64,000 bases of DNA from positions 114,102,214-114,166,213 of the forward strand of contig CM068830.1 of the NCBI GenBank assembly GCA_028554795.2, in the 5' to 3' direction. The DNA comes from Sinohyriopsis cumingii (lineage: Eukaryota > Mollusca > Bivalvia > Unionida > Unionidae). The translations under genes were made by a program, and so were the position numbers. Below, piece after piece: positions 1-64,000 of the stretch. The notes beneath the pieces are model-generated. The model had not been told where the DNA came from, made no database searches, and saw only the letters and a list, made by a program, of their open reading frames with translations. Position 1 is the first letter of the stretch. Each line of letters starts with the position of its first letter.

Positions 1-1310
1 AAGAAGAAATGGTACAATACGCAACAAAGGGTTTGTACGTTTACACTCCAATCTGTCTGTACTGCAATGGTAACAGCGCTCTTGCGTTGGCATTATTTTG
101 CCACACTACCTTTTAAATAAAACAATGCATCACTCATCATAAACGATTTCATTGGCTAAACTTATTTTCTTACCGCTTTCGCTTCGAATTGACTTCAGTA
201 CCTTTTCGCACAGCGACAAGATCGGACGTGTTTTTTTATTCTGCGTCTGGTCGCTACACTACTTGCCCTGAATTTACAACCAAACAATGTGTTACACATT
301 GTAATTGACTTCATTGGCTAACCGATATTTTACACTTCTGTTTCTGTTGATGTGAGTGTGCTTGTCAAAATATTTGAATAAGATTAAAAATGTTGGTTAG
401 TTTCAAAACGCGAACCAGTACTGTGTCCGTTTAATATTTGATGTGGCAAGAAGAAATGGTAAAATACGCAACAAAGGGTTTGTATGTTTACACTCCAATC
501 TGTCTGTACTGCAATGGTAACAGCGCTCTTGCGTTGGCATTATTTTGCCACACTACCTTAAAAAAAAAAACCCAATGCATCACTCATCATAAACGATTTC
601 ATTGGCTAAACTTATTTCCTTACCGCTTTCGCTTCGAATTGACTTCAGTACCTTTTTGCACAGCGACAAGATCGGACGTGTTTTTTTTTTTATTCTGCGG
701 CTGGTCGCTACACTACTGTCAACAAGCCCTGAATTTACAACCAAACAATGTGTTACATATTGTAAGTGACTTCATTTGCTAACCGATATTTTACAATTCT
801 GTCTCTGTTGATGTGAGTGTGCTTGTCAAAATGTTTGAGTAAGATTAAAAATGTTTGACAGTTTCAAAACGCGAACCAGTGCTGTGGCCGTTTAATATTT
901 GACGTGGCAAGAAGAAATGGTACAATACGCAACAAAGGGTTTGTACGTTTACACTCCAATCTGTCTGCACTGCAATGGTAATAGCACACTTGCGTTGGTA
1001 TTATTTTGCCACACTACCTTTAATAAAACGCCAATGCATCACGCATCATAAACGATTTCATTGGCTATACTTATTTTCTTACCGCTTTCGCTTCGAATTG
1101 ACTTCAGTACCTTTTCGCACAGCGACAAGATCGGACGTGTTTTTTTATTCTGCGGCTGGTCGCTACTCTACTTGCCCTGAATTTACAATCAAACAATGTG
1201 TTACACATTGTAAGTGACTTCATTGGTCAGTCGATATTTTCCACCGCCTTAGCTTCAAATTGGTTTCACTTGTTATTCGCACCGTGAGATGATCAGACAC
1301 GTTTTTCTGT
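1..1310. repeat. Tandem ~460-bp repeat units, left palindrome arm
   Basis: About three copies of a ~460-bp unit follow one another, with the phrase AAGAAGAAATGGTA recurring at about 1, 447 and 909. Each unit holds a CATTGGCTA (CCAAT-like) block followed by a TCGGACGTG block. The last part of the array (about 1205-1310) is a diverged version of the same block, with a CATTGGTCAG and GATCAGACACG signature. Short open frames run through these units but they repeat with the unit and show no protein-like character, so I do not call genes here. Confidence 0.75.
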
Positions 1311-1445
1311 ACCTGACCATTAGTCACTTCACAAACAATAAAACTAAAACACAAATGATCACGCCATGAGCGGCTCATGGAAATTATGTTAGTCATGTTA
1401 CGAAATATAGCACGACTTGTTTGGATGTACTTTTCTGTGGTCACT

Positions 1446-1640
1446 CTTTAATTGCATGCGTCTTCAGTTCACTCTTGTGATATTTTTTGTAAAGGGTGTA
1501 TTTTTTCTATGGATGTGATTGTGTTATGTTCTATATGTTCTTTTATGTTTTCAGTGATTTTACTTTATATCTATATTTTAATTTAGATGTATAGACTATG
1601 TAGTCTGAAATAAAGAATTCTTATCTTATCTTATGTAAAT
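1446..1640 (+). repeat. Possible LINE-type 3' tail with TCTTA repeats
   Basis: The sequence ends AATAAAGAATTC followed by a short TCTTA tandem, which is the usual look of non-LTR retrotransposon 3' ends in marine invertebrates (polyadenylation signal followed by a short microsatellite tail). There is no reverse transcriptase in the window. The same segment recurs inverted in the other palindrome arm (about 2815-3010). The call rests on the tail only. Confidence 0.3.
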
Positions 1641-1729
1641 GGAATGAGTGTTTCTTTGAAACTTTCATAAGGAAAATGTGCCATAAAAACAAACGTACGT
1701 GTCGTCATATTTTTAAAGTAGGAATACAT

Positions 1730-1731
<2 letters not shown>

Positions 1732-1763
<32 letters not shown>
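1732..1763. repeat. TC microsatellite
   Basis: An uninterrupted dinucleotide run of about 16 TC units lies in the left arm of the palindrome. Its mirror image is the GA run at 2692-2723. Confidence 0.95.
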
Positions 1764-1766
<3 letters not shown>

Positions 1767-2164
1767 GTAGTTTTGATTTATACCCTAATGGAATATGTTC
1801 CCGTTTGAAGATACCTCTCCAAAATTGTGATCAGTAGTCACCATAATTACGTGAACTGTTCGTCATGTCATTTTTTTCAAAAGTTTACACTCTAAAAAAT
1901 TGTAGAACGATTTTTTTTCTTCCATCAGTAAATGTTTGTATGAAATAAAAGCTTGAGTTTGCACAATTCTGGTATCTTAACTTTATCCGGTTTTGGAACT
2001 GCAATATGTCACGCAATTTTTTCTTTTAACGTTAGATTTACAGTTTTTCAGAAAAAAGACAATCACACGGCTTTTTTAAGAATGAAACAAATGACATTGC
2101 ACTGTATAACCCTGCCTATGGTTAACTCTGAATTCTAAAGTCAAAACATGGGTTCAGGTAAAAA

Positions 2165-2290
2165 TGTAACAATGTTCGTCCTATCCTCAGTGTAAACTGA
2201 GAGAATATAGGACGAACATTGTTACAAATGTAACAATGTTCGTCCTATCCTCAGTGTAAACTGAGAGAATATAGGACGAACATTGTTACA
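2165..2290. repeat. Two tandem copies of a 62-bp hairpin at the palindrome centre
   Basis: Copies at 2165-2226 and 2229-2290 each begin TGTAACAATGTTCGTCCTAT and end with the near-complement of that sequence, so each is itself a hairpin with a short loop (CTCAGTGTAAACTGAGAG also pairs internally). Two hairpins in tandem at the exact centre could arise from replication-fork template switching. They could also be the ancestral tip of the mobile element. Confidence 0.85.
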
Positions 2291-2688
2291 TTTTTTCCTG
2301 AACCCATGTTTTGACTTTAGAATTCAGAGTTAACCATAGGCAGGGTTATACAGTGCAATGTCATTTGTTTCATTCTTAAAAAAGCCGTGTGATTGTCTTT
2401 TTTCTGAAAAACTGTAAATCTAACGTTAAAAGAAAAAATTGCGTGACATATTGCAGTTCCAAAACCGGATAAAGTTAAGATACCAGAATTGTGCAAACTC
2501 AAGCTTTTATTTCATACAAACATTTACTGATGGAAGAAAAAAAATCGTTCTACAATATTTTAGAGTGTAAACTTTTGAAAAAAATGACATAACGAACAGT
2601 TCACGTAATTATGGTGACTACTGATCACAATTTTGGAGAGGTATCTTCAAACGGGAACATATTCCATTAGGGTATAAATCAAAACTAC

Positions 2689-2691
<3 letters not shown>

Positions 2692-2723
<32 letters not shown>
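2692..2723. repeat. GA microsatellite (mirror of 1732-1763)
   Basis: An uninterrupted run of about 16 GA units sits at the mirrored position in the right arm. The equal length in both arms suggests recent duplication or conversion between the arms. Confidence 0.95.
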
Positions 2724-2725
<2 letters not shown>

Positions 2726-3139
2726 ATGTATTCCTACTTTAAAAATATGACGACACGTACGTTTGTTTTTATGGCACATTTTCCTTATGAAAGTTTCAAA
2801 GAAACACTCATTCCATTTACATAAGATAAGATAAGAATTCTTTATTTCAGACTACATAGTCTATACATCTAAATTAAAATATAGATATAAAGTAAAATCA
2901 CTGAAAACATAAAAGAACATATAGAACATAACACAATCACATCCATAGAAAAAATACACCCTTTACAAAAAATATCACAAGAGTGAACTGAAGACGCATG
3001 CAATTAAAGAGTGACCACAGAAAAGTACATCCAAACAAGTCGTGCTATATTTCGTAACATGACTAACATAATTTCCATGAGCCGCTCATGGCGTGATCAT
3101 TTGTGTTTTAGTTTTATTGTTTGTGAAGTGACTAATGGT

Positions 3140-4518
3140 CAGGTACAGAAAAACGTGTCTGATCATCTCACGGTGCGAATAACAAGTGAAACCAATTTGA
3201 AGCTAAGGCGGTGGAAAATATCGACTGACCAATGAAGTCACTTACAATGTGTAACACATTGTTTGATTGTAAATTCAGGGCAAGTAGAGTAGCGACCAGC
3301 CGCAGAATAAAAAAACACGTCCGATCTTGTCGCTGTGCGAAAAGGTACTGAAGTCAATTCGAAGCGAAAGCGGTAAGAAAATAAGTATAGCCAATGAAAT
3401 CGTTTATGATGCGTGATGCATTGGCGTTTTATTAAAGGTAGTGTGGCAAAATAATACCAACGCAAGTGTGCTATTACCATTGCAGTGCAGACAGATTGGA
3501 GTGTAAACGTACAAACCCTTTGTTGCGTATTGTACCATTTCTTCTTGCCACGTCAAATATTAAATTGCCACAGCACTGGTTCGCGTTTTGAAACTGACAA
3601 ACATTTTTAATCTTACTCAAACATTTTGACAAGCACACTCACATCAACAGAGACAGAATTCTGACAATACTGATAACACATTGTTTGGTTGTAAATTCAG
3701 GGCTTGTTGACAGTAGTGTAGCGACCAGCCGCAGAATAAAAAAAAACACGTCCGATCTTGTCGCTGTGCAAAAAGGTATTGAAGTCAATTCGAAGCGAAA
3801 GCGGTAAGAAAATAAGTTTAGCCAATGAAATCGTTTATGATGAGTGATGCATTGGGGGTTTTTTTTAAGGTAGTGTGGCAAAATAATGCCAACGCAAGAG
3901 CGCTGTTACCATTGCAGTACAGACAGATTGGAGTGTAAACATACAAACCCTTTGTTGCGTATTGTACCATTTCTTCTTGCCACATCAAATATTAAACGGC
4001 CACAGTACTGGTTCGCGTTTTGAAACTAACCAACATTTTTAATCTTACTCAAACATTTTGACAAGCACACTCATATCAACAGAGACAGAAGTGTAAAATA
4101 TCGGTTAGCCAATGAAGTCAATTACAATGTGTAACACATTGTTTGGTTGTAAATTCAGGGCAAGTAGTGTAGCGACCAGACGCAGAATAAAAAAACACGT
4201 CCGATCTTGTCGCTGTGCGAAAAGGTACTGAAGTCAATTCGAAGCGAAAGCGGTAAGAAAATAAGTTTAGCCAATGAAATCGTTTATGATGAGTGATGCA
4301 TTGTTTTATTTAAAAGGTAGTGTGGCAAAATAATGCCAACGCAAGAGCGCTGTTACCATTGCAGTACAGACAGATTGGAGTGTAAACGTACAAACCCTTT
4401 GTTGCGTATTGTACCATTTCTTCTTGCCACATCAAATATTAAACGGACACAGTACTGGTTCGCGTTTTGAAACTGACAAACATTTTTAATCTTATTCAAA
4501 CATTTTGACAAGCACACT
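3140..4518. repeat. Tandem ~460-bp repeat units, right palindrome arm
   Basis: This is the mirror image of the left array, again about three units, with AAGAAGAAATGGTA in inverted form near 3530, 3960 and 4410. The match to the unit ends at about 4518, where the DNA upstream of the polymerase gene of element 1 begins. The junction therefore marks one edge of the foldback structure. Confidence 0.75.
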
Positions 4519-4782
4519 GACGTTGTCGAGTAGCGTAGTTTTCTGGAGTACGTACGTACGTGTCCCAGCGACACAGTGCCGTCTCTAGCTCTCTTGAAGA
4601 CACCAACTGTCTGTTTTATTTTTCTTGCAACTATTTTCTTTCGTGGTAGGGTTTGAATCGAAGGGTCGTCAAGATGCATGAGGTGTTTAAGACGCAACGC
4701 TGTCGTTGGGTTCCTATATGCTTGGCTTTCACTTGCCTTGTGAAATATACCAAGTCATTGTCACAACGAGAGGTAGAGAGGG

Positions 4783-4789
4783 TATATAT
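4783..4789 (+). promoter_or_regulatory. TATA box of the element 1 polymerase gene
   Basis: GGTATATATG lies about 50 bp upstream of the start codon at 4835, a distance that leaves room for a short 5' leader. Element 3 also has a TATA box upstream of its polymerase gene. The stretch 4519-4834 otherwise shows nothing I recognise. A frame on the minus strand at about 4519-4690 (lysine and arginine rich) looks faintly protein-like but has no supporting evidence. Confidence 0.45.
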
Positions 4790-4834
4790 GTAAATAATGA
4801 ACTTGGTTAAATCATTTCTGAATCAGCAATCGAG

Positions 4835-7800
4835 ATGAAACGATCGCACGATTTCAGTGAGAGAGAAGAAGAACGTAAGAGGCAGGGAAGTGACGTATCG
4901 CCTCACACACAAAAAGAAGTGTTCGCTCAAATAGAAGACATGAGCGAACCTGAACAAACACCTTCCACGTCTGCGACCAGACAGAGAGAGTCTACTCCAA
5001 ACCAAAGTTCACCAGTCAACCCTGAAAAGTACTATCACATTCGAGAGACGGAAAAGCGCTCCTCTAGAAAATTTAGAACCACGGCTTACACCTACACGGT
5101 GAAGTTTAAAGATTTCAAGTCCGACGTACCGTTGGAGAAAGCAGAAGGGTTCATCACCGAGATGTGGGATTCTTTGCTCACCACACTCAAGCGACAATGT
5201 CAACCCAAAGAAGACGATCGCTTGACACTATCCATACAACACGACAGCTTGAAATCCCCTGTTTGGATCGAGTTTAGCAGACCCGCAGAACTGACCCCTT
5301 CCAAAGTCATGGACAAGATACAACAGGTGCAACAATCCAATGACAAGTTTGTCATCACCGATGGTAAAGCCACACTGAAAATGGCTCACGTCTCTCTTCC
5401 TCAAGGGACAGGACGCAAAAAGGTCTTATTGGTGGACGACCTTCGCAACACCAAAACAAGTCTCGTCCGAATTAACAACCCTCATGACCAGATGTGTTTA
5501 GCCCGTGCCATCGTGGTGAGACGAACCTATGCCAACAAGAACGACACGGTAGAATGGAAAAGAACCTGGAAAACTATTCAACAATCCGACCGAGCCAAAC
5601 AACGAAATGAAGCAGAACTCCTGTTACAACAAGCCGGACTGTCCAAAGACACACCCTGTGGCATTCCTGAGATGCAAAAATTGCAAGATGCCCTAGCTCC
5701 ACGCTACACCTTGAAAGTGCACCCTCAAGAAATGCGCGGGCCTCTGTTGTTTCGAGGCCAACATTTTAAGGACGGAAAATACATTCACCTTTATCATCAC
5801 GATGAACATTTCGATACCATTACCAGTATCACTGGATTCCTGGGATATGTTTATTATTGTGAGAAATGTGACTATGGTTATAATAATCGAGAGCAACACA
5901 AACATTGTGGATGGAAATGCTCAGGATGTTTGGCCTCTCAACCCTGTCTGAGCGAAGAACCAGTGCCTTGTTCAACTTGTCTGCGCACGTTTGTCAGCCC
6001 TACCTGTTACCAACAACATTTGAAGACGCAAGGTTCACAGAAGAAATGCACTTGTCAACTGCTGAGATTGTGCCCTACGTGTGGACAAGGCATACGTACC
6101 AATAGTGTCAAGGCACACGTATGTTCAGGAAAGAAAAAATGTCACATTTGTCACCACATCGTGGACTTGGAACACCAATGTTACGTGCAAAAATACCAAC
6201 CCCCACCAGAGAAAGAGGACGGTCACAAGAAAAAAGGCAATTTCATCTTTTTCGATTTCGAATGCATGCAAGAGACTGGCATTCACATTCCTAATTTCTG
6301 CGTGGCTCATCGAGCGTGCGAGAAGTGTATTCAAGAACCTATCTTCAGTTATTGCCCTCACTGCAGCAAAATTCCTGGAGGGCGTGAAAAAATCTTTCGA
6401 GGACCAAAGACGCTAGACGATTTTGCCAAATGGGTCTTAGACCCCATCGACAAGACATGGAGCAAAGAGGACATCGAACGTTACCGAGATTGTCATCGCC
6501 ATGCCACAGTGATGGCTCACAATTTTTCAGGATACGATGGACAGTTTCTTTTGAGGTACTATACGGAACATGGCACCGAACGTCCTAAAGTCACTTTGAA
6601 CGGAGCCAAAATCATTTTCATGCAAGTGGGACAAGTGCAGTTTAAAGATTCGATGAGTTACTTGGCCATGCCTTTGAGTCGAATGCCTAAAACGTTTGGA
6701 ATGACAGAAATGGCTAAAGGGTACTTTCCACACTTTTTCAATACGGAAACCATACAACATGCCGTTCTACCCCATTTACCTGAGGCTCACTATTACGACC
6801 CCGACAACATGCGTACCGAACAACGAGAAGATTTCTACGCTTGGTACCAGGCTCATGCCTCTGACCCCTTCGACTTTCAGGAAGAAATGTTAAAGTATTG
6901 TCGTTCCGACGTGGACATTATACGACGTTGCTGTGGAAAATTTCGAGAACTGTTCATGGAACACGGAGGGGTCGATCCTTTGAAAGAAGCTTGCACCATT
7001 GCCAAAGCGTGTTCCTTAGTGTACCGCCAACGATTCATGCCTCAAAAGACCGTGGCTGTCATCAGTCCTCAAACGACCAACTATGTCAAGCGTCAATACT
7101 CGGTCAAAGCCCTACGCTGGTTACATTACTTGTGCGACAAGGAAGGCAAATGGATTCAGCATGCCCGCAACGGAGGAGGCGAAAGGACCATCGGAACGTA
7201 TTCGGTCGATGGCTGGGACTTAAAAAACCCCAAGATCGTGTATGAGTTTAACGGTTGCTTATTTCACGGATGTCCCGTCTGCTACCCTGACCGTGACACT
7301 AAAAATCAGTTTTTACAACGGACCATGGAAGACCTGTACCAGGACACTTGTCAGCGACGCTTGAAGTTAGAACAGCAAGGATACCAAGTGGTGGAAATGT
7401 GGGAACACGAATACGATCACCGTTTGAAAATCGATCCCGAGTTTAAACGTGTCGTGGAAAGTTACCAGTTCATGGACCCGTTGAACCCGAGGGATAGTTT
7501 GTACGGAGGAAGGACCAATGCCACCTGTTTGCTGTACCAAGCCGACGAAGAGAAAGGAGAAGAAATCAAATACTTGGACGTGTGTTCGCTGTATCCCCAC
7601 GTGTGCAAATATTGTCGCTTTCCTACAGGGCACCCGCAATTGTTAACGGAACACATCGACCTGAAAAACATTCGACAATACGAAGGCTTGATCAAGTGTA
7701 AAGTTTTGCCTCCCACGAACCTATACCATCCCGTCTTACCTCACCATTGTCAAGGCAAACTGATGTTTCCCTTGTGCCGTACTTGTGCCGAAACGTGCAA

Positions 7801-8932
7801 CCAAGACCAACCTTGTCAGCACACCCAGGAAGAACGTGCCTTGACGGGAACCTGGGTCAGCGTAGAATTGTTCAAAGCTATGGACATGGGATACCACCTG
7901 TTAGAAGTGTACGAAATTTGCCACTTTCCCAAGACACAACAATACCACAAGGGTGACCCTACTCAGAAAGGCATTTTCGCAGACTACGTGGATGCCTTTT
8001 TGAAACTGAAGCAAGAAGCCAGCGGATATCCTTCCTAGTGTCACACTCCCGAAGACCAAATAAAATTCAAAGAGAAATACCGGGAACAAGAAGGCATCAC
8101 TTTAGACCACATCGAGAAAAACGAAGGCAGGCGATCGTTTGCCAAAGTGATGTTAAATTGCTTGTGGTGTAAAATGGCACAACGACCGTGTTTACCCAAG
8201 ACGGAATATTTGACAGAACCTTCCCGCTACTTCCAGATGATTCACGACAAAACCAAATACATGAAACACGTGGACGTCGTTCGAGAGAATTTGATCTTGG
8301 TCAATTACGAAGAAGATCTGGACTTTGTACAAGACGACCCCTTTGGAAATGTCATCATTGCGGCTTACGTGACAGCTCATGCTCGCTTAAAATTGTACGA
8401 AGCTTTAGAACTGTTAGGGGATCGCGTCCTGTACTTTGACACGGACAGTTGCATCTACATCGATCGACCGGGTCAGCAACACCCTAACATCGAAGGAGAC
8501 CGTTTAGGAGCCTGGACAGACGAACATCCTGACGACAAGATTCTAAGTTTCGCGAGTGGCGGTCCTAAAAATTACGGCTACGAATACCGGGACCCACAAG
8601 GAGAAGTGCACACAGAGTTTAAAGTGAAAGGATTGACTCTGAATTATCGTACCAGTCGTGTGGTCAACTTTGGCGTATTGAAAGAAGCATTGCAGTCTGG
8701 AGAGGATGCAAACTTTAAAGTGACCACCTACCAGCCGAACAAGATTGTACGTTTACCCACTCACCACATCGTCAGTCGACCCTTGGAAAAAGTCTATCAA
8801 ATCGTGTACCAGAAGCGAGTGCGACTTCCCAACCACTTTACTTTGCCGTACGGTCACATCAATATTGGTCAGCATATAAAAAAGGACAACGTCCAAGACC
8901 AACAGTTCATTGTCACTACTAAGACCAATTGA
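4835..8932 (+). pseudogene. Protein-primed family B DNA polymerase (Polinton pPolB), fossil
   Basis: The family is the replicative polymerase of Polintons, which copies the element by protein-primed synthesis with a 3'-5' proofreading domain. Visible parts in order are a variable N-terminus, a cysteine/histidine-rich region (about 5850-6180), the exonuclease motifs FFDFEC (near 6253), GYDGQF (near 6530) and YCRSDVD (near 6896), palm motif A with DVCSLYP (near 7577), and palm motif C with YFDTDS (near 8432). Total length is close to 1,360 codons, normal for the family. The start codon is the first ATG after the TATA box. It is broken, with about one break. The copy in element 3 is the same family on the opposite strand. 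Confidence 0.9.
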
Positions 8933-9048
8933 GAAAAAATGAATCTCTTCAAACAGCAAGTATAGAGCGTAAGACTCAAGTCCAACGAGAAACTCAGGTG
9001 TGATTCTTTGCCTCACTATCACATCACCAATGCAGTAACACATCTTAG

Positions 9049-9620
9049 TTATTCATGTACTAACGCCATGACAAACTACGCGCAGCTAGTGAAACTTCCA
9101 GACCACAAAACTTTACCTTATGGACATACTGATATCACCCAGTATAAAAAGGGACGACTTCCAAGAACGACACTTCATTGCGAGGACAAGCAACGAGAAA
9201 GATGAATCACTCTACGCAGGTGAAAAAAGAGAAGGAACAAACATCACTGACCTCTTTCACTACCATACCGTCACAGCAAAGTGCGTCCAAGAAGGGAAAG
9301 GATTCAGTAGACCTACAGGAGTATTTTAGCATCCAAATGACAACTTACACCTACACGGTGAAATTTAGAGACTTCGCGTCTGACATTTCAGCCGAGGAAG
9401 TAGCAGGTTTCATTACGGACCTACTTGGCTGACTGTTAGAGGAACTCAAATGTCATTGCCAAGTCAAAGACCGAGGTCGTTTGAGCCTATCTATGTATCG
9501 CGACAGTTTGAACTCACCTGTATGTCTCGGATTTAGCACACCTGCAGAAATAACTTCGTCCAAACTTTTTAGGGCTATTGAAGACGTGCAGTCGATGAGG
9601 AAAAGTTGACATCAACGAAG
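9049..9620 (+). pseudogene. Debris of an older, diverged Polinton polymerase (tail then head)
   Basis: About 9060-9203 resembles the extreme C-terminal end of the polymerase just upstream (KLPDHKTLPYGHTDI against RLPNHFTLPYGHINI). About 9340-9600 resembles its N-terminal region (TTYTYTVKFRDFASD against TTAYTYTVKFKDFKSD, then LSLSMYRDSLNSPV). Both are much more diverged than elements 1 and 3 are from each other. They therefore come from an older copy in which a tail and a head lie next to each other. It is heavily broken. Confidence 0.75.
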
Positions 9621-9639
9621 GAAAAGTAACCATTCATAT

Positions 9640-10225
9640 GGTATACATTGTACCTCCATGGGAAGAAGACGATGACTGCACTTGATCTGCTTACTGACAA
9701 GTGTACCTAGCACGATGGATATAACAGCCGATTTATGAATGAAACGGATTAAGTGATGGGAAATATCTACGCTGGGACACAAGTGCTAGCTGACCAGATT
9801 TTTAACAACGTGTGAGACGAATAGAGAGAGAGAAACATGAACTTTGTCCTATTTGATTGCATGTTTCTTGTTTTGTGTTAGCTTTTTCTTATAAATGAAC
9901 ATTAAATGTAAACAGGTTTACTAGAGCCAAGAACTAAATAACTAGTAAATAGGTTTGTTTGATGTAGAAATATTTATGTATTAAATGGATAGTGCTTAGA
10001 CCAAAGCACAGGCCAGAGAGCCCATGTATATACTTGAATAAATGTTTTGAACCCATACAATAGACTTTTCTTTTTTGAGCCATTATTCTCTCTGTGAGGT
10101 TTGTTTTAGAACATTTCTGTCGTCTTTTCTGTGTGTTTAAATGTGTATTTGTATGTTTGTCCCTATCTACCCTTTGTCCTTACAAATACATTAAAATCCC
10201 TATAAAATGTTATGACCCTATAAAC
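9640..10225. other. Non-coding stretch, nothing recognised
   Basis: After the polymerase debris there is AT-rich sequence without a convincing frame. Scattered AATAAA signals (near 10040) and TATA-like strings occur, as expected by chance in such composition. It may be decayed element interior. Confidence 0.4.
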
Positions 10226-10226
10226 C

Positions 10227-10505
10227 TCATGACGTCACCCAAAGTTCAATTCCCATTGACATCCAGGTGACATTCCCATGTTCAATTTCCATTTACGACA
10301 AAGTGCAAACCCACTATTTTAACGTTAAAGTCCCATTGACGTTAAAGTACCGGTCCTGTTCAATTTCCATGTTCAATTCCCCTTGACGCTCTACAGTTCC
10401 ATCCATGTTAAAATTTCCCATGCTAAATTCCCCTTGACGCCAGAGTGAATCGACTGTTTTTGCATGGTAAGTCCACTTGACGCTAGGTTGACCCCATATA
10501 CTACT
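10227..10505. repeat. Probable right terminal repeat of element 1
   Basis: The stretch is made of short variants of GTTCAATTCCCCTTGACG, CCATTGACGTTAAAG and similar phrases. It ends ACCCCATATACTACT. The style matches the terminal repeats of element 3, which use ATTCCCCTTGTCCCTAG phrases and end CACTACT. Homology to an unrelated-locus repeat begins immediately after it (about 10511), which fixes the element edge. No matching left terminal repeat was found. Confidence 0.5.
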
Positions 10506-10510
10506 AGTCA

Positions 10511-10871
10511 CAGTCTATCTTTAGCCTACTATTACTGTCTCTTTTTGGTGATAATAGAAGATTTATTTTTAGCATTCTTGGTTTGGATTTAAAGGTAATT
10601 GTTTAACCTTTCTAGAATATTAGCTTATGGTGAGGTTGTATGGGTGTGTTTAGGTAACAGTACACAATGAGTAATAAGGACTTTGTGATGATCCAGATGT
10701 CTATCCTCAACGAAATTCCGGAGTACCTATCAAAAGAACTCTACCGTGAAGCCTTCTTTGAAAGAATTTGAGATTAAAATATGATTTGTTATGATTGTCA
10801 CACAGTGAAAAGTTCAATACTGAGAAACAAATCTAGAGAGTATATAGTAAAATTAAATGTGTTCTGGGTCG
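10511..10871. repeat. Dispersed repeat, copy 1 (flank of element 1)
   Basis: This segment aligns over its whole length, in the same orientation, with 28513-28908. Shared landmarks are CAGTCTAT at the left edge, GGATTTAAAGGTAAT against AGATTTAAAGGTAAT, GATTGTCACACAGTG, and TGTGTTCTGGGT at the right edge. No coding content is seen. It is an unknown repeat family or an old segmental duplication. Confidence 0.8.
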
Positions 10872-11138
10872 TATTCACTGCAGTATTGATTAAAGTTTAA
10901 AAGTTTAAATTGGTATAAAATCTTTATTATTAAAGACAGACACGTGAAATTTTAGTGTGTTATGTATATTGACCTTATAAAATGAAGAATAAAATTAAAA
11001 GTAAGAGAATTGCATTTTGTTAAAACACTTAAAATAACTTTAAAAATTGTTTTTAAATGTTTATCCCCGAAATAAACATATATCATATTTATTGGGAATT
11101 ATATCAAATAATATCAGTATCTATATATTTCTACACCA

Positions 11139-11143
11139 CATGC
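11139..11143. repeat. Target site duplication of element 2, left (CATGC)
   Basis: CATGC directly precedes the left terminal repeat, and the same five bases directly follow the right one at 26178-26182. Classical Polintons make 6-bp duplications. Here only 5 bp match. Confidence 0.75.
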
Positions 11144-11425
11144 AGCAACAGGGGGGGCGAATCCGACATTTTGTCCAATTGTCATTTGGCTTAATTAGTA
11201 CTTTCTGCACTCAGCGGATCCGGTGTCGTCAGCGCCTGGTAAAAAAAAAACGACGTCGTCGTCGAGGGGATCGTCCGGACGTCATTTGGTTTAATTAACA
11301 CCTTCTGCGCGCCGATCCCGGCGTCGTCCGCGCCGATCCCGGCGTCGTCCGCGCCGATCCCGGCGTCGTCAGCGCCTGGTAAGCACAGCGACGACAGCGT
11401 CGATGTCATCGCCCCCCCTGCTGCT
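11144..11425. repeat. Left terminal inverted repeat of element 2
   Basis: It is the reverse complement of 25932-26177 apart from copy-number differences. It contains three tandem copies of CGCCGATCCCGGCGTCGTC (about 11310-11377), whereas the right repeat has one. The repeat starts AGCAACAGGGGGGGCG and ends CGCCCCCCCTGCTGCT-like, so its own two ends are short inverted repeats of each other. The stop codon of the penton-like gene touches its inner edge. Confidence 0.9.
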
Positions 11426-12275
11426 ATGATCTTACAAACAGAGTGATCACTAACTCCTCCTCTTGTAGGTCAATTAGGTTATTTGACTGATCGGTAATTC
11501 TAAAATTAATTCTCGTTAAAAATCGATTATGGCATCGCATATAGACTGGATTAATCGGACTCTCAACGATTAAAAATCCCGGAGGGGCTGTTGGTGAAAA
11601 TGAATAAAGGATATATCCCTGTTGAGCCTGATTTGATTGCTTGGTATCCACCTGGTAGCTTCCTTCGATAGCATCACACACTAGATTAATCGCTATCACC
11701 GATGCAATATTTACGTTGTATGGAGCAATATGCCTACCACCATCTCCGTTATCGTGTCTGAGGATAGTTGATGGGGGGGTGTCCGCGGGTGGATTCTCAG
11801 GCCATCCTAGTATGGTTCTTATTGAACTGTTATAAATATCAACCATATACCCCGGTGTGCTTATTTCAATCGTCGACGATAACGTCGGTTCATGAACCGT
11901 AATAGCGATTTTTGATTCTTTTCCTGTGATCGATTTTATCCTGCGTTGAAATTCTTTATTGATTTGTTCTATTTGGTATGACCCAGTTGGTATTGTAACC
12001 TCCTCCCAGTCTGGGGTCTCATCGGGTTTATTTGTCCGTGCAAAAACCAGCGAGTTATTAGGTTGTTGTCCGTTAAATGCTTCCGCTCGGATATTAGGCC
12101 AACTGTGATATACTCGCAATTTTGCCAGCGCTATTTCCTTCACTGGAACCGGCGATGGGAAGTTCACACTGAATTCGGGTTTCGTTGACGTTATCGATAT
12201 CATACTTGTTTGTACCGGAGTGGTGTTCTCCGCGATCCGCTGAAGTAATTGAAACCCTTCGGGGTTCAGCGACAT
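11424..12275 (-). CDS. Penton-like minor capsid protein candidate (element 2)
   Basis: The frame has 283 codons. Residues 85-100 read VTIPTGSYQIEQI and the later part reads ISTPGYMVDIYNSSIRTILGW. This is the layout of the single jelly-roll minor capsid (penton) proteins of Polintons: a beta-rich start, a proline-glycine-tyrosine turn before a helix, then a leucine-glycine-tryptophan signature. The 325-residue protein of element 3 shows the same pattern. In these viruses the penton closes the capsid vertices. The ATG at 12275 follows a short AT-rich spacer after the neighbouring gene. It looks whole. Assignment rests on pattern and context, not on a database match. Confidence 0.55.
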   Translation of the reverse strand: MSLNPEGFQLLQRIAENTTPVQTSMISITSTKPEFSVNFPSPVPVKEIALAKLRVYHSWPNIRAEAFNGQQPNNSLVFARTNKPDETPDWEEVTIPTGSYQIEQINKEFQRRIKSITGKESKIAITVHEPTLSSTIEISTPGYMVDIYNSSIRTILGWPENPPADTPPSTILRHDNGDGGRHIAPYNVNIASVIAINLVCDAIEGSYQVDTKQSNQAQQGYILYSFSPTAPPGFLIVESPINPVYMRCHNRFLTRINFRITDQSNNLIDLQEEELVITLFVRS

Positions 12276-12280
12276 TATTA

Positions 12281-12817
12281 TTATTCGTTGTTTTTAGTGT
12301 CTAATTTCAACAACCAGGTGGTTCCGGCTTCCAGTTGAAAATCCTCGATTTTTGACATCGCGGAGCTATACAACTGGACCATCGTGGAGAATTCAACATC
12401 GGATACGAACAAATTATCAATCGATAACGAGATCAACCCGGATAATTTCGAGTACGCGTCGGATACTATTTGATGTTTTACTGTATACTCGTTGAGTTTT
12501 TTCTGAAAACACGATGATATCTTTTTAGTGATTGCGTTGGCGACTCCAGCAATTGTTGTCATCGCGGAGACAGCGATTGGAACAGCGATCGGGGCTATCG
12601 TGGTCACCGTGGATAAAATAACACCGGCGCCAGCTACTATACCCGACACCGAGTACACGACCGCGTCGATGGTGGTTATTTTTCTGCGGTATTTTTTTAT
12701 TTTTGCGCGGTATTGTTCGGAAAGCGTTTTCAAATTCGCGGAGAATTCTTTTGCGGTATCGAATCGATATTGATGTGACGTCGGTGATACCTCTGATTCA
12801 ATTACCCTGGTGGTCAT
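12281..12817 (-). CDS. Hypothetical protein with a long hydrophobic helical stretch (element 2)
   Basis: The frame has 178 codons. Residues about 48-90 form one long or two short membrane-type segments (VSGIVAGAGVILSTVTTIA, then PIAVSAMTTIAGVANAI). They are preceded by a basic amphipathic stretch (KIKKYRRKITT) and followed by a helical tail. It sits 5 bp upstream of the penton-like gene and 24 bp downstream of the fibre gene, inside the virion-gene block. It could be a virion membrane-active or internal protein. I do not recognise the family. The frame looks whole. Confidence 0.6.
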   Translation of the reverse strand: MTTRVIESEVSPTSHQYRFDTAKEFSANLKTLSEQYRAKIKKYRRKITTIDAVVYSVSGIVAGAGVILSTVTTIAPIAVPIAVSAMTTIAGVANAITKKISSCFQKKLNEYTVKHQIVSDAYSKLSGLISLSIDNLFVSDVEFSTMVQLYSSAMSKIEDFQLEAGTTWLLKLDTKNNE

Positions 12818-12841
12818 TTTATTCTAAAAGAGCTAGTGTTT

Positions 12842-14722
12842 TTAATTACTTAGATTCGCTACAAATTCCACATACCATGTGATGTTTGCCCGGGCTAAAT
12901 TTCCATCAACGGCATAAATTGTAAACTGTTCAGTTGCGTTCTTGTCTATAATTGTTGATATTGTATTGTTAAACCCGGATGAACTCGACGATAATATATT
13001 AAACTGCATCATTGAAACCAGTGTCAATCGATAAATGCCCTTAACAGTTGCGGTAGTATTTACTGTATTCTGTGTAGGAGTCCAATCGAATGATCCATGC
13101 CGACTTGTGTATACTGTGTTGATGATGTTCTCATGAGGGATTTTTATTTTTTCGAATTGCTCTGCTACTCTCGGTAGTCCGTCTTTAATCGCTTCAACAT
13201 CAGTTCCGATTATTTCTATTCTCCGCAAATTCGCGTCTATATTATTCTTGTTCGCTGCAACCCTAGTAATGAGTATATCTATTTCCTGTATATGCGCGTC
13301 CACATTTTTTTTGTTCGCTGCAACCTTAGTAATGAGTGTATCTATTTCCTGTATATGCGCGTCCACATTTTTTTTGTTCGCTGCAACCTTAGTAATGAGT
13401 GTATCTATTTCCGGTGTATGCGCGTCCACATCTTTTTTGTTCGCTGCAACCTTAGTAATGAGTGTATCTATTTCCCGTGTATGCGCGTCCACATCTTTTT
13501 TGTCCGCTGCAACATCAGTTTTGACTGTTTCTATTCTCCATTCATGCGCGTCTATATTATTCTTGTTCGCCACAATATCAGTTTTGATCGTTCCTATTCT
13601 CTGTTCATGCACGTCTATACCTTTTTTATTCGCTACAATATCAGTTTTGATCGTTTCTATTTCCCCTGTATGCGCGTCTATATTTCTTTTGTTCGCTGCA
13701 ACATCAAGTTCGATTATTTCTATTTCCCCTGTATGCGCGTCTATATTCCTTTTGTTCGCTGCAACATCAGTTTTGATTGTTTTTATTTCCTGTCCATACA
13801 CGTCTATATTTCTTTTGCTCGTTGCAACATCAGTTTTGATCGTTCCTATTTCCCCTCTATACACGTCTACACCCCTTTTGTTCGCTTCAATATCAGCTCT
13901 GATTGTCATTATGTCCTGTGTATGCGCGTCTATATTCCTTTTGTTCGCTACAATATCAGTTTTGATCGTTCCTATTTCCCCTGTATGCGAGTCTACATTA
14001 TTTATGATCGTTGCAACATTAGCGCCGATTATTTCTATTTCCCGTTCATGCACGTCTACACTCCCTTTGTTCGCTGCAACATCAGTTTTGATTGTTTTTA
14101 TTTCCTGTCCATACGCAGTGATATCATTTATAGTTGTTGTGATTTCATCCAGCTTGGTATTTTTTTTACCAAAGAATTTATCAAAGTTGTCATCGATCCT
14201 GTTAACATTTTTTCGTAACGTGTAAAATTGGCCCGACAGCGTTGTAAACTCCGAAATAGTATTTTTTATTGTTGCAAGATTCGGTTCGGTTACCGTCGGG
14301 GTCCCGAAAAAACTAGCGGTAGTGAGTTGTATATCGGTGACAGATTTTTTCACCTCGGTGACAGATTTTTTCACCTGCGCGTCAAGTTCGGTCACCGATC
14401 TATTCAACCTTATAAAACCGTCTTTGACTAATATTATCGTCGACAGATGTTCACCCGGCTTGAGTCGTCCGTCGCTGGTATACAGCGCGATAGTGTCCTC
14501 GGCGGCATCACGCCGTCGTGTTAAAACGTCATCCAGCGACACATTACTGGATTTCAATTTACCCTGGCGGTCTTGAAATACAACTATTTCACCTGGGTCA
14601 ACACTTGTTAAATTCAACGTATCAGCGATTTCATCCTCGATTAGTTTTTTTATGTCATCGGTGGCGGGCGTTTCCGTGGATCCTTTCAGCGCCGAAATAG
14701 GTCGTCCCCAAATATCAATCAT
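12842..14722 (-). CDS. Fibre-like protein built from 21-residue repeats (element 2)
   Basis: The frame has 626 codons. Residues roughly 200-530 are a run of about fifteen 21-residue repeats with the theme TIKTDVAANKRNIDAHTGEI, encoded by a 63-bp tandem repeat. The hydrophobic spacing fits a trimeric coiled coil or beta-rod shaft as in viral and phage fibres. The N-terminal 200 residues are non-repetitive and would anchor in the capsid. The C-terminal 85 residues (from about GSFDWTPTQNTV) are beta-rich and could be a receptor-binding knob. It lies between protease and membrane protein genes in the virion block. The shaft length is likely to vary by repeat slippage. It looks whole. The receptor-binding role is inferred. 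Confidence 0.7.
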   Translation of the reverse strand: MIDIWGRPISALKGSTETPATDDIKKLIEDEIADTLNLTSVDPGEIVVFQDRQGKLKSSNVSLDDVLTRRRDAAEDTIALYTSDGRLKPGEHLSTIILVKDGFIRLNRSVTELDAQVKKSVTEVKKSVTDIQLTTASFFGTPTVTEPNLATIKNTISEFTTLSGQFYTLRKNVNRIDDNFDKFFGKKNTKLDEITTTINDITAYGQEIKTIKTDVAANKGSVDVHEREIEIIGANVATIINNVDSHTGEIGTIKTDIVANKRNIDAHTQDIMTIRADIEANKRGVDVYRGEIGTIKTDVATSKRNIDVYGQEIKTIKTDVAANKRNIDAHTGEIEIIELDVAANKRNIDAHTGEIETIKTDIVANKKGIDVHEQRIGTIKTDIVANKNNIDAHEWRIETVKTDVAADKKDVDAHTREIDTLITKVAANKKDVDAHTPEIDTLITKVAANKKNVDAHIQEIDTLITKVAANKKNVDAHIQEIDILITRVAANKNNIDANLRRIEIIGTDVEAIKDGLPRVAEQFEKIKIPHENIINTVYTSRHGSFDWTPTQNTVNTTATVKGIYRLTLVSMMQFNILSSSSSGFNNTISTIIDKNATEQFTIYAVDGNLARANITWYVEFVANLSN

Positions 14723-14748
14723 CGTTATTGTAAAAAAAAACAGCGTTT

Positions 14749-15231
14749 CTAATTAACCCGCCGGGCCTCTACGACCCCACTAGTGTATTCGTTTACAACC
14801 ACATGAGGTGGTTTTCGCGATGATGAAATCGCCGCGAGTACGTTCAATACTTCACGGCCGCATATCGGCGGGTCGCTTAACTGCTGTGTTGGCAGCGTGG
14901 AATAAAAAACCCGAGCTGAGCACGTCCGGATATACCGCATAAACTCGTTCGGCGGGGCCAACCCGTATGAATCAAAATAGACGATCGCACGCGGATCAAT
15001 CGCGTATGCAACCCAATGAGTTCCCGCTCCGGAGGACCCATCGAGGTTAATTATGCCGGTTTCAATATTCCTTGGTGCCGCCGGTAATTGATCCCTCATA
15101 AAAACACCTCTGAAGTTTTTTATCGCTAGCGCGTCTGCGGCGTCTATTAAATCAAAATTAGACATAGGGGTCAATGACCCCCGGGTCAATAAACGGTTCC
15201 CGGTAGTCTTAGACCCTTTCCCGAGTACCAT
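14749..15231 (-). CDS. Adenovirus-type cysteine protease (element 2)
   Basis: This family cleaves capsid precursor proteins during virion maturation and shares the Ulp1/adenain fold. Counting from the ATG at 15231, the catalytic histidine is in GTHWVAY (residue 72), the aspartate in YFDSYGL (87) and the cysteine in PPICGRE (124), with glutamines at 116-117 for the oxyanion position. Length (160) is short but normal for Polinton proteases. A second in-frame ATG at codon 23 (MSNFDLID) is an equally good start, because the first 20 codons come from a local direct repeat. The gene lies between fibre and small virion protein genes. Confidence 0.85.
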   Translation of the reverse strand: MVLGKGSKTTGNRLLTRGSLTPMSNFDLIDAADALAIKNFRGVFMRDQLPAAPRNIETGIINLDGSSGAGTHWVAYAIDPRAIVYFDSYGLAPPNEFMRYIRTCSARVFYSTLPTQQLSDPPICGREVLNVLAAISSSRKPPHVVVNEYTSGVVEARRVN

Positions 15232-15266
15232 GAATACGGGGTTCCCGGTAGTCTTAGACCCTTTCC
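15194..15266. repeat. Local direct repeat at the start of the protease gene
   Basis: The phrase GTTCCCGGTAGTCTTAGACC recurs 46 bp apart (starting near 15195 and 15241), between the stop of the 130-residue virion protein and the protease start. It makes the exact protease start uncertain and may reflect a recent slippage duplication. Confidence 0.8.
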
Positions 15267-15268
15267 GG

Positions 15269-15661
15269 CTACGGGTCGTTTTTTTTATAGCCTTTCCCGG
15301 TTGCCTTCTTCAATGCCATTCCCGCCGCGGTACCAACGGCTCCTAACGCCGCCGCCTTCGCCACTGCTGGTGCGGCCGCGGCAATCAATGCCGGAATCGC
15401 AGCTAACAGCGGAAATATCCCACCGGTCTTTTCCATGTCTTTGATCGCTGCGGCCGAGAAATCTATCTGAACACCCTTTTTATTCTTCATCGCATTATTG
15501 AAATGTTTTATTTGACGCGTCGTCAACGATATCTTATGATTACCACCCGCCATCTGCGACGGCTTCAGCGTTATTGTGGTTCCGCATTGTTTAGCCGACT
15601 TTGATTGTAATTTCTTGACTTGACCATCAGTCAACTCTACACTGACGACACTATACGACAT
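15269..15661 (-). CDS. Small virion protein with hydrophobic C-terminus (element 2)
   Basis: The frame has 130 codons. The first half has two similar segments with an L-T-x-x-Q pattern (ELTDGQVKKLQ and SLTTRQIKHFN). The second half is a glycine/alanine-rich hydrophobic stretch (GGIFPLLAAIPALIAAAAPA) and ends in a basic tail (KKATGKGYKKN). Polintons and adenoviruses have small internal virion proteins of this style (pX/pVI-like) that bind DNA or disrupt membranes. The gene follows the major capsid gene by 28 bp. It looks whole. The family name is tentative. Confidence 0.55.
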   Translation of the reverse strand: MSYSVVSVELTDGQVKKLQSKSAKQCGTTITLKPSQMAGGNHKISLTTRQIKHFNNAMKNKKGVQIDFSAAAIKDMEKTGGIFPLLAAIPALIAAAAPAVAKAAALGAVGTAAGMALKKATGKGYKKNDP

Positions 15662-15689
15662 TTTATTGTAAACGTGTTTGTGCTTTCAA

Positions 15690-17099
15690 TTACATGTTTT
15701 CCACTGGCGCATCAACGATTCTCATTCGTCCACCAACGCCTTCTAGCAGCATTGATTTATCGCTGAGAATGACAGCAACCGCTCTGTAATTAACACCACC
15801 CGGGGCTATACGAGCTCGGAAGTGTATATCAACGACGGATTGTCTTGTTAAATCAAGATGTTCCAGCGAAAAGTAATAGATCGGATATAGTTCTCTGAAA
15901 TCAAGTTGTGATATTTGCAAACCAGTGTCAACGTTTTGATCACGGCCCATGTACGACAGCAATCGATGATACACACGTGCGATATGGTTTTGACCGTAAT
16001 TAAGTTGTATATCCTCAGATGGTTCCTGCTGGCCGTTTATTCTCAGCGAGACGTCAGTAACGCCTAATCGATCAAATATCATATGGCTGGATAATTGATT
16101 ATCAACTCTCGTCATATCCTGCAACGCAACAAATATATGACGCGGAGACGAAATACCTTGTTGTGATGCCAGGTTCCATGTGAATATACCATTGATATTT
16201 GATTGCTTAGTATCTGTTGTTGTTGTTAGCCAACTTAGTAATGATTTTCCTCCCTGCTCCATGAAGGATAGCAATCGTGCCTCTGTGGTAATGGATGGAG
16301 TCAACACCGGCATCCACAATGACATTTTAGTTAAAACGACTTTACCAGGGTCATTATTTGGATTTGCAGTATCCGCTAGAATTCTCCAAATTGCATTTCT
16401 ATCATCACCTTTTCGCACAAGTACCACGGTATGCTTTGCTCCGTAGATAACTTTTCGCACGTTCCTACAAAATCCAAATATATGATGCAGTGGAATCGCG
16501 CATGAGAAAGATCTACGCGGTCCTGTTAACATTGATATGCGTGTTACGGCTCCGATGTTGAAATTAGGATCGCTGTTTATAATCATATTCTCAACATCAG
16601 CATCAGTGTCACCAGCATTTTTTTTGGGTCGTCTTACCACAAATTGCGAGTTTCCGGCAGTGTTTCTAGTATCCTTTGCAAACATCATAGATGGGCCCGC
16701 TGATCTTGTGTAATCGTCGGAATATCTTGCTAGCCCGATTATTGTTGTAGCAACATCAACATCGCGTTCTATAGACTCGATCTCTCGCCCGTCAATGAGA
16801 TATTTTTCGCTCTCAAACAGCGCCATTACGCCGTTATTGACTAAGCCAACTTTGGTACCATCTGGATACGGTGCTGGTACAGCAGGAGTATCGGCCTCTG
16901 TTACAAGTTCTCCTTCGATTTCAATCAACGCTTCACACGGTAAAAAGTATTTACTGGTATCATGGACTTGAAGTTCAATTCGCGATCGTATGTCGGGTTG
17001 TACTGCATGATAGGAATAAAATTGATAATTACGGACAGAATCATCCTTGTGCACTGGTGCGTCCATATCAAACGCCGGGTCAGCTGTTCGTTTAAACAT
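15690..17099 (-). CDS. Major capsid protein candidate, double jelly-roll type (element 2)
   Basis: The frame has 469 codons, the right size for the hexon-like protein of Polintons. Features include an early FDMDAPVHKDD segment, a beta-rich first domain with KYFLPCEALIEIEGELV, then IPLHHIFGFCRNVRKVIYG with HTVVLVRKGDD. The latter corresponds in layout to the HLDMWLQEKYLLNG plus DIRLRL segment of the element 3 capsid protein. Trimers would build the icosahedral shell. The gene is flanked by small virion protein genes and its ATG follows a TTATTAAATAAA spacer. It looks whole. A structural comparison would settle the fold. Confidence 0.7.
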   Translation of the reverse strand: MFKRTADPAFDMDAPVHKDDSVRNYQFYSYHAVQPDIRSRIELQVHDTSKYFLPCEALIEIEGELVTEADTPAVPAPYPDGTKVGLVNNGVMALFESEKYLIDGREIESIERDVDVATTIIGLARYSDDYTRSAGPSMMFAKDTRNTAGNSQFVVRRPKKNAGDTDADVENMIINSDPNFNIGAVTRISMLTGPRRSFSCAIPLHHIFGFCRNVRKVIYGAKHTVVLVRKGDDRNAIWRILADTANPNNDPGKVVLTKMSLWMPVLTPSITTEARLLSFMEQGGKSLLSWLTTTTDTKQSNINGIFTWNLASQQGISSPRHIFVALQDMTRVDNQLSSHMIFDRLGVTDVSLRINGQQEPSEDIQLNYGQNHIARVYHRLLSYMGRDQNVDTGLQISQLDFRELYPIYYFSLEHLDLTRQSVVDIHFRARIAPGGVNYRAVAVILSDKSMLLEGVGGRMRIVDAPVENM

Positions 17100-17135
17100 T
17101 TTATTTAATAATACGCTGATGCATCTAAATCATCG

Positions 17136-17564
17136 TCATCGTTTTAAACCACTCCCCGCTATTATGTTTGCGGCGTCATCTTGATTACTGTTTACCAACG
17201 ACGCTAGTTTTTCTTCCACGGCGTTATTTATTACTTTGCTGACATTTGCAGGCATCACCGTCGTTGATGGCATCACCGGTGGTTTCTGTTTTTTTCTCCT
17301 CACCAACGACATTAGTTTGTCCTTTGCTGCAGAAAGCGCCTTTCCGGCAACGTCTCCAATAGCACTAATACCCTTGTCACGAATAACATCAATAGCCTTC
17401 ATTCCTAATTGTTTGGCTAACGGCGCTACTTTTGGAGCCATTCTTGTAAATAACCCCGCAATGGTGCTACCGAGACCATCTCCATAGTACGCGCGGTAAA
17501 CAGGCAATCGCGAGTTTACCACGTAGACGAGTACTGGTTTATCGTGGTTGTAATGTATAATCAT
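17136..17564 (-). CDS. Small basic virion protein candidate (element 2)
   Basis: The frame has 142 codons. After a short beta-like start it has YYGDGLGSTIAGLFTRMAPK followed by an alanine/lysine-rich helix and RRKKQKPP. The combination of a glycine-containing hydrophobic helix with basic patches is typical of internal capsid or core proteins of Polintons and adenoviruses (pVI/pX-like). It is the first gene of the capsid block, 36 bp before the major capsid gene. It looks whole. Function is inferred from composition and place only. Confidence 0.5.
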   Translation of the reverse strand: MIIHYNHDKPVLVYVVNSRLPVYRAYYGDGLGSTIAGLFTRMAPKVAPLAKQLGMKAIDVIRDKGISAIGDVAGKALSAAKDKLMSLVRRKKQKPPVMPSTTVMPANVSKVINNAVEEKLASLVNSNQDDAANIIAGSGLKR

Positions 17565-17579
17565 CTTTATTATAAAAAC

Positions 17580-17912
17580 ACCGGTTTTTCAATTAGTGAT
17601 TGTGATCACCAGTGATTGATCACCCCCTTCCCCTTTCCCACCGCCGTGTGGAAAACCGGAATAAATTTTATCAAAATTTCCTGGGGTTTTTGCCCTCGAT
17701 AAAAATCCGGTTTTTTTCCGGTTTTTAGTCATTTTTGGTCGTTTTTTGTTGCCTATAGTCGTTTTTTTTCGATTTTTCAGCAAAAACATCGATTTTCTCT
17801 AAATGATTTCCTGGGGTTTTTGCCCTCAAAAAATTGTCAAAACGACCAAAAACGACCAAAAACGGTCAAAAAACGACCAAAAATTAACAAAAACGACAAT
17901 TTTATAATTTTT
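17580..17912. promoter_or_regulatory. Non-coding inverted/direct repeat region of element 2
   Basis: This is the only sizeable gene-free stretch inside element 2. It holds a direct repeat TTCCTGGGGTTTTTGCCCTC (17678-17697 and 17808-17827) and GGTCGTTTTT phrases on the left (17737 onward). The complementary AACGACCAAA phrases lie in tandem on the right (17841-17880), so the two halves can pair. It separates the virion gene block from the block of hypothetical genes. It could be an enhancer, terminator pair or replication element. Which of these is not visible. Confidence 0.5.
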
Positions 17913-18850
17913 TTAATCATCCACTAACTCGTCTATGAGCGTTCGATACGCACTAATGTCCATGATACCGCCCGTAAATAACCGCTTGCAAATATCAGCG
18001 GCCTCATTGATTATTTCCGGAGAGTTATTTCCGGCTCGTTTTCCTCCGATTAGTACCTCTAGCCGTGATATATCACTGAGAACACTGTTAGGACAGGTAA
18101 CGCCGTAGGATTCTTTGCCAACAGAGTATCCTTTTCCTTTTTTTTGTTTTACCCTTTTTTCAACTTCCTTGTGGAATGCGTCGTAATCGGGGCCATCACC
18201 ACGTAGTAATGCATTCTTGTATTCACTCGCTAAATACACTATTCTTGTCCAATCCTTTAACGACTTTATATTTTTCTCGTAACCGCTATTGATATGCTCC
18301 TTATCTCGTATGCTCTTAGCAAAATTGTTGGCGGTAAAATCAATTAATTCTTCCCTGCTGCTGCTGAGGTCTCTAATTTGATCTATTGTGCTCTTCTTGA
18401 GTATATTACTGGGTATATTCCCCCTTTTCTCTTTTTCTTCCGGTGTTTCTTCCGGTGTTTCTTCCGGTATTTCTTCTTCTGGTTTCTTGCGGTGGCGCCT
18501 GGTTCCTCTTCGTCGGCCATTGTAACATAAGGTTCTTGTGGTTCGGTTATAGCGAGTGGTGGCGGCCTCCGTGTTGTAGCAGCCGCTAGTGTTTCTAAAG
18601 ACCTTTTTGTTTGTTCGGTTTGAGCCGCTATCTTTTCAAGCGCATCGAGGACGGGCACAGTTGCCGCCGTAACATCCTTAGTCGCTTTAGTTACCGGGGC
18701 AAACAGTTGTTCGCTTCCAACAGTAAAATCGGTTTGTAGTTGCTGCCGCGTTTGAAGTTGTTCTCGGACCCTGTCTCGTAACGGTATGAACTTTTTAAGC
18801 GCCGCTAGCCGCTCTCTGGCTAGCCGAGTAGTAAGTGATTCGCCTACCAT
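17913..18850 (-). pseudogene. Hypothetical coiled-coil/basic protein gene (element 2)
   Basis: The ATG at 18850 opens with MVGESLTTRLARERL. The first part is helical and rich in arginine, glutamine and threonine. It is followed by an acidic patch and then a very basic run (KKKYRKKHRKKHRKKK) encoded by a small tandem repeat at about 18425-18480. The downstream part has SEYKNALLRGDGPDYDAFH and ends ISAYRTLIDELVDD. No known domain was recognised. A DNA-packing or core role would fit the basic segment. It is broken, with about one break. Confidence 0.5.
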
Positions 18851-18872
18851 TATTGCAATTGCGAAGCAATTT

Positions 18873-19253
18873 CTAATTCCCCGCCGAGTGTACCATCGGG
18901 GGCTCCACGGAGTTTTCGTCTATAATCCTTCTAATGTTTTTGATCTTACTAGAAATCTCCCGGCGTCGTTCATAAACACGTCCGAGTTTTTTTCGTATTA
19001 TTTCAACGGCAGTGAATAGTCCAATGAATGCATTTGCGTCATTGTGGTACAAGTTTTCATTGATCGTATGTTGTAATCGTTTTATAAAAAAGTACTCGCG
19101 GGCCAGGGTAAAACGCCCCCGTTTCGATTGTTCGTTAATAATTTCATAATCGGATAATATTTTTTCGCTGTCGAGACCATCAGATAATTCAATTCCTTGA
19201 TTTTTTAATTTTGAAATCTCGGCTAATATATTATTGATGTCTTCGATATTCAT
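18873..19253 (-). CDS. Hypothetical helical protein (element 2)
   Basis: The likely start is the ATG at 19253 (MNIEDINNILAEISKLKN), because it follows the TATAAGAATA gene-start motif shared by this element. The frame also stays open further upstream, through an unlikely hydrophobic leader. The 126-residue product is mostly helical, with many charged residues (REYFFIKRLQHTINE, RRREISSKIKNIRRI). It lies 22 bp upstream of the preceding basic-protein gene on the same strand. The family is not recognised. Confidence 0.5.
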   Translation of the reverse strand: MNIEDINNILAEISKLKNQGIELSDGLDSEKILSDYEIINEQSKRGRFTLAREYFFIKRLQHTINENLYHNDANAFIGLFTAVEIIRKKLGRVYERRREISSKIKNIRRIIDENSVEPPMVHSAGN

Positions 19254-19409
19254 TATTCTTATAGAACATCTTGTTTTTAAATAAAAAAAAATGAAACCCC
19301 GTGTATCAATCCCGAGGTGTTCAACAATACTGAATACTTTGTTTTCTTCCGGAATGGACAATTTATTGTCATGGCGACTTCGTCAGCGCCATAGGCGCCG
19401 GTGACTTCG

Positions 19410-19913
19410 TCACTCGCTGATATTTACATATGAAAATCGAATTCTATACCCGGTCTTTTTTGAGATTGCTGTTTGATATACTCGTTCTGCTACTTTTCGT
19501 ATTGAGGCGATACAAATGTCAAAGTATCTACTGGCTTCATTCATCGACTGAAATATTTTTTCCTCGTGAGTTGTTGTATCAAATGACTTTACGGGTTTTG
19601 CTTTCTTTGGGTATTTACCGGTTTGGCCTTTTTTGGTATTTTGACTCTGCGAGACAGCTTGCAAGTTTATAAGAGAATTATCAGTCTTATTATTATTAAT
19701 ATGATCAATCACAAGTCCATTTTCGATTAATCCGTTGAATACCTCAAATACCGCCCTATGAACATGGTACTTCTTCTTTCCGGCACCAAACACCAGATAC
19801 CCCTGATTACTTACGGTACCAACCGGCTTCTTCAGTTTGCGGTTTCTAACAATGCCGTCGCGAGATGCCTCGTAATTGACGAGCACAGGATGCGGCTGAA
19901 ATTCTTGGTCCAT
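19410..19913 (-). CDS. HNH endonuclease with NUMOD-type DNA-binding tail (element 2)
   Basis: The frame has 167 codons. The HNH core is VHRAVFEVFNG (first histidine near residue 52), VIDHINNNKTDN (Asp70-His71, Asn75) and LINLQAVS. The C-terminal half (SFDTTTHEEKIFQSMNEASR through SIRKVAE) matches the helix-turn-helix repeat found behind homing-type HNH nucleases. Such free-standing nucleases cut DNA and spread themselves between related genomes. They are common in phages and large DNA viruses and less so in Polintons. It ends 48 bp from the hypothetical gene's upstream frame. It looks whole. Confidence 0.8.
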   Translation of the reverse strand: MDQEFQPHPVLVNYEASRDGIVRNRKLKKPVGTVSNQGYLVFGAGKKKYHVHRAVFEVFNGLIENGLVIDHINNNKTDNSLINLQAVSQSQNTKKGQTGKYPKKAKPVKSFDTTTHEEKIFQSMNEASRYFDICIASIRKVAERVYQTAISKKTGYRIRFSYVNISE

Positions 19914-19926
19914 TTATATAATAATA

Positions 19927-20250
19927 CTACTTGTCTAATTTATTATTTGGTTTAATTATGAATCTTTCAACGTAGTCTTGGGGGGTTTTGATGACGAAGT
20001 CGGCAGTGGGGTCAATGACGGCGTTTTTAATTCGCTTGTCATAATAGCGTTTTAGTTCCCTGTATCGCTTTCCGCCACAATTGATACACAACTGCGATTT
20101 TCCTCTTACACCGACGTGACAAACCAAGCACGGGAGGGGGCCAAGAGAACCATTACGAACGCTTTGTAAATGATACCCGCAGAATTCGCCTCTACATGAT
20201 TTATTGCACGGGGTTGTCGACTCAATCATCAACCATTTGCAGTGATTCAT
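19927..20250 (-). CDS. Small cysteine-rich zinc-binding protein (element 2)
   Basis: Starting from the ATG at 20250 (MNHCKWL) the product is 107 residues. An ATG at 20268 is also possible. It has about ten cysteines in CxxxC and CxxC pairs (PCNKSCRGEFCGYH, LPCLVCHVGV, LCINCGGKRY), followed by a basic helix. This could be a zinc-binding regulator or replication accessory. The gene is divergent from the polymerase gene, with starts 40 bp apart. Related debris lies at about 55600-55740. Family not recognised. It looks whole. Confidence 0.6.
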   Translation of the reverse strand: MNHCKWLMIESTTPCNKSCRGEFCGYHLQSVRNGSLGPLPCLVCHVGVRGKSQLCINCGGKRYRELKRYYDKRIKNAVIDPTADFVIKTPQDYVERFIIKPNNKLDK

Positions 20251-20289
20251 TATACTATATTCTTTCATTTAAATACTTGTTTTAATTAT

Positions 20290-23200
20290 ATGGATGAGTT
20301 CGAGAGATTAGCAGCAATTAAGCCCTGGAAAAATATTAAGTTCAATCTCGATAGAGTCCTCAAGGACGCACCAAAAGCGTTAATAAACGATAGAACCCTG
20401 TTGAGTAAAATACGCGATTGTATCGATGAATTCAAGCGTGATGGTGCATCTCATAGTTGGTCAACATTTCGAATTGATGGCGTTGTTGATGCTACCATGA
20501 ACGACAACCGCGCAGCAACGATAATATCACAACTTGACGGTAAAAAGTATTTCTTCAGAGTAAAATTCATTGTCCGGGTGGAATCAGGTAATTGGATCAT
20601 ACGTGATAAATTTGAACCAGTTCTCAGCGACAAGAAAACAGTCATTGTTAGCCGCGACTCCAAGCCGGGGCTGTTAACCGGAGTTGACAGACCATACTAT
20701 GAACGAGCGTATCCTGAAACAGCAGTTGTTTATGGAATATACCCGTTAAATAAGAAACCTGATATCGGAAAACTGAAACCAATGAAACAGTCAACGGGGA
20801 TAAATTGTGTAGCAGAACGAGTAATAGAGCATTTTACAAATGCGTGTCGAGGAAACAAATTGACTGATTTACGACGTAGCAAAATCAACCAGTGGGAGGA
20901 GACAGTGCGCGAGCGAGGAGCAACCATCAGCGACATAGCGAGATTAGAAACGTCGTTGAGATTTCCAATAACCGTTACAACGATAACCGGTGAAGCATTA
21001 TACGAATCAAAGTACAAATCAAATGGGGCCCCAATCAAAATTATTGATCATAACGAACACGTATGTACGCCCGCGATCACAGTGTTTCCACGGGATAGAA
21101 CAGTAAAGTATATACCCGAAGAATTCCTGGAAGAGAACGGGTTTCTCGCGGAGAGGAAACTATTTGATGCTATCGCTTATTTGTGTAAAAACGACCCTGT
21201 ATCAGTGTGGTTACTTCGCAGCGCTGATACCTTTGATCAGTTTGTGAGACCAAACGGTGAATTATACCGCACTGAAGCATTTCACAACAGGATGAAAAAA
21301 ACCGCCATGGAATTTGAAGAGCATGATGAACAACTGCTAACAAATTGTTTTACGATTCCATCGGTTGCGGCTCATGTTGCAGCGAGGAAAAATGCGTGGA
21401 GTCCAACACGCAAGGAATTTCTACCGGATGTACAATCCAGTTGTTTGGAATACTATCACGGTGGACTATGGAACACTGAATACAACCGCGACGCTATGAT
21501 TTCCGTTGATATGGTTGCCTGTTATCCAGCGAGTTTTCTCGGGTATGGATCCGCCGCTGAGTACTTTAGACGATTTGGACACCCCAGACATGAAATGACT
21601 CGTGTTGCTATTAATGGACCACTGCCTGATTTTGATTTAACCGGATTCGCTCGCGTAGTATCATTTGAGTTCGCGGCAGGTCTTCATCGCTGTTGCTATA
21701 TTTGGATCGGTAGACACATGGCTGAAAAGAAGTGACTGCCAATAGCGCTGCTACGGTACATGATTGATTGTAGCATGCTTGTATCGTTGATTGTCAGTGA
21801 CGCGATTATATCATACCGAGCGCAGACTGAAGTCTGGTTACCAGAACCGGAGCGTCTAGATAGCATAATTGACGAGTCCAGAAAACACATCGATGCCGAC
21901 GAGGAATATATCGTCGAATGGTCCAGGAGGATATTCAACCAACGAAACCGCGAGGCAAAAGATCTCGGTAGAAGAATAATTGGTAAGTTCACACAAGGTG
22001 GAAAAAACTGCGACTACAAACGATATTGCTCACGGCTGATTATAGATGACGCAGAATATGATTTCGTAATCAAGGACGCAGTGGCGAAAAATAGATACGT
22101 GAACTGCGAAACAGCTTTCTTGTCCAATGGAACAAGGTTGGGTACAGTTGTTACCTACAGCGATGGAGACAGCCCAGCATACCCGCATTTGAGGGCGTCT
22201 ATGCTGGGTTACGCCGCTATCAATTTATTCTCGATGATAAATAGATTCCCCGACACCGCGGTTAGAGTAGCCGTTGATTCGTTTTATGTTAACGTAGCGT
22301 ATAAGGAAAACGTAGCCGGGTTTACTAGTCCGGACGAGAGTTGGGGTACATGGAGAATTAAAAATGAAATACGACGCGATTATTCCCCGTCAGCAGATGT
22401 CACCGTTGAAAACAATTACCTACGCGGTGATAAATTGTCAGAATGGTCTAATGCACCACCGTGTTCTGATCCAATTTGTAGACACAAGACGGTTTATTTA
22501 AGCGGCTGTGGCGGGTCAGGAAAGACGACTCGGGCAATTGAATTATTTCGAACGCGGGCAAGTATAATCGTGCTTACACCGACCCATAGACTAGCGCGAG
22601 AAATAAAACAACGAAATGTTGACGCCGTTACTTATCACAGCTTTTTTCGATACAGCGGCGGTGAATGGACTCCTGATCGAATGGGGGAAAAATTTATTCC
22701 TGAAGTTATCATCTGGGATGAGATATGTACTGTTTTGTTAGATGTTTTACAAATGTTTCTTGATTGGTTGCTGCGCGCGAATACAGCGGTGATCATGTGT
22801 GGCGACCATGGCCAACCACCACCATTTGTCGGCGAGGGTCCACATAATTGGTTAAAGGGTTTTGTGGACTATTATGAAGAAACCGATACTAATTACCGGG
22901 CACTTGATGAACAACTGCGCGGGGTTAAAAAATTAATCAGATTACAGCCGGATAGAATTCAGTGTGAAATAATCCGCGAGGTGATTCCGGAAACGCCGTT
23001 AAATGAATTCTGGGAAACATGGAGACCAAACGATTTGATTGTAGCGAGTAGAAAGATAGTCAGGGACACACTTCAGCGGAAGTTGTTTACGTTGCATAAG
23101 GAAAAGTTTCCAACGCGTCCAGTGCCGTTATGTTATAGACCCGCGGATACACGGCGGCAGAACATTGAAGTTGAAATCCCGACCCCGACAGCGTCAGGGA

Positions 23201-23744
23201 CAAAAAACAAATTCTCGTGCTGAATGATATCGTGCTCGTTGATATCAGCGTCGTCGAGGACGCGCTACGTGCTGATAAGTCCCCGTGGACGCTAGGATAC
23301 GCAACAACAATACATTCCTCGCAGGGACTAAGCATCACGGACACAATTGTTTGGATGGTTGATAATCGCATCGAATGGTCGAATCTAGTTTATCTTGCGG
23401 TGTCCCGAGTACGGAGGATAAATCAGCTTCAAAGAATTGTTATTGACGGAGTCAGTGACGGAGTCACCATCGATGCAAGCGTCATTGATAGAAAACTCTC
23501 GGGTTACCGCCAACAGGAAAAAAAAAAACAACGGCGTTTTGATATTGATGCCGAATTAATAATTGCGTTACGACAACAACAGAATAATCACTGCGCGAAT
23601 TGCAATTGTATAATGAGTTGGCGTTATTCGGATAAAGACACTCGCCAATTTACCGTGGATAGGATCGATAACAGTCTTGGTCATGTCAAAAACAATGTGA
23701 GGTTGACCTGTCTTGAGTGCAATAGACGCAACGGCGCTAGTTAA
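20290..23744 (+). pseudogene. Polymerase + SF1 helicase + HNH replication gene (element 2)
   Basis: One long coding region. The first part (20290 to about 22300) has polymerase-like features: an acidic DMVACYPASF signature like family B palm motif A (near 21513) and AVDSFYVNV like motif C (near 22275). The middle (about 22490-23430) is a superfamily 1 helicase: GCGGSGKTT Walker A (near 22508), VIIWDEIC Walker B (near 22714), GDHGQPPP motif III, and THSSQGL plus AVSRVRR near the end. The tail (about 23570-23740) is an HNH-like zinc motif (CANCNCIM, FTVDRIDN, CLECNRRNG). Classical Polintons have no helicase fused to the polymerase. The start ATG is at 20290, divergent from the zinc protein. It is broken, with about two breaks. 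Polymerase assignment is tentative, helicase firm. Confidence 0.7.
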
Positions 23745-24681
23745 GACCACGCGGGGGTAATTGAGTATCGTCAGGTATCACTTGTAGTTGCTCGCGTGTA
23801 AATCCGCGCTGAGGAGCAGTTGAATCCAGTCTGTAGATCGGTGGTCTACCAGTTGATCGTGTTATCGTTGATATGTTATGTGTGGTAACACTCCAAATAG
23901 GATCAGTAGCTCTTTTTTTACCGCCTTCAAGCTCTCCTGGTTCATACAGATATCTCACGGTAACATCGCCGAAAATCGGCTTGGAAACGCTATCTATTTT
24001 TGATCTTCTTGGTATATACTCGTATTTAATCGCGTCGCTGGGCTTCATGTTGATTGCTCGGGTAATCTCGTTATTTAACGCTGCAATTACGCCTGGCAAC
24101 CTTTTGACCCATTCACGAGATCGTTTTTCTTGGATGAATTCCTTCGCGTATTGATATCCAAATAACCGTTCAGCAACAGTCCGATTGAATCGTTCAACAA
24201 TTGCCTGATCACGATGTAGCGCAGTATGACCTCGTCGTACCGCGACGCTATGATGTTTCAGCGTTGATAAAACAGCGCCGCGAAATTCACTACCAGGATC
24301 AACTTGTAATAGATTTGGCCAGCGCAGAGGACCTCTTCGATAAATTCTTTCAAACGCAGCGGCTACTTCAGTTGCTGACTTTGTTTTTAACGGCTCCGCT
24401 TGTTTGTATCGACTCGCAACATCAACTACGGTTAGCGCGTATTTGTAACCGTTGTCATGCGGCAAAAATAGTATATCAGCCTGATGAACTTCATTAGGTA
24501 CGCTGACATCAAAGCGCGAGAAGTTGATTTGTTTAGGCGGTGGTAGATAGATTTGCCATATAGCCTGTTTGGATAACCAATTAGCCGCAGTGGCCTTTGT
24601 TACCTTTGCAGCGCTTGCAAGCTTACCAATTGCGGCCTTCCCCTTCCAGTATCCTCTCGGAGAATAATAGATGGATTCCAT
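23737..24681 (-). CDS. Retroviral-type integrase, rve family (element 2)
   Basis: It inserts the linear element DNA into the host genome. The start is taken as the ATG at 24681 (MESIYYSPRGYW), which follows the TTTATAATAA gene-start motif. The product is about 314 residues. An N-terminal helical DNA-binding part is followed by the catalytic core with Asp69 (HQADILFLPH), Asp128 (QVDPGSEF) and Glu163 (IVERFNRT), which is the DDE spacing of the family. The C-terminal part (VTVRYLYEPGELEGG) is an SH3-like tail. No chromodomain is seen, unlike element 3. Its stop lies 8 bp from the opposite-strand polymerase-helicase stop, so the two genes are convergent and overlap slightly. It looks whole. Confidence 0.9.
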   Translation of the reverse strand: MESIYYSPRGYWKGKAAIGKLASAAKVTKATAANWLSKQAIWQIYLPPPKQINFSRFDVSVPNEVHQADILFLPHDNGYKYALTVVDVASRYKQAEPLKTKSATEVAAAFERIYRRGPLRWPNLLQVDPGSEFRGAVLSTLKHHSVAVRRGHTALHRDQAIVERFNRTVAERLFGYQYAKEFIQEKRSREWVKRLPGVIAALNNEITRAINMKPSDAIKYEYIPRRSKIDSVSKPIFGDVTVRYLYEPGELEGGKKRATDPIWSVTTHNISTITRSTGRPPIYRLDSTAPQRGFTREQLQVIPDDTQLPPRGLN

Positions 24682-24706
24682 GTTGTTATTATAAACGCTA
24701 GCGTTT

Positions 24707-25245
24707 TCAATTACCAGCGCGAGAAGCTCCGCTTCCAATCATTAATTTACCTTTCATAGCCGATTTTACCAACCATGAGGCCAATTTTTCTTTGACGGAT
24801 TTATCAGGAATAGCATTTAACGCGTGAATTAATTTTACGTCCGCGATATGACGCTGTTGCAGATCGCTACTTTTGTAAGCAACATCATGAGCATGACAAG
24901 CCTTATCGATAGCATTTATTGGATACTCACCGGGTTTGGGCTGATTTTGATCATCGAGTCTGATATCTAATCGTGTTCCGGGGCCACAGTAGCTATATCC
25001 TGGAAGGTGCTTTTCTCCTGGATACTTTGCCCACGGGGTTCCGGGGAGTTTTGATAACTTGCCTGCAATATCACCTCCTCGCTTTTTTTTAAAACATCCC
25101 CGGGTCTAATAGAAATAAATCTAAATTTCTTTGTACCGCATTGTACACACTTACCAGTAAGCGCCGATCTGTTATTTCTTGTTGTAACGGTTGTCATATC
25201 ATTTGTGCCAGTACGCACTCTACACTTTACACAATATAGATCCAT
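24707..25245 (-). pseudogene. Zinc-ribbon plus phospholipase A2-like gene (element 2)
   Basis: The ATG at 25245 starts a zinc ribbon with YCVKCRVRTG and GKCVQCGTKKF, resembling the small DUF5679-type ribbon seen in several DNA viruses. Downstream, in about 24720-25030, is a phospholipase A2-like domain: YCGPGTRLD (calcium-loop type) and NAIDKACHAHDVAYKSSD with the HD catalytic pair. This is the same logic as the parvoviral VP1 phospholipase, which breaches endosomal membranes during entry. The gene is divergent from the ATPase gene, start codons 5 bp apart. It is broken, with about one break. Domain recognition is from motifs only. Confidence 0.7.
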
Positions 25246-25262
25246 AATTTATGTATAGAGAC

Positions 25263-25925
25263 ATGAATATAATTGACTTTTCAGCGACTAAAACAAGAGA
25301 ACCAGTTAAGCATGTTGCAGCGTTACCAAACTCGATCCGGATGATTATCATCGGACCATCTGGATCCGGCAAGACGCAATTGTTACTCAATTTAATAATG
25401 AGATGGATGAAGTGGGATAAGTTGTATTTGGTTGCTCCTAGCGTAGATGATCAACGATGCTACGAGGTGTTGAAAGATTTCAACGAGAATGCATCAGCGA
25501 TCGCTAAAAAAAATGTCATCGAGTTTATTACGGATATCAATGATGCACCGGGTATCGATGATATTGATGGCGACGTTAACAATCTAGTCGTGTACGATGA
25601 TGTTATGTTAGACAATCAAAAGAACCCAGCTAGGATATTTTCCAGAGGCAGGCATAAAAACACCGACGTGATATATGTCACTCAACGATACACTCAGATT
25701 CCAAAAGTAATCAGAGACAACTGTAATATTCTTGCTGTATTCAACGGCGTTGATACACACACGCTACGAAATATTTGGCAGACATGGTGCGGCGGTGACA
25801 TGGACTTTAATGTTTTTCGAAACTTTTTTAGTCATGCTCAGTCGACCCCACATGGATTTGTAACGATAAATTTACATGGCCCTCGGACACGATATCGTAT
25901 CGGACTTGACCAAATATTCGGTTAA
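25263..25925 (+). CDS. A32-type packaging ATPase (element 2)
   Basis: This is the FtsK/HerA-superfamily ATPase that pumps element DNA into capsids. From the ATG at 25263 (MNIIDFSATK) the Walker A motif GPSGSGKT is at residues 31-38. Walker B is NLVVYDDVML (about 111-120). A conserved YVTQRYTQIP segment follows, where the sensor glutamine is expected. An ATG at 25251 is possible but gives only four more codons. The product is about 220 residues, typical for the family. The stop lies 6 bp from the right terminal repeat. It looks whole. Confidence 0.9.
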   Translation: MNIIDFSATKTREPVKHVAALPNSIRMIIIGPSGSGKTQLLLNLIMRWMKWDKLYLVAPSVDDQRCYEVLKDFNENASAIAKKNVIEFITDINDAPGIDDIDGDVNNLVVYDDVMLDNQKNPARIFSRGRHKNTDVIYVTQRYTQIPKVIRDNCNILAVFNGVDTHTLRNIWQTWCGGDMDFNVFRNFFSHAQSTPHGFVTINLHGPRTRYRIGLDQIFG

Positions 25926-25931
25926 ATTGCA

Positions 25932-26177
25932 AGCAGCAGGGGGGGGGGGGGCGATGACATCGACGCGGTCGTCGCTGTGCTTACCAGGCGCTGACGACGC
26001 CGGGATCGGCGCGCAGAAGGTGTTAATTAAACCAAATGACGTCCGGACGATCCCCTCGACGACGACGTCGTTTTTTTTTTACCAGGCGCTGACGACACCG
26101 GATCCGCTGAGTGCAGAAAGTACTAATTAAGCCAAATGACGATTGGACAAAATGTCGGATTCGCCCCCCCTGCTGCT
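25932..26177. repeat. Right terminal inverted repeat of element 2
   Basis: Inverted copy of 11144-11425. It has one copy of the 19-bp CGCCGGGATCGGCGCG-type unit, against three on the left, and a longer G run at its inner edge (12-13 against 7). The inner edge AGCAGCAGGGGG repeats the outer tip in inverted form. The target duplication CATGC follows at 26178-26182. Confidence 0.9.
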
Positions 26178-26182
26178 CATGC

Positions 26183-28512
26183 AAGCTGTAATGGTGGATA
26201 TTTGTCAAATTGTGTCAGTTTGAAAGTCAAAACGAGACATTCATTTCAATTACATGAAGACAATATTCTATTTGGTGTTGAGCCTTTAGTTCATTCAAAC
26301 CACTTATTAGGGGTCCAAATAGTTAATGTATGTGTTTATGATGAAGTAACATCCTGAGTAATACATATGTGCTTGCATAGCTTTCAGTAATTGTTTACAA
26401 ACATAGTTATCTGGCATTGGATGAGAGGACTTAGATAAAGGCTTTATGGCAGAACCTACTCCAGTTGTGTGCGAGATGATTTTAAAATGTGAGATAATAA
26501 AATACATTTCAAACTGATATAATATATTTTCCCCAGGTTTATGTCCCATTGGATATAAGAAAACTGGAATATAATGTAAGTTGACACAAAATGTATTATA
26601 CTGTTCATTTTCGTTATGATATTGATTGATGTAGTACGGCATTGTGACCTATATGATGTTATGGGAATTCTAATAATCCATCTTGCTTTATGCATTATTA
26701 ATTACTAACCATTATTGCTAACTGACACTCTAAAGATTACATAAGAAATATTCAAACAAATTATTTGAACTGAATTTTGTACAACCGATCTTAACATGGT
26801 TACATATCCCACTTGAACGAATATCCATATATTTTAGAATGTTTGGGATCAAACGTTTACAGTCAATACATCGTATAGGCTGCCATTGTACCTTAAGTGA
26901 ATTAGTAAGGCACATATCTGGCTGCGTGCCCCTAAGATATACCAAAATGTTATTTTCATCATGAATATGCATATGAAAGGTAAGATATTTCAATTTAGTA
27001 TTTTGACACAGTGAGGTATTGTAGCATCAGCCTATATCACATTCATTCAACTCAATAATTGGTAACCAACGCTCTTAAACATACGCTAAAATGTTCAAAC
27101 AGATCATTTGAATTATGTTTGCTCATTTCATGTTAACATAGGATCTGTTGGTACCTATAGTTGATCTCTGTGGCCACATTTGTTTGTATTCACTTGCAAT
27201 ACACACAACTATTATTTCAATCATGAATAAGATTGCTTATAGTAATATATTTTAATTTAGTACACTGTCACTTGACTTTCCTGTGTACTGTTATGCACTA
27301 ACGTTTGCACCAATGTTCAGACTTCACCGTCCCCACATTGCCAAAATCTTTATGATACATGTCTACCTACTTATTTATTTAGCCGGTAAATGGATAAATA
27401 TAGTTCTAGAAACCCCATATATTTTTGGGTTAAATTTATGACTTTAATACATGCTCATCGCTTCACATTTCCGACAGTCACTATGTCAAGTATAATATTG
27501 TTTACCCGTGCTTGCGCCCATAATGCCATTGCGAAGTCTCCATATATAAACACATTTCAACTTCATTTGCCTAAATCTTACTGTCTTCTAGAACTGAGTG
27601 ACACATGCTATCTCTTTCAGGTCTAGCCTGGTATCTGGAGCAAAGTGTTAGGGTGGGATTAATTTGGAAGCTCTCCAGTTGAGATGGTGGCGATAGCAAG
27701 TTTTAATTAGGACATGCGCAATATAATGTAGAGTCTCCCAGGAACTATATGTTCCTATCATATTGTCGACATTAGTGATTATCGACATTTAAATGGAATG
27801 CATTTTTAAATGTGAGCGCTCTATTATATAATCAATTGCCTGAGTACCTGACATACTAAATTTTGAACATAAGACATATCATTGTTTCTTTAGTGTCTAC
27901 CTATATGCGTTCGGATAGGCCTATTGCAATTTGCTGCAAAACATCACTGTGTGCAGTCTTGCTTCTCTACCCCTGAGAAAAATATTATCATTGTAGAGAC
28001 CCCAACTACGAAACGTTTCAAATACTATTCATTACTCAAATTAACTCTCTAAAATGTGTCAGTTTGAGTTTAAAACTTGTATGAAAATTAAATTTTTCAT
28101 TAAAACTTAGTTTATGTTTAAATTGAAATGCTTATTTAAAGTTCCATTAAAATGTAATGTATCAAGGTTTTATATTTCAAATAAATTTCAGACAAGACTC
28201 ATCTTGTATTACAATTAACGTTTTACTGCATTGAAAATTTCCTTTAATTTAGGAAGATATTGCAAATTTAGTTTTGTTTTCTCATGGCACTTTGGTCAAA
28301 ACGTGCACCCAGTGGAACATCTGCAATACACACTTTCTGATGACTTTAACATGTCTATTTTGCCATGAAATAAAAATAACTTCATGTATAAAGGTGAAAT
28401 AGCTGTTGCATGCACATTTAAAAGTTTAACTAAAATTGGGCTTAAATATTTTGGCCTGTTAGGAATCAGATCACAATTATTAGTTCAGGTTCAGTACCCA
28501 CGAATATAGCCC
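26183..28512. other. AT-rich host DNA with a degenerate tandem repeat
   Basis: No convincing gene. Two diverged copies of a roughly 335-bp unit appear at about 26745-27060 and 27085-27300. Shared phrases are CAAACAAATTATTTGAA against CAAACAGATCATTTGAA, TTAACAT, and TTTCATCATGAATA against TTTCAATCATGAATA. The rest shows nothing recognisable. Confidence 0.45.
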
Positions 28513-28908
28513 CAGTCTATTTTAGACAATTGTTCCTGTCTCCTGTTGGTGCTGATACAAGAGCTATATTTAGGTATTCATGACATAGATTTAAAGGTAA
28601 TGCTTATTCGTTAGAATATGCGCTAATGGTGTGATTGTCTGTGTTTGTTTTGGCGACAGTGCACAGTGAGTAACAAGGCCTTGGTGATTATCCGGAAGTG
28701 ACAAATGTGTTCCATTGCACGTTGCTTTCTTTACAGTCCAGCCTCTTAAAGAAATGCCGGTGAACCTATGAAAATAACTTCACCGTCAAGTCATCTTTGA
28801 ATGTATTTTATTTTAACAAACGATTTGTATTGATTGTCACACAGTGGAAAGTTCTTTTCTGATAAACAAATGTATAGAATATATAGTAAATTTAATTGTG
28901 TTCTGGGT
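28513..28908. repeat. Dispersed repeat, copy 2 (insertion-free site)
   Basis: Direct-orientation homologue of 10511-10871. Its left neighbour is ordinary AT-rich DNA and not a Polinton end, so this copy was never hit at the position where element 1 ends, or lies in a different context. The two copies are well diverged (many substitutions and a few indels), so the duplication is old. Confidence 0.8.
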
Positions 28909-31540
28909 ACATATGATCCGATTTTAGCCAGATTGCCGCGACTACCTACCTCTGGCCGCAATTTTTTGGTCAAGCTACATATAATGTTAGGATACTGGTT
29001 GAAGACTAATATCTGTCAAATTTACTTTTCATCAGTAAGACACAGCTTCACAGTAATTTAATTGTATCATATTAGAACAAGTTATTTCGTGTCAGGCATA
29101 CAATTCCATGGTTCATTAATAAACTAAATAATACTATAGGGAAATCAGATTAAACTCTCAGAACTCAAAGAAATTCTGTTGCACAATAATTTAATTATTT
29201 GCGCTAGTTATTTTGTCAATATTTAGGACCGCTGTGTGAGATTCTAACGAACATAACTTATATAAACCCGCTCACTAGTCTAAACAACGGTTTGGTCATT
29301 GACGATTATCGTGCTGTATTTGAAGGCACATTTGTTCCTCGAATCAAGTATTGATCAAAACACAGAAACATGGAAATACTTTACGCAAATATAAGTTCCC
29401 ATCGTGTGTATCACGGGCATAATACAACCATATTTTCAAGACAATAAATACCATGGTTACCGATGGATATGTGTCTAAATCTGTATTAACCATTTATACT
29501 AATGTATTCATCTCGAAAAGGGTAATACCATAGACTTATATTTAATATATAATAGTTTTAAATACCAACATCTAGGGGCAGGCGCTACTGTTTACCTGCA
29601 ATATATTTTGGGCCAACATTATTACGATGAAAGGTCGCCAGCATTGGCCAGATAGTTTCGAAAACCAAATGGTCTCACATGACGATCATAAACTGGGTGG
29701 CCTCAGATTTAAAACAAAACTTCCCTGTTGTTTTTATAGCTAAATGTTGTACCAACGACATCGGCTTTTAGCAACCAGCGGCCTGATTTTTGTGCTACAG
29801 CAGAAACGTGGGGCAAATAACATTCACAATATAGTAAGATAGTCGAGATTTATGCGCCAGTGACATCGTGTTTTATTCTTAAGGAAAAACTTGTCGATCA
29901 GTGGCAGTACAAGTCTGTTAACAAGTGGCCTTTGGGTTTTGTTATCATCTTTTATGAGAACTAGGTAAGGAAACTAAGATTTCGAATGTAGTAAAAGTTC
30001 ATACTTAGGCAATGACACCCAGATGTTGTGTGAAAATAATACATTTCTGAACTAAGGCATTATGTGTGAGTAACAAATTATTTACCGAGAAATTGATATT
30101 TCGATATACAATATCTAGAAATCGCGCATGGTTTATTGTGTCTTGATACTCGCGGTGGATTATATAATGAGACGTAATGAAAGGAGATCAAATATGTTAT
30201 CAGCACTAATGGTTTTTACTAACACGCTCAGGTGTCTTATTGAATATTAATCCCTACGTATTGAGAGAAAAGAAGGTCCAATGATTATTTCAATTTATTA
30301 AGGCATATTATCAGATAATGAATTTATTAACTACCTTGAATGCTTGGAAACTAACATTGAAAATATCACATATAACAGTTATTAACTACTTTGAATGCTT
30401 GCACACTACCGTTGAAAAATAATGCATGTTATGGATGAATATGGTACGGTATGATCTTATTGAACGTTGACTGCAAATGGATTCTGATGAATCACGAGTG
30501 AATATTTCTGGATAATTTCGTTTTCTGACAAGTAATAAAAGTTCATACTTCCGATGATTAAGTATGGACCACGCTGTGATGTAGTCCCATTGTTCTTGCA
30601 ATTGGTAATAATGACGGATTGCGTTCCGACTGAGCCACGGTATGAACCTTGGTAAGACTATGGTGTTTTGATTTCATCTATACCGTATGCATTATTACCT
30701 AGGGTAAATAGGAAGGTAATTATTTCAATATGAAAATTTGATAGACTTGATCCACTGCATTTTGTGGATTTGAAAAGTACTTTCAATATACCAAAACATG
30801 ATCGGGGATGATATGCTTTCATCCTCCGTGTCAGTGAAAGACTCGGTATAGACTAATGTAATGTTGCATTATGGCTTGGTGATATGCATTTAATGAAATG
30901 TAACACGTTTGCTCAGTCCATTGGGCGTGGGGTAGGGCTATACTTAAATGGATTTTGGTGGCATTTATGTTCCCTCTTCGTGTTTAAACATGTTTTAGTA
31001 GGGTTTGTGGTTATAGAGTTATTGTACAGTTATTGGTGCCCACATGAAGGACGTTTTCATTTATTTGGTAGCATAATACATACATGCATGAAAATATTTT
31101 AAGCAAGCTAGTAGGACTGATGTTTGGCGGACCACTGCGAAATGCCTTAGATCGGCGCACCAACGCTTTCACGAAGAAACGAGCTAGAATACGCAGTGCC
31201 CAAATAGCTGATTTACTACGGTTGCGTCTGAATCTTGAAAAAACTATGTATAGTCGTGCTTGTCAATGTTTGATAACATTCTCAAGAATATCCAATAATA
31301 CTTAAAGTGTCTACTGTATAACATCAATTAATACCCAATATTATACCCAACTATACCTGTCATTACTTAATAGTTTTTATGCAGTCATACTAGCTAATAT
31401 CCAGTAATACACCTGATAATACTTAGTAACATTTTTTAAGCACACTTGCTCGTACCCACTCAAACCTATTCGTACATGCCTAAGCTGACATACTTTATAT
31501 CTTTTTTTCTTCATCGTATGCGCCAATGCATACAAACATT
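28909..31540. other. AT-rich host DNA, nothing firm
   Basis: Short frames only. A ~55-bp local duplication lies at about 30325-30420 (TTATTAACTACCTTGAATGC and TTATTAACTACTTTGAATGC). A plus-strand frame at 31084-31305 is arginine-rich and protein-like in part (RRTNAFTKKRARIRSAQIA) but has no other support. Confidence 0.35.
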
Positions 31541-32640
31541 AATATTTTTCATAGGCCTTGTTGAATCGATATGACGGAAAACGATATCGCTGAAATCAGA
31601 ACGAGTGATGGTTAAAGAAGATTTGACGCCGATCGCGCATCATTACAAAATAGGATACGATCGGCTGTACACAATACTCAATGACGTTCCGATAAAAAAC
31701 AACGTTAGGTATCTCCCAAAACGTCAAAACATAAGTTGGTGCAACGTCCGTCAACCCCTGACGTTGAAACGTTGACGTCGATCGATTTTGCTGATCTTGA
31801 GCAAAAAGCTTAATGCGTACTATAACCAGGAACCCAGCGAATGTATGAAATATCTCAACAATGTCATACGAATTCTAAAAAGGCAACTGGATGAGAACAA
31901 TAAAGAATTACAAACAAAGTTATCACGAGTACCAGTCACACGTTAATGGCATAGATAAGGGCATCAGGGAGCGATAGGAAGAAATATAAATGCTAAAAGT
32001 TAACTTTATAAAACATCACTGATAAGTATAATGGTTTAGAGCGTCATTATACTATCTCGGCTACTCTATACTAAACTTATAGCCCACGTATAAGAAAGGA
32101 TAATTGCAGCATTGCAAATAAATATCTTACGCACATACTACTTTAACTTCTTGGTCAACCATCACTCACCACAAATCTCGCACATCAATACCGATCAGCA
32201 TTGGTATCAATGATCAGCAAACTAACGATTTAAAGGTCTCGAATTGCAATAGTAAATTATCATGAACCAAGAAAACATTAATTAAATCGTTTCTGCAAAA
32301 CTTGATTTAACCTTTGACATGCAGGTGGTCAGGCAGATATATTTTGCCGGCTGAATATAAATTTGTTAAGCAACTGTAATCCGCAATGACAGCATCACTG
32401 GCTAACCTTGATGACATCGGCAAAGACATATCGATGCTTATTCAACTTGCACATGCACCCAAACGAGTTAGATCGTCCATGTCACTCAAATATGAGTAAA
32501 AAGGAAATTTGCAAATTCATGAATTTGACATCTACGAAAGCTTACTGAAACTGTTCAATAAAATTGATATGTGTTTCTATTTTTCAAAAATGACGTTCAG
32601 GAACACACCAATATCGATAGTTGTCTTTGTTAGAGTAACG
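31540..32640 (+). pseudogene. Coding-like debris of unknown origin
   Basis: Several short plus-strand stretches have a protein-like, higher-GC character unlike the surrounding DNA. Examples are near 31650 (HHYKIGYDRLYTILNDV), near 31840 (ECMKYLNNVIRILKRQL) and near 32385 (ASLANLDDIGKDISML). They resemble the helical hypothetical proteins of virus-like elements in style, but I could not tie them to any gene in the window. It is heavily decayed, if real. Confidence 0.3.
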
Positions 32641-34722
32641 ATCTATCGTTCACTCAGGCCGCTCCATTAATTACAGCTAACCGTTAGTTTTTCTACACGC
32701 AGATCTAACAAATGCCGTAGATAAAGTGGATTTGTTGGTTTGATCATTGTTATGTCACACAACTTAATAATCTGGTATGCCATTCCATTTCATGGTTAAA
32801 TCGGTATGGTATTTGTCGAGTAAATCATTGATAGATTATCGTTTACCTTCACCATCAAAATGATTAATCTTAAAATTATTTGGATGTTCTTCGGTAACTT
32901 TAAAATATTCGTACAAATGTAGTAAGGATTAATTCAAATATCCAGAAGTAACATCAAGTTGGTCGAACACCACTGGGTTTGTGTCCTGGTTGTTTAACTG
33001 ATCTTATCTTGAAATGCTATAAATATGTCTAGGTGCTGACAATCCTATCTGACTTGTCATCTGCCAGGCAAAGTTTATTGTCCTACTTTTGACGTCGCCG
33101 TTGTCGTTGTCAGCGGCGACAACTTTGATTTTCCACCCAGGTACATAAAGTTTGCTAGGGTGATGGATATTCTAGATGGTGTGATGTATAGTATTTGTAT
33201 GGGGTTTGGGATGCTGGATGGTATAATGGTATAATGGATAGTATTTTTGTCGGTTCAAGGGATTCTATATTTTGTGAGATTGATGCTTCTTTGTTTAGAC
33301 TGTTCGCTAATACATGAGGTTTGGCGTGTATGTGTTTGTGTAGGTCTTTGTTACCTCTATAAAACTCCCTGTATCCCTATCAAAACCCTTTCGTCCTAAG
33401 AAATTCATTTCACCTATGTACCTACAGCATCGCGTATTGATGTCATCCACTTGTAACACAAGTTTTATTTGAGGGTATAAGTATATACTTGGGTTTTTCC
33501 ATAGGAATTTCAACAAGTTGTAGCTATAAATAGATACTATGTTGTTTTCAGTTTGATTTTACCACAAATTATGGCTTTAAAAAATACTAGGTTTTCCAAA
33601 ACGGTATTTCCTACTAGTTATGACTATAAATATATACTAGGTTTTTTTTAATGGAATTTCCTACAAAGTGTGACCAGAACTAGATAATAGCGGTTTTTCC
33701 ATATAGTATTGAGAAGGGTGTAAAGAATATTATTTTATGGTTGTCTGTTGGTAGAATTGGTTGTGTGAGATATCTTCTCCTCTTACACTCTTACTTAGGC
33801 TCTCAGCTAACAAAGGACATTCTGGGCAATTTCCACTAACGTCCGTATGAGTTTAGTAATTTCAGTATTACTTTAGGTCTTGGTGTTTTTGTTTTCTTTT
33901 TTAAAATTTTGTTCAGTGCCCGCTAAAGTCCGGTGCAATTTCAGAATTGAGTGCTACGCTTTGTCTTTGCCATTTCTGACACCTTCGTCTATACACATCT
34001 TTGTTAATGGTATTTGCAACGATAAAATATAGTTCGGCTGCATCAAGGATGAGTCTGTGACATTGACTTTAGTGATCCACAAACGCACAGATCATAAAGC
34101 TACCAACGATTTCAGTCCCAGATCTTTTAAAAGCGATGTTACAATGGTATTTGCCAAATCAGTGACATGTGTCTAGACAGCGTTTCGAGGTCTATAAAAG
34201 ATAATTACGTCAGTGATATATATCTTCCCTAAAATATGTTTGTCAAGCAGAAATCAACAACACACATGGAGCACAGCCACGCTGGTGCTTAGCTACCTCG
34301 TTGTCTGGCTGATTAAAGTGTCTGACAAATAACGCATGAACAATTGGATGGACGTTGCTGTTAAACTCGGGGCTGCTGATGCACGCACACCTGGTTGCGT
34401 CAAAATCAGGCACCGATCCGTTTACGTACACTCGGACCAGTTAATGTGTACCAAGCCTTGTAAAATAGGAAAGCATTCACCCTGTCAGAAAACTTGCTGG
34501 GTAACACGTGACCATGGTGATATTACATTGTGTGTTTCAGACACCCCCATGTCCATATTCGGTGAATGACTGTACAGTATCTTCGTGAAAGCATTTTGGA
34601 GTTGGACGCATTGAATAGTTTTTGGTGGAAAATGATATACCACTTCCACCGTTACAAAAGAATGACTTATTCATCCATAGGAGTTTTATGGTTCATGTAT
34701 TTCACTATTGTTAATTGTGTTG
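32640..34722. other. AT-rich host DNA with a degenerate minisatellite
   Basis: About four diverged copies of a ~60-bp unit lie at 33480-33720. The theme is TACTAGGTTTTTCCA, then GGAATTTCCTACAA, then TATGACTATAAATA. Nothing else is recognised up to the element 3 target site. Confidence 0.45.
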
Positions 34723-34728
34723 GATTGT
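34723..34728. repeat. Target site duplication of element 3, left (GATTGT)
   Basis: GATTGT directly precedes the left terminal repeat, and the same six bases follow the right one at 54538-54543. Six bases is the standard Polinton duplication. Confidence 0.95.
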
Positions 34729-35064
34729 AGTGGTGAATAGGGGCACCCTAGGGACAATGGGAATTACCATTACAGACCCCCCCCCCCGGGCAACTCTGGG
34801 GACTATGTAAATTTAACATGGAGAAAAATCGTGGGCAACTCTAGGGACAAGGGGAATTAGCATTACATGGGAATAGAGTTTGGGTCTGTCTAGGGACAAG
34901 GGAAATTGAACATGGTCAATAGAGTTTGGGTCTGTCTAGGGACAAGGGGAATTGAATATGGGATTTTTTTTAAAAAATTTTTTTTAAAAAAAAGGGGGTA
35001 GGCAATTGAAAGTCATTCTCTTTTCGAGAAACATGGGTGGCCCTGAAAAGGGCCTTTGGGTTTT
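34729..35064. repeat. Left terminal inverted repeat of element 3
   Basis: Reverse complement of 54201-54537. It contains sub-repeats built on TCTAGGGACAAGGGGAATT and AGAGTTTGGGTCTGTCTAGG. It also contains a homopolymer-rich patch near 34970-34996. Its inner end carries the histone-type stem-loop that terminates the outermost accessory gene (35116-35667). Confidence 0.95.
35039..35054 (-). terminator. Histone-type 3' stem-loop of cassette A
   Basis: On the minus strand it reads GGCCCTTTTCAGGGCC, with AAA just before and ACCCA just after, matching the metazoan replication-dependent histone mRNA consensus (six-pair stem, UUUC loop). Purine-rich CTCGAAAAGAGAATGAC follows about 10 nt later, where the U7 downstream element belongs. 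It lies 62 nt beyond the stop of the 35116-35667 gene. Confidence 0.75.
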
Positions 35065-35115
35065 TCTTCTTCTTCTAACTCCTTAACTTCTTCCACCATC
35101 CTCTTATTTTTTCCA

Positions 35116-35667
35116 TCATTCCTTTCTTCTTCTTTTCTGTTTCCGGCATCCAGTCCGGGTGACCATGGCTCGGAACTTCTCTTGGATTTTTATCCAGTTA
35201 GCATTCAGTTTTTCTAGTTCTTCCTTTTTCTTTCTATTTTCTTCTTCTTTTCTTTCCTTTGACCACTTTTCTTTCATCTTCTTGACCTCTTCGGTCAGCA
35301 CATTCCTCATTACTTCTTCCGCTTTCTTAAGCTTGACTAAGCCCCACTTCACAAAAGACCAATCTGTCCATTCTACAATGTCTTCTAAAAAACACCTTAC
35401 ACTCGTCACATAAACTATCGCTTCTTTCAACTTACCCACTTTCACATACCGTGGGTTAATTAAACCTCTGATTCTCTTCTCCTCATCCTCTATCATTTCT
35501 TTTACAATATCGATGGCTAAGTGGAGGCTGGTTACTTGTCTTGAGACGAAGTCTTTTGTCACTGCATGCCTCCATTCCTGTTCAAGCCTTTCTGCTACAT
35601 TCAATCCATCCACCATCCAATACCAACTTCCCATAAGGTTGTTGTACAAAGCTGAAGCTGCTGGCAT
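35116..35667 (-). CDS. Cassette A: helical accessory protein (element 3)
   Basis: The frame has 183 codons starting at the ATG at 35667 (MPAASALYNNLMGSWYW). The product is almost entirely helical. The first 100 residues are mixed amphipathic helices (WYWMVDGLNVAERLEQEW), and the C-terminal half is a charged coiled coil (MKEKWSKERKEEENRKKKEE) ending in RKQKRRRKE. No known domain. A TATA box (35719-35725) and a shared promoter module lie upstream, and a histone-type stem-loop lies downstream. It looks whole. Its role is unknown. Paralogy with cassettes B and C is in the regulatory DNA more than in the protein. Confidence 0.65.
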   Translation of the reverse strand: MPAASALYNNLMGSWYWMVDGLNVAERLEQEWRHAVTKDFVSRQVTSLHLAIDIVKEMIEDEEKRIRGLINPRYVKVGKLKEAIVYVTSVRCFLEDIVEWTDWSFVKWGLVKLKKAEEVMRNVLTEEVKKMKEKWSKERKEEENRKKKEELEKLNANWIKIQEKFRAMVTRTGCRKQKRRRKE

Positions 35668-35718
35668 CTTCTTGTTTGCTTATTCCGTAGAATGGGCTCC
35701 AATGGCAAACACTGTTAG

Positions 35719-35825
35719 TTTTATACTTAAAGCGCGGACGTGATTGAAAACATCCACCAAGACATAAAATTGATATTACCTAGATCATGACCAAACAACG
35801 CGCGGACGTGAAGGAAAACATCCCC
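35719..35825 (-). promoter_or_regulatory. Promoter of cassette A: TATA plus duplicated module
   Basis: On the minus strand a module ending ACGTCCGCGCTTT is followed within 4 bp by TATAAAA (35719-35725). Written on the plus strand the module core is GCGGACGTGAAGGAAAACAT, seen at 35733 (with a small variation) and again at 35801. The same module precedes cassettes B and C. The transcribed leader would be about 30 nt. Confidence 0.65.
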
Positions 35826-36056
35826 TACTTTCTCATTTCGTATAATAAAACCCAGACTATACTCTTCACATACGATAAGAAACAATAAATAAACCCATAA
35901 TCTACTATTCACACAAACTTACGTGAGCAGTTACAAACACAAACACAAACACACATACACTCACACTATGAAAAAAGAGTCAGTGTTTATATTCACACTA
36001 CTCTACCTACACACATTGGCAAATTGATGGTTATTTCTTTTCTAGAGTATTGGGGT

Positions 36057-36072
36057 AGCCCTGAAAAGGGCT
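36057..36072 (-). terminator. Histone-type 3' stem-loop of cassette B
   Basis: The minus strand reads AGCCCTTTTCAGGGCT, followed by ACCCCA and, about 10 nt later, CTCTAGAAAAGAAATAAC. It has the same loop and stem as cassette A except for the outermost pair. It lies about 94 nt beyond the gene's end. Confidence 0.7.
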
Positions 36073-36165
36073 GTTTGTTTTTAACTTCAGAGGCCCCTGG
36101 TTAATGGTGGCACCTTCCGGGTCTGGCACCACAGACACAACGTCTACTCCAATCATTAGTCCAAT

Positions 36166-36531
36166 TCACATGACTCGTTTGAAGAGCAGACGGGGGGTGA
36201 GTGGCTTCACTATCCCACTCCTCCGTTTGCGGAATAGTGAACACTTCTTCTTCCCTCTGTCTTCTTTGTCTTTGTCTTCGTTGTATTGTGGTTCAGCTAC
36301 AGGCTGGCGAGATGTCCTTGCCTCAGGTGTCACCTTGCACACAGGGTTCATCATAGGGTGACACCTGATCTCTCTCTTTCTTTCATTCTCTTCTTTCATT
36401 TTTCTCTCCTCCTCCTCCTGTGCTATTCACACTTCTTCCACAAGGGCCTCCGCAGTCAGCTCGTTCAGTAGGTATCTGGCATACTCCAGATGCATCTGAA
36501 GTTCCATCAATTTAGTCAGTCTGCTGCTCAT
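36166..36531 (-). pseudogene. Cassette B: accessory gene (element 3)
   Basis: It starts at the ATG at 36531 (MSSRLTKLMELQMHLEYAR), which resembles the start of cassette C (MCSKLAKLNEAYVNLHRVR). The two are paralogues in their first helix. Later parts are charged (KEENERKREIR, EDKDKEDRGKKK). TATA (36594-36599) and the shared module lie upstream, the stem-loop downstream. It is broken, with about one break. Function unknown. Confidence 0.5.
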
Positions 36532-36593
36532 TCTACTCCTTTTTTACTGTTGATCAATCAACAAGGGTAGCTAGACTGTCCAGCGAGTTTCAA

Positions 36594-36700
36594 TTTATAG
36601 TGAAAGTGCGGACGTGAAGGAAAACATCCCCCTAAAAACATAAAATTGATCTTACCTAGATCATGACCAAAGAAACAACGCGCGGACCTAAAAGAAACAC
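36594..36700 (-). promoter_or_regulatory. Promoter of cassette B: TATA plus duplicated module
   Basis: CTATAAATTG (minus strand) is preceded within 3 bp by the module (plus-strand core GCGGACGTGAAGGAAAACAT at 36608). A diverged second copy sits near 36680. The interval, including the phrase TACCTAGATCATGACCAAA, duplicates the region upstream of cassette A (35765-35800), as does the block 36860-37000 against 35920-36060. Whole cassettes have therefore been copied in tandem. Confidence 0.65.
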
Positions 36701-36999
36701 TCACTTTTTTATGCTACCCATTCCTATTCTAAAAAATCTTTTTCATTAATCACTTCAATAGACTATCCACATACGCAAAGCAATCCAATCTAACCCCAAA
36801 TCTACACCTCAAACACCAAAAAAAGACATCATTTTAATCTACTATCCACACCAACGTACGTGAGCACTTACAAACACACAATCATATACACAAACAAGTA
36901 CCCTCACATTTTAAAAAAAGAGTTAGTGTTTATATTCACACTACTCTGCCTACACACATTGGCAAATCAATCGTTATTTCTTTTCTTGAGTATTCGGGT

Positions 37000-37015
37000 A
37001 GCCCTGAAAAGGGCT
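37000..37015 (-). terminator. Histone-type 3' stem-loop of cassette C
   Basis: The minus strand reads AGCCCTTTTCAGGGCT, followed by ACCCGAA and, about 10 nt on, CTCAAGAAAAGAAATAACG. The purine block is close to the sea-urchin-type U7 target CAAGAAAGA. It lies 43 nt beyond the stop of cassette C. Confidence 0.72.
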
Positions 37016-37057
37016 GGGTTTTTTTTTGTTGGTTTTTTTGTTTGCTATGGCAATCTT

Positions 37058-37441
37058 TTAGTTTCTAAGAATGCGATGTCCTCTGAGGATAGACTTTCTG
37101 GCGATAGGTCTGCTTCTTCGGAAAGAGAAGAAGAACTCTTTGGTGTCGATACGACAATCGACAAAGCCTCTGTCAGGTTCAGGTTGCTGCTGCTGCTGCT
37201 GTTGTTGTTGTTGTTGTTGTTGTTGTTGCTGCTGCTGCTGCTGCTGTCTCTGAAGTCTGTACTTCTCTGTCCATTCTTCTTTCTCCCTGTTCACTTCTTC
37301 TCTGAAGAGCTCTTCTATCAGGTCTTCAGTGACTTTCAGCATTCTCACATTCTCTATCTCTTCTGGCTTCGGTATCAGACTGTGTCTGACCCTATGCAAA
37401 TTCACGTAGGCTTCGTTTAGCTTAGCTAGTTTGGAGCACAT
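37058..37441 (-). CDS. Cassette C: polyglutamine accessory protein (element 3)
   Basis: The start is the ATG at 37441 (MCSKLAKLNEAYVNLHRVR). An in-frame extension upstream would read through the promoter module and is rejected. The product is 127 residues: an N-terminal helix, a charged segment (ELFREEVNREKEEWTEKYR), then about 22 consecutive glutamines (CAG/CAA mixture at about 37188-37250), and an arginine-rich tail (FRRSRPIARKSILRGH). The tract should vary in length between copies. Polyglutamine near charged helices suggests a transcriptional or scaffold role, which is inference. It looks whole. Confidence 0.6.
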   Translation of the reverse strand: MCSKLAKLNEAYVNLHRVRHSLIPKPEEIENVRMLKVTEDLIEELFREEVNREKEEWTEKYRLQRQQQQQQQQQQQQQQQQQQQQQPEPDRGFVDCRIDTKEFFFSFRRSRPIARKSILRGHRILRN

Positions 37442-37496
37442 CTTCGTAGGAGGATGAGTCGACGATGGATGGTTAGACTGGAAACAACCCCGGTTC

Positions 37497-37530
37497 TTAA
37501 AGTCAAAGCGCGGACGTGAAGGAAAACATC
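37497..37530 (-). promoter_or_regulatory. Promoter module of cassette C
   Basis: The plus-strand core GCGGACGTGAAGGAAAACAT (37509 onward) lies directly upstream of an AT-rich CTTTAAGAA (minus strand) at the position where cassettes A and B have TATA. It is a third occurrence of the same module, in the same orientation and distance. Confidence 0.6.
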
Positions 37531-37659
37531 CTCCACACGGATTTCCAGTCGCAACGTTCAATGAGTGTCATGAGAGGGATAGTAAGAAGTCAAAGAGCAT
37601 CAATCAAACATTCGTATAGCTAAACAAAAGACAAAGGCATTTTTTTTCAAAACACATTT

Positions 37660-37665
37660 TTTATT
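37660..37665 (-). terminator. AATAAA polyadenylation signal behind the protease gene
   Basis: A canonical AATAAA on the minus strand about 160 nt beyond the protease stop. There is no histone-type hairpin here, so core and accessory genes use different 3' ends. Confidence 0.5.
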
Positions 37666-37823
37666 CAAAAATCACTTAACACTAACCAACAATAATCTAA
37701 CATTTTTAACAATAATCCAACATTATAACATCAAACATTTTTTTCTCAATTCACACTCTACTTTAAACAGGGCTGACAACGTTGTGAATGAAATTGTGAT
37801 TTCCACTGTTGGAAATCATTAGG

Positions 37824-38318
37824 TCATTGATGGACACTACGTTTCCTAGCTTGAGACAAAAGATAAGCATAATGGTCACAAAACCATCGATCTACTTTCA
37901 CATCGTTTCTAGAAGAAGAACGAGGATCACAATGAGTCACTAAATGTTCTAAGGAATAGCGCAGGCTGCGATGATGCAGAAAATACACACAGTACTGTCC
38001 ACACACCAAGGAATCTGTGCCTTGTAATTTCACATTATTGAATCGGGTGGTCTGAGCATTTCTTCGCATAAAGTCAGTGATATCGTCTTCCAAAGGGGGC
38101 AATCCGTACGAATCGAAATATTCCACACATCCTTCTTGAGAAAAGTAGACGGCTACCCAGTGGGTTCCTGGGAGATGACTGTCGTCCGTGTTGATGACAT
38201 AAGCTTGATGGTCTTGAGGTTTGCGATGAGGGAGTTCATCTTTAGCACAGACGACAGGATTCCAAGAAACCGTATACGAACTGTGGTTCAAAAGGTAATA
38301 AAGTTCCCAGGTATCCAT
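37824..38318 (-). CDS. PRO: Adenovirus-type cysteine protease, PRO (element 3)
   Basis: Capsid maturation protease of the adenain/Ulp1 fold. In the 164-residue product the catalytic set is complete and correctly spaced: His53 in GTHWVAV, Asp69 in YFDSYGL, Gln99 in KLQGTDS and Cys106 in LVCGQYC. Length is normal for Polinton PRO. It is the last core gene before the accessory cassettes. The ATG at 38318 has no competing upstream start. It looks whole. A shorter relative is in element 2. Confidence 0.93.
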   Translation of the reverse strand: MDTWELYYLLNHSSYTVSWNPVVCAKDELPHRKPQDHQAYVINTDDSHLPGTHWVAVYFSQEGCVEYFDSYGLPPLEDDITDFMRRNAQTTRFNNVKLQGTDSLVCGQYCVYFLHHRSLRYSLEHLVTHCDPRSSSRNDVKVDRWFCDHYAYLLSQARKRSVHQ

Positions 38319-38339
38319 TGTTTTGTGTGTTCTTTTTAT

Positions 38340-38825
38340 TCACAGGTAATAATAAGTCGTCAATTCGATCCTGACTTTTTGCTTGAAAATGTCTGACAAA
38401 TAACCGTTTCTTCGTTTCGTCTCCTCACTCTGATTCAGGAGAGCTTCGATACGATGGATCTCTTGAGTGGTTAATGGTGGACAAGAATGTTCACGCAAGT
38501 CTTTATACCATTGGTGCCACACGTCTTCGTCCGAGATGAGACTCCAAGCTTCGTCCAGATATTCGTCCAATTTTTGTTCTTGACTTAACATCAGGCATTT
38601 ATCGTGTTGAATTTGACTGGGATGATCGTTTTGACATCCATAGCAATTTTTCTTGATCAATTCCGTCATTTTTTCGGCCAAGTGTTTGACAAAACAGCAG
38701 ACTAAATGGGCTTCTTGTTCTGGCCATCTCGACTTCATCATGATCACTTCTTCTTCTTCCACAGTCTCCTCACATTTCATGTCCAAGGTTTCTCCACTAG
38801 GTAAAGAGGGATAACAGTCTTCCAT
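38340..38825 (-). CDS. Polinton hypothetical protein with CYGC...HPSQ motif (element 3)
   Basis: The frame has 161 codons. After an acidic start (EETVEEEEVIMMK) it has KNCYGCQNDHPSQIQHDKCLM, a Cys-Cys-His-Cys arrangement that I recall as recurring in Polinton open frames of invertebrates. A helical C-terminal region (LNQSEETKRRNGYLSDIF) follows. It lies between major capsid and protease genes, with 21 bp to the protease. A zinc-binding virion or assembly role is possible. It looks whole. Confidence 0.6.
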   Translation of the reverse strand: MEDCYPSLPSGETLDMKCEETVEEEEVIMMKSRWPEQEAHLVCCFVKHLAEKMTELIKKNCYGCQNDHPSQIQHDKCLMLSQEQKLDEYLDEAWSLISDEDVWHQWYKDLREHSCPPLTTQEIHRIEALLNQSEETKRRNGYLSDIFKQKVRIELTTYYYL

Positions 38826-38828
38826 GAC

Positions 38829-40144
38829 TTCTAGTAATCTAGAATGACTTCTCTCAAACTGTTGATTTCTATGGTATTATCGAATTCTGCATACAGGATG
38901 ACGTTCACCGTATTTGGTAGAGCATTCGCAAGCTGAATTTCCACTCGAATCTGGCCGGATTATATAGGGTGGATATGTCCCTCGTCGCTGCCTTGGTCAG
39001 GAGTGAAATCGAAAGCCCACAAAGCATAGCCTCCTTCATAATCTTCGTACGTAATGCCGTGACTGGTGTTGGTTCCTAACTGACCAGTGGCTTCGTACAG
39101 GGACAAGTACGATCTCAAGTAATTCTTCTGGGTAAAGTTAGGTTCGAAAGGTCGGGTACACAAGGTTTTGCCATCGCGACTGACTTCACTCTTGGACACA
39201 TTGTTATGCTTAAACTCAAAAGGATTTTCATTGTAGGCTCCGTTGAAGGCTGCATTGCTTACGATGCCAAGGATTAAACGTTTGGGTAGCTGTCCTTGGA
39301 ACAGATGATCTTCGATCATAGATCGCTGTCCAGTGGGAATCGTGAACGTTTTCACTTCCACGCGACGTATCGGATACTTGGCGGTCGTTCTGCTCAACGT
39401 TAGACTGATGTCGTTTCCCACTTTAGGTAACACTTCTACGCGACGCACGTAGAGCCTGGCTTCTTGAATGATGGTTTTGTAAGTGGCATCAGCAGCAGCC
39501 ATCAAATGGAAAGTGGCACTGCTGCGATTCAGTCTCAAGCGGATATCCACCCCGTTCAGCAAATACTTTTCTTGTAACCACATGTCCAAATGCAAACGAT
39601 CCATCAGTTCTAAACTACGACTTAGATGAATTTTCTTTCGTCGTTCTACAAATCCCGTTGAAATTGAAGCATTCCCAGCAAGTGTAATGCCGTTGAACTT
39701 AGTCGCTTGGTCAGGTTTCCATACCACGCAAGCATCCAGATGAGTGTTCTTAGCTTCTTTTCCGTACGTCAAGAGATTTTCCAGGTACGCTCGGTAAGGG
39801 TAAGTATCCATGCTGCTGCTGACCAGTTTGTTATTCAAGTACAAGTCCACTTCGCTAAACAAGGAATGCATGAAATTGTTGACGGGAGCTACTGCATCAT
39901 CATTGTCTAGGTTAGCGTTGGGTGGTTCGATCAGTTTCACTTTCAAGTACAAGTAACTGCTATTCAGATCGATGTAATCTTCGGGCTGTCCTTTGATTTC
40001 AAACTCGATGGGAGCGGAATCGGTCAATGAGGAGACGGGATGAAATTCCACCCACTGGGATTCTTGCATGGTGATCATGATGGGGGGCATGGCAAACATA
40101 TCCAGTTCCGACTTGGAACAAGCACATGACTCTCGGTGCATCAT
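38829..40144 (-). pseudogene. MCP: Major capsid protein, double jelly-roll (element 3)
   Basis: Hexon-like shell protein. The start is the ATG at 40144 (MMHRESCACSKSELDMFAMP), 14 bp after the penton-like stop. The first domain has VEFHPVSSLTDSAPIEFEIK and YIDLNSSYLYLKVKL, then PVNNFMHSLFSEVDLYLNNK. The second domain has HLDMWLQEKYLLNGVDIRLR and TFTIPTGQRSMIEDHLFQGQ with PKRLILGIVSNAAFNG. These segments are characteristic of Polinton capsid proteins. The gene ends at about 38829. It is broken, with about one break. Trimers would form the capsid faces. Confidence 0.85.
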
Positions 40145-40158
40145 TTTTTGTCTCTTTC

Positions 40159-41136
40159 TCAATAATCGAAAACGTCTAAGTCTCGAATGCTTCTTCTTTT
40201 CTTGGCCTTTCTAGCTTGAAGTCTGGTGAAAGGGTGTTTTCTTCGTCGTCTCTTTATGCCTTGTCCTTGCTGAATGCCTGACTCGGTAGCGTGCAGGGCA
40301 TTTATAGGTGTTTCTCGGTGGCCCAAAAGGTCTTTGCCCGTTTGCAGCAAGACATTTTTGCCTGCCCGCATGAAGGTTTCCACCTTCCTCTTCAGCGACC
40401 GTGGCAGAATCACTTTGAAAGGAATGACACGCAGTAACGGTACGGAGGTGTGTCGTACCACGTTGTACTCCACCACATCGGAATACACGAACATCGAATT
40501 CAGTCCTTGGTTCAGTTCTACCGGGGCACGAAATAACTTGCTAAAAGACTCGTTGTCGTAAACGATGGGTAATTCCTTTTTCTTGAGCATGGTCATTCTC
40601 ATGTTCATGTCTCCGCCCAACATGTCAAACAATTCAGGACAAAATAAAATGGACAGGATTTTACCCCCCTCAGGAAATTTCATCAGGAAGCGACGAGCTG
40701 TTTTGTGGTACTCCAGGGTGACACTTTTATTGACACTTTCCAAAGCTTTAAGAAACACGACATTAAACCTGGAGGCTATGGTGCTGACCAAATGTTGACC
40801 ACTAAAATAATAGCCTGGGGGAATGAACAAGTGATAGATAGACAACTTTTGATTTTTTGTGCCAGGGGTTTTCTTGTCATATTTGACATTCTTATCCAAC
40901 TCCTGTTGCAATTGCTCGTCATAAACTTCTACATCAAAAACATTTTGATTGGGAAGGACATTGAGGACTTGGGTCGGGTGAATGATTTCCACTAAAGCCA
41001 CTTCCCAATGGGCTTCGCGATCTAAGGGGATGGCCTGAGGTAATTTGGCCGTGTAACAGCACAACGTGTTGTGGGGAAACACCTCCATGGAACTGTCACT
41101 GGGTAAGGTTAAGTAAAATTGGTTTTGGTGACCCAT
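40159..41136 (-). CDS. mCP: Penton-like minor capsid protein (element 3)
   Basis: The frame has 325 codons. It opens NQFYLTLPSDSSMEVFPHNT, then HWEVALVEIIHP (first strands), LFIPPGYYFSGQHLVSTIASRF (turn plus helix) and PELFDMLGGD. This is the usual start of Polinton single jelly-roll pentons. The C-terminal part has VPLLRVIPFK and ends in a basic tail (QGIKRRRRKHPFTRLQARKAKKRR), a likely nuclear-localisation or DNA contact. The gene overlaps the upstream membrane-protein gene by 28 bp and precedes the capsid gene by 14 bp. It looks whole. Confidence 0.8.
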   Translation of the reverse strand: MGHQNQFYLTLPSDSSMEVFPHNTLCCYTAKLPQAIPLDREAHWEVALVEIIHPTQVLNVLPNQNVFDVEVYDEQLQQELDKNVKYDKKTPGTKNQKLSIYHLFIPPGYYFSGQHLVSTIASRFNVVFLKALESVNKSVTLEYHKTARRFLMKFPEGGKILSILFCPELFDMLGGDMNMRMTMLKKKELPIVYDNESFSKLFRAPVELNQGLNSMFVYSDVVEYNVVRHTSVPLLRVIPFKVILPRSLKRKVETFMRAGKNVLLQTGKDLLGHRETPINALHATESGIQQGQGIKRRRRKHPFTRLQARKAKKRRSIRDLDVFDY

Positions 41137-41555
41137 AATTCCAGAGTTCTGTGGCTGTCCAAGGGGTTACTGGACGTCAGAGGCGTGTCTCCGCCCAAAA
41201 TGGGGTTCTGGTTGTGGTTGTTGTTATTGGAGTGGTGACTGGCACTGGCACTGGACACAAGGTTCCCGTGGTTCCCGTTCGAGGAGAATTTCAGGGAGGG
41301 ATTAGCAAGCAGGTAACCGATGAAACTGCTCAATAAAATGGTCCACAATTGTTTGTCTCCTTGTTGCAAACTCAAATTGGCAATGGCTGCCCCGATGACA
41401 CAATACACTACGATGATTTGGCAGAAAAAGACGATTTGCGTTTTATGCACACTTTCCCCGCACCACACCCACAAGGGTTGTTTTTGTAAATCTTGCACAG
41501 AAGAACTAGGTGAAGGAGGAGTGGTCGACGTAGCTGCGTCTGTGTGAAAGGGCAT
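41109..41555 (-). CDS. Two-helix membrane protein (element 3)
   Basis: The start is the ATG at 41555 (MPFHTDAATST), 5 bp past the integrase stop. The 148-residue product has an N-terminal proline/serine stretch, ESVHKTQIVFFCQIIVVYCV leading into a membrane helix, then LWTILLSSFIGYLLANPSLK as a second helix, and a serine/asparagine-rich tail. I recall frames with this CGES plus GYLLxNPSL layout beside the integrase and capsid genes in many invertebrate Polintons. The role is unknown, perhaps a virion membrane or envelope-associated protein. It looks whole. Confidence 0.6.
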   Translation of the reverse strand: MPFHTDAATSTTPPSPSSSVQDLQKQPLWVWCGESVHKTQIVFFCQIIVVYCVIGAAIANLSLQQGDKQLWTILLSSFIGYLLANPSLKFSSNGNHGNLVSSASASHHSNNNNHNQNPILGGDTPLTSSNPLDSHRTLELWVTKTNFT

Positions 41556-41560
41556 GATGG

Positions 41561-42667
41561 TCACTTCTTTTTATAGTCGATGACTTGCGAAGCGTCGATC
41601 CAAGAATCAAAACTGGGTGGATATCCTTTCCAACGTACTTTGACTTCTTTGACACGTCGTTTGCCCACTTTACGGGTTCTGCGTTCGAGAATGCTTTCGA
41701 CGTCGTACACGTCTTCTTTTTTGGTGACACGTTGTAACTCGGGCAAATAAAACGTTCCTTTGAGCACTTCTCCGTTCATGTCTTCCAATTTATAGACGGC
41801 AGGATGACGGCCATGCACTCGTCCAGTGACACGAAACAGTTCGGTCGTCCAGTTAGGTAAGTAACCTTTGTCAAAAGTGTGTTTGGTTTTGCCAATGCGC
41901 ACCCAGTCTCCTACGGCCAACTCTCCACTTTTCTTGGGGACAGCCCTCGTCGGGGATGTATCAAACAGGCGCTCGAACACCAACACTTCGTTGTCGGGAG
42001 ACACTTCTTGCGGGGCACGTCCGATGCTTCGATGGTAAGATTGGTTGTACGCTTGCACCAGGTGTGGTAAGATGTCGATGTACTTCAGAGTGTGGTGATG
42101 CGTAGAATATTTCCACATGCGTTCTTTCAAAGTGCGTTGAAAACGTTCCACGATGCTGGCTTTGGTTTCGGGATTCCCGGTGGTAAAAAAATGAATGTCA
42201 CGTTTCTTTAATTCCTTTTGGAAAGCTTGGTTCAGAAATTCGGTGCCTTTGTCCGTTTGCCATCGAAGAGGGTGACGGCCACTTTGTTTCAACACCCGTT
42301 GCAGGGCTCGCACTAACTCGCTGCTCGATTTGGAAGTCAAGGGCACGACCCAGGCAAATTTGGAAAAGACGTCGATGACACAAAACAAATATTTGTAGCC
42401 GCGATTGTAGCTGGCCAAATGAGAGACATCGGCTAAATCGGCTTGCCATTGATGATCGATGCCTTCCACTCGGGTGCGACTTCTGGCAAACTTGCGTCGA
42501 ATGGGTTTGTGTAAAGTGTAGGTAGCTTGTTCTTGTAACCATCGTTGCACTTGAGGTAAACGGAGACTTTTCAGTCGAGTTTTGGCAGCACGATACAATT
42601 TTTGATCTCCTGAGTAACCTGCAGGATGCGAGGGATCGTAGCAAATGCTGGCTAAGACTTTTTCCAT
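41561..42667 (-). CDS. INT: Retroviral-type integrase with C-terminal chromodomain (element 3)
   Basis: It inserts the element and generates the 6-bp duplication. In 368 residues it has a helical N-terminal region, a core with Asp77 (WQADLADVSHL), Asp139 (RWQTDKGTEF) and Glu174 (SIVERFQRTL), an SH3-like segment (GDWVRIGKTKHTFDKGY), and at about 315-362 a chromodomain (DVESILERR, VRWKGYPPSFDSWI). The aromatic cage-type residues W and Y are present. Chromodomains can steer integration to methylated-histone chromatin. It looks whole. Confidence 0.93.
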   Translation of the reverse strand: MEKVLASICYDPSHPAGYSGDQKLYRAAKTRLKSLRLPQVQRWLQEQATYTLHKPIRRKFARSRTRVEGIDHQWQADLADVSHLASYNRGYKYLFCVIDVFSKFAWVVPLTSKSSSELVRALQRVLKQSGRHPLRWQTDKGTEFLNQAFQKELKKRDIHFFTTGNPETKASIVERFQRTLKERMWKYSTHHHTLKYIDILPHLVQAYNQSYHRSIGRAPQEVSPDNEVLVFERLFDTSPTRAVPKKSGELAVGDWVRIGKTKHTFDKGYLPNWTTELFRVTGRVHGRHPAVYKLEDMNGEVLKGTFYLPELQRVTKKEDVYDVESILERRTRKVGKRRVKEVKVRWKGYPPSFDSWIDASQVIDYKKK

Positions 42668-42694
42668 TTTTTATTTTTTGTGTTTGTTTGTGTG

Positions 42695-43315
42695 TTAATA
42701 AGGCACCCACTCTTGGAAGATGCTACTCTTTTTCTCTTGGGGTATTTTCTTGGATTGCAATGCTTTGCGTGTGCGACCGGCAATAGGTGTTGAAGAGGAG
42801 GATGTCTGAGCGGGGGATATCGGTTCTTGTTTCACTACTGTCTTCACTTCTGTCTTCACTTTCTTTTTCTCTTGTGATGAAGAAGGGGTGGCCATCATCT
42901 TTTTAATCCATCCAATTCTGGAGGTAGGTGGCGTTGTTAACTTGCGTACTTTTTCTGGTGGAATTTGAAACCCTTCTTCTTCTTCTTCTTTTCCTTTTTC
43001 TGTCTTGGTCACTGGTACTAGTGATGGTGCTGGACTTTTCATCAAGGTCTTAAAATCTTTCAGAATGGGTAGAGCTATTTCGCCTAAAGCTTTCTGGTGA
43101 AAGAGTTGCAGTCGTTGCAAGAGTTGACCGTACTTTTGCGATTTTTCTGTTTCGGACAAATCTTGGCGATCTATCAAGGACTGCAGTTCGTGTTGTAACT
43201 GGGACATCTCGCTCAAATTGGGATTGGGAGGTAAATGCGGGGTGTGTTGTTCTTGCCACCGATGGTATTCCATCCATCGTTTGTAAGGCACTAAAGCCAG
43301 TTCTCGTTCTTCCAT
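42695..43315 (-). CDS. Polinton hypothetical protein (element 3)
   Basis: The frame has 206 codons, starting MEERELALVPYKRWMEYHRW. Residues 35-80 (LSEMSQLQHELQSLI, SETEKSQKYGQLLQRL) form the helical region that, as I recall, recurs in a Polinton protein found beside the integrase. The rest is basic and proline/serine-rich (QEKKKVKTEVKTVVKQEPIS). A likely TATA (GATAAAAAGG on the minus strand near 43363-43372) lies upstream. It is probably a virion or DNA-associated protein. It looks whole. Confidence 0.55.
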   Translation of the reverse strand: MEERELALVPYKRWMEYHRWQEQHTPHLPPNPNLSEMSQLQHELQSLIDRQDLSETEKSQKYGQLLQRLQLFHQKALGEIALPILKDFKTLMKSPAPSLVPVTKTEKGKEEEEEGFQIPPEKVRKLTTPPTSRIGWIKKMMATPSSSQEKKKVKTEVKTVVKQEPISPAQTSSSSTPIAGRTRKALQSKKIPQEKKSSIFQEWVPY

Positions 43316-43363
43316 GGGTTGTCAGGGGTCGATTCTGAGATCTTGGGACTTCCGAGGGCCTTT

Positions 43364-43750
43364 TTATCTTGCTCCCACCAGTCCTCCCAAAATGGTTCCC
43401 AAGACTCCTTTCAGTATGGGGCCTAACAAGAGGGGCAAAATACCTCCACGTTGGACCAACATCTTCTTTTTTTGACGAATGGGAATTTTCTTTTGAACCA
43501 TTTGGCGAAGAACGTGACGATGTTTGCTTAAGCATTGTTTTTGGTGTTTGGACAGAGGGATCGTGCCTTTCAAAACGTTCAAACAACATTCGCACACGGT
43601 ATCGATGACCTCTTTGGAGGCCGATTGAATGAGTTTATTTCGTAGAGGTGGAGAAGCTTTGGACAGGAAAGATAACATGTCCCCATGTTTGACTAAACGT
43701 GGTGGTAGTCCTTTCCTTTTCTTTCCTTGGGGTTTTCTGGAGGGTGACAT
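43364..43750 (-). CDS. Small virion protein, pX-like (element 3)
   Basis: The start is the ATG at 43750 (MSPSRKPQGKKRKGLPP), about 60 bp below a TATAAAA (minus strand, near 43808). The frame stays open upstream, but that would begin inside the promoter. The product is 128 residues: basic start, a helical cysteine-containing middle (SASKEVIDTVCECCLNVLKG, IPLSKHQKQCLSKHRHVLRQ), and a hydrophobic glycine-rich end (GGILPLLLGPILKGVLGTIL). I recall this layout as very widespread in Polintons, probably an internal virion protein with membrane activity. It looks whole. Confidence 0.65.
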   Translation of the reverse strand: MSPSRKPQGKKRKGLPPRLVKHGDMLSFLSKASPPLRNKLIQSASKEVIDTVCECCLNVLKGTIPLSKHQKQCLSKHRHVLRQMVQKKIPIRQKKKMLVQRGGILPLLLGPILKGVLGTILGGLVGAR

Positions 43751-43810
43751 CTTTGAGTCTTCAGGAGCACCAAAAAACACTGATACCCCCGACTTGGTCA
43801 CAGGCCTTTT

Positions 43811-44758
43811 TTATACTGGAACGCGTCGCCACTGATTGTCTTTACGTCGTATTAGTTTGAAGACAGGCATGACACGTCGTGCAGGGGTACGTAACGGACT
43901 AAATCGAGCCAGTTCTTGCTTGGACAAATCCAGTAAACTTTGTAACATGCCCGATCTTTCATGGACTTTGATATTGGGAGAAGGTACTTTGTGAGCAGCA
44001 GCCACTGCCGCTAAATTGGAGGGTCCTGCCACTGGGGAAGTTCTTTTGGGGGTCATCAACGGAGAAGTTCTTGGTGTGATCAACGTCTCCAAGTACTCTT
44101 CAGTTCTGGGTGTCATTAAAGGAGAAGTGGATAAACGTGAGGCTGCCGGAGACGCAGTCACCGCTGTTGCAGGTCGTGGTTTGCGAGTGTAAGGTTGCGT
44201 CCTGGCCGAAGTGCCTCTCTTGCGACTAGTTTTCTTCTGTGGACTTTTCTTTTTCTGGGGACTTCTTCTCTGTTTCTTTTTCTGGGGGCTTCTTTTCTTT
44301 TTCCGGGGTGGTGTCTGGTAAGAGGTGGGTCCTGCCACTGGAGAAGTTCTCCTTGGGGACCTGGTCTTTTTCTTCTTCTTGGTTCTTCGTTGGACTTTTT
44401 TCTTGGGTATAACTTTGGGGGCATTAGGATCCCATCTTAAGAGAGAGCGAATGATGACCCCTCCTAGAGTACCGCTCCCTCCAGGTTTCAAAATGATTTG
44501 TTTTTTGGTTTGAGTGTCGATGCGGGGATCGGCCAGTTGGACCAAAGCGACTTTGTTTCGATCGAAAAAGCGTTTGGTTTGATGAGGAATCTGAATGATT
44601 CCTTGGAGTATTTGACGTGCCGTCATCGTGAACCATCGTAAGACTTCTTTGAGACTAGCTTCTAAGACACGAGCTCGTATTTGTGGATTTTTTTCTCGAC
44701 TGATGCCATACAAGGCACGAATCAATTTGACGGGAAGATGCGACTGAAGGGACGTCAT
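43811..44758 (-). CDS. Basic core protein with KKKSPQ repeats (element 3)
   Basis: The start is the ATG at 44758 (MTSLQSHLPVKLIRALYGIS), supported by TATAAAA (minus strand, near 44797). The 315-residue product begins with a helical domain (1-120), then has a strongly basic repeat region (PKKKVQRRTKKKKK, then KKQRRSPQKKKSPQKKTSRK). This is followed by repeats of TSPLMTPR and TSPVAGPS. The SPQKK-type spacing recalls sperm-type histones and adenoviral core proteins, so a DNA-condensing role in the capsid is likely. It looks whole. Confidence 0.6.
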   Translation of the reverse strand: MTSLQSHLPVKLIRALYGISREKNPQIRARVLEASLKEVLRWFTMTARQILQGIIQIPHQTKRFFDRNKVALVQLADPRIDTQTKKQIILKPGGSGTLGGVIIRSLLRWDPNAPKVIPKKKVQRRTKKKKKTRSPRRTSPVAGPTSYQTPPRKKKRSPQKKKQRRSPQKKKSPQKKTSRKRGTSARTQPYTRKPRPATAVTASPAASRLSTSPLMTPRTEEYLETLITPRTSPLMTPKRTSPVAGPSNLAAVAAAHKVPSPNIKVHERSGMLQSLLDLSKQELARFSPLRTPARRVMPVFKLIRRKDNQWRRVPV

Positions 44759-44825
44759 GTTGACGTTGTGTGAGACAGACGAAAAAGGGTCTGAGGTTTT
44801 ATAGATTTTTTTATGTGGAGGGAAA

Positions 44826-45552
44826 TTAAGTCGAGGACGGAGACGTGTACAGGACAAGCCCTCCGTCTTGGCACCAGTGGTGAAACAAGTGGGTACGAAA
44901 TCGCAAATCCTCGGAGGTTGTAGGTTTCAAATCGACGAGTAAATAGGCGTGTGGAGTTTTGAGTGGCATCGTCGTACGCCTGAGTTAGCCAAGGCGTTCC
45001 TAACTGTTTGGCTAAGACTTGCACTTGCGATTTATCTCGAGGGCTTTTAAATAAGACCACGTAATGCGCATTGCGACTGATGGTGCGATGGGCTTTACTT
45101 TGTTGAAACAAATTTTGGGTGATGTAAACGACACTGGCATTACGGTGATGCCCTTTGCGCGTGAACCACAGTTTAATTTCTTCTTCGTCTTCTCCTAACA
45201 TGTCAAAAATGACCAAATGGGTTTGAGGGGAGTCAGAGACGATGCCGTCGTCTTCTTTAGGAATGCCTTCCACAAACACGATGGAATCGCCTTGACTTTC
45301 TCGCAAGAGGCTGTACGCCAATTGCCACTCTTTGTAACACCACACGATCCGCTGAGGTGGCCGATCGATCAAATGATGTTTATGTTCGATCAAACGTTTG
45401 ACGAATTCGGTTTTGCCTAAACCGCTAGGTCCAGCAATGAGCATGTTAAATTGATGGCGAAGATACAAAGCCTCCCAACTGGCACGATCTAAGTGTTCGT
45501 CGATGACTTTGACAGTAGAGGAAGAGGGAGCAGAGACAGCAGAGTTAGCCAT
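44826..45552 (-). pseudogene. ATP: A32-type packaging ATPase (element 3)
   Basis: DNA packaging motor of the HerA/FtsK type. Walker A GPSGLGKT is at residues 41-48, Walker B HLVIFDML at about 127-134, and the conserved YITQNLFQQ and RNAHYVVLFKSPRDKSQ segments follow. All are diagnostic of Polinton ATPases. The start is the ATG at 45552. TATATAAAC lies on the minus strand near 45600. The family's usual tail is legible down to about 44826, just ahead of the next gene. It is broken, with about one break. Confidence 0.88.
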
Positions 45553-45635
45553 AGTGTGAGAAATGTCACTTGTGACACGAAAACAAACAAGACAAGAGTT
45601 TATATACTTTTTTCAGAAAACGTTTATTGAATGTT

Positions 45636-45923
45636 TCAAACATGAATACGAAAGACAAAAATACATAAAAGCCAAAGGCTTAAGTACAAGGATAAAAGGC
45701 ACATGATAACCATTAACGTGGAATAAACACAAGTGTCTGTACAACATGTTTTGGGTAATGTTCTAACCAGTTCTATAGTAGGGGGTAAGGTCACACAAGT
45801 GTCCTCCCGAAAGGGTTTTTCAGGCCTGTCCACGACAATCCCGTCCTGGATGACGGGTTCTTCTGGCACCGTCACTAACACGGGTTGAAAAGTAACTTTT
45901 TTCCTTGAACAACTCTCGTGCAT
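45636..45923 (-). CDS. Small single-pass membrane protein (element 3)
   Basis: The start is the ATG at 45923 (MHESCSRKKVTFQPVLVTVP), 95 residues. A short charged/proline region is followed by a C-terminal membrane helix (STLMVIMCLLSLYLSLWLLC). Tail-anchored small proteins with a KVTF-like start are, as I recall, common in Polintons. An AATAAA (minus strand, near 45626) lies directly behind. It overlaps the end of the next upstream gene. It looks whole. Confidence 0.55.
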   Translation of the reverse strand: MHESCSRKKVTFQPVLVTVPEEPVIQDGIVVDRPEKPFREDTCVTLPPTIELVRTLPKTCCTDTCVYSTLMVIMCLLSLYLSLWLLCIFVFRIHV

Positions 45924-46143
45924 ACTGGGCCACTTCTTGGGTCCAAGCCTCAAAATCCCATTCTTTCCAGGCACGGGCATCTGTCCAATGGGGATGTAAG
46001 TCACAAGCTAAACACACATCGTCATACACGTCTTGGGTAGCTAAAAGTTGACGAATCTTTTTTTCCTGTTGAGGTCGAGAAGTATCCAGATGAAAACGCA
46101 AGGCTTTGAGCAAAAGGAGTTTTTCGTGACCATTTAAGGCCAT
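45820..46143 (-). CDS. Hypothetical protein (element 3)
   Basis: The start is the ATG at 46143 (MALNGHEKLLLLKALRFHLD), about 107 residues. The product is helical and tryptophan-rich (HPHWTDARAWKEWDFEAW). It overlaps the 74-residue gene upstream by 10 bp and the membrane-protein gene downstream by about 100 bp, so the block is compressed. No family recognised. Confidence 0.45.
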   Translation of the reverse strand: MALNGHEKLLLLKALRFHLDTSRPQQEKKIRQLLATQDVYDDVCLACDLHPHWTDARAWKEWDFEAWTQEVAQYARELFKEKSYFSTRVSDGARRTRHPGRDCRGQA

Positions 46144-46358
46144 TGAGGTGGTAAGTACTGATCGTAAAGAGTCCACAAAGAATCGGCTGGTAAACGAAAT
46201 CCCAGAAAACAAGTCACTAAGACACACACCACTTGTCGACCCAAATTGAATGGATACAGTTCTTGTAATAATCGATGGTAATGATCCACGGTTAGAATAT
46301 GGTCATTGAGTTCCTTCCACGGAATCTGTTCAATAATATGTGACATAATCCGTGGCAT
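46134..46358 (-). CDS. Hypothetical small protein (element 3)
   Basis: It has 74 residues starting MPRIMSHIIEQIPWKELNDH, with a hydrophobic helix-like middle (VVCVLVTCFLGFRL). Tight overlap with the following gene suggests a true gene or the first part of a larger one. Nothing recognised. Confidence 0.4.
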   Translation of the reverse strand: MPRIMSHIIEQIPWKELNDHILTVDHYHRLLQELYPFNLGRQVVCVLVTCFLGFRLPADSLWTLYDQYLPPQWP

Positions 46359-46413
46359 GGCAACTTATAGTGTCTTTGTTTCGGAAGCAATAAAGGTAAT
46401 TTCTAACTAAACA

Positions 46414-46821
46414 TTATCGTTCTCCAGTAGGGAATTTAAATGTTACATACTGTAACTGAAACGTCAGAGTTTGTCTAGATGTTTCGTCTTTTTCTAAGCA
46501 GATTCCATGTAACAAATGTTGGTAATCCTTTAACTCGTCTTCCTCAATACGTTGCAGTAAGTGAATCTTGAAGTAACCAAAATTACGAACGTCTAGTTTA
46601 TCATCATTCACAAACTGAAAGTGTTCAACAAGGTCTGAACACTGAAAAAATTTCTGACGAATCAGTCCTCTTATACCATTCAGGTACCAGTGGTTAAAGA
46701 TCTGGTGACGTAACGGATGCAACTGTTCTTTACGTTTGACTTGTATTTTGACCAGTTCTCGGTAAATCCTTTCTCTCAACTCCTCAGGCAAGCCCAAAAT
46801 GTTCTCTTGTAAAGTATCCAT
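46414..46821 (-). CDS. F-box-like paralogue 3 (element 3)
   Basis: The start is the ATG at 46821 (MDTLQENILGLPEELRERIY), 135 residues. The first 30 residues match an F-box-like helix pattern (LPEELRERIYRELVKIQVK), which in host and poxviral proteins binds Skp1 to recruit ubiquitin ligase. The remainder (HPLRHQIFNHWYLNGIRGLI and further helices) would bind a target. It is one of three tandem paralogues. It looks whole. Skp1 binding is an inference from the motif. Confidence 0.55.
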   Translation of the reverse strand: MDTLQENILGLPEELRERIYRELVKIQVKRKEQLHPLRHQIFNHWYLNGIRGLIRQKFFQCSDLVEHFQFVNDDKLDVRNFGYFKIHLLQRIEEDELKDYQHLLHGICLEKDETSRQTLTFQLQYVTFKFPTGER

Positions 46822-47056
46822 AAGTATATACACTGTTTTTGGAATCCTTGGGTGGTGGCCAATAGCCTCGTTTACCTTTATGCCTAATGTAATATCCACT
46901 CATAATCAGTCTTCTTATACTTTGGAACAAAGCATAATTTAAAAACGGTCGAATAACTTTGCGTTTGCGTTTCACTTGTATTTTGATCAGTTCTCGGTAA
47001 ATGCGTTCTCTCAACTCCACAGGCAAAGCACGAATGTTCTCTAGCAAAGTATCCAT
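46784..47056 (-). CDS. F-box-like paralogue 2 (element 3)
   Basis: The start is the ATG at 47056 (MDTLLENIRALPVELRERIY), 90 residues. The N-terminal motif is nearly identical to the other two copies, but the tail is shorter and different (SIRRLIMSGYYIRHKGKRGY). Its end overlaps the start of paralogue 3 by about 38 bp, so it may be a remnant. Confidence 0.45.
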   Translation of the reverse strand: MDTLLENIRALPVELRERIYRELIKIQVKRKRKVIRPFLNYALFQSIRRLIMSGYYIRHKGKRGYWPPPKDSKNSVYTYGYFTREHFGLA

Positions 47057-47068
47057 CAATAGGTCATA

Positions 47069-47527
47069 CTAAATCCTCTTTGGTCTGACACAAGAAATGT
47101 ACTCTTTGCACAAACATGGTTTTACTTCAGTGTCGAATTTAAATCGTTTAGTCACTAATCTACACATTACAATTCGTTCAGAAGTTTCCTCTTTCACCAA
47201 GTTGACATTTTGTTCAAGATGTTGGTAATTCGTTAACTCTTCCTCTGGAATTCGATGCAGTACGTTTACAATGATGTAGTAGATAGAATCGTCCATAACA
47301 AACCAATCCTTTTTAAAACTAGGGGATCGTTGATCAATGTCTGTCCAATGGAACACTTTCAATTGAATCAATCCTTGTATAGCCTTCAGGTACCAGTGGT
47401 TCAAACACCGGTGACGTAACGGATGCAATTGTTCTTTACGTTTCACTTGTATTTTGACCAGCTCTCGGTAAATGCGTTCTCTCAACTCCACAGGCAAAGC
47501 ACGAATGTTCTCTTGTAAAGTATCCAT
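47069..47527 (-). CDS. F-box-like paralogue 1 (element 3)
   Basis: The start is the ATG at 47527 (MDTLQENIRALPVELRERIY), 152 residues. It has the same F-box-like head followed by HPLRHRCLNHWYLKAIQGLI, clearly related to paralogue 3. The C-terminal part is divergent (EELTNYQHLEQNVNL). Head conservation with tail divergence fits adaptors that changed targets. It looks whole. Confidence 0.55.
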   Translation of the reverse strand: MDTLQENIRALPVELRERIYRELVKIQVKRKEQLHPLRHRCLNHWYLKAIQGLIQLKVFHWTDIDQRSPSFKKDWFVMDDSIYYIIVNVLHRIPEEELTNYQHLEQNVNLVKEETSERIVMCRLVTKRFKFDTEVKPCLCKEYISCVRPKRI

Positions 47528-47549
47528 GAACAGATTATGGTAAGTTACT

Positions 47550-48188
47550 TCAATGTCTCGGTCCCACTAAGGGTAAGTAATGACAATTCGGTGACCATCG
47601 AGCATGTTCTACGTAGGCCGAATCTTGCGGTTCCCAGTGGTGAAGTGACACACTGCAACTGAAGCACTTGACTTTATCTCCTTCGCCCAAGTAGAACAAT
47701 CCGGCTCTGGCTAATTCTTCGGGGGTCGGTCCTCCCAGATACTTAGGCCATTTTCCTTTGAACGATTGAAGACGATTTTCAAAGTCGCAGTATTCCGACA
47801 AACGCACAGGAAACGAATATTCGTTTTTCACAGGTTCGTTTCGATGAGGGTTGGGTGACATGAACAGGAGTTTGCTCAGGGCTGGATGACATCCGTAGTG
47901 GGATAGACGTGAAGGTGAACATTCCCCTTTAAAACGAAACCCAGTAAAATGTCCAAGAGGACCAGCGGCATCACTTTCGCATCCCTCAGGTTTGACACGC
48001 ACAGCATCACTTTCCATGATAGGGGTAGTGACACTAAAGTTCCCATGATACTTTACGGCATCGCTAAGGTCACAACGTACAGCATCGTACCCATCGCAAG
48101 GCTCACAATCGCATTCCACTTCAGAAGTCCCACACTTGAATTGTGCCTTTCTAAACAACTTGTTTTGTGTTTCTCTGAAAGTATTCAT
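47550..48188 (-). CDS. BIR-domain protein, IAP-like (element 3)
   Basis: The frame has 212 codons. Residues about 137-208 form a baculoviral IAP repeat: RLQSFKGKWPKYLGG, then zinc ligands Cys175, Cys178, His195 and Cys202 with the exact C-x2-C-x16-H-x6-C spacing (CFSCSVSLHHWEP, YVEHARWSPNCHYL). There is no RING domain. The N-terminal 110 residues are cysteine/aspartate-rich with no recognised fold. Viral BIR proteins block caspases and prolong infected-cell life. It sits between polymerase and F-box-like genes, the usual place for acquired host-interaction genes. It looks whole. Confidence 0.88.
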   Translation of the reverse strand: MNTFRETQNKLFRKAQFKCGTSEVECDCEPCDGYDAVRCDLSDAVKYHGNFSVTTPIMESDAVRVKPEGCESDAAGPLGHFTGFRFKGECSPSRLSHYGCHPALSKLLFMSPNPHRNEPVKNEYSFPVRLSEYCDFENRLQSFKGKWPKYLGGPTPEELARAGLFYLGEGDKVKCFSCSVSLHHWEPQDSAYVEHARWSPNCHYLPLVGPRH

Positions 48189-48220
48189 CTTGTTCGCTCG
48201 GTCTTGGTAGTCACAATGAA

Positions 48221-51200
48221 CTATCGATCTTGCCTAGGGTTCCTTTTTATATACAGACCAATACCGACGTGTCCATACGGTAAGGTGAAATGATTGGGAA
48301 GTCTCACTCGCTTCTGGTACACGATTTCATACACTTTTTCCAAGGGCCGACTGACGATGTGGTGAGTGGGTAAACGTACAATCTTGTTCGGTTGATAGGT
48401 GGTCACTTTAAAGTTTCCATCCACTCCCGATTGCAAGGCTTCTTTCAAGACCCCAAAGTTGACCACACGACTGGTACGATAATTCAGAGTCAGTCCTTTC
48501 ACTTTGCACGTCGTATGCACTTCTCCTTGTTTGTCCCGGTATTCGTAGCCGTAATTTTTGGGACCGCCACTGACGAAACTTAGAATCTTGTCGTCGGGAT
48601 GCTTGTCTGTCCAGGCTCCTAAACGGTCTCCTTCGATGTCAGGGTGCTGTTGACTCGGGTGATGGATGTAAATGCAACTGTCCGTATCAAAGTACAGGAC
48701 GCGTTCTTCTAACAGTTCTAAAGCTTCGTACAATTGTAAGCGAGCATGAGCTGTCACGTAAGCCGCAATGATGACATTTCCAAAAGGGTCGTCTTGTACA
48801 AAGTCCAGATATTCTTCGTAATTAACCAAGATCAAATCCTCTCGAACGACGTCCACGTGTTTCATGTATTTGGTTTTGTCGTGAATCATCTGGAAGTAGC
48901 GGGAAGGTTCTGTCAAATATTCCGTCTTGGGTAAACACGGTCGTTGTGCCATTTTATCCCACAAGCAATTTAACATCACTTTGGCAAACGATCGCCTGCC
49001 TTCGTTTTTCTCGATGTGGTCTAAAGAGATGCCTTCTTGTTCATAGTATTTCTCTTTGAATTGTATTTGGTCTTCGGGAGTGTGACACCAGGACGGATAG
49101 CCGCTGGCTTCTTGCTTCAGTTTCAAAAAGACATCCACGTAGTCGGCGAAAATGCCTTTCTGACTGGGATCACCCTTGTGGTATTGTTGTGTCTTGGGAA
49201 AGTGGCAAATTTCGTACACTTCTAACAGTTGGTATCCCATGTCCACAGCTTTGAACAATTCTACGCTGACCCAGGTTCCCGTCAAGGCACGTTCTTCCTG
49301 GGTGTGCTGACAAGGTTGGTCTTGGTTGCACGTTTCTGCACAAGTACGGCACAATGGAAACATTAGTTTGCCTTGACAATGGTGAGGTAAGACGGGATGG
49401 TATAGGTTCGTGGGAGGCAAAACTTTGCACTTGATCAAACCTTCGTATTATCGAATGTTTTACAGGTCGATGTGTTCCGTTAACAATTGCGGGTGCTCTA
49501 CAGGAAAGCGACAATATTTGCACACGTAGGGATACAGCGAACACACGTCCAAGTATTTGATTTCTTCTCCTTTCTCTTCGTCGGCTTGGTACAGCAAACA
49601 GGTGGCATTGGTCCTTCCTCCGTACAAACTATCCCTCGGGTTTAGGGGGTCCATCAGCTTCTAACTTTCCACAAGACGTTTAAACTCGGGATCGGTTTTC
49701 ATACGGTGTTCGTACTCGTGTTCCCACATTTCCACCACTTGGTATCCTTGCTGTTCTAACTTTAGGCGTCGCTGACAAGTGTCCTGGTACAAGTCTTCGA
49801 TGGTTCGTTGCAAAAACTGATTTTTAGTGCCACGGTCAGGGTAACAGACGGGACATCCGTGAAATAAGCAGCCGTTAAACTCGTACACGATCTTGGGGTT
49901 TTCTAAGTCCCAGCCATCGACCGAATACGTTCCGATGGTCTTTTCGCCCCCTCCGTTGCGGGCATGCTAAATCCACTTGTCTTCCTTGTCGCACAAGTAA
50001 TGTAACCAACGTAGGGCTTTGACCGAGTATTGACGTTTGACAAAGTTGGTTGTTTGAGGGCTGATGACAGCCACGGTCTTTTCAGGCATGAATCGTTGTC
50101 GATACACTAAGGAACACGCTTTGGCAATGGTGCAAGTTTCTTTCAAAGGATCGACCCCTCCGTGTTCCATGAACAGTTCTCGAAATTTTCCACAGCAACG
50201 CCGTAAAATGTCCACGTCGGAACGACAATAATTTAGCATTTCTTCCTGAAAGTCGAAAGGGTCCGAGGCGTGAGCCTGGTACCAAGCGTAGAAAGCTTCT
50301 CGTTGTTCGGTACGCATGTTGTCGGGTCGTAATAGTGAGCCTCAGGTAAATGGGGTAGAACGGCGTGTTGATTGGCTTCCGTATTGAAAAAGTGTGGAAA
50401 GTACCCTTTAGCCATTTCTGTCATTCCAAACGTTTTAGGCATTCGGCTCAAAGGCATGGCCAAACAGCTCAACGAATCTTTAAACTGTACTTGTCCCACT
50501 TGCATGAAAATGATTTTGGCTCCGTTCAAAGTCACTTTAGGACGCCCGGTGCCTTGTTCATTATAGTATCTCAAAAGAAACTGTCCATCGTATCCGGAGA
50601 AATTGTGAGCCATCACCGTGGCATGACGATGACAATCTCCGTAACGTTCGATGTCCTCTTGGCTCCACGTCTTGTGGACAGGGTCTAAAACCCATTGGGC
50701 AAAATCGGCTAACGTGTTCGGTCCCCGAAAGATTTTTTCACGCCCTCCAGGAATCTTGCTGCAGTGAGGGCAATGACTGAAGATAGGTTCTTCAATGCAC
50801 TTCTCGCACGCTCAATGAGCCACGCAGAAATTAGGAATGTGAATGCCGGTCTCTTGCATGCATTCGAAATCGAAAAAGATGAAATTGCCTTTCTTCTTGT
50901 GACCGTCCTCTTTCTCTGGTGGAGGTTGGTATTTTTGCACGTAACATTGGTGTTCCAAGTCCACGATGTGGTGACAAATGTGACATTTTTTCTTTCCTCG
51001 ACATACGTGTGCCTTGGCAGTATTGGTACATATGCCTTGTCCACACGTAGGGCACAATCTCAGGAGCTGACAAGCACATTTCTGCTGTGAACCTTGCGTC
51101 TTCAAATGTTGTTGGTAACAGGTAGGGCTGACAAACGTCCGCAGACAAGTTGAACAAGGCACTGGTCCTTCGCTCAGACAGGGTGGAGAGGCCAAACATC

Positions 51201-52268
51201 CTGGGCATTTCAATCCACAATGCTTGTGTTGCTCTCGATTATTAAAACCATAATCACATTTCTCACAGTAATAACTGTATCCCAGGAATGCAGTGATACT
51301 GGTAATGGTATCGAAATGGTCATCGTGATAATAAACATGAATGTATTTTCCGTCCTTAAAATCTTGGCCTCGAAACAACAGAGGCCCGCGCATTTCTTGA
51401 GGGTGCACTTTCAAGGTGTAGCGTGGAGCTAGGGCATCTTGCAATTTTTGCATCTCAGGAATGCCACAGGGTATGTCTTTGGACAGTCCGGCTTGTTGTA
51501 ACAGGAGTTCTGCGCCGTTTCGTTGTTTGGCTCGGTTCGATTTTCGAATGTTCTCCCAGGTTCTTTTCCATTCTACCGTGTCGTTCTTGTTGGCATAGGT
51601 TCGTCCCACCACGATGGCACGGGCTAAACACATCTGGTCATGAGGGTTGTTAATTCGGACGAGACTTGTTTTGGTGTTGCGAAGGTCGTCCACCAATAAC
51701 ATCTTTTTGCGTCCAGTCCCTTGAGGAAGAGAGACGTGGGTCATGTCCAGTGTGGCTTTACCATCGGTGATGTCAAACTGACCATTAGATTGTTGTACGT
51801 GTTGAATCTTGTCCATGACTTTGGAAGCAGTTAATTCTGCAGGGGTGCTAAACTCGATCCAAACAGGGGATTTCAAACCGTCGTGTTGTATGGAAAGTCT
51901 CAAGCGATCGTCTTCTTTGGGTTGACATTGTCGCTTGAGTGCGGTGAGCAAAGAATCCCACACCCCAGTGATAAACACTTCTGCTTTCTCTAACGGCACT
52001 TCAGCCTTGAAATCTTTAAACTTCACTGTGTATTTGTAAGCCGTGGTTCTAAATTTTCCGTCTCTCGAATGGAATAGTATTTTTCAGGGTTGACTAAGGG
52101 TGGTGAACTTGGTTTAGAGGGTTCGGATTCTGGTTCACTCATGTCTTCTTCAAAATCACTGGCATGAATTTGTGCCAAGACTTCAGCTCTGGTACGAGGC
52201 GATAGATCACGTTTCTGTCTCTTACTTTCTTCTTCTTCTTTCTTCTCGAATGAATAGGATCGTTTCAT
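48221..52268 (-). pseudogene. POLB: Protein-primed family B DNA polymerase (pPolB), element 3
   Basis: Same family as the gene at 4835-8932 and nearly identical over long blocks. The start is the ATG at 52268 (MKRSYSFEKKEEEES). Readable landmarks are the cysteine/histidine region (about 50930-51250), the exonuclease motif FFDFEC (near 50870), GYDGQF (near 50590), YCRSDVD (near 50225), palm motif A DVCSLYP (near 49535) and motif C YFDTDS (near 48690). It is broken, with about seven breaks, far more than any other gene of this element, even though the terminal repeats are well matched. A TATA (CTATAAATTA on the minus strand, near 52320) lies in the divergent promoter shared with the zinc-knuckle gene. 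Confidence 0.93.
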
Positions 52269-52309
52269 CTTGAGTGCAAAACGTCAAATGACTCAAAGTT
52301 TAAACACCA

Positions 52310-52355
52310 TAGACTAATTTATAGTCATGGCAGACCAGCGTATATAAAAGGGTGT
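52310..52355. promoter_or_regulatory. Divergent promoter: polymerase (left) and zinc-knuckle gene (right)
   Basis: Two TATA boxes in opposite orientation lie about 25 bp apart: CTATAAATTA read on the minus strand (52317-52326) and GTATATAAAAGG on the plus strand (52340-52351). Confidence 0.65.
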
Positions 52356-52403
52356 GTGTCTTGTCCTTTCACTATTCATTTCACTCTCAAGCTGAGCACA
52401 ACG

Positions 52404-52915
52404 ATGGAAGAGACTAGCCAAATCGAACGTTTCGTCAGAGCTTTGCGAGGAGTCATTAGAAAATTCTCTTCAGACCAGCCCACGGACTACTCTCCTTCCT
52501 TTCGTGATAAAAGTCAAGATACTTGCTATATCTGTCAGAAGAAAGGGCATTGGTCTTCAGAGTGTCCAGACCGTCAAACAAGAAAAAAAAAACAGGGACT
52601 AAAAAGGAAAAAAGTAAAGATACCTGTTATTATTGTCAAGAAAAAGGACATTGGTCTCCAGATTACCCAAAAAAGAAACAACAGGAGTCAGAAGAAAAGA
52701 GGAATTCTTCAGAAGAAGAGAGGGATTCTTCAGAGGAAGAAAGCAGACAGGTGAAGAAAAAGAAACAGGAGAAGAAAAGAAGAAGGGAAGAAAGCGAGGA
52801 GGAAGAAGAAGAAAAGAGTGTGACGGTGAAGAAATTAAAAAAAACAGAGAGACTAAACAAGGAGAAAGAAGAAATCAATGAACTTTTTATTAAAGTGTTG
52901 TGTTGTGAATTGTGA
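52404..52915 (+). pseudogene. CCHC zinc-knuckle protein with charged tail (element 3)
   Basis: The start is the ATG at 52404 (MEETSQIERFVRALRG), about 55 bp below the TATA box. Two zinc knuckles are visible: CYICQKKGHWSSEC (near 52526) and a second CYYCQEKGHWSP (near 52620). A serine/glutamate then lysine-rich tail follows (EESEEEEEEKSVTVKKLKK). CCHC knuckles bind single-stranded nucleic acid. An AATAAA follows at 52941. It is broken, with about one break. Confidence 0.65.
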
Positions 52916-52940
52916 ATTGGATTGTAGCAATGGATAAAAG

Positions 52941-52946
52941 AATAAA
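52941..52946 (+). terminator. AATAAA signal of the zinc-knuckle gene
   Basis: Canonical polyadenylation signal 26 nt after the stop of the plus-strand zinc-knuckle gene. No histone-type hairpin lies in this orientation. Confidence 0.55.
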
Positions 52947-53121
52947 TTAATGATATAAGGTAAGTGTCTTTGAGTTTTGATTTTAAAATAAGAACGTACA
53001 CTCACGCACTCATACAAAAACACGTACTATAAGGGGTAAAATGGGTTGGGTTTTTTTTTTTTGGGGGGGGGTTTGAGTTATTGGCAAATTGAAAGGCTAT
53101 CTCTTTTCGAGAGACGTGGGT

Positions 53122-53137
53122 GGCCCTGAAAAGGGCC
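53122..53137 (-). terminator. Histone-type 3' stem-loop of cassette D
   Basis: The minus strand reads GGCCCTTTTCAGGGCC, followed by ACCCA and then TCTCGAAAAGAGATAGCC. It lies 26 nt beyond the stop of the 53163-53735 gene. It is internal, not part of the terminal repeat, yet the match to the terminal-repeat version extends into the downstream purine element and TTTCAATT. Confidence 0.75.
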
Positions 53138-53162
53138 TTTTTATTTTGGTGCAGGGGTGAGT

Positions 53163-53735
53163 TCAAGCAATCAACTTTAACTGCCTTAAGCCTTTGCCAC
53201 GGCCAAGGCCTACTTCTGGACTGCGTAATGTTGATGATGATTGGGTTGAAATCACTAAGGGTGGTACGGTAGGCTTAGTCACAGGGTTAACGTGTTTAGC
53301 TCGGGAAGGTCGTATTCTCTTCGGTCGTAATAAAGAAGTCTGATACATTTGTTTCAGACTTCTTAACTCCGCTAAAATGTCCAACAGTACCGTGACCGTT
53401 TGATTTTCACCCTCTTGTTTCTTTGCTGCTACTTCTTCTTGCTGTTGATGCTGTTGTTTTTTTCTAACCTCTTCTTCTTGCTGCTGCTGTAGAAGAAAAG
53501 CTTGTTCCGCTTCCTTTTGTCGTTGTATAAATTTCTCCAATTCTTCTTTCTGTCTCTGTCTAAAATTCTCCACTTGCGGTAATGAAGAAGGTAACGAAGG
53601 TTCCGGAACAAATTCTTGCGAGGTAAGAAAATCCACAAAATCCCAATGTACCTCTTCTGAAAGTAAGTCCTGGTTCCCTTGGGCAGTCTCCCCTGCTGGT
53701 GCACCCCAATGGATCGTTTTCTGAGTTTCCGTCAT
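53163..53735 (-). CDS. Cassette D: glutamine-rich accessory protein (element 3)
   Basis: The frame has 190 codons starting MTETQKTIHWGAPAGETAQG. It has an acidic/hydrophobic start (EEVHWDFVDFLTSQEF), a glutamine/glutamate coiled coil (RQRQKEELEKFIQRQKEAEQ and onward), a leucine-rich helix (VLLDILAELRSLKQMYQ) and a basic C-terminus. TATA (TCTATATAGA near 53783) lies upstream. It looks whole. Function unknown. The glutamine-rich coil resembles cassette C in composition only. Confidence 0.6.
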   Translation of the reverse strand: MTETQKTIHWGAPAGETAQGNQDLLSEEVHWDFVDFLTSQEFVPEPSLPSSLPQVENFRQRQKEELEKFIQRQKEAEQAFLLQQQQEEEVRKKQQHQQQEEVAAKKQEGENQTVTVLLDILAELRSLKQMYQTSLLRPKRIRPSRAKHVNPVTKPTVPPLVISTQSSSTLRSPEVGLGRGKGLRQLKLIA

Positions 53736-53901
53736 GTTGAATCACTGTCGCATAGATTGACTGCACACAAGCGCTAGCGAATCTATATAGACCACGTGAC
53801 GTCACAGACTACTCTCTTCGGATTGGATGCGGGGTGACTGAATTTTGTAACGCATGTTTGGATTGGTGAATGAACTCAATCCGTTTCAATCCTTCCTCTA
53901 C

Positions 53902-53909
53902 CTATAAAT
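53902..53909 (+). promoter_or_regulatory. TATA box of cassette E
   Basis: CTATAAATA sits about 50 bp upstream of the ATG at 53955. It faces away from the cassette D promoter, so D and E are divergent. Confidence 0.6.
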
Positions 53910-53954
53910 AAGCGCAGTTCACTGCATTGATTCACCTGTTCTCGTCGCTTCAAG

Positions 53955-54185
53955 ATGTGGACCACAGTCGAATCATCCACCCTTGTGTCTTCCATGATGT
54001 TTAGGACGGACATGCTCATGTATGTCCGGTCCAAGTGGACCATTGTCGACAAGTCAGACACCAGTCTGTGGATACGAAGAGTGTACGTAGAAAGACAAGG
54101 TTGCCTCAAGAGGACACTAATTTATGGCCCTCGAGTAAGACGCAGCTTGAGGACAAGAAGATGCCACAAATGCCCTTTATGTTAA
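53955..54185 (+). CDS. Cassette E: small accessory protein (element 3)
   Basis: It has 76 residues from the ATG at 53955 (MWTTVESSTLVSSMMFRTDM), ending in a basic cysteine-containing tail (RVRRSLRTRRCHKCPLC). It is the only accessory cassette on the plus strand and runs toward the right terminal repeat. The histone-type stem-loop there ends its mRNA 25 nt after the stop. No family recognised. It looks whole. Confidence 0.55.
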   Translation: MWTTVESSTLVSSMMFRTDMLMYVRSKWTIVDKSDTSLWIRRVYVERQGCLKRTLIYGPRVRRSLRTRRCHKCPLC

Positions 54186-54200
54186 TGGATACATTAACAT

Positions 54201-54537
54201 AAACGCAAAGGCCCTTTTCAGGGCCACCCATATTTCTCGAAAAGAGAATGACTTTCAATTGCCTACCCCCTTTTTTTAAAAAAATTTTATAAAAAAAAAA
54301 CAAAAATCCCAAATTCAATTCCCCTTGTGCCTAGACAGACCCAAACTCTATTGACCATGTTCAATTTCCCTTGTCCCTAGACAGACCCAAACTCTATTCC
54401 CATGTAATGCTAATTCCCCATGGCCCTAGAGTTGCCCACGATGTTTCTCCATGTTAAATTTACATAGTCCATAGAGTTGCCCGGGGGGGTCTGGAATGGT
54501 AATTCCCATTGTCCCTAGGGTGCCCCTATTCACTACT
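54201..54537. repeat. Right terminal inverted repeat of element 3
   Basis: Inverted copy of 34729-35064 with about a dozen base differences and homopolymer-length changes (for example 7 against 11 C's near the tip). It is followed by the target duplication GATTGT (54538-54543). Confidence 0.95.
54210..54225 (+). terminator. Histone-type 3' stem-loop of cassette E
   Basis: The plus strand reads GGCCCTTTTCAGGGCC, preceded by AAA and followed by ACCCA. TTTCTCGAAAAGAGAATGAC then occupies the downstream-element position. It sits in the inner edge of the terminal repeat, so the outermost genes at both element ends (A and E) use the same signal. Confidence 0.78.
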
Positions 54538-54911
54538 GATTGTGTAGTAGTTTTGTTTAGTAGCAAGTCGCACGTGATGGCACTATTTGATCGAAATACC
54601 AGACTGAAAATTGTCTTTATGTTTGGAAATATCACAGCGAGCCTGATAAATATGGCTGTGATACAATTTGACGTGAGTTTGACCTTGAAACTCTAACGTA
54701 GACATCTACACACGTGCGTTATTTTCGATTAGTTCAAGGGCAGCTTCTTTATTGTTCTATTTAACAGAATTATTGATGATCTCACCACTGATCGTGCTAA
54801 TAATGACAGGAATTCTAATTTTACGCTCAAGCACATCAACGTCGCAGAGTGTTGCTCCTCGTCCAAGCACAATGCTATTCCATTGATCAATAGCAACAAA
54901 AAAATTTGGAG

Positions 54912-55740
54912 TTAGCGGAGATCAAGGAGCTGGATTTGCAGAATGTTCGGTAACACCAAGTTCATTATTCCAGCCCATATTGGTGAGAGCTTGCTTTTGT
55001 TCGGTGGCTGCATTTGATAAATTCCATGCACAGCAGCCGTGTACGGAATCGCGATTTCGTAAAATGCTTGCCGATCCCAGATAGCAGCCCCATGTGATGT
55101 TGAACTTGTCAGCATAATGACGCGTACCTTCAATCGAGATTGGCGTTTAGGTTCATGTTTATCTCGGATTATCCAACCACAATCACGATGCTCGGTGAGA
55201 CATTTAATCCAAATAAGGTATCGCGCCCTTGACGGTAACACGCTGATGATTTTAGCTGCAAGCGAACTTGTCATATTCAAAGAACCACGTCGACCACATA
55301 TGAGCGGCACTATCATTAGAAACTTACATTTTGCATCACTGATAAAATCATAAAGATTTAATCAATTAAGTAAAAGTACTGGATGTTGAGCTATTCGATC
55401 GAAGTCAAACTTGATGAGATTGGGTACGATGCTGATTAAATTTATAAATTCGTACTCCATATTAAAATAAATGTGTATTATTCAACTAAAAATAAAACAA
55501 GAACGAATGAAAAAGAAAAAAATGAACTTACAGCTGATAATGTCTGGGCGTCTGCTAGTCGGGTGTGATTCCATGTATTTTAACGCGGTTAAACAGCCCT
55601 ATAATCTCGACACAACTTAGATGTTGATTTAGTTTCGACACCACAACCAGTGCATGAAACGTCTCATCCACGGTGATTTCCAGAGACATAATCTCCGCAA
55701 TACTCTTTTAAACAACACCGCTCACATGGAACTGTTTTTT
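54912..55740 (-). pseudogene. Debris of an element-2-type polymerase and zinc protein
   Basis: Minus-strand 55316 to about 54912 matches the N-terminal part of the element 2 polymerase gene (GWIIRDKHEPK against NWIIRDKFEPV; YTAAVHGIYQM against ETAVVYGIYPL). Near 55462 a frame opening MEYEFINLISIVP, with IKFDFDRI, matches MDEFERLAAIKPW, with IKFNLDRV. About 55600-55740 has TVPCERCCLKEYCG like TTPCNKSCRGEFCG of the zinc protein. It is an old copy, heavily broken, with no terminal repeats recognised. Confidence 0.65.
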
Positions 55741-55749
55741 TCAATGAGG

Positions 55750-58700
55750 TATCCGCAAAAATATTTTTTCTATCATTATAATAAACGCGTATTATTTCAT
55801 TGATTTAAATTTAAATGCACAAAAATCGATGATAATAAAGATGAGTTCAATAATTTGAGGGTTGAAGGATGAAATTTCACGCGTTAAACATAAGATATTG
55901 GAACATATTGTACTACTGCATCAGCTGGTTGATGTGCTAGAAAATTGTAAACAGAAATGTGAGGATCAGATTAATGTTGAATAGCAGCGCAGATCCCGTG
56001 ATGTCACCAGGTATGTTCGAGAATCAACGAGTACTTTAGCATTTTCAAGAATCAGTCTCACGCGCATCAAGTCAGCAATTACTGCACAGTGTATTGTTAG
56101 GCGTTATTTTTTCTCTTCATGAAAACGTCGCCACGCCAATCCTCAATGGTCAGCTGAACACAGAGCTTCTACGGAAACGCACTATTCTTTTCACATTTAT
56201 CTTGGTTTGAAGGGATCACCGTACTATGATTTTCTGTCCAATTATTGCTTTCTCCACCAAATATTTCATTTTTATGACGTCGTATTCTCGCGTTTGTCAT
56301 ATGGTAACGCTGATATCATTCTAAATATTGGAGTGCCATTAGAAGCCAGGTTTTTCCAACATATTTACATTAGTTTAGAAGCGTTTGCCTTGCTAAGATT
56401 ATGTCCAATTTTTGGCCCCTATGGCAAAGTGTATCAACAATTCCGGTATGATGAATATTTAAAATCAACAATTTTAGTTTAGGTGGTTGTCAGTGGAATT
56501 GGCCGGGCAATATTAACTATCAAACGAAAGAATAAATCTAGGAACAAGGCATCTATTGAGAAAAGGAAGGCAATGTTAATAATAAACATGTTATCAAATA
56601 TACTTATATTCCCTCACCAAACCTGAACGCACATAAAAAAAAAACAACAGTTCTCAATTACCCTATCCGGCGTAATGTTTTATTTAACACGTCTCGCTTT
56701 TCATAATTTACATCGATGTGCGATGACAGCGGTTGAAGCTAAAGATCATCACCATTGTTGTAAAGGCAGTTTTAAGACACTTCTGAATGCTTCAGAACAA
56801 TGTTCATTTTAACCAAGTCTGTAAACCTCTGCCAGTGATAAAAAAAATACTGTCTTATTATGAAGGTGCTGTCTACATACCGAGTACTTCTTTTCCATGA
56901 AGAATCCAGATTGAAAATAGAAGCAGACACGTTACAACTCGAAACTTCATCTCCATCTCAGTTTCTGGAAAGAAATTAAGGATCATGTACATTAATATAT
57001 TATCATATCAAGGTAAATCAATAAATAAAATTAAAATATTACTTGCTAAAAATTATCTATAAGTAAATCCATTGCGCTTTTTGAATATATGGAAAGTTAA
57101 TGGAGCTTTCATTTTCCTGTCACCTTTGTTTTAAAAGACAAAACGTCAATTTGCTTTGGTGGGCCTATGTTACATGAAAGAGCTAGTTTTTATAATACGT
57201 TTGCTATTTTAGAGAAAAGATATAGGAACAATTGTGCTTTTTAGGGTTTAATTCAAATTATATTAATACGTGTAAAATAACGACGATCATAAATAAATAT
57301 CTGCGAGAAGAGACTGTGCTTCATAATGCTTGTATATTTGGAATTTTGAAGTACTATGACTTTCAAGCCGTATTGGTTTGGAAAACCATTATGAAACACA
57401 CAAAGTTTAATGTATGCTCTTTTAAAAGCTACTAACTTAGAAAACCAGAAACACTAATAATAATAAAAAGAATCATTTTAGCAACGTTCAATACATTTCA
57501 ATTAAACAAATAGCAATAAAAATAAAATAATAAAGCTATTTAATCCCAATATCTCGCCAACCTTAATACTCTTTTTACATTCAAGTATCGTATGACTCGT
57601 TCTGGCTTATGATTGATAGCTATGCAAGTTTTGTATTGACTGGTCAGTATAATAATATAGACGATTGAAGCAACTGTACGAAGAGCCATATAAGAAGTAC
57701 ATTTTGGTCAGTCAATTGCTTCATTTGCTTTGGATCTGTGTAACAATGGAATGGGATAATTTTTATCAGATCTAATATTTTATCTTTATGTATGCGTTTA
57801 GGTCTGGTTTAATTCGTTTTAATGCATATTTACGAAAGCCTAAACTGACGTAGAATTTATCGATAAACAAACTGAATAAAATGAAGTTTAAACTTTTCTT
57901 TCGAAGCACCTGTTTGTTCGTTATCGTTTGAAATTCGTTCAGTAATGACAGTAAATGACGTTAAGGGTGGTGATTTTCTGATGCTAAATTCAACTACTGA
58001 AACGATTTTATGCGAAGCAATCATGCTATTCTGTATATCTGGCCCGAAATGAATTAGTATTATCTAAGAAGGAAAATCCGTGTATTGTTTAAGGGAATGG
58101 TAATGTGGTCATAAGTGAAGTATCATGTAATATAATGTGTTGCTATTTATTGGCCTAATCGTAAAACTATATATTTTTCTAAATATACATTCAAGATCCA
58201 ACAGTTCTTACCTTCCATTCATTTTCTTGAGGGCGAACAAGTCCAGTCTCAATATTCAGCCCCTATTCATCTAAATATATATCACAATAAAACCACTCCA
58301 ATATACTTCATGTAACTTCCGCATTGAAACCAACACATAATCGCCTACTGATGCTGTAAATACTCGAAATCAATTAAGCTGTACACGTCTGAAAATCCTA
58401 TTTCACTGAGACCTTTGCTAGAACAGTCACATTTATAGAATGTGCCACATAACTATCAGTGATCCTTCCTCCTTTGCACAAATCAGAAATTGGTACACTT
58501 CTAATATTTTCTCAGGAACGTATTTTTAGAACTATTGAACAAGTAGTTCCCCCTCCCCTTTTGCATTGGTTTTGTATTTACTGCTATATCGTTATCTAAA
58601 TTTTACTATCATCTATACAATATTGATCAGTTATTCTACCCATTTAAGATATAGTCGTTACGGACAGGGTGGATGGGATCAAAAGAAAAAATGTTTTGTA

Positions 58701-59040
58701 CAAAAGGTTGAGGCTATTATCTTAAGTAATACATATACAATTGCTTATGTTAATATAAAATGGTATTAGTCGTTACAGAGCATATTCTGTTCGGAAGCGG
58801 CTTTAAAGATTCTCGATCATAAAGAGTAAGATATTGCAACAATAAAATCTGATTAATATTACAGCATTTACAAAATGTCCATCCTAAAATCTCGTATGAC
58901 CTTTCCATATTGCTTTCGTTTCCATATTGCGGTTCATGTATAATTCAGAAACAAATAAAGCAATTAATTGATTAACATGTTTAATGTATAATACGCCTTT
59001 TCAAAATTGCTGGAATAGCTCGAAGTTGAGGGGTGGCGAG
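55750..59040. other. AT-rich host DNA, little recognisable
   Basis: A coding-like run lies at about 55864-56220 (EISRVKHKILEHIVLLHQLV) and a plus-strand frame of 91 codons at 56207-56482, neither assignable. They may be further debris of the element next to them. The rest shows nothing. Confidence 0.35.
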
Positions 59041-59049
59041 GATAGGGTG

Positions 59050-59125
59050 AACATCTATCGTTCAATTGATAAAGCGTTGGATTCTTTATCGTAATCCAGG
59101 GGTCGCGAGTTAATTTCCCTCCCAT
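59050..59125 (+). other. tRNA-like scrap, possibly a SINE head
   Basis: The segment contains AATTGATAAAGCGTTGGATTC followed by AATCCAGGGGTCGCGAGTT, resembling the D-arm, anticodon-arm and T-arm layout of a tRNA. The T-loop B-box is degenerate and no full cloverleaf with intact stems forms by eye, so it is a pseudogene or SINE remnant and not a working tRNA. Confidence 0.3.
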
Positions 59126-59905
59126 CCTAGATAACATTGTGTCCTTGAAAGAAACATTTGGCTCTCATATATGCTGAATGATATATAATATAAACTGTTA
59201 AAAGCTTCCTTCAAAGTACCCCAACCCCCACACCATATACTGTGTACATTGTGAGCTAAAGGTATCGTAGATATATGTGTTACGAACGTATATCAGCCCA
59301 TATATAAAATGACTCAATACGATCGAGATGGAGATTGCAAACCCGACTATAATTATCATTATTTTTCTCATTTCGTTATGAGAAGGAACGTGTTTTTCAT
59401 AGGCAAGGTCTAGGCTGTATAGTAAATTAGTTAAAGACATTACTGATGAGATCTGACATTGAAGTGCGACCCCAGATAAGATCTCGCCAAGATAAAGTTG
59501 CATAATGACTTTGCTTTAAAAAAGACATGACCTAAAATGTTACTAAGCTGAAAATAAACATTCTAGTATCATCAGTCATCCACCATAACTCAACTGAATA
59601 ATGCTCTAGAAAGGTGACCATATTTTTTAGTTAAACTCTCATATTAATAAAGTGTCTCTTGTACAGTGAATTTTGCCATGGTCTAATCAAATTCAAGCAA
59701 AACTGTTTGACATGCAGTAATAATTCATTTTAATATATTAGCAGGATTGTTAAAGTTAGAAAGATGCAAATTCGGTTTCCCCCACAATATTAAACAGAGC
59801 CTTTTTGTCCGTACTGCTACTACCGACTACCCACAACACTCTTTGGGTATTTTCTCTACATATGCAAAACTGATTTTATGAGCAGTTGCCTTTTTATATA
59901 CTTTA

Positions 59906-59908
<3 letters not shown>

Positions 59909-59970
<62 letters not shown>
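59909..59970. repeat. TA microsatellite
   Basis: An uninterrupted run of about 31 TA units. Confidence 0.97.
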
Positions 59971-59973
<3 letters not shown>

Positions 59974-60094
59974 CTCTTTATCCTACACATTCATCCCATT
60001 GAAAGTATTTTTCTGCACAGGCAATGGTGTTTATTAAAGATAAAATTCCCATATGTATATGATATTCTTGGGGAATTGAACATCGTTCAGTGCA

Positions 60095-60665
60095 AAACAC
60101 CGACACCTCCCTATCAAAAACTTACTAACGATCGAGTACGCCTACTGTCCAAGACAAAGTCTTACTAACCATCACCCTCACATACTGACCCACATATTTA
60201 TGTTAACTAAACTTACTAACGCCCATTCACACCTACTGACCCATCAACAATGTTATCAACAGTCGCCCATACCTACTGAAAAGAGCAGCACACAGACTAG
60301 TTGTTACTCATTCACACTTGATGACGCATACAGTCATTCTGATCAACAAGCACATATAGTAGACAATTAACTGTCTTACTTACCATCACCCACACATACT
60401 GATTAAACCAGTACAGATCTTATTGACCATTACCTACATCTACTGGCACATAGTCTGACTGACCATCACCGATGCCAACCGCCCAGAACAATACAGTTGT
60501 ATTGAACACCATCCGCATACATAATGACCCATTCACAGACTTACTCACAATCGTCCACTCCTAGCAGTCGGTGTCCATACCAACTGAGAGATGTTAACAT
60601 CTACTTTGCGACACCCACACTTTGTGACCATCTCCCATATTGACTGATCCACATAAACATATACG
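60095..60665. repeat. Degenerate CACCCACA-CTGACC minisatellite
   Basis: About ten to twelve poorly conserved units of roughly 45-50 bp. The theme is CTTACTAACCATCACCC, then ACATACTGACCCA. Examples are near 60160-60195, 60220-60250, 60385-60410 and 60425-60470. It is non-coding. Confidence 0.6.
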
Positions 60666-60669
60666 CAGA

Positions 60670-61990
60670 TGTGTAAGGATTGGACTTAAAGGCAGGGAAT
60701 ATAATAACCAGGAATAATTAATAATGTCAGACAAAACACAACCTTGTATAAATCAATAAAGCAATATCATTACCTCAGCTTATGCAGGCGAGACAGAACA
60801 TATTCAAATATTGAACAGATGGTATAAACGCCTTTGATCAAAATGGCTATTTCCTTATAACATTAAAGCAGCGTTACAATTAGCGTTTTAAATTTTATAA
60901 TGGTGAGCTATTACTGTGGCCATGACCATAATACTTTTACCACGATCAAGACACGATGCGATGAGTGATTATTGAATATAATGCTAACGCTAGCGTGAAA
61001 GATTTTGCGTTCCATTATTACTGTTTTGCGACATGGTTGTTATTAGATTTTCGAAATATAATTACAGCAACCTTTACAAATGTAAGCGATAACAACGGCG
61101 ATACAGTTACGATGCAAACATTTCCATTTTGTCTATGCGGTGTACATTGATGTCGCTGTTTATATTTGTGCAAGATTCTCTACATAAACACAGCAGAAAA
61201 TATTATTACGTATAGGGCTTAACCGTAAATAAGATGACAACGTAAAAGTCAACAATCATTCAAATTTCTAAAATATAAATTTATTTCCCTAAATTATAAA
61301 ATCAAACAAATGAAAGAATAAAAAATAACTTAGTGTATGAATTCTTATAAAATCTTAAATGGTGCTATCGAATTCATAGGAATCTGGAAACTATCCAAAT
61401 GTATTCCGAATGAGACTCTAATGGTTTATGGGCTAACGTGCTAGGACGACTGAAGAATCACTGTTCTAAAACCAAACGTTTGTACTTCAAAGCAGTCTTG
61501 CGAATGTAGAATGTCACTGACGTATTTGAAATTTTACAATTTAATTGTCTATAGATTCAACTGTTTCAGACAAGTAAGCCACGGATTTAGATTCACTGTA
61601 GGTCACGAAAATGTTGAGTTATAATGCACGCCCTAAGGTTTGATTCGCTCAACAAAATGAGAAGATCAGATTAGGGCTATTAAGTTATTTATAATAACAT
61701 TAATTATATTGTTCAAAAATCCTCCAGTGATTCAGAATTTGTTGATTAGATCTATCTATCTATGTTATCATATTTCAACCATAATCTGACCCTCAATAGA
61801 TGGAATATATTTTATCATCACATTTTAAACAAATGTTAAATATTAACATTAAAATAAACCTTTGTTCACGTACTGTTCTGAGCATTTTCAGGGAGAATGT
61901 AAATAATGCAGTTGGAAAAAGTGATGCAGTATAGATGGATGATTGGAGCATGAGCATTATAGCGTTTGAAATAAATTATTTGTTGAATTT
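60670..61990. other. AT-rich DNA, nothing recognised
   Basis: No gene or clear repeat. The distal part must include the long terminal repeat of the retroelement that follows, but its left edge cannot be placed without the other terminal repeat. Confidence 0.3.
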
Positions 61991-64000
61991 TACAAAGCCT
62001 TTTGCTTTTCACTATTTTGTGTTACTTGCTTTAAGAAAATAAACTCGCAAGATAAAATTGGGGGCTCGTCCGGGATATTCATTTTTCTCTGGAATATTTC
62101 AGGAAACTATTTTTTCTTATTTTCAATTCACTTTTTTGTAATCTCATAAGTCCCGGGTATTATTTCACATTTTAGAAATATATTGTGAAACTATCAGGCT
62201 TTTACAACATCATCTAAGTGGAGATCCTTATTTCAAATAGTATCCAGGAGCAGCTAGACTCCTTGACAAATACCTGATAATACGATCTTTTGGGGCAAAG
62301 GTTTCTTTAACGAAGCAAGAAATACAAATTATTATGGTCCATTATCTGATGGAAAAGAATGTTTTGGATGAAAGCATTTTGGATTTGATTAGTGAGTCTC
62401 AAACTTGCTTTGACGTAAAAGTTATGAAATTGAAATTAAAATACAAGAATGAAACTGAGTTAAGAAAACTTCAGCTTCAGAAAGAAGAACTACAAATACA
62501 GTTACAAAGGAAAGACAAGCGCAGTTATAAAAAGAACAAAAACAATGCTTCATGTTGTTGTTATTGGAGAGTTTAACGCCATTTTTCAGCACACGATAGG
62601 CTATACGTGGTGGCCAGTATTAATGGCGAAGGAATAACCCAGAAAAACCCCGAACAGAACTACCGACCCACGAGACAATGCAGTGACAAGAAAAAGAAAG
62701 ACAATTTCAAATGCATTTGTCGAAAGAGTAAAGAGAAAAGCAAATCAAAATTCAGACAGAAAGAAACAAAGAAAAAAGGGAATTTCAATTCAGATTAAAA
62801 TAAATAAAGTCAGCCAAGTAAACTGAAAGACCCCACATTACAAAAAATTCAAGATTGTTATGTTACTTAGAATATTACGTTAGTATCAACCTTTAAAGAA
62901 AGGAAGTATAGAAATTGTTTCCTCATTACAAAGTGATGACCTTTTGAAATGGCCAAGAGAGGATTGTATTCTAATATTGCAAAGAGAACATTTTGACAAA
63001 GCTCGTGACATCTACTCTTCTGTCATTGCGATAAAATGCTGATTATGGTCTGGTTAAGGAATGAATGGTTATTAGCTGATACGTGTGGCTTATCGACAAA
63101 CTTTCAGGAACTTTATGAATAAGAAAATTTGATAAACATATGTCGAATCTGCAAGAGAAAAAGAGCCCTCATTTGCTAGGTGGTGTTTAGCCAAGAAAGG
63201 TGGTCAAGATTGCAAAAGTCTCGGACTACTCATACTAGTTGAAAAGTTCAAGGATTGCGTCCATAGTGACGTTAAGACATAACTTGATGAGCATAATGTC
63301 GAAACGTTAGAAATGCCGCTCGTTCAGCTGACAAGGATTATGTAACTCATAAAGTTTACTTTGTCGGCAAGTCTACCATTCAGCAGTGTTCTTGTAAAAA
63401 AATAACTATTCCAATTCAATATGAATACTTCCAATTGTCTGATAAGATTGATCAAAAGTCAATTTCTCTTCCGACGAGTACCTATTGCAAGAAGAAATAG
63501 TGCGTTATTTCTGATTGCAACAAATTGAAAAATAAGCAAGAGCATTAAGTAAGGCCTGTTCCAAATGATTTTATTTCTAGGAGGTGACAGTTACAGTCAC
63601 GTATTGAAGCAACAAATTTGTTGGATCAAGCATACCCGTCTGATTTTATTGTGGATTATTATGAACCAATCATGTCAAAGAGTTCTATATCACTCATTGG
63701 AGTCTCGGTCAAAAATATCCCAACTGGACTTTTATGGGTAGGGGGCTTCTTAAAGCCTTTTATTATCAGGAATTTTGCCTTTTCTGAGAAATTTTTGTTT
63801 AATGATAGTGTGGTTTTTTCATGGAGTACTATGCGGTTCTGTTAATGTCCCTCTCCATTTTGTAAATTTTTTTATCAGGTTTAATCTCATGACCCATGGC
63901 AATCGGTAGTGTCGCCTTTTTCCCATCGAGGTATATATTTATTACTAGCCATTGACCTGGCTGTAGATAAGTATGTGGGGATTCCACCTGTAACTGGCAA
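61900..64000 (+). mobile_element. LTR retroelement fossil, 5' part (continues past the window)
   Basis: A primer-binding site at 62059-62076 is followed by a gag-like region (near 62334, MVHYLMEKNVLDESILDLIS, with a charged coiled coil). Traces of a zinc knuckle and a gag-protease junction (near 63480-63740) follow. AATAAA-like sequence precedes the primer site, as expected for the end of a 5' terminal repeat. The layout fits a Gypsy/retrovirus-like element. It is heavily broken and old. The 3' half lies outside the window. Confidence 0.6.
62059..62076 (+). promoter_or_regulatory. tRNA-Pro primer-binding site
   Basis: TGGGGGCTCGTCCGGGAT is an exact 18-base complement of the tRNA-Pro 3' end, the primer site used by murine leukaemia virus and many retroelements. 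The 5' terminal repeat should end a few bases upstream, near 62056. Confidence 0.8.

Follow-up and report, generated by a model that had tools for sequence, protein, structure and literature searches.

Putative histone-type mRNA 3' ends on accessory genes of a Polinton family in the bivalve Sinohyriopsis cumingii

The Polinton and its accessory genes

The window, a 64-kb stretch of the S. cumingii genome analysed as a whole, contains a Polinton/Maverick element of 19.8 kb with both its terminal inverted repeats (TIRs; 92.4% identity between 34729-35063 and 54201-54537 by blastn) and a 6-bp target duplication. Its retroviral-type integrase (rve, E 2.2e-14) and A32-like ATPase (Pox_A32, E 6.7e-6) both score above the Pfam cut-offs, while the protease gene matches Peptidase_C5 below the cut-off (E 0.0038). 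A putative protein-primed PolB was identified by visual inspection of the reading frames and through its 92% match to the stretch at 4995-8944. The gene of the putative double jelly-roll capsid protein was assigned by its relatives only (Mercenaria, Ostrea, Crassostrea, Saccostrea); the protein has no Pfam match, and its structure model is of low confidence and too poor for a fold search. The element, its accessory genes and two genes that serve as comparison are as follows.

34723..34728, no strand: target-site duplication GATTGT, left copy, read from the sequence
34729..54537, no strand: Polinton/Maverick element, delimited by its TIRs (blastn), with integrase, A32-like ATPase, protease-like and PolB genes
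34729..35063, no strand: left TIR, containing hairpin 1 and its purine block
35116..35667, minus: acc1, 183 aa, 3 database relatives (46-51%)
35732..35754, minus: first of two copies, before acc1, of the shared upstream motif
35800..35822, minus: second of two copies, before acc1, of the shared upstream motif
36166..36531, minus: acc2, reading frame with an internal stop; start similar to that of acc3 on visual inspection
36606..36628, minus: shared upstream motif before acc2
37058..37441, minus: acc3, 127 aa, with a polyglutamine tract; aligns in part with acc1 (24%)
37508..37530, minus: shared upstream motif before acc3
37824..38318, minus: adenovirus-protease-like gene, last of the inward gene block; hairpin absent, AATAAA at +159
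52404..52754, plus: zinc-knuckle gene (PF00098, E 1.1e-6), control without hairpin
53163..53735, minus: acc4, 190 aa, with a basic PKRIRPSRAK stretch; 19 database relatives
53955..54185, plus: acc5, 76 aa, facing outward beside the right TIR; genomic copies elsewhere 70-96% identical
54201..54537, no strand: right TIR, containing hairpin 5 and its purine block
54538..54543, no strand: target-site duplication GATTGT, right copy, read from the sequence

A Pfam search at E 0.1 found no histone domain in acc1, acc3, acc4 or acc5. The relatives of acc1 end in a C-terminal tail that cannot be aligned with the end of the acc1 frame. The structure model of acc4 is one long helix (55-135) with low-confidence ends.

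Stem-loops after the accessory genes

Five hairpins stand behind these genes, each followed by a purine block read from the sequence.

35018..35023, minus: AAAGAG purine core, 15 nt past stem 1
35039..35054, minus: histone-type stem-loop 1, after acc1; RF00032 38.6 bits, E 9.3e-8, match 35014-35059
36035..36040, minus: AAAGAA purine block, 16 nt past stem 2
36057..36072, minus: histone-type stem-loop 2, after acc2; RF00032 29.8 bits, E 1.7e-4, below gathering, match 36033-36077; A-U outer pair
36978..36983, minus: AAAGAA purine block, 16 nt past stem 3
37000..37015, minus: histone-type stem-loop 3, after acc3; RF00032 25.1 bits, E 0.01, below gathering, match 36976-37020; A-U outer pair
53101..53106, minus: AAAGAG purine core, 15 nt past stem 4
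53122..53137, minus: histone-type stem-loop 4, after acc4; RF00032 37.1 bits, match 53097-53142
54210..54225, plus: histone-type stem-loop 5, after acc5; RF00032 38.3 bits, match 54205-54250
54241..54246, plus: AAAGAG purine core, 15 nt past stem 5

The initial annotation had reported hairpins at 35039, 36057, 37000 and 53122 (minus strand) and at 54210 (plus strand), and the pattern RGCCCTTTTCAGGGCY is indeed matched exactly at all five; a sixth match, at 5018, carries 3 mismatches. In 100 dinucleotide shuffles, matches with no more than 3 mismatches averaged 0.75, and six were never reached. The Rfam Histone3 covariance model (RF00032) matched all five hairpins, three of them above its gathering score of 34 bits, and found nothing else in the 64-kb window up to E 1. 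A chance origin of the hairpins is ruled out by the shuffles, the E-values of the model and the genome-wide recurrence described below. Each hairpin is predicted to fold into a 6-bp stem with a 4-nt loop (UUUC). Three stems have G-C as their outer pair and two have A-U, with no case unpaired; covariation over the five is too weak to weigh, 52 of 500 shuffles reaching the score. The stem, loop and ACCCA-like flank claimed earlier hold as to fold and model; a true ACCCA follows three stems, and ACCCC and ACCCG follow the other two. All five claimed signals are present, but they amount to about three independent cases, because hairpins 35039 and 54210 are TIR copies and 36057 and 37000 are tandem duplicates.

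The purine block had been said to lie where the U7 target belongs. Consistent with this, AAAGAG or AAAGAA starts 15-16 nt past the stem in 5/5 hairpins, as judged against the mammalian U7 core only. In the mouse system, as described in PMC7026596, an AAAGAG core pairs with CUCUUU of U7 and the cut comes after ACCCA.

Placement relative to genes is equally regular. Stems start at +62 (acc1), +43 (acc3), +26 (acc4) and +25 (acc5) from the stop; for acc2, whose frame is interrupted, a manual count puts the stem about 93 nt past the last stop. All are in sense, and together these values bear out the location given earlier as 25-95 nt past accessory-gene stops in the sense orientation only. Of all strand positions in the element, 9.9% lie in sense within 100 nt past the stop of an ORF of at least 75 aa (5.6% with the gene list used here). 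The suggested enrichment within 100 nt past stops, checked within this element, is thus 5/5 against 9.9% of positions; such placement is unlikely by chance, with a product of about 0.001 for three independent cases.

One part of the earlier description fared less well, namely that core genes carry AATAAA instead of a hairpin. AATAAA or ATTAAA occurs within 400 nt at 7/17 gene ends without a hairpin and at 2/4 with one (acc2 being left out of the table), and acc4 itself has AATAAA at +18, just 5' of its stem, so that the contrast is weak by these counts. An ATTAAA lies at +220 in acc3; neither motif is found within 400 nt of acc1 or acc5.

Recurrence in the host genome and in relatives

We then turn to the host genome (2.9 Gb), in which 75 matches to RF00032 were scored out of 589472 first-look candidates, the window's own hairpins not being among them. 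All 75 exceed the gathering score and each marks the 3' end of a Polinton accessory gene, in a list that is incomplete and allows no inference of fewer hairpins at histone genes. The gene end at most 300 nt upstream, in sense, is that of acc5 in 29, acc4 in 23 and acc1 in 12; the other 11 share a further left-end accessory gene or its remains, each with a TIR downstream (11/11). ACCCA is present in 74/75 scored matches, and AAAGAG or AAAGAA at exactly 15 nt in 72/75 (absent in 3; 2.1% at random positions, with a wider window). Across 14 control genomes, RF00032 gave no match above the cut-off and one below. Two doubts attached to the initial annotation, that hairpins might be missing from other copies or randomly placed relative to stops, did not hold: dozens of copies carry the hairpin, and every scored match sits at a Polinton gene end.

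Gene ends that had not been picked by their own hairpin agree, although they still come from elements picked by another one: a hairpin that differs at no more than 2 of 19 nt is present at 26/26 acc4, 24/24 acc5 and 1/1 acc1 ends, against 6-10 mismatches in antisense controls. It is likewise present at 8/8 acc3 ends, where the A-U subtype is kept save for changes in three. No hairpin follows the zinc-knuckle gene in 37 copies or the protease gene in 2, and 2.5-kb stretches around the acc3 copies (8 protease ends included) hold no further one. Mutated hairpins occur in several genomic copies.

A more distant comparison comes from P0135, a database relative of acc4 with 65% identity, which reads past the usual stop into PISGPPTSLEKR. 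The acc4 3' flank in the window encodes the counterpart PFSGPPTSLEKR, and 0/2000 shuffles score as high. The signals are gene-specific, sense-oriented, nearly fixed in spacing, and recurrent both in copies and in a diverged relative.

The more distant Polinton fragments L001-L004 (26-45% capsid-protein identity) have no RF00032 match and no homologs of acc1, acc3, acc4 or acc5; L001 and L004 include only a small part of the relevant ends, and all four count as weak negatives only. The core gene order of the element recurs in L001-L003, a likeness to bivalve Polinton/Maverick elements. The window's second Polinton, of another family, also has no match. Hairpin scans of IMG/VR returned 0, 3 and 1 contigs, and among the four loci RF00032 matched only L007 (19.6 bits, E 0.7; none in L008); no relatives of the capsid protein or acc4 were found there. 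A family-specific model (R1) added nothing new, its next best match being in L002 (E 0.63).

Interpretation and alternatives

We conclude, with a probability of roughly 0.8, that this Polinton family bears genuine histone-type 3' processing signals on defined accessory genes, from which host SLBP and U7 would make ends without poly(A). The histone-type identity proposed initially is upheld by the covariance model, flank, purine-block spacing, orientation, recurrence in copies and a relative, and absence after other genes. As read from sequence, the gene set is acc1, acc2, acc3, acc4 and acc5, and elsewhere a further left-end gene. The signals resemble the metazoan replication-dependent histone 3' end in their 6-bp stem, UUUC loop, ACCCA-like flank and AAAGAG some 15 nt on, and the genes resemble histone genes in their short 3' UTRs and, where intact, uninterrupted reading frames. 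In contrast to histone genes, the bearers are non-histone Polinton genes; in animals, this type of 3' end is described as one that only replication-dependent histone mRNAs have (PMC6303110).

Related observations are few. A scan of polinton-like viruses and virophages counted six histone 3' UTR stem-loops (PMC12220804); the stem-loop is of the same kind, but the section gives a bare count, with no position, purine block or function, and for 1107 cryptophyte elements it names tRNAs and group I introns only. An RF00032 match reported in SARS-CoV-2 has 14.7 bits (PMC7786107); the window's matches score higher, at 25-39 bits, and are suitably placed. The histone stem-loop has also served as a reporter end (PMC4744033).

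The signals might have a dual use, acting as histone signals in S phase and giving way to ordinary polyadenylation otherwise, as in some histone genes; overlapping poly(A) and histone signals are described for certain human ones (PMC9756948). The AATAAA of acc4 and the ATTAAA of acc3 would fit such an arrangement, which we nevertheless consider unlikely, given that acc1 and acc5 lack both motifs within 400 nt and that the P0135 spacer can encode neither.

It is less likely still that the module is a passive inheritance, a histone 3' end acquired in a single event, multiplied through gene duplication and TIR homogenisation, and now without function. The TIR copies and tandem duplicates, two hairpins each, are of the kind it predicts, and among 26 acc4 copies conservation of the hairpin (0.974 majority) does not exceed that of the spacer (0.987); no hairpin-specific constraint is visible there because the copies are too young. 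However, the module stands behind genes without evident common coding sequence (acc1, acc4, acc5), it is kept in the 65%-identity relative though the spacer diverged, its two paired subtypes mostly stay at their own genes (A-U at acc3, G-C at others), and 72 of the 75 scored matches have the purine block at one constant distance.

Hairpins also mark transcript ends in Mimiviridae, where hairpin-forming palindromes are cleavage and polyadenylation sites (PMC4402537). A virus-type machinery of this sort is very improbable here: that system is described as cytoplasmic and virus-encoded (PMC4402537), whereas a Pfam scan of 15 element proteins revealed no poly(A) polymerase, RNA polymerase or hairpin nuclease, and sequence, flanks and purine block fit the histone model, at accessory genes only. 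That the palindrome is a DNA signal for replication, packaging or excision, as two hairpins at inner TIR edges might suggest, is scarcely credible when three of the five lie outside the TIRs, all are in sense past a stop with flank and purine block conserved on one side, and the zinc-knuckle and protease ends have none.

Under the histone-type reading, host RNA polymerase II would transcribe the accessory genes, host SLBP would bind the stem-loop and U7 snRNP the purine block, and CPSF73 would cut after ACCCA, leaving an mRNA without a poly(A) tail. Such mRNAs would build up and be translated chiefly during S phase, the time at which SLBP is available, and would be degraded as that phase ends, while structural and zinc-knuckle genes, which have no signal, presumably use ordinary polyadenylation. 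The outcome would be an accessory set, probably early or regulatory, restricted to DNA-replicating cells. Because the signal lies at the inner edge of both TIRs, each element end would have an outward-facing 3' end.

A virus-like element may in this way have placed its accessory genes under host DNA-replication control. We lean, with less assurance, towards a wider proposal: an animal Polinton lineage with a two-class 3'-end code, in which an SLBP/U7-processed, non-polyadenylated, S-phase accessory regulon, partly sharing an upstream motif, is set against polyadenylated structural genes, so that the provirus would sense the host's replication state. As a group, these would be the first non-histone mRNAs known from animals or viruses to have a histone 3' end, and the signal would lie within terminal repeats as well. 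If true, the occurrence on several unlike genes and in dozens of copies would mean that the SLBP/U7 pathway is open to takeover, the genes would offer natural non-histone substrates for asking what the signal alone confers, and the arrangement would point to a way in which an integrated DNA virus could time its gene activity by the replication of the host.

Five hairpins in the main Polinton

The main Polinton of the window carries terminal inverted repeats (TIRs) of ~335 bp that are 92% identical, with a perfect GATTGT duplication at both flanks. It codes for an integrase of retroviral type that bears a chromodomain, and for an A32-like ATPase, a zinc-knuckle protein, an adenovirus-protease-like protein (Pfam score under the cut-off) and a putative capsid protein. 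The closest relatives of the capsid protein are 80-85% identical, and no Pfam model match or usable predicted fold was found in its support. Relatives with an organism name are mostly from bivalves, which points to a bivalve as the probable host. The element is partly decayed: the capsid C-terminus (shorter than in its relatives), PolB (identified by eye) and acc2 are interrupted, and the tail of acc1 differs from that of its relatives. Two small genes of 135 and 152 aa, akin to each other (DNA 83% identical over 199 nt), stand in tandem at 46414-47543.

Features of the window
4995-8944, PolB-like stretch, 92% identical to 48183-52119 of the main Polinton
11139-26181, second Polinton, belonging to a different family; TIRs 98% identical
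34729-54537, main Polinton, 19.8 kb, holding all five hairpins
35039, minus strand, hairpin 1, after accessory gene acc1
36057, minus strand, hairpin 2, after acc2
37000, minus strand, hairpin 3, after acc3
53122, minus strand, hairpin 4, after acc4
54210, plus strand, hairpin 5, after acc5
35732-37530, upstream 23-nt motif GATGTTTTCCTTCACGTCCGCGC, four copies: two before acc1, one each before acc2 and acc3
47550-48188, BIR-domain (inhibitor of apoptosis) gene in the main Polinton, Pfam E 1.5e-22

All five hairpins were found where the initial annotation had placed them, and their claimed fit to the metazoan histone consensus was upheld: the Rfam model Histone3 (RF00032) scored 5/5, three of them over the curated cut-off, and neither strand of the 64 kb gave a further hit at E ≤ 1. 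Each is predicted to fold into a 6-bp/4-nt stem-loop with unpaired flanks. Three hairpins have G-C as the outer stem pair and the other two A-U, so that this position is paired in all five; because five sequences are too few and the observed covariation score was reached in 52 of 500 shuffles, we make no claim of covariation. ACCC follows every stem, and a purine core starts 15-16 nt past the stem, reading AAAGAG (hairpins 1, 4 and 5) or AAAGAA (2 and 3). Hairpins 1 and 5 lie at the inner edge of the left and right TIR, each for an outward-running gene (acc1, acc5), hairpins 2 and 3 are part of a tandem duplication with acc2 and acc3 (150 nt at 85%), and hairpin 4 ends acc4. Since the 23-nt motif is confined to acc1, acc2 and acc3, being absent before acc4 and acc5 at ≤3 mismatches, the left-end accessory genes have a common 5' module besides the 3' module; the motif is possibly a shared promoter element.

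By its sequence, the PolB-like stretch is another, truncated copy of the main element's family; to its left (1-4521) lie nested repeats in direct and inverted orientation, several hundred bases long and 88-94% identical. The second Polinton encodes a double jelly-roll capsid protein, an integrase and an A32-like ATPase, and its gene at 13184-14116 has long internal tandem repeats (blastn offsets ~63 nt).

Matches across the genome

The genome (2.90 Gb, 1138 contigs) was searched with the RF00032 covariance model, and the best 75 of 589472 first-look candidates were scored. All 75 passed the cut-off; the window's own five hairpins are absent from this set, so it is incomplete and the matches number at least 75. 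Control genomes gave a match below the cut-off in 1/14 and above it in 0/14.

In the 3 kb examined around each match, 64 of the 75 had a tblastn match to acc5 (29), acc4 (23) or acc1 (12), 45-99% identical, in sense orientation and ending ≤300 nt upstream. The remaining 11 are mutually related upstream of the hairpin and have in common a further gene or its remains, with a frame that stops 15-24 nt before the stem in 8/11 and a Polinton TIR downstream in 11/11. Thus 75/75 scored matches are Polinton accessory gene ends. As the scoring covered top candidates only, this does not mean that histone genes lack the signal. In 53/75, TIR sequence is present no more than 400 nt further on, and ACCCA follows the stem in 74/75. 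A purine core begins exactly 15 nt past the stem in 72/75 (AAAGAG 60, AAAGAA 12; neither in 3); the random-position rate of the two is 2.1%, counted over a wider window of 12-24 nt.

The further left-end gene or its remains, with the same hairpin (L009, L013, L014, L028, L030, L032, L033, L049, L052, L063 and L081), encodes ~130 aa where long. Most intact frames end in KIRSWWRNRRN, a tail similar to the KIKRWWNKG of acc1 relatives.

Gene ends not picked by their own hairpin

To offset the choice of the 75 by hairpin score, we counted, at the same loci, gene ends not chosen by their own hairpin. Ends were counted if the match came within 20 aa of the C-terminus with ≥150 nt downstream, others being left out, and were positive if a 19-nt stem-loop with ≤2 mismatches lay within 200 nt downstream. 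The sample is still a selected one at the level of whole elements. Absence of the hairpins from other copies was looked for and not borne out: they are kept at 26/26 acc4, 24/24 acc5 and 1/1 acc1 ends, and ten further 2.5-kb stretches had an A-U type hairpin just past the stop in 8/8 acc3 copies (63-97% identical), changed in the stem in two and in the loop in one. The stem-loop was found at 0/37 zinc-knuckle gene ends (best 9-12 mismatches) and 0/2 protease gene ends, antisense controls had 6-10 mismatches, and the eight acc3 stretches, which include protease ends, held no second hairpin at ≤4 mismatches. Among the ten stretches, L090 had neither acc3 nor hairpin, and L093 contains a neighboring right end that bears the hairpins of acc4 and acc5.

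Several observations weigh against the histone-type reading. In 26 acc4 copies, the mean majority is 0.974 for the hairpin, 0.987 for the spacer and 0.94 for the coding-sequence end; the hairpin is conserved no more than the spacer and only slightly more than the coding end, so young copies by themselves cannot reveal selection on it. Four distant Polinton fragments (L001-L004) and the second Polinton gave no Histone3 match, and none of the four accessory genes searched had a homolog in those fragments. The fragments come from assemblies labeled bacterial MAGs, two with titles naming Escarpia and Bathymodiolus, and are probably animal contamination. The initial annotation's contrast, with AATAAA at hairpin-less genes instead, failed in counts: a poly(A) signal occurs at 7/17 hairpin-less vs 2/4 hairpin ends, and in acc4 AATAAA stands immediately 5' of the stem.

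A diverged relative offers evidence as DNA read through its protein sequence. The protein collection contains 19 relatives of acc4, of which P0135 (65% identity; 1150-nt contig) continues beyond the usual stop into ...QWPISGPPTSLEKRYYVNCQFQ, and the window's acc4 3' flank, translated in frame past the stop, reads ...KRPFSGPPTSLEKR followed by a stop. The stem-loop, ACCCA and purine block align, whereas the stop-to-hairpin stretch does not; the match score was reached by 0/2000 shuffled tails. Ten successive codons (S-G-P-P-T-S-L-E-K-R) are compatible with the window DNA with no forced change, and the stem-loop holds one forced base difference (F to I, loop-closing position).

Likeness to histone mRNA 3' ends

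In mouse, as described in PMC7026596, the stem-loop is bound by SLBP, the U7 snRNA base-pairs through its CUCUUU with AAAGAG, the core of the HDE, and CPSF73 cuts after ACCCA, between stem-loop and HDE. The Polinton modules resemble these ends in having the same sequence parts in the same order at near-constant spacing. In the bivalve Lucina pectinata, according to PMC6210712, histone mRNAs carry the stem-loop, and some of them have purine-rich elements. The 3' stem-loop is treated as unique to histone mRNAs in PMC6303110 and PMC12775136, and the literature matches listed included no account of histone stem-loops on Polinton, adintovirus or Maverick genes. The long helix of acc4 in a predicted model, together with a basic nuclear-signal-like stretch judged by eye, makes a regulatory role plausible. 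The simplest inference from the sequence is that the accessory-gene mRNAs would be host-made, tail-less S-phase messages.
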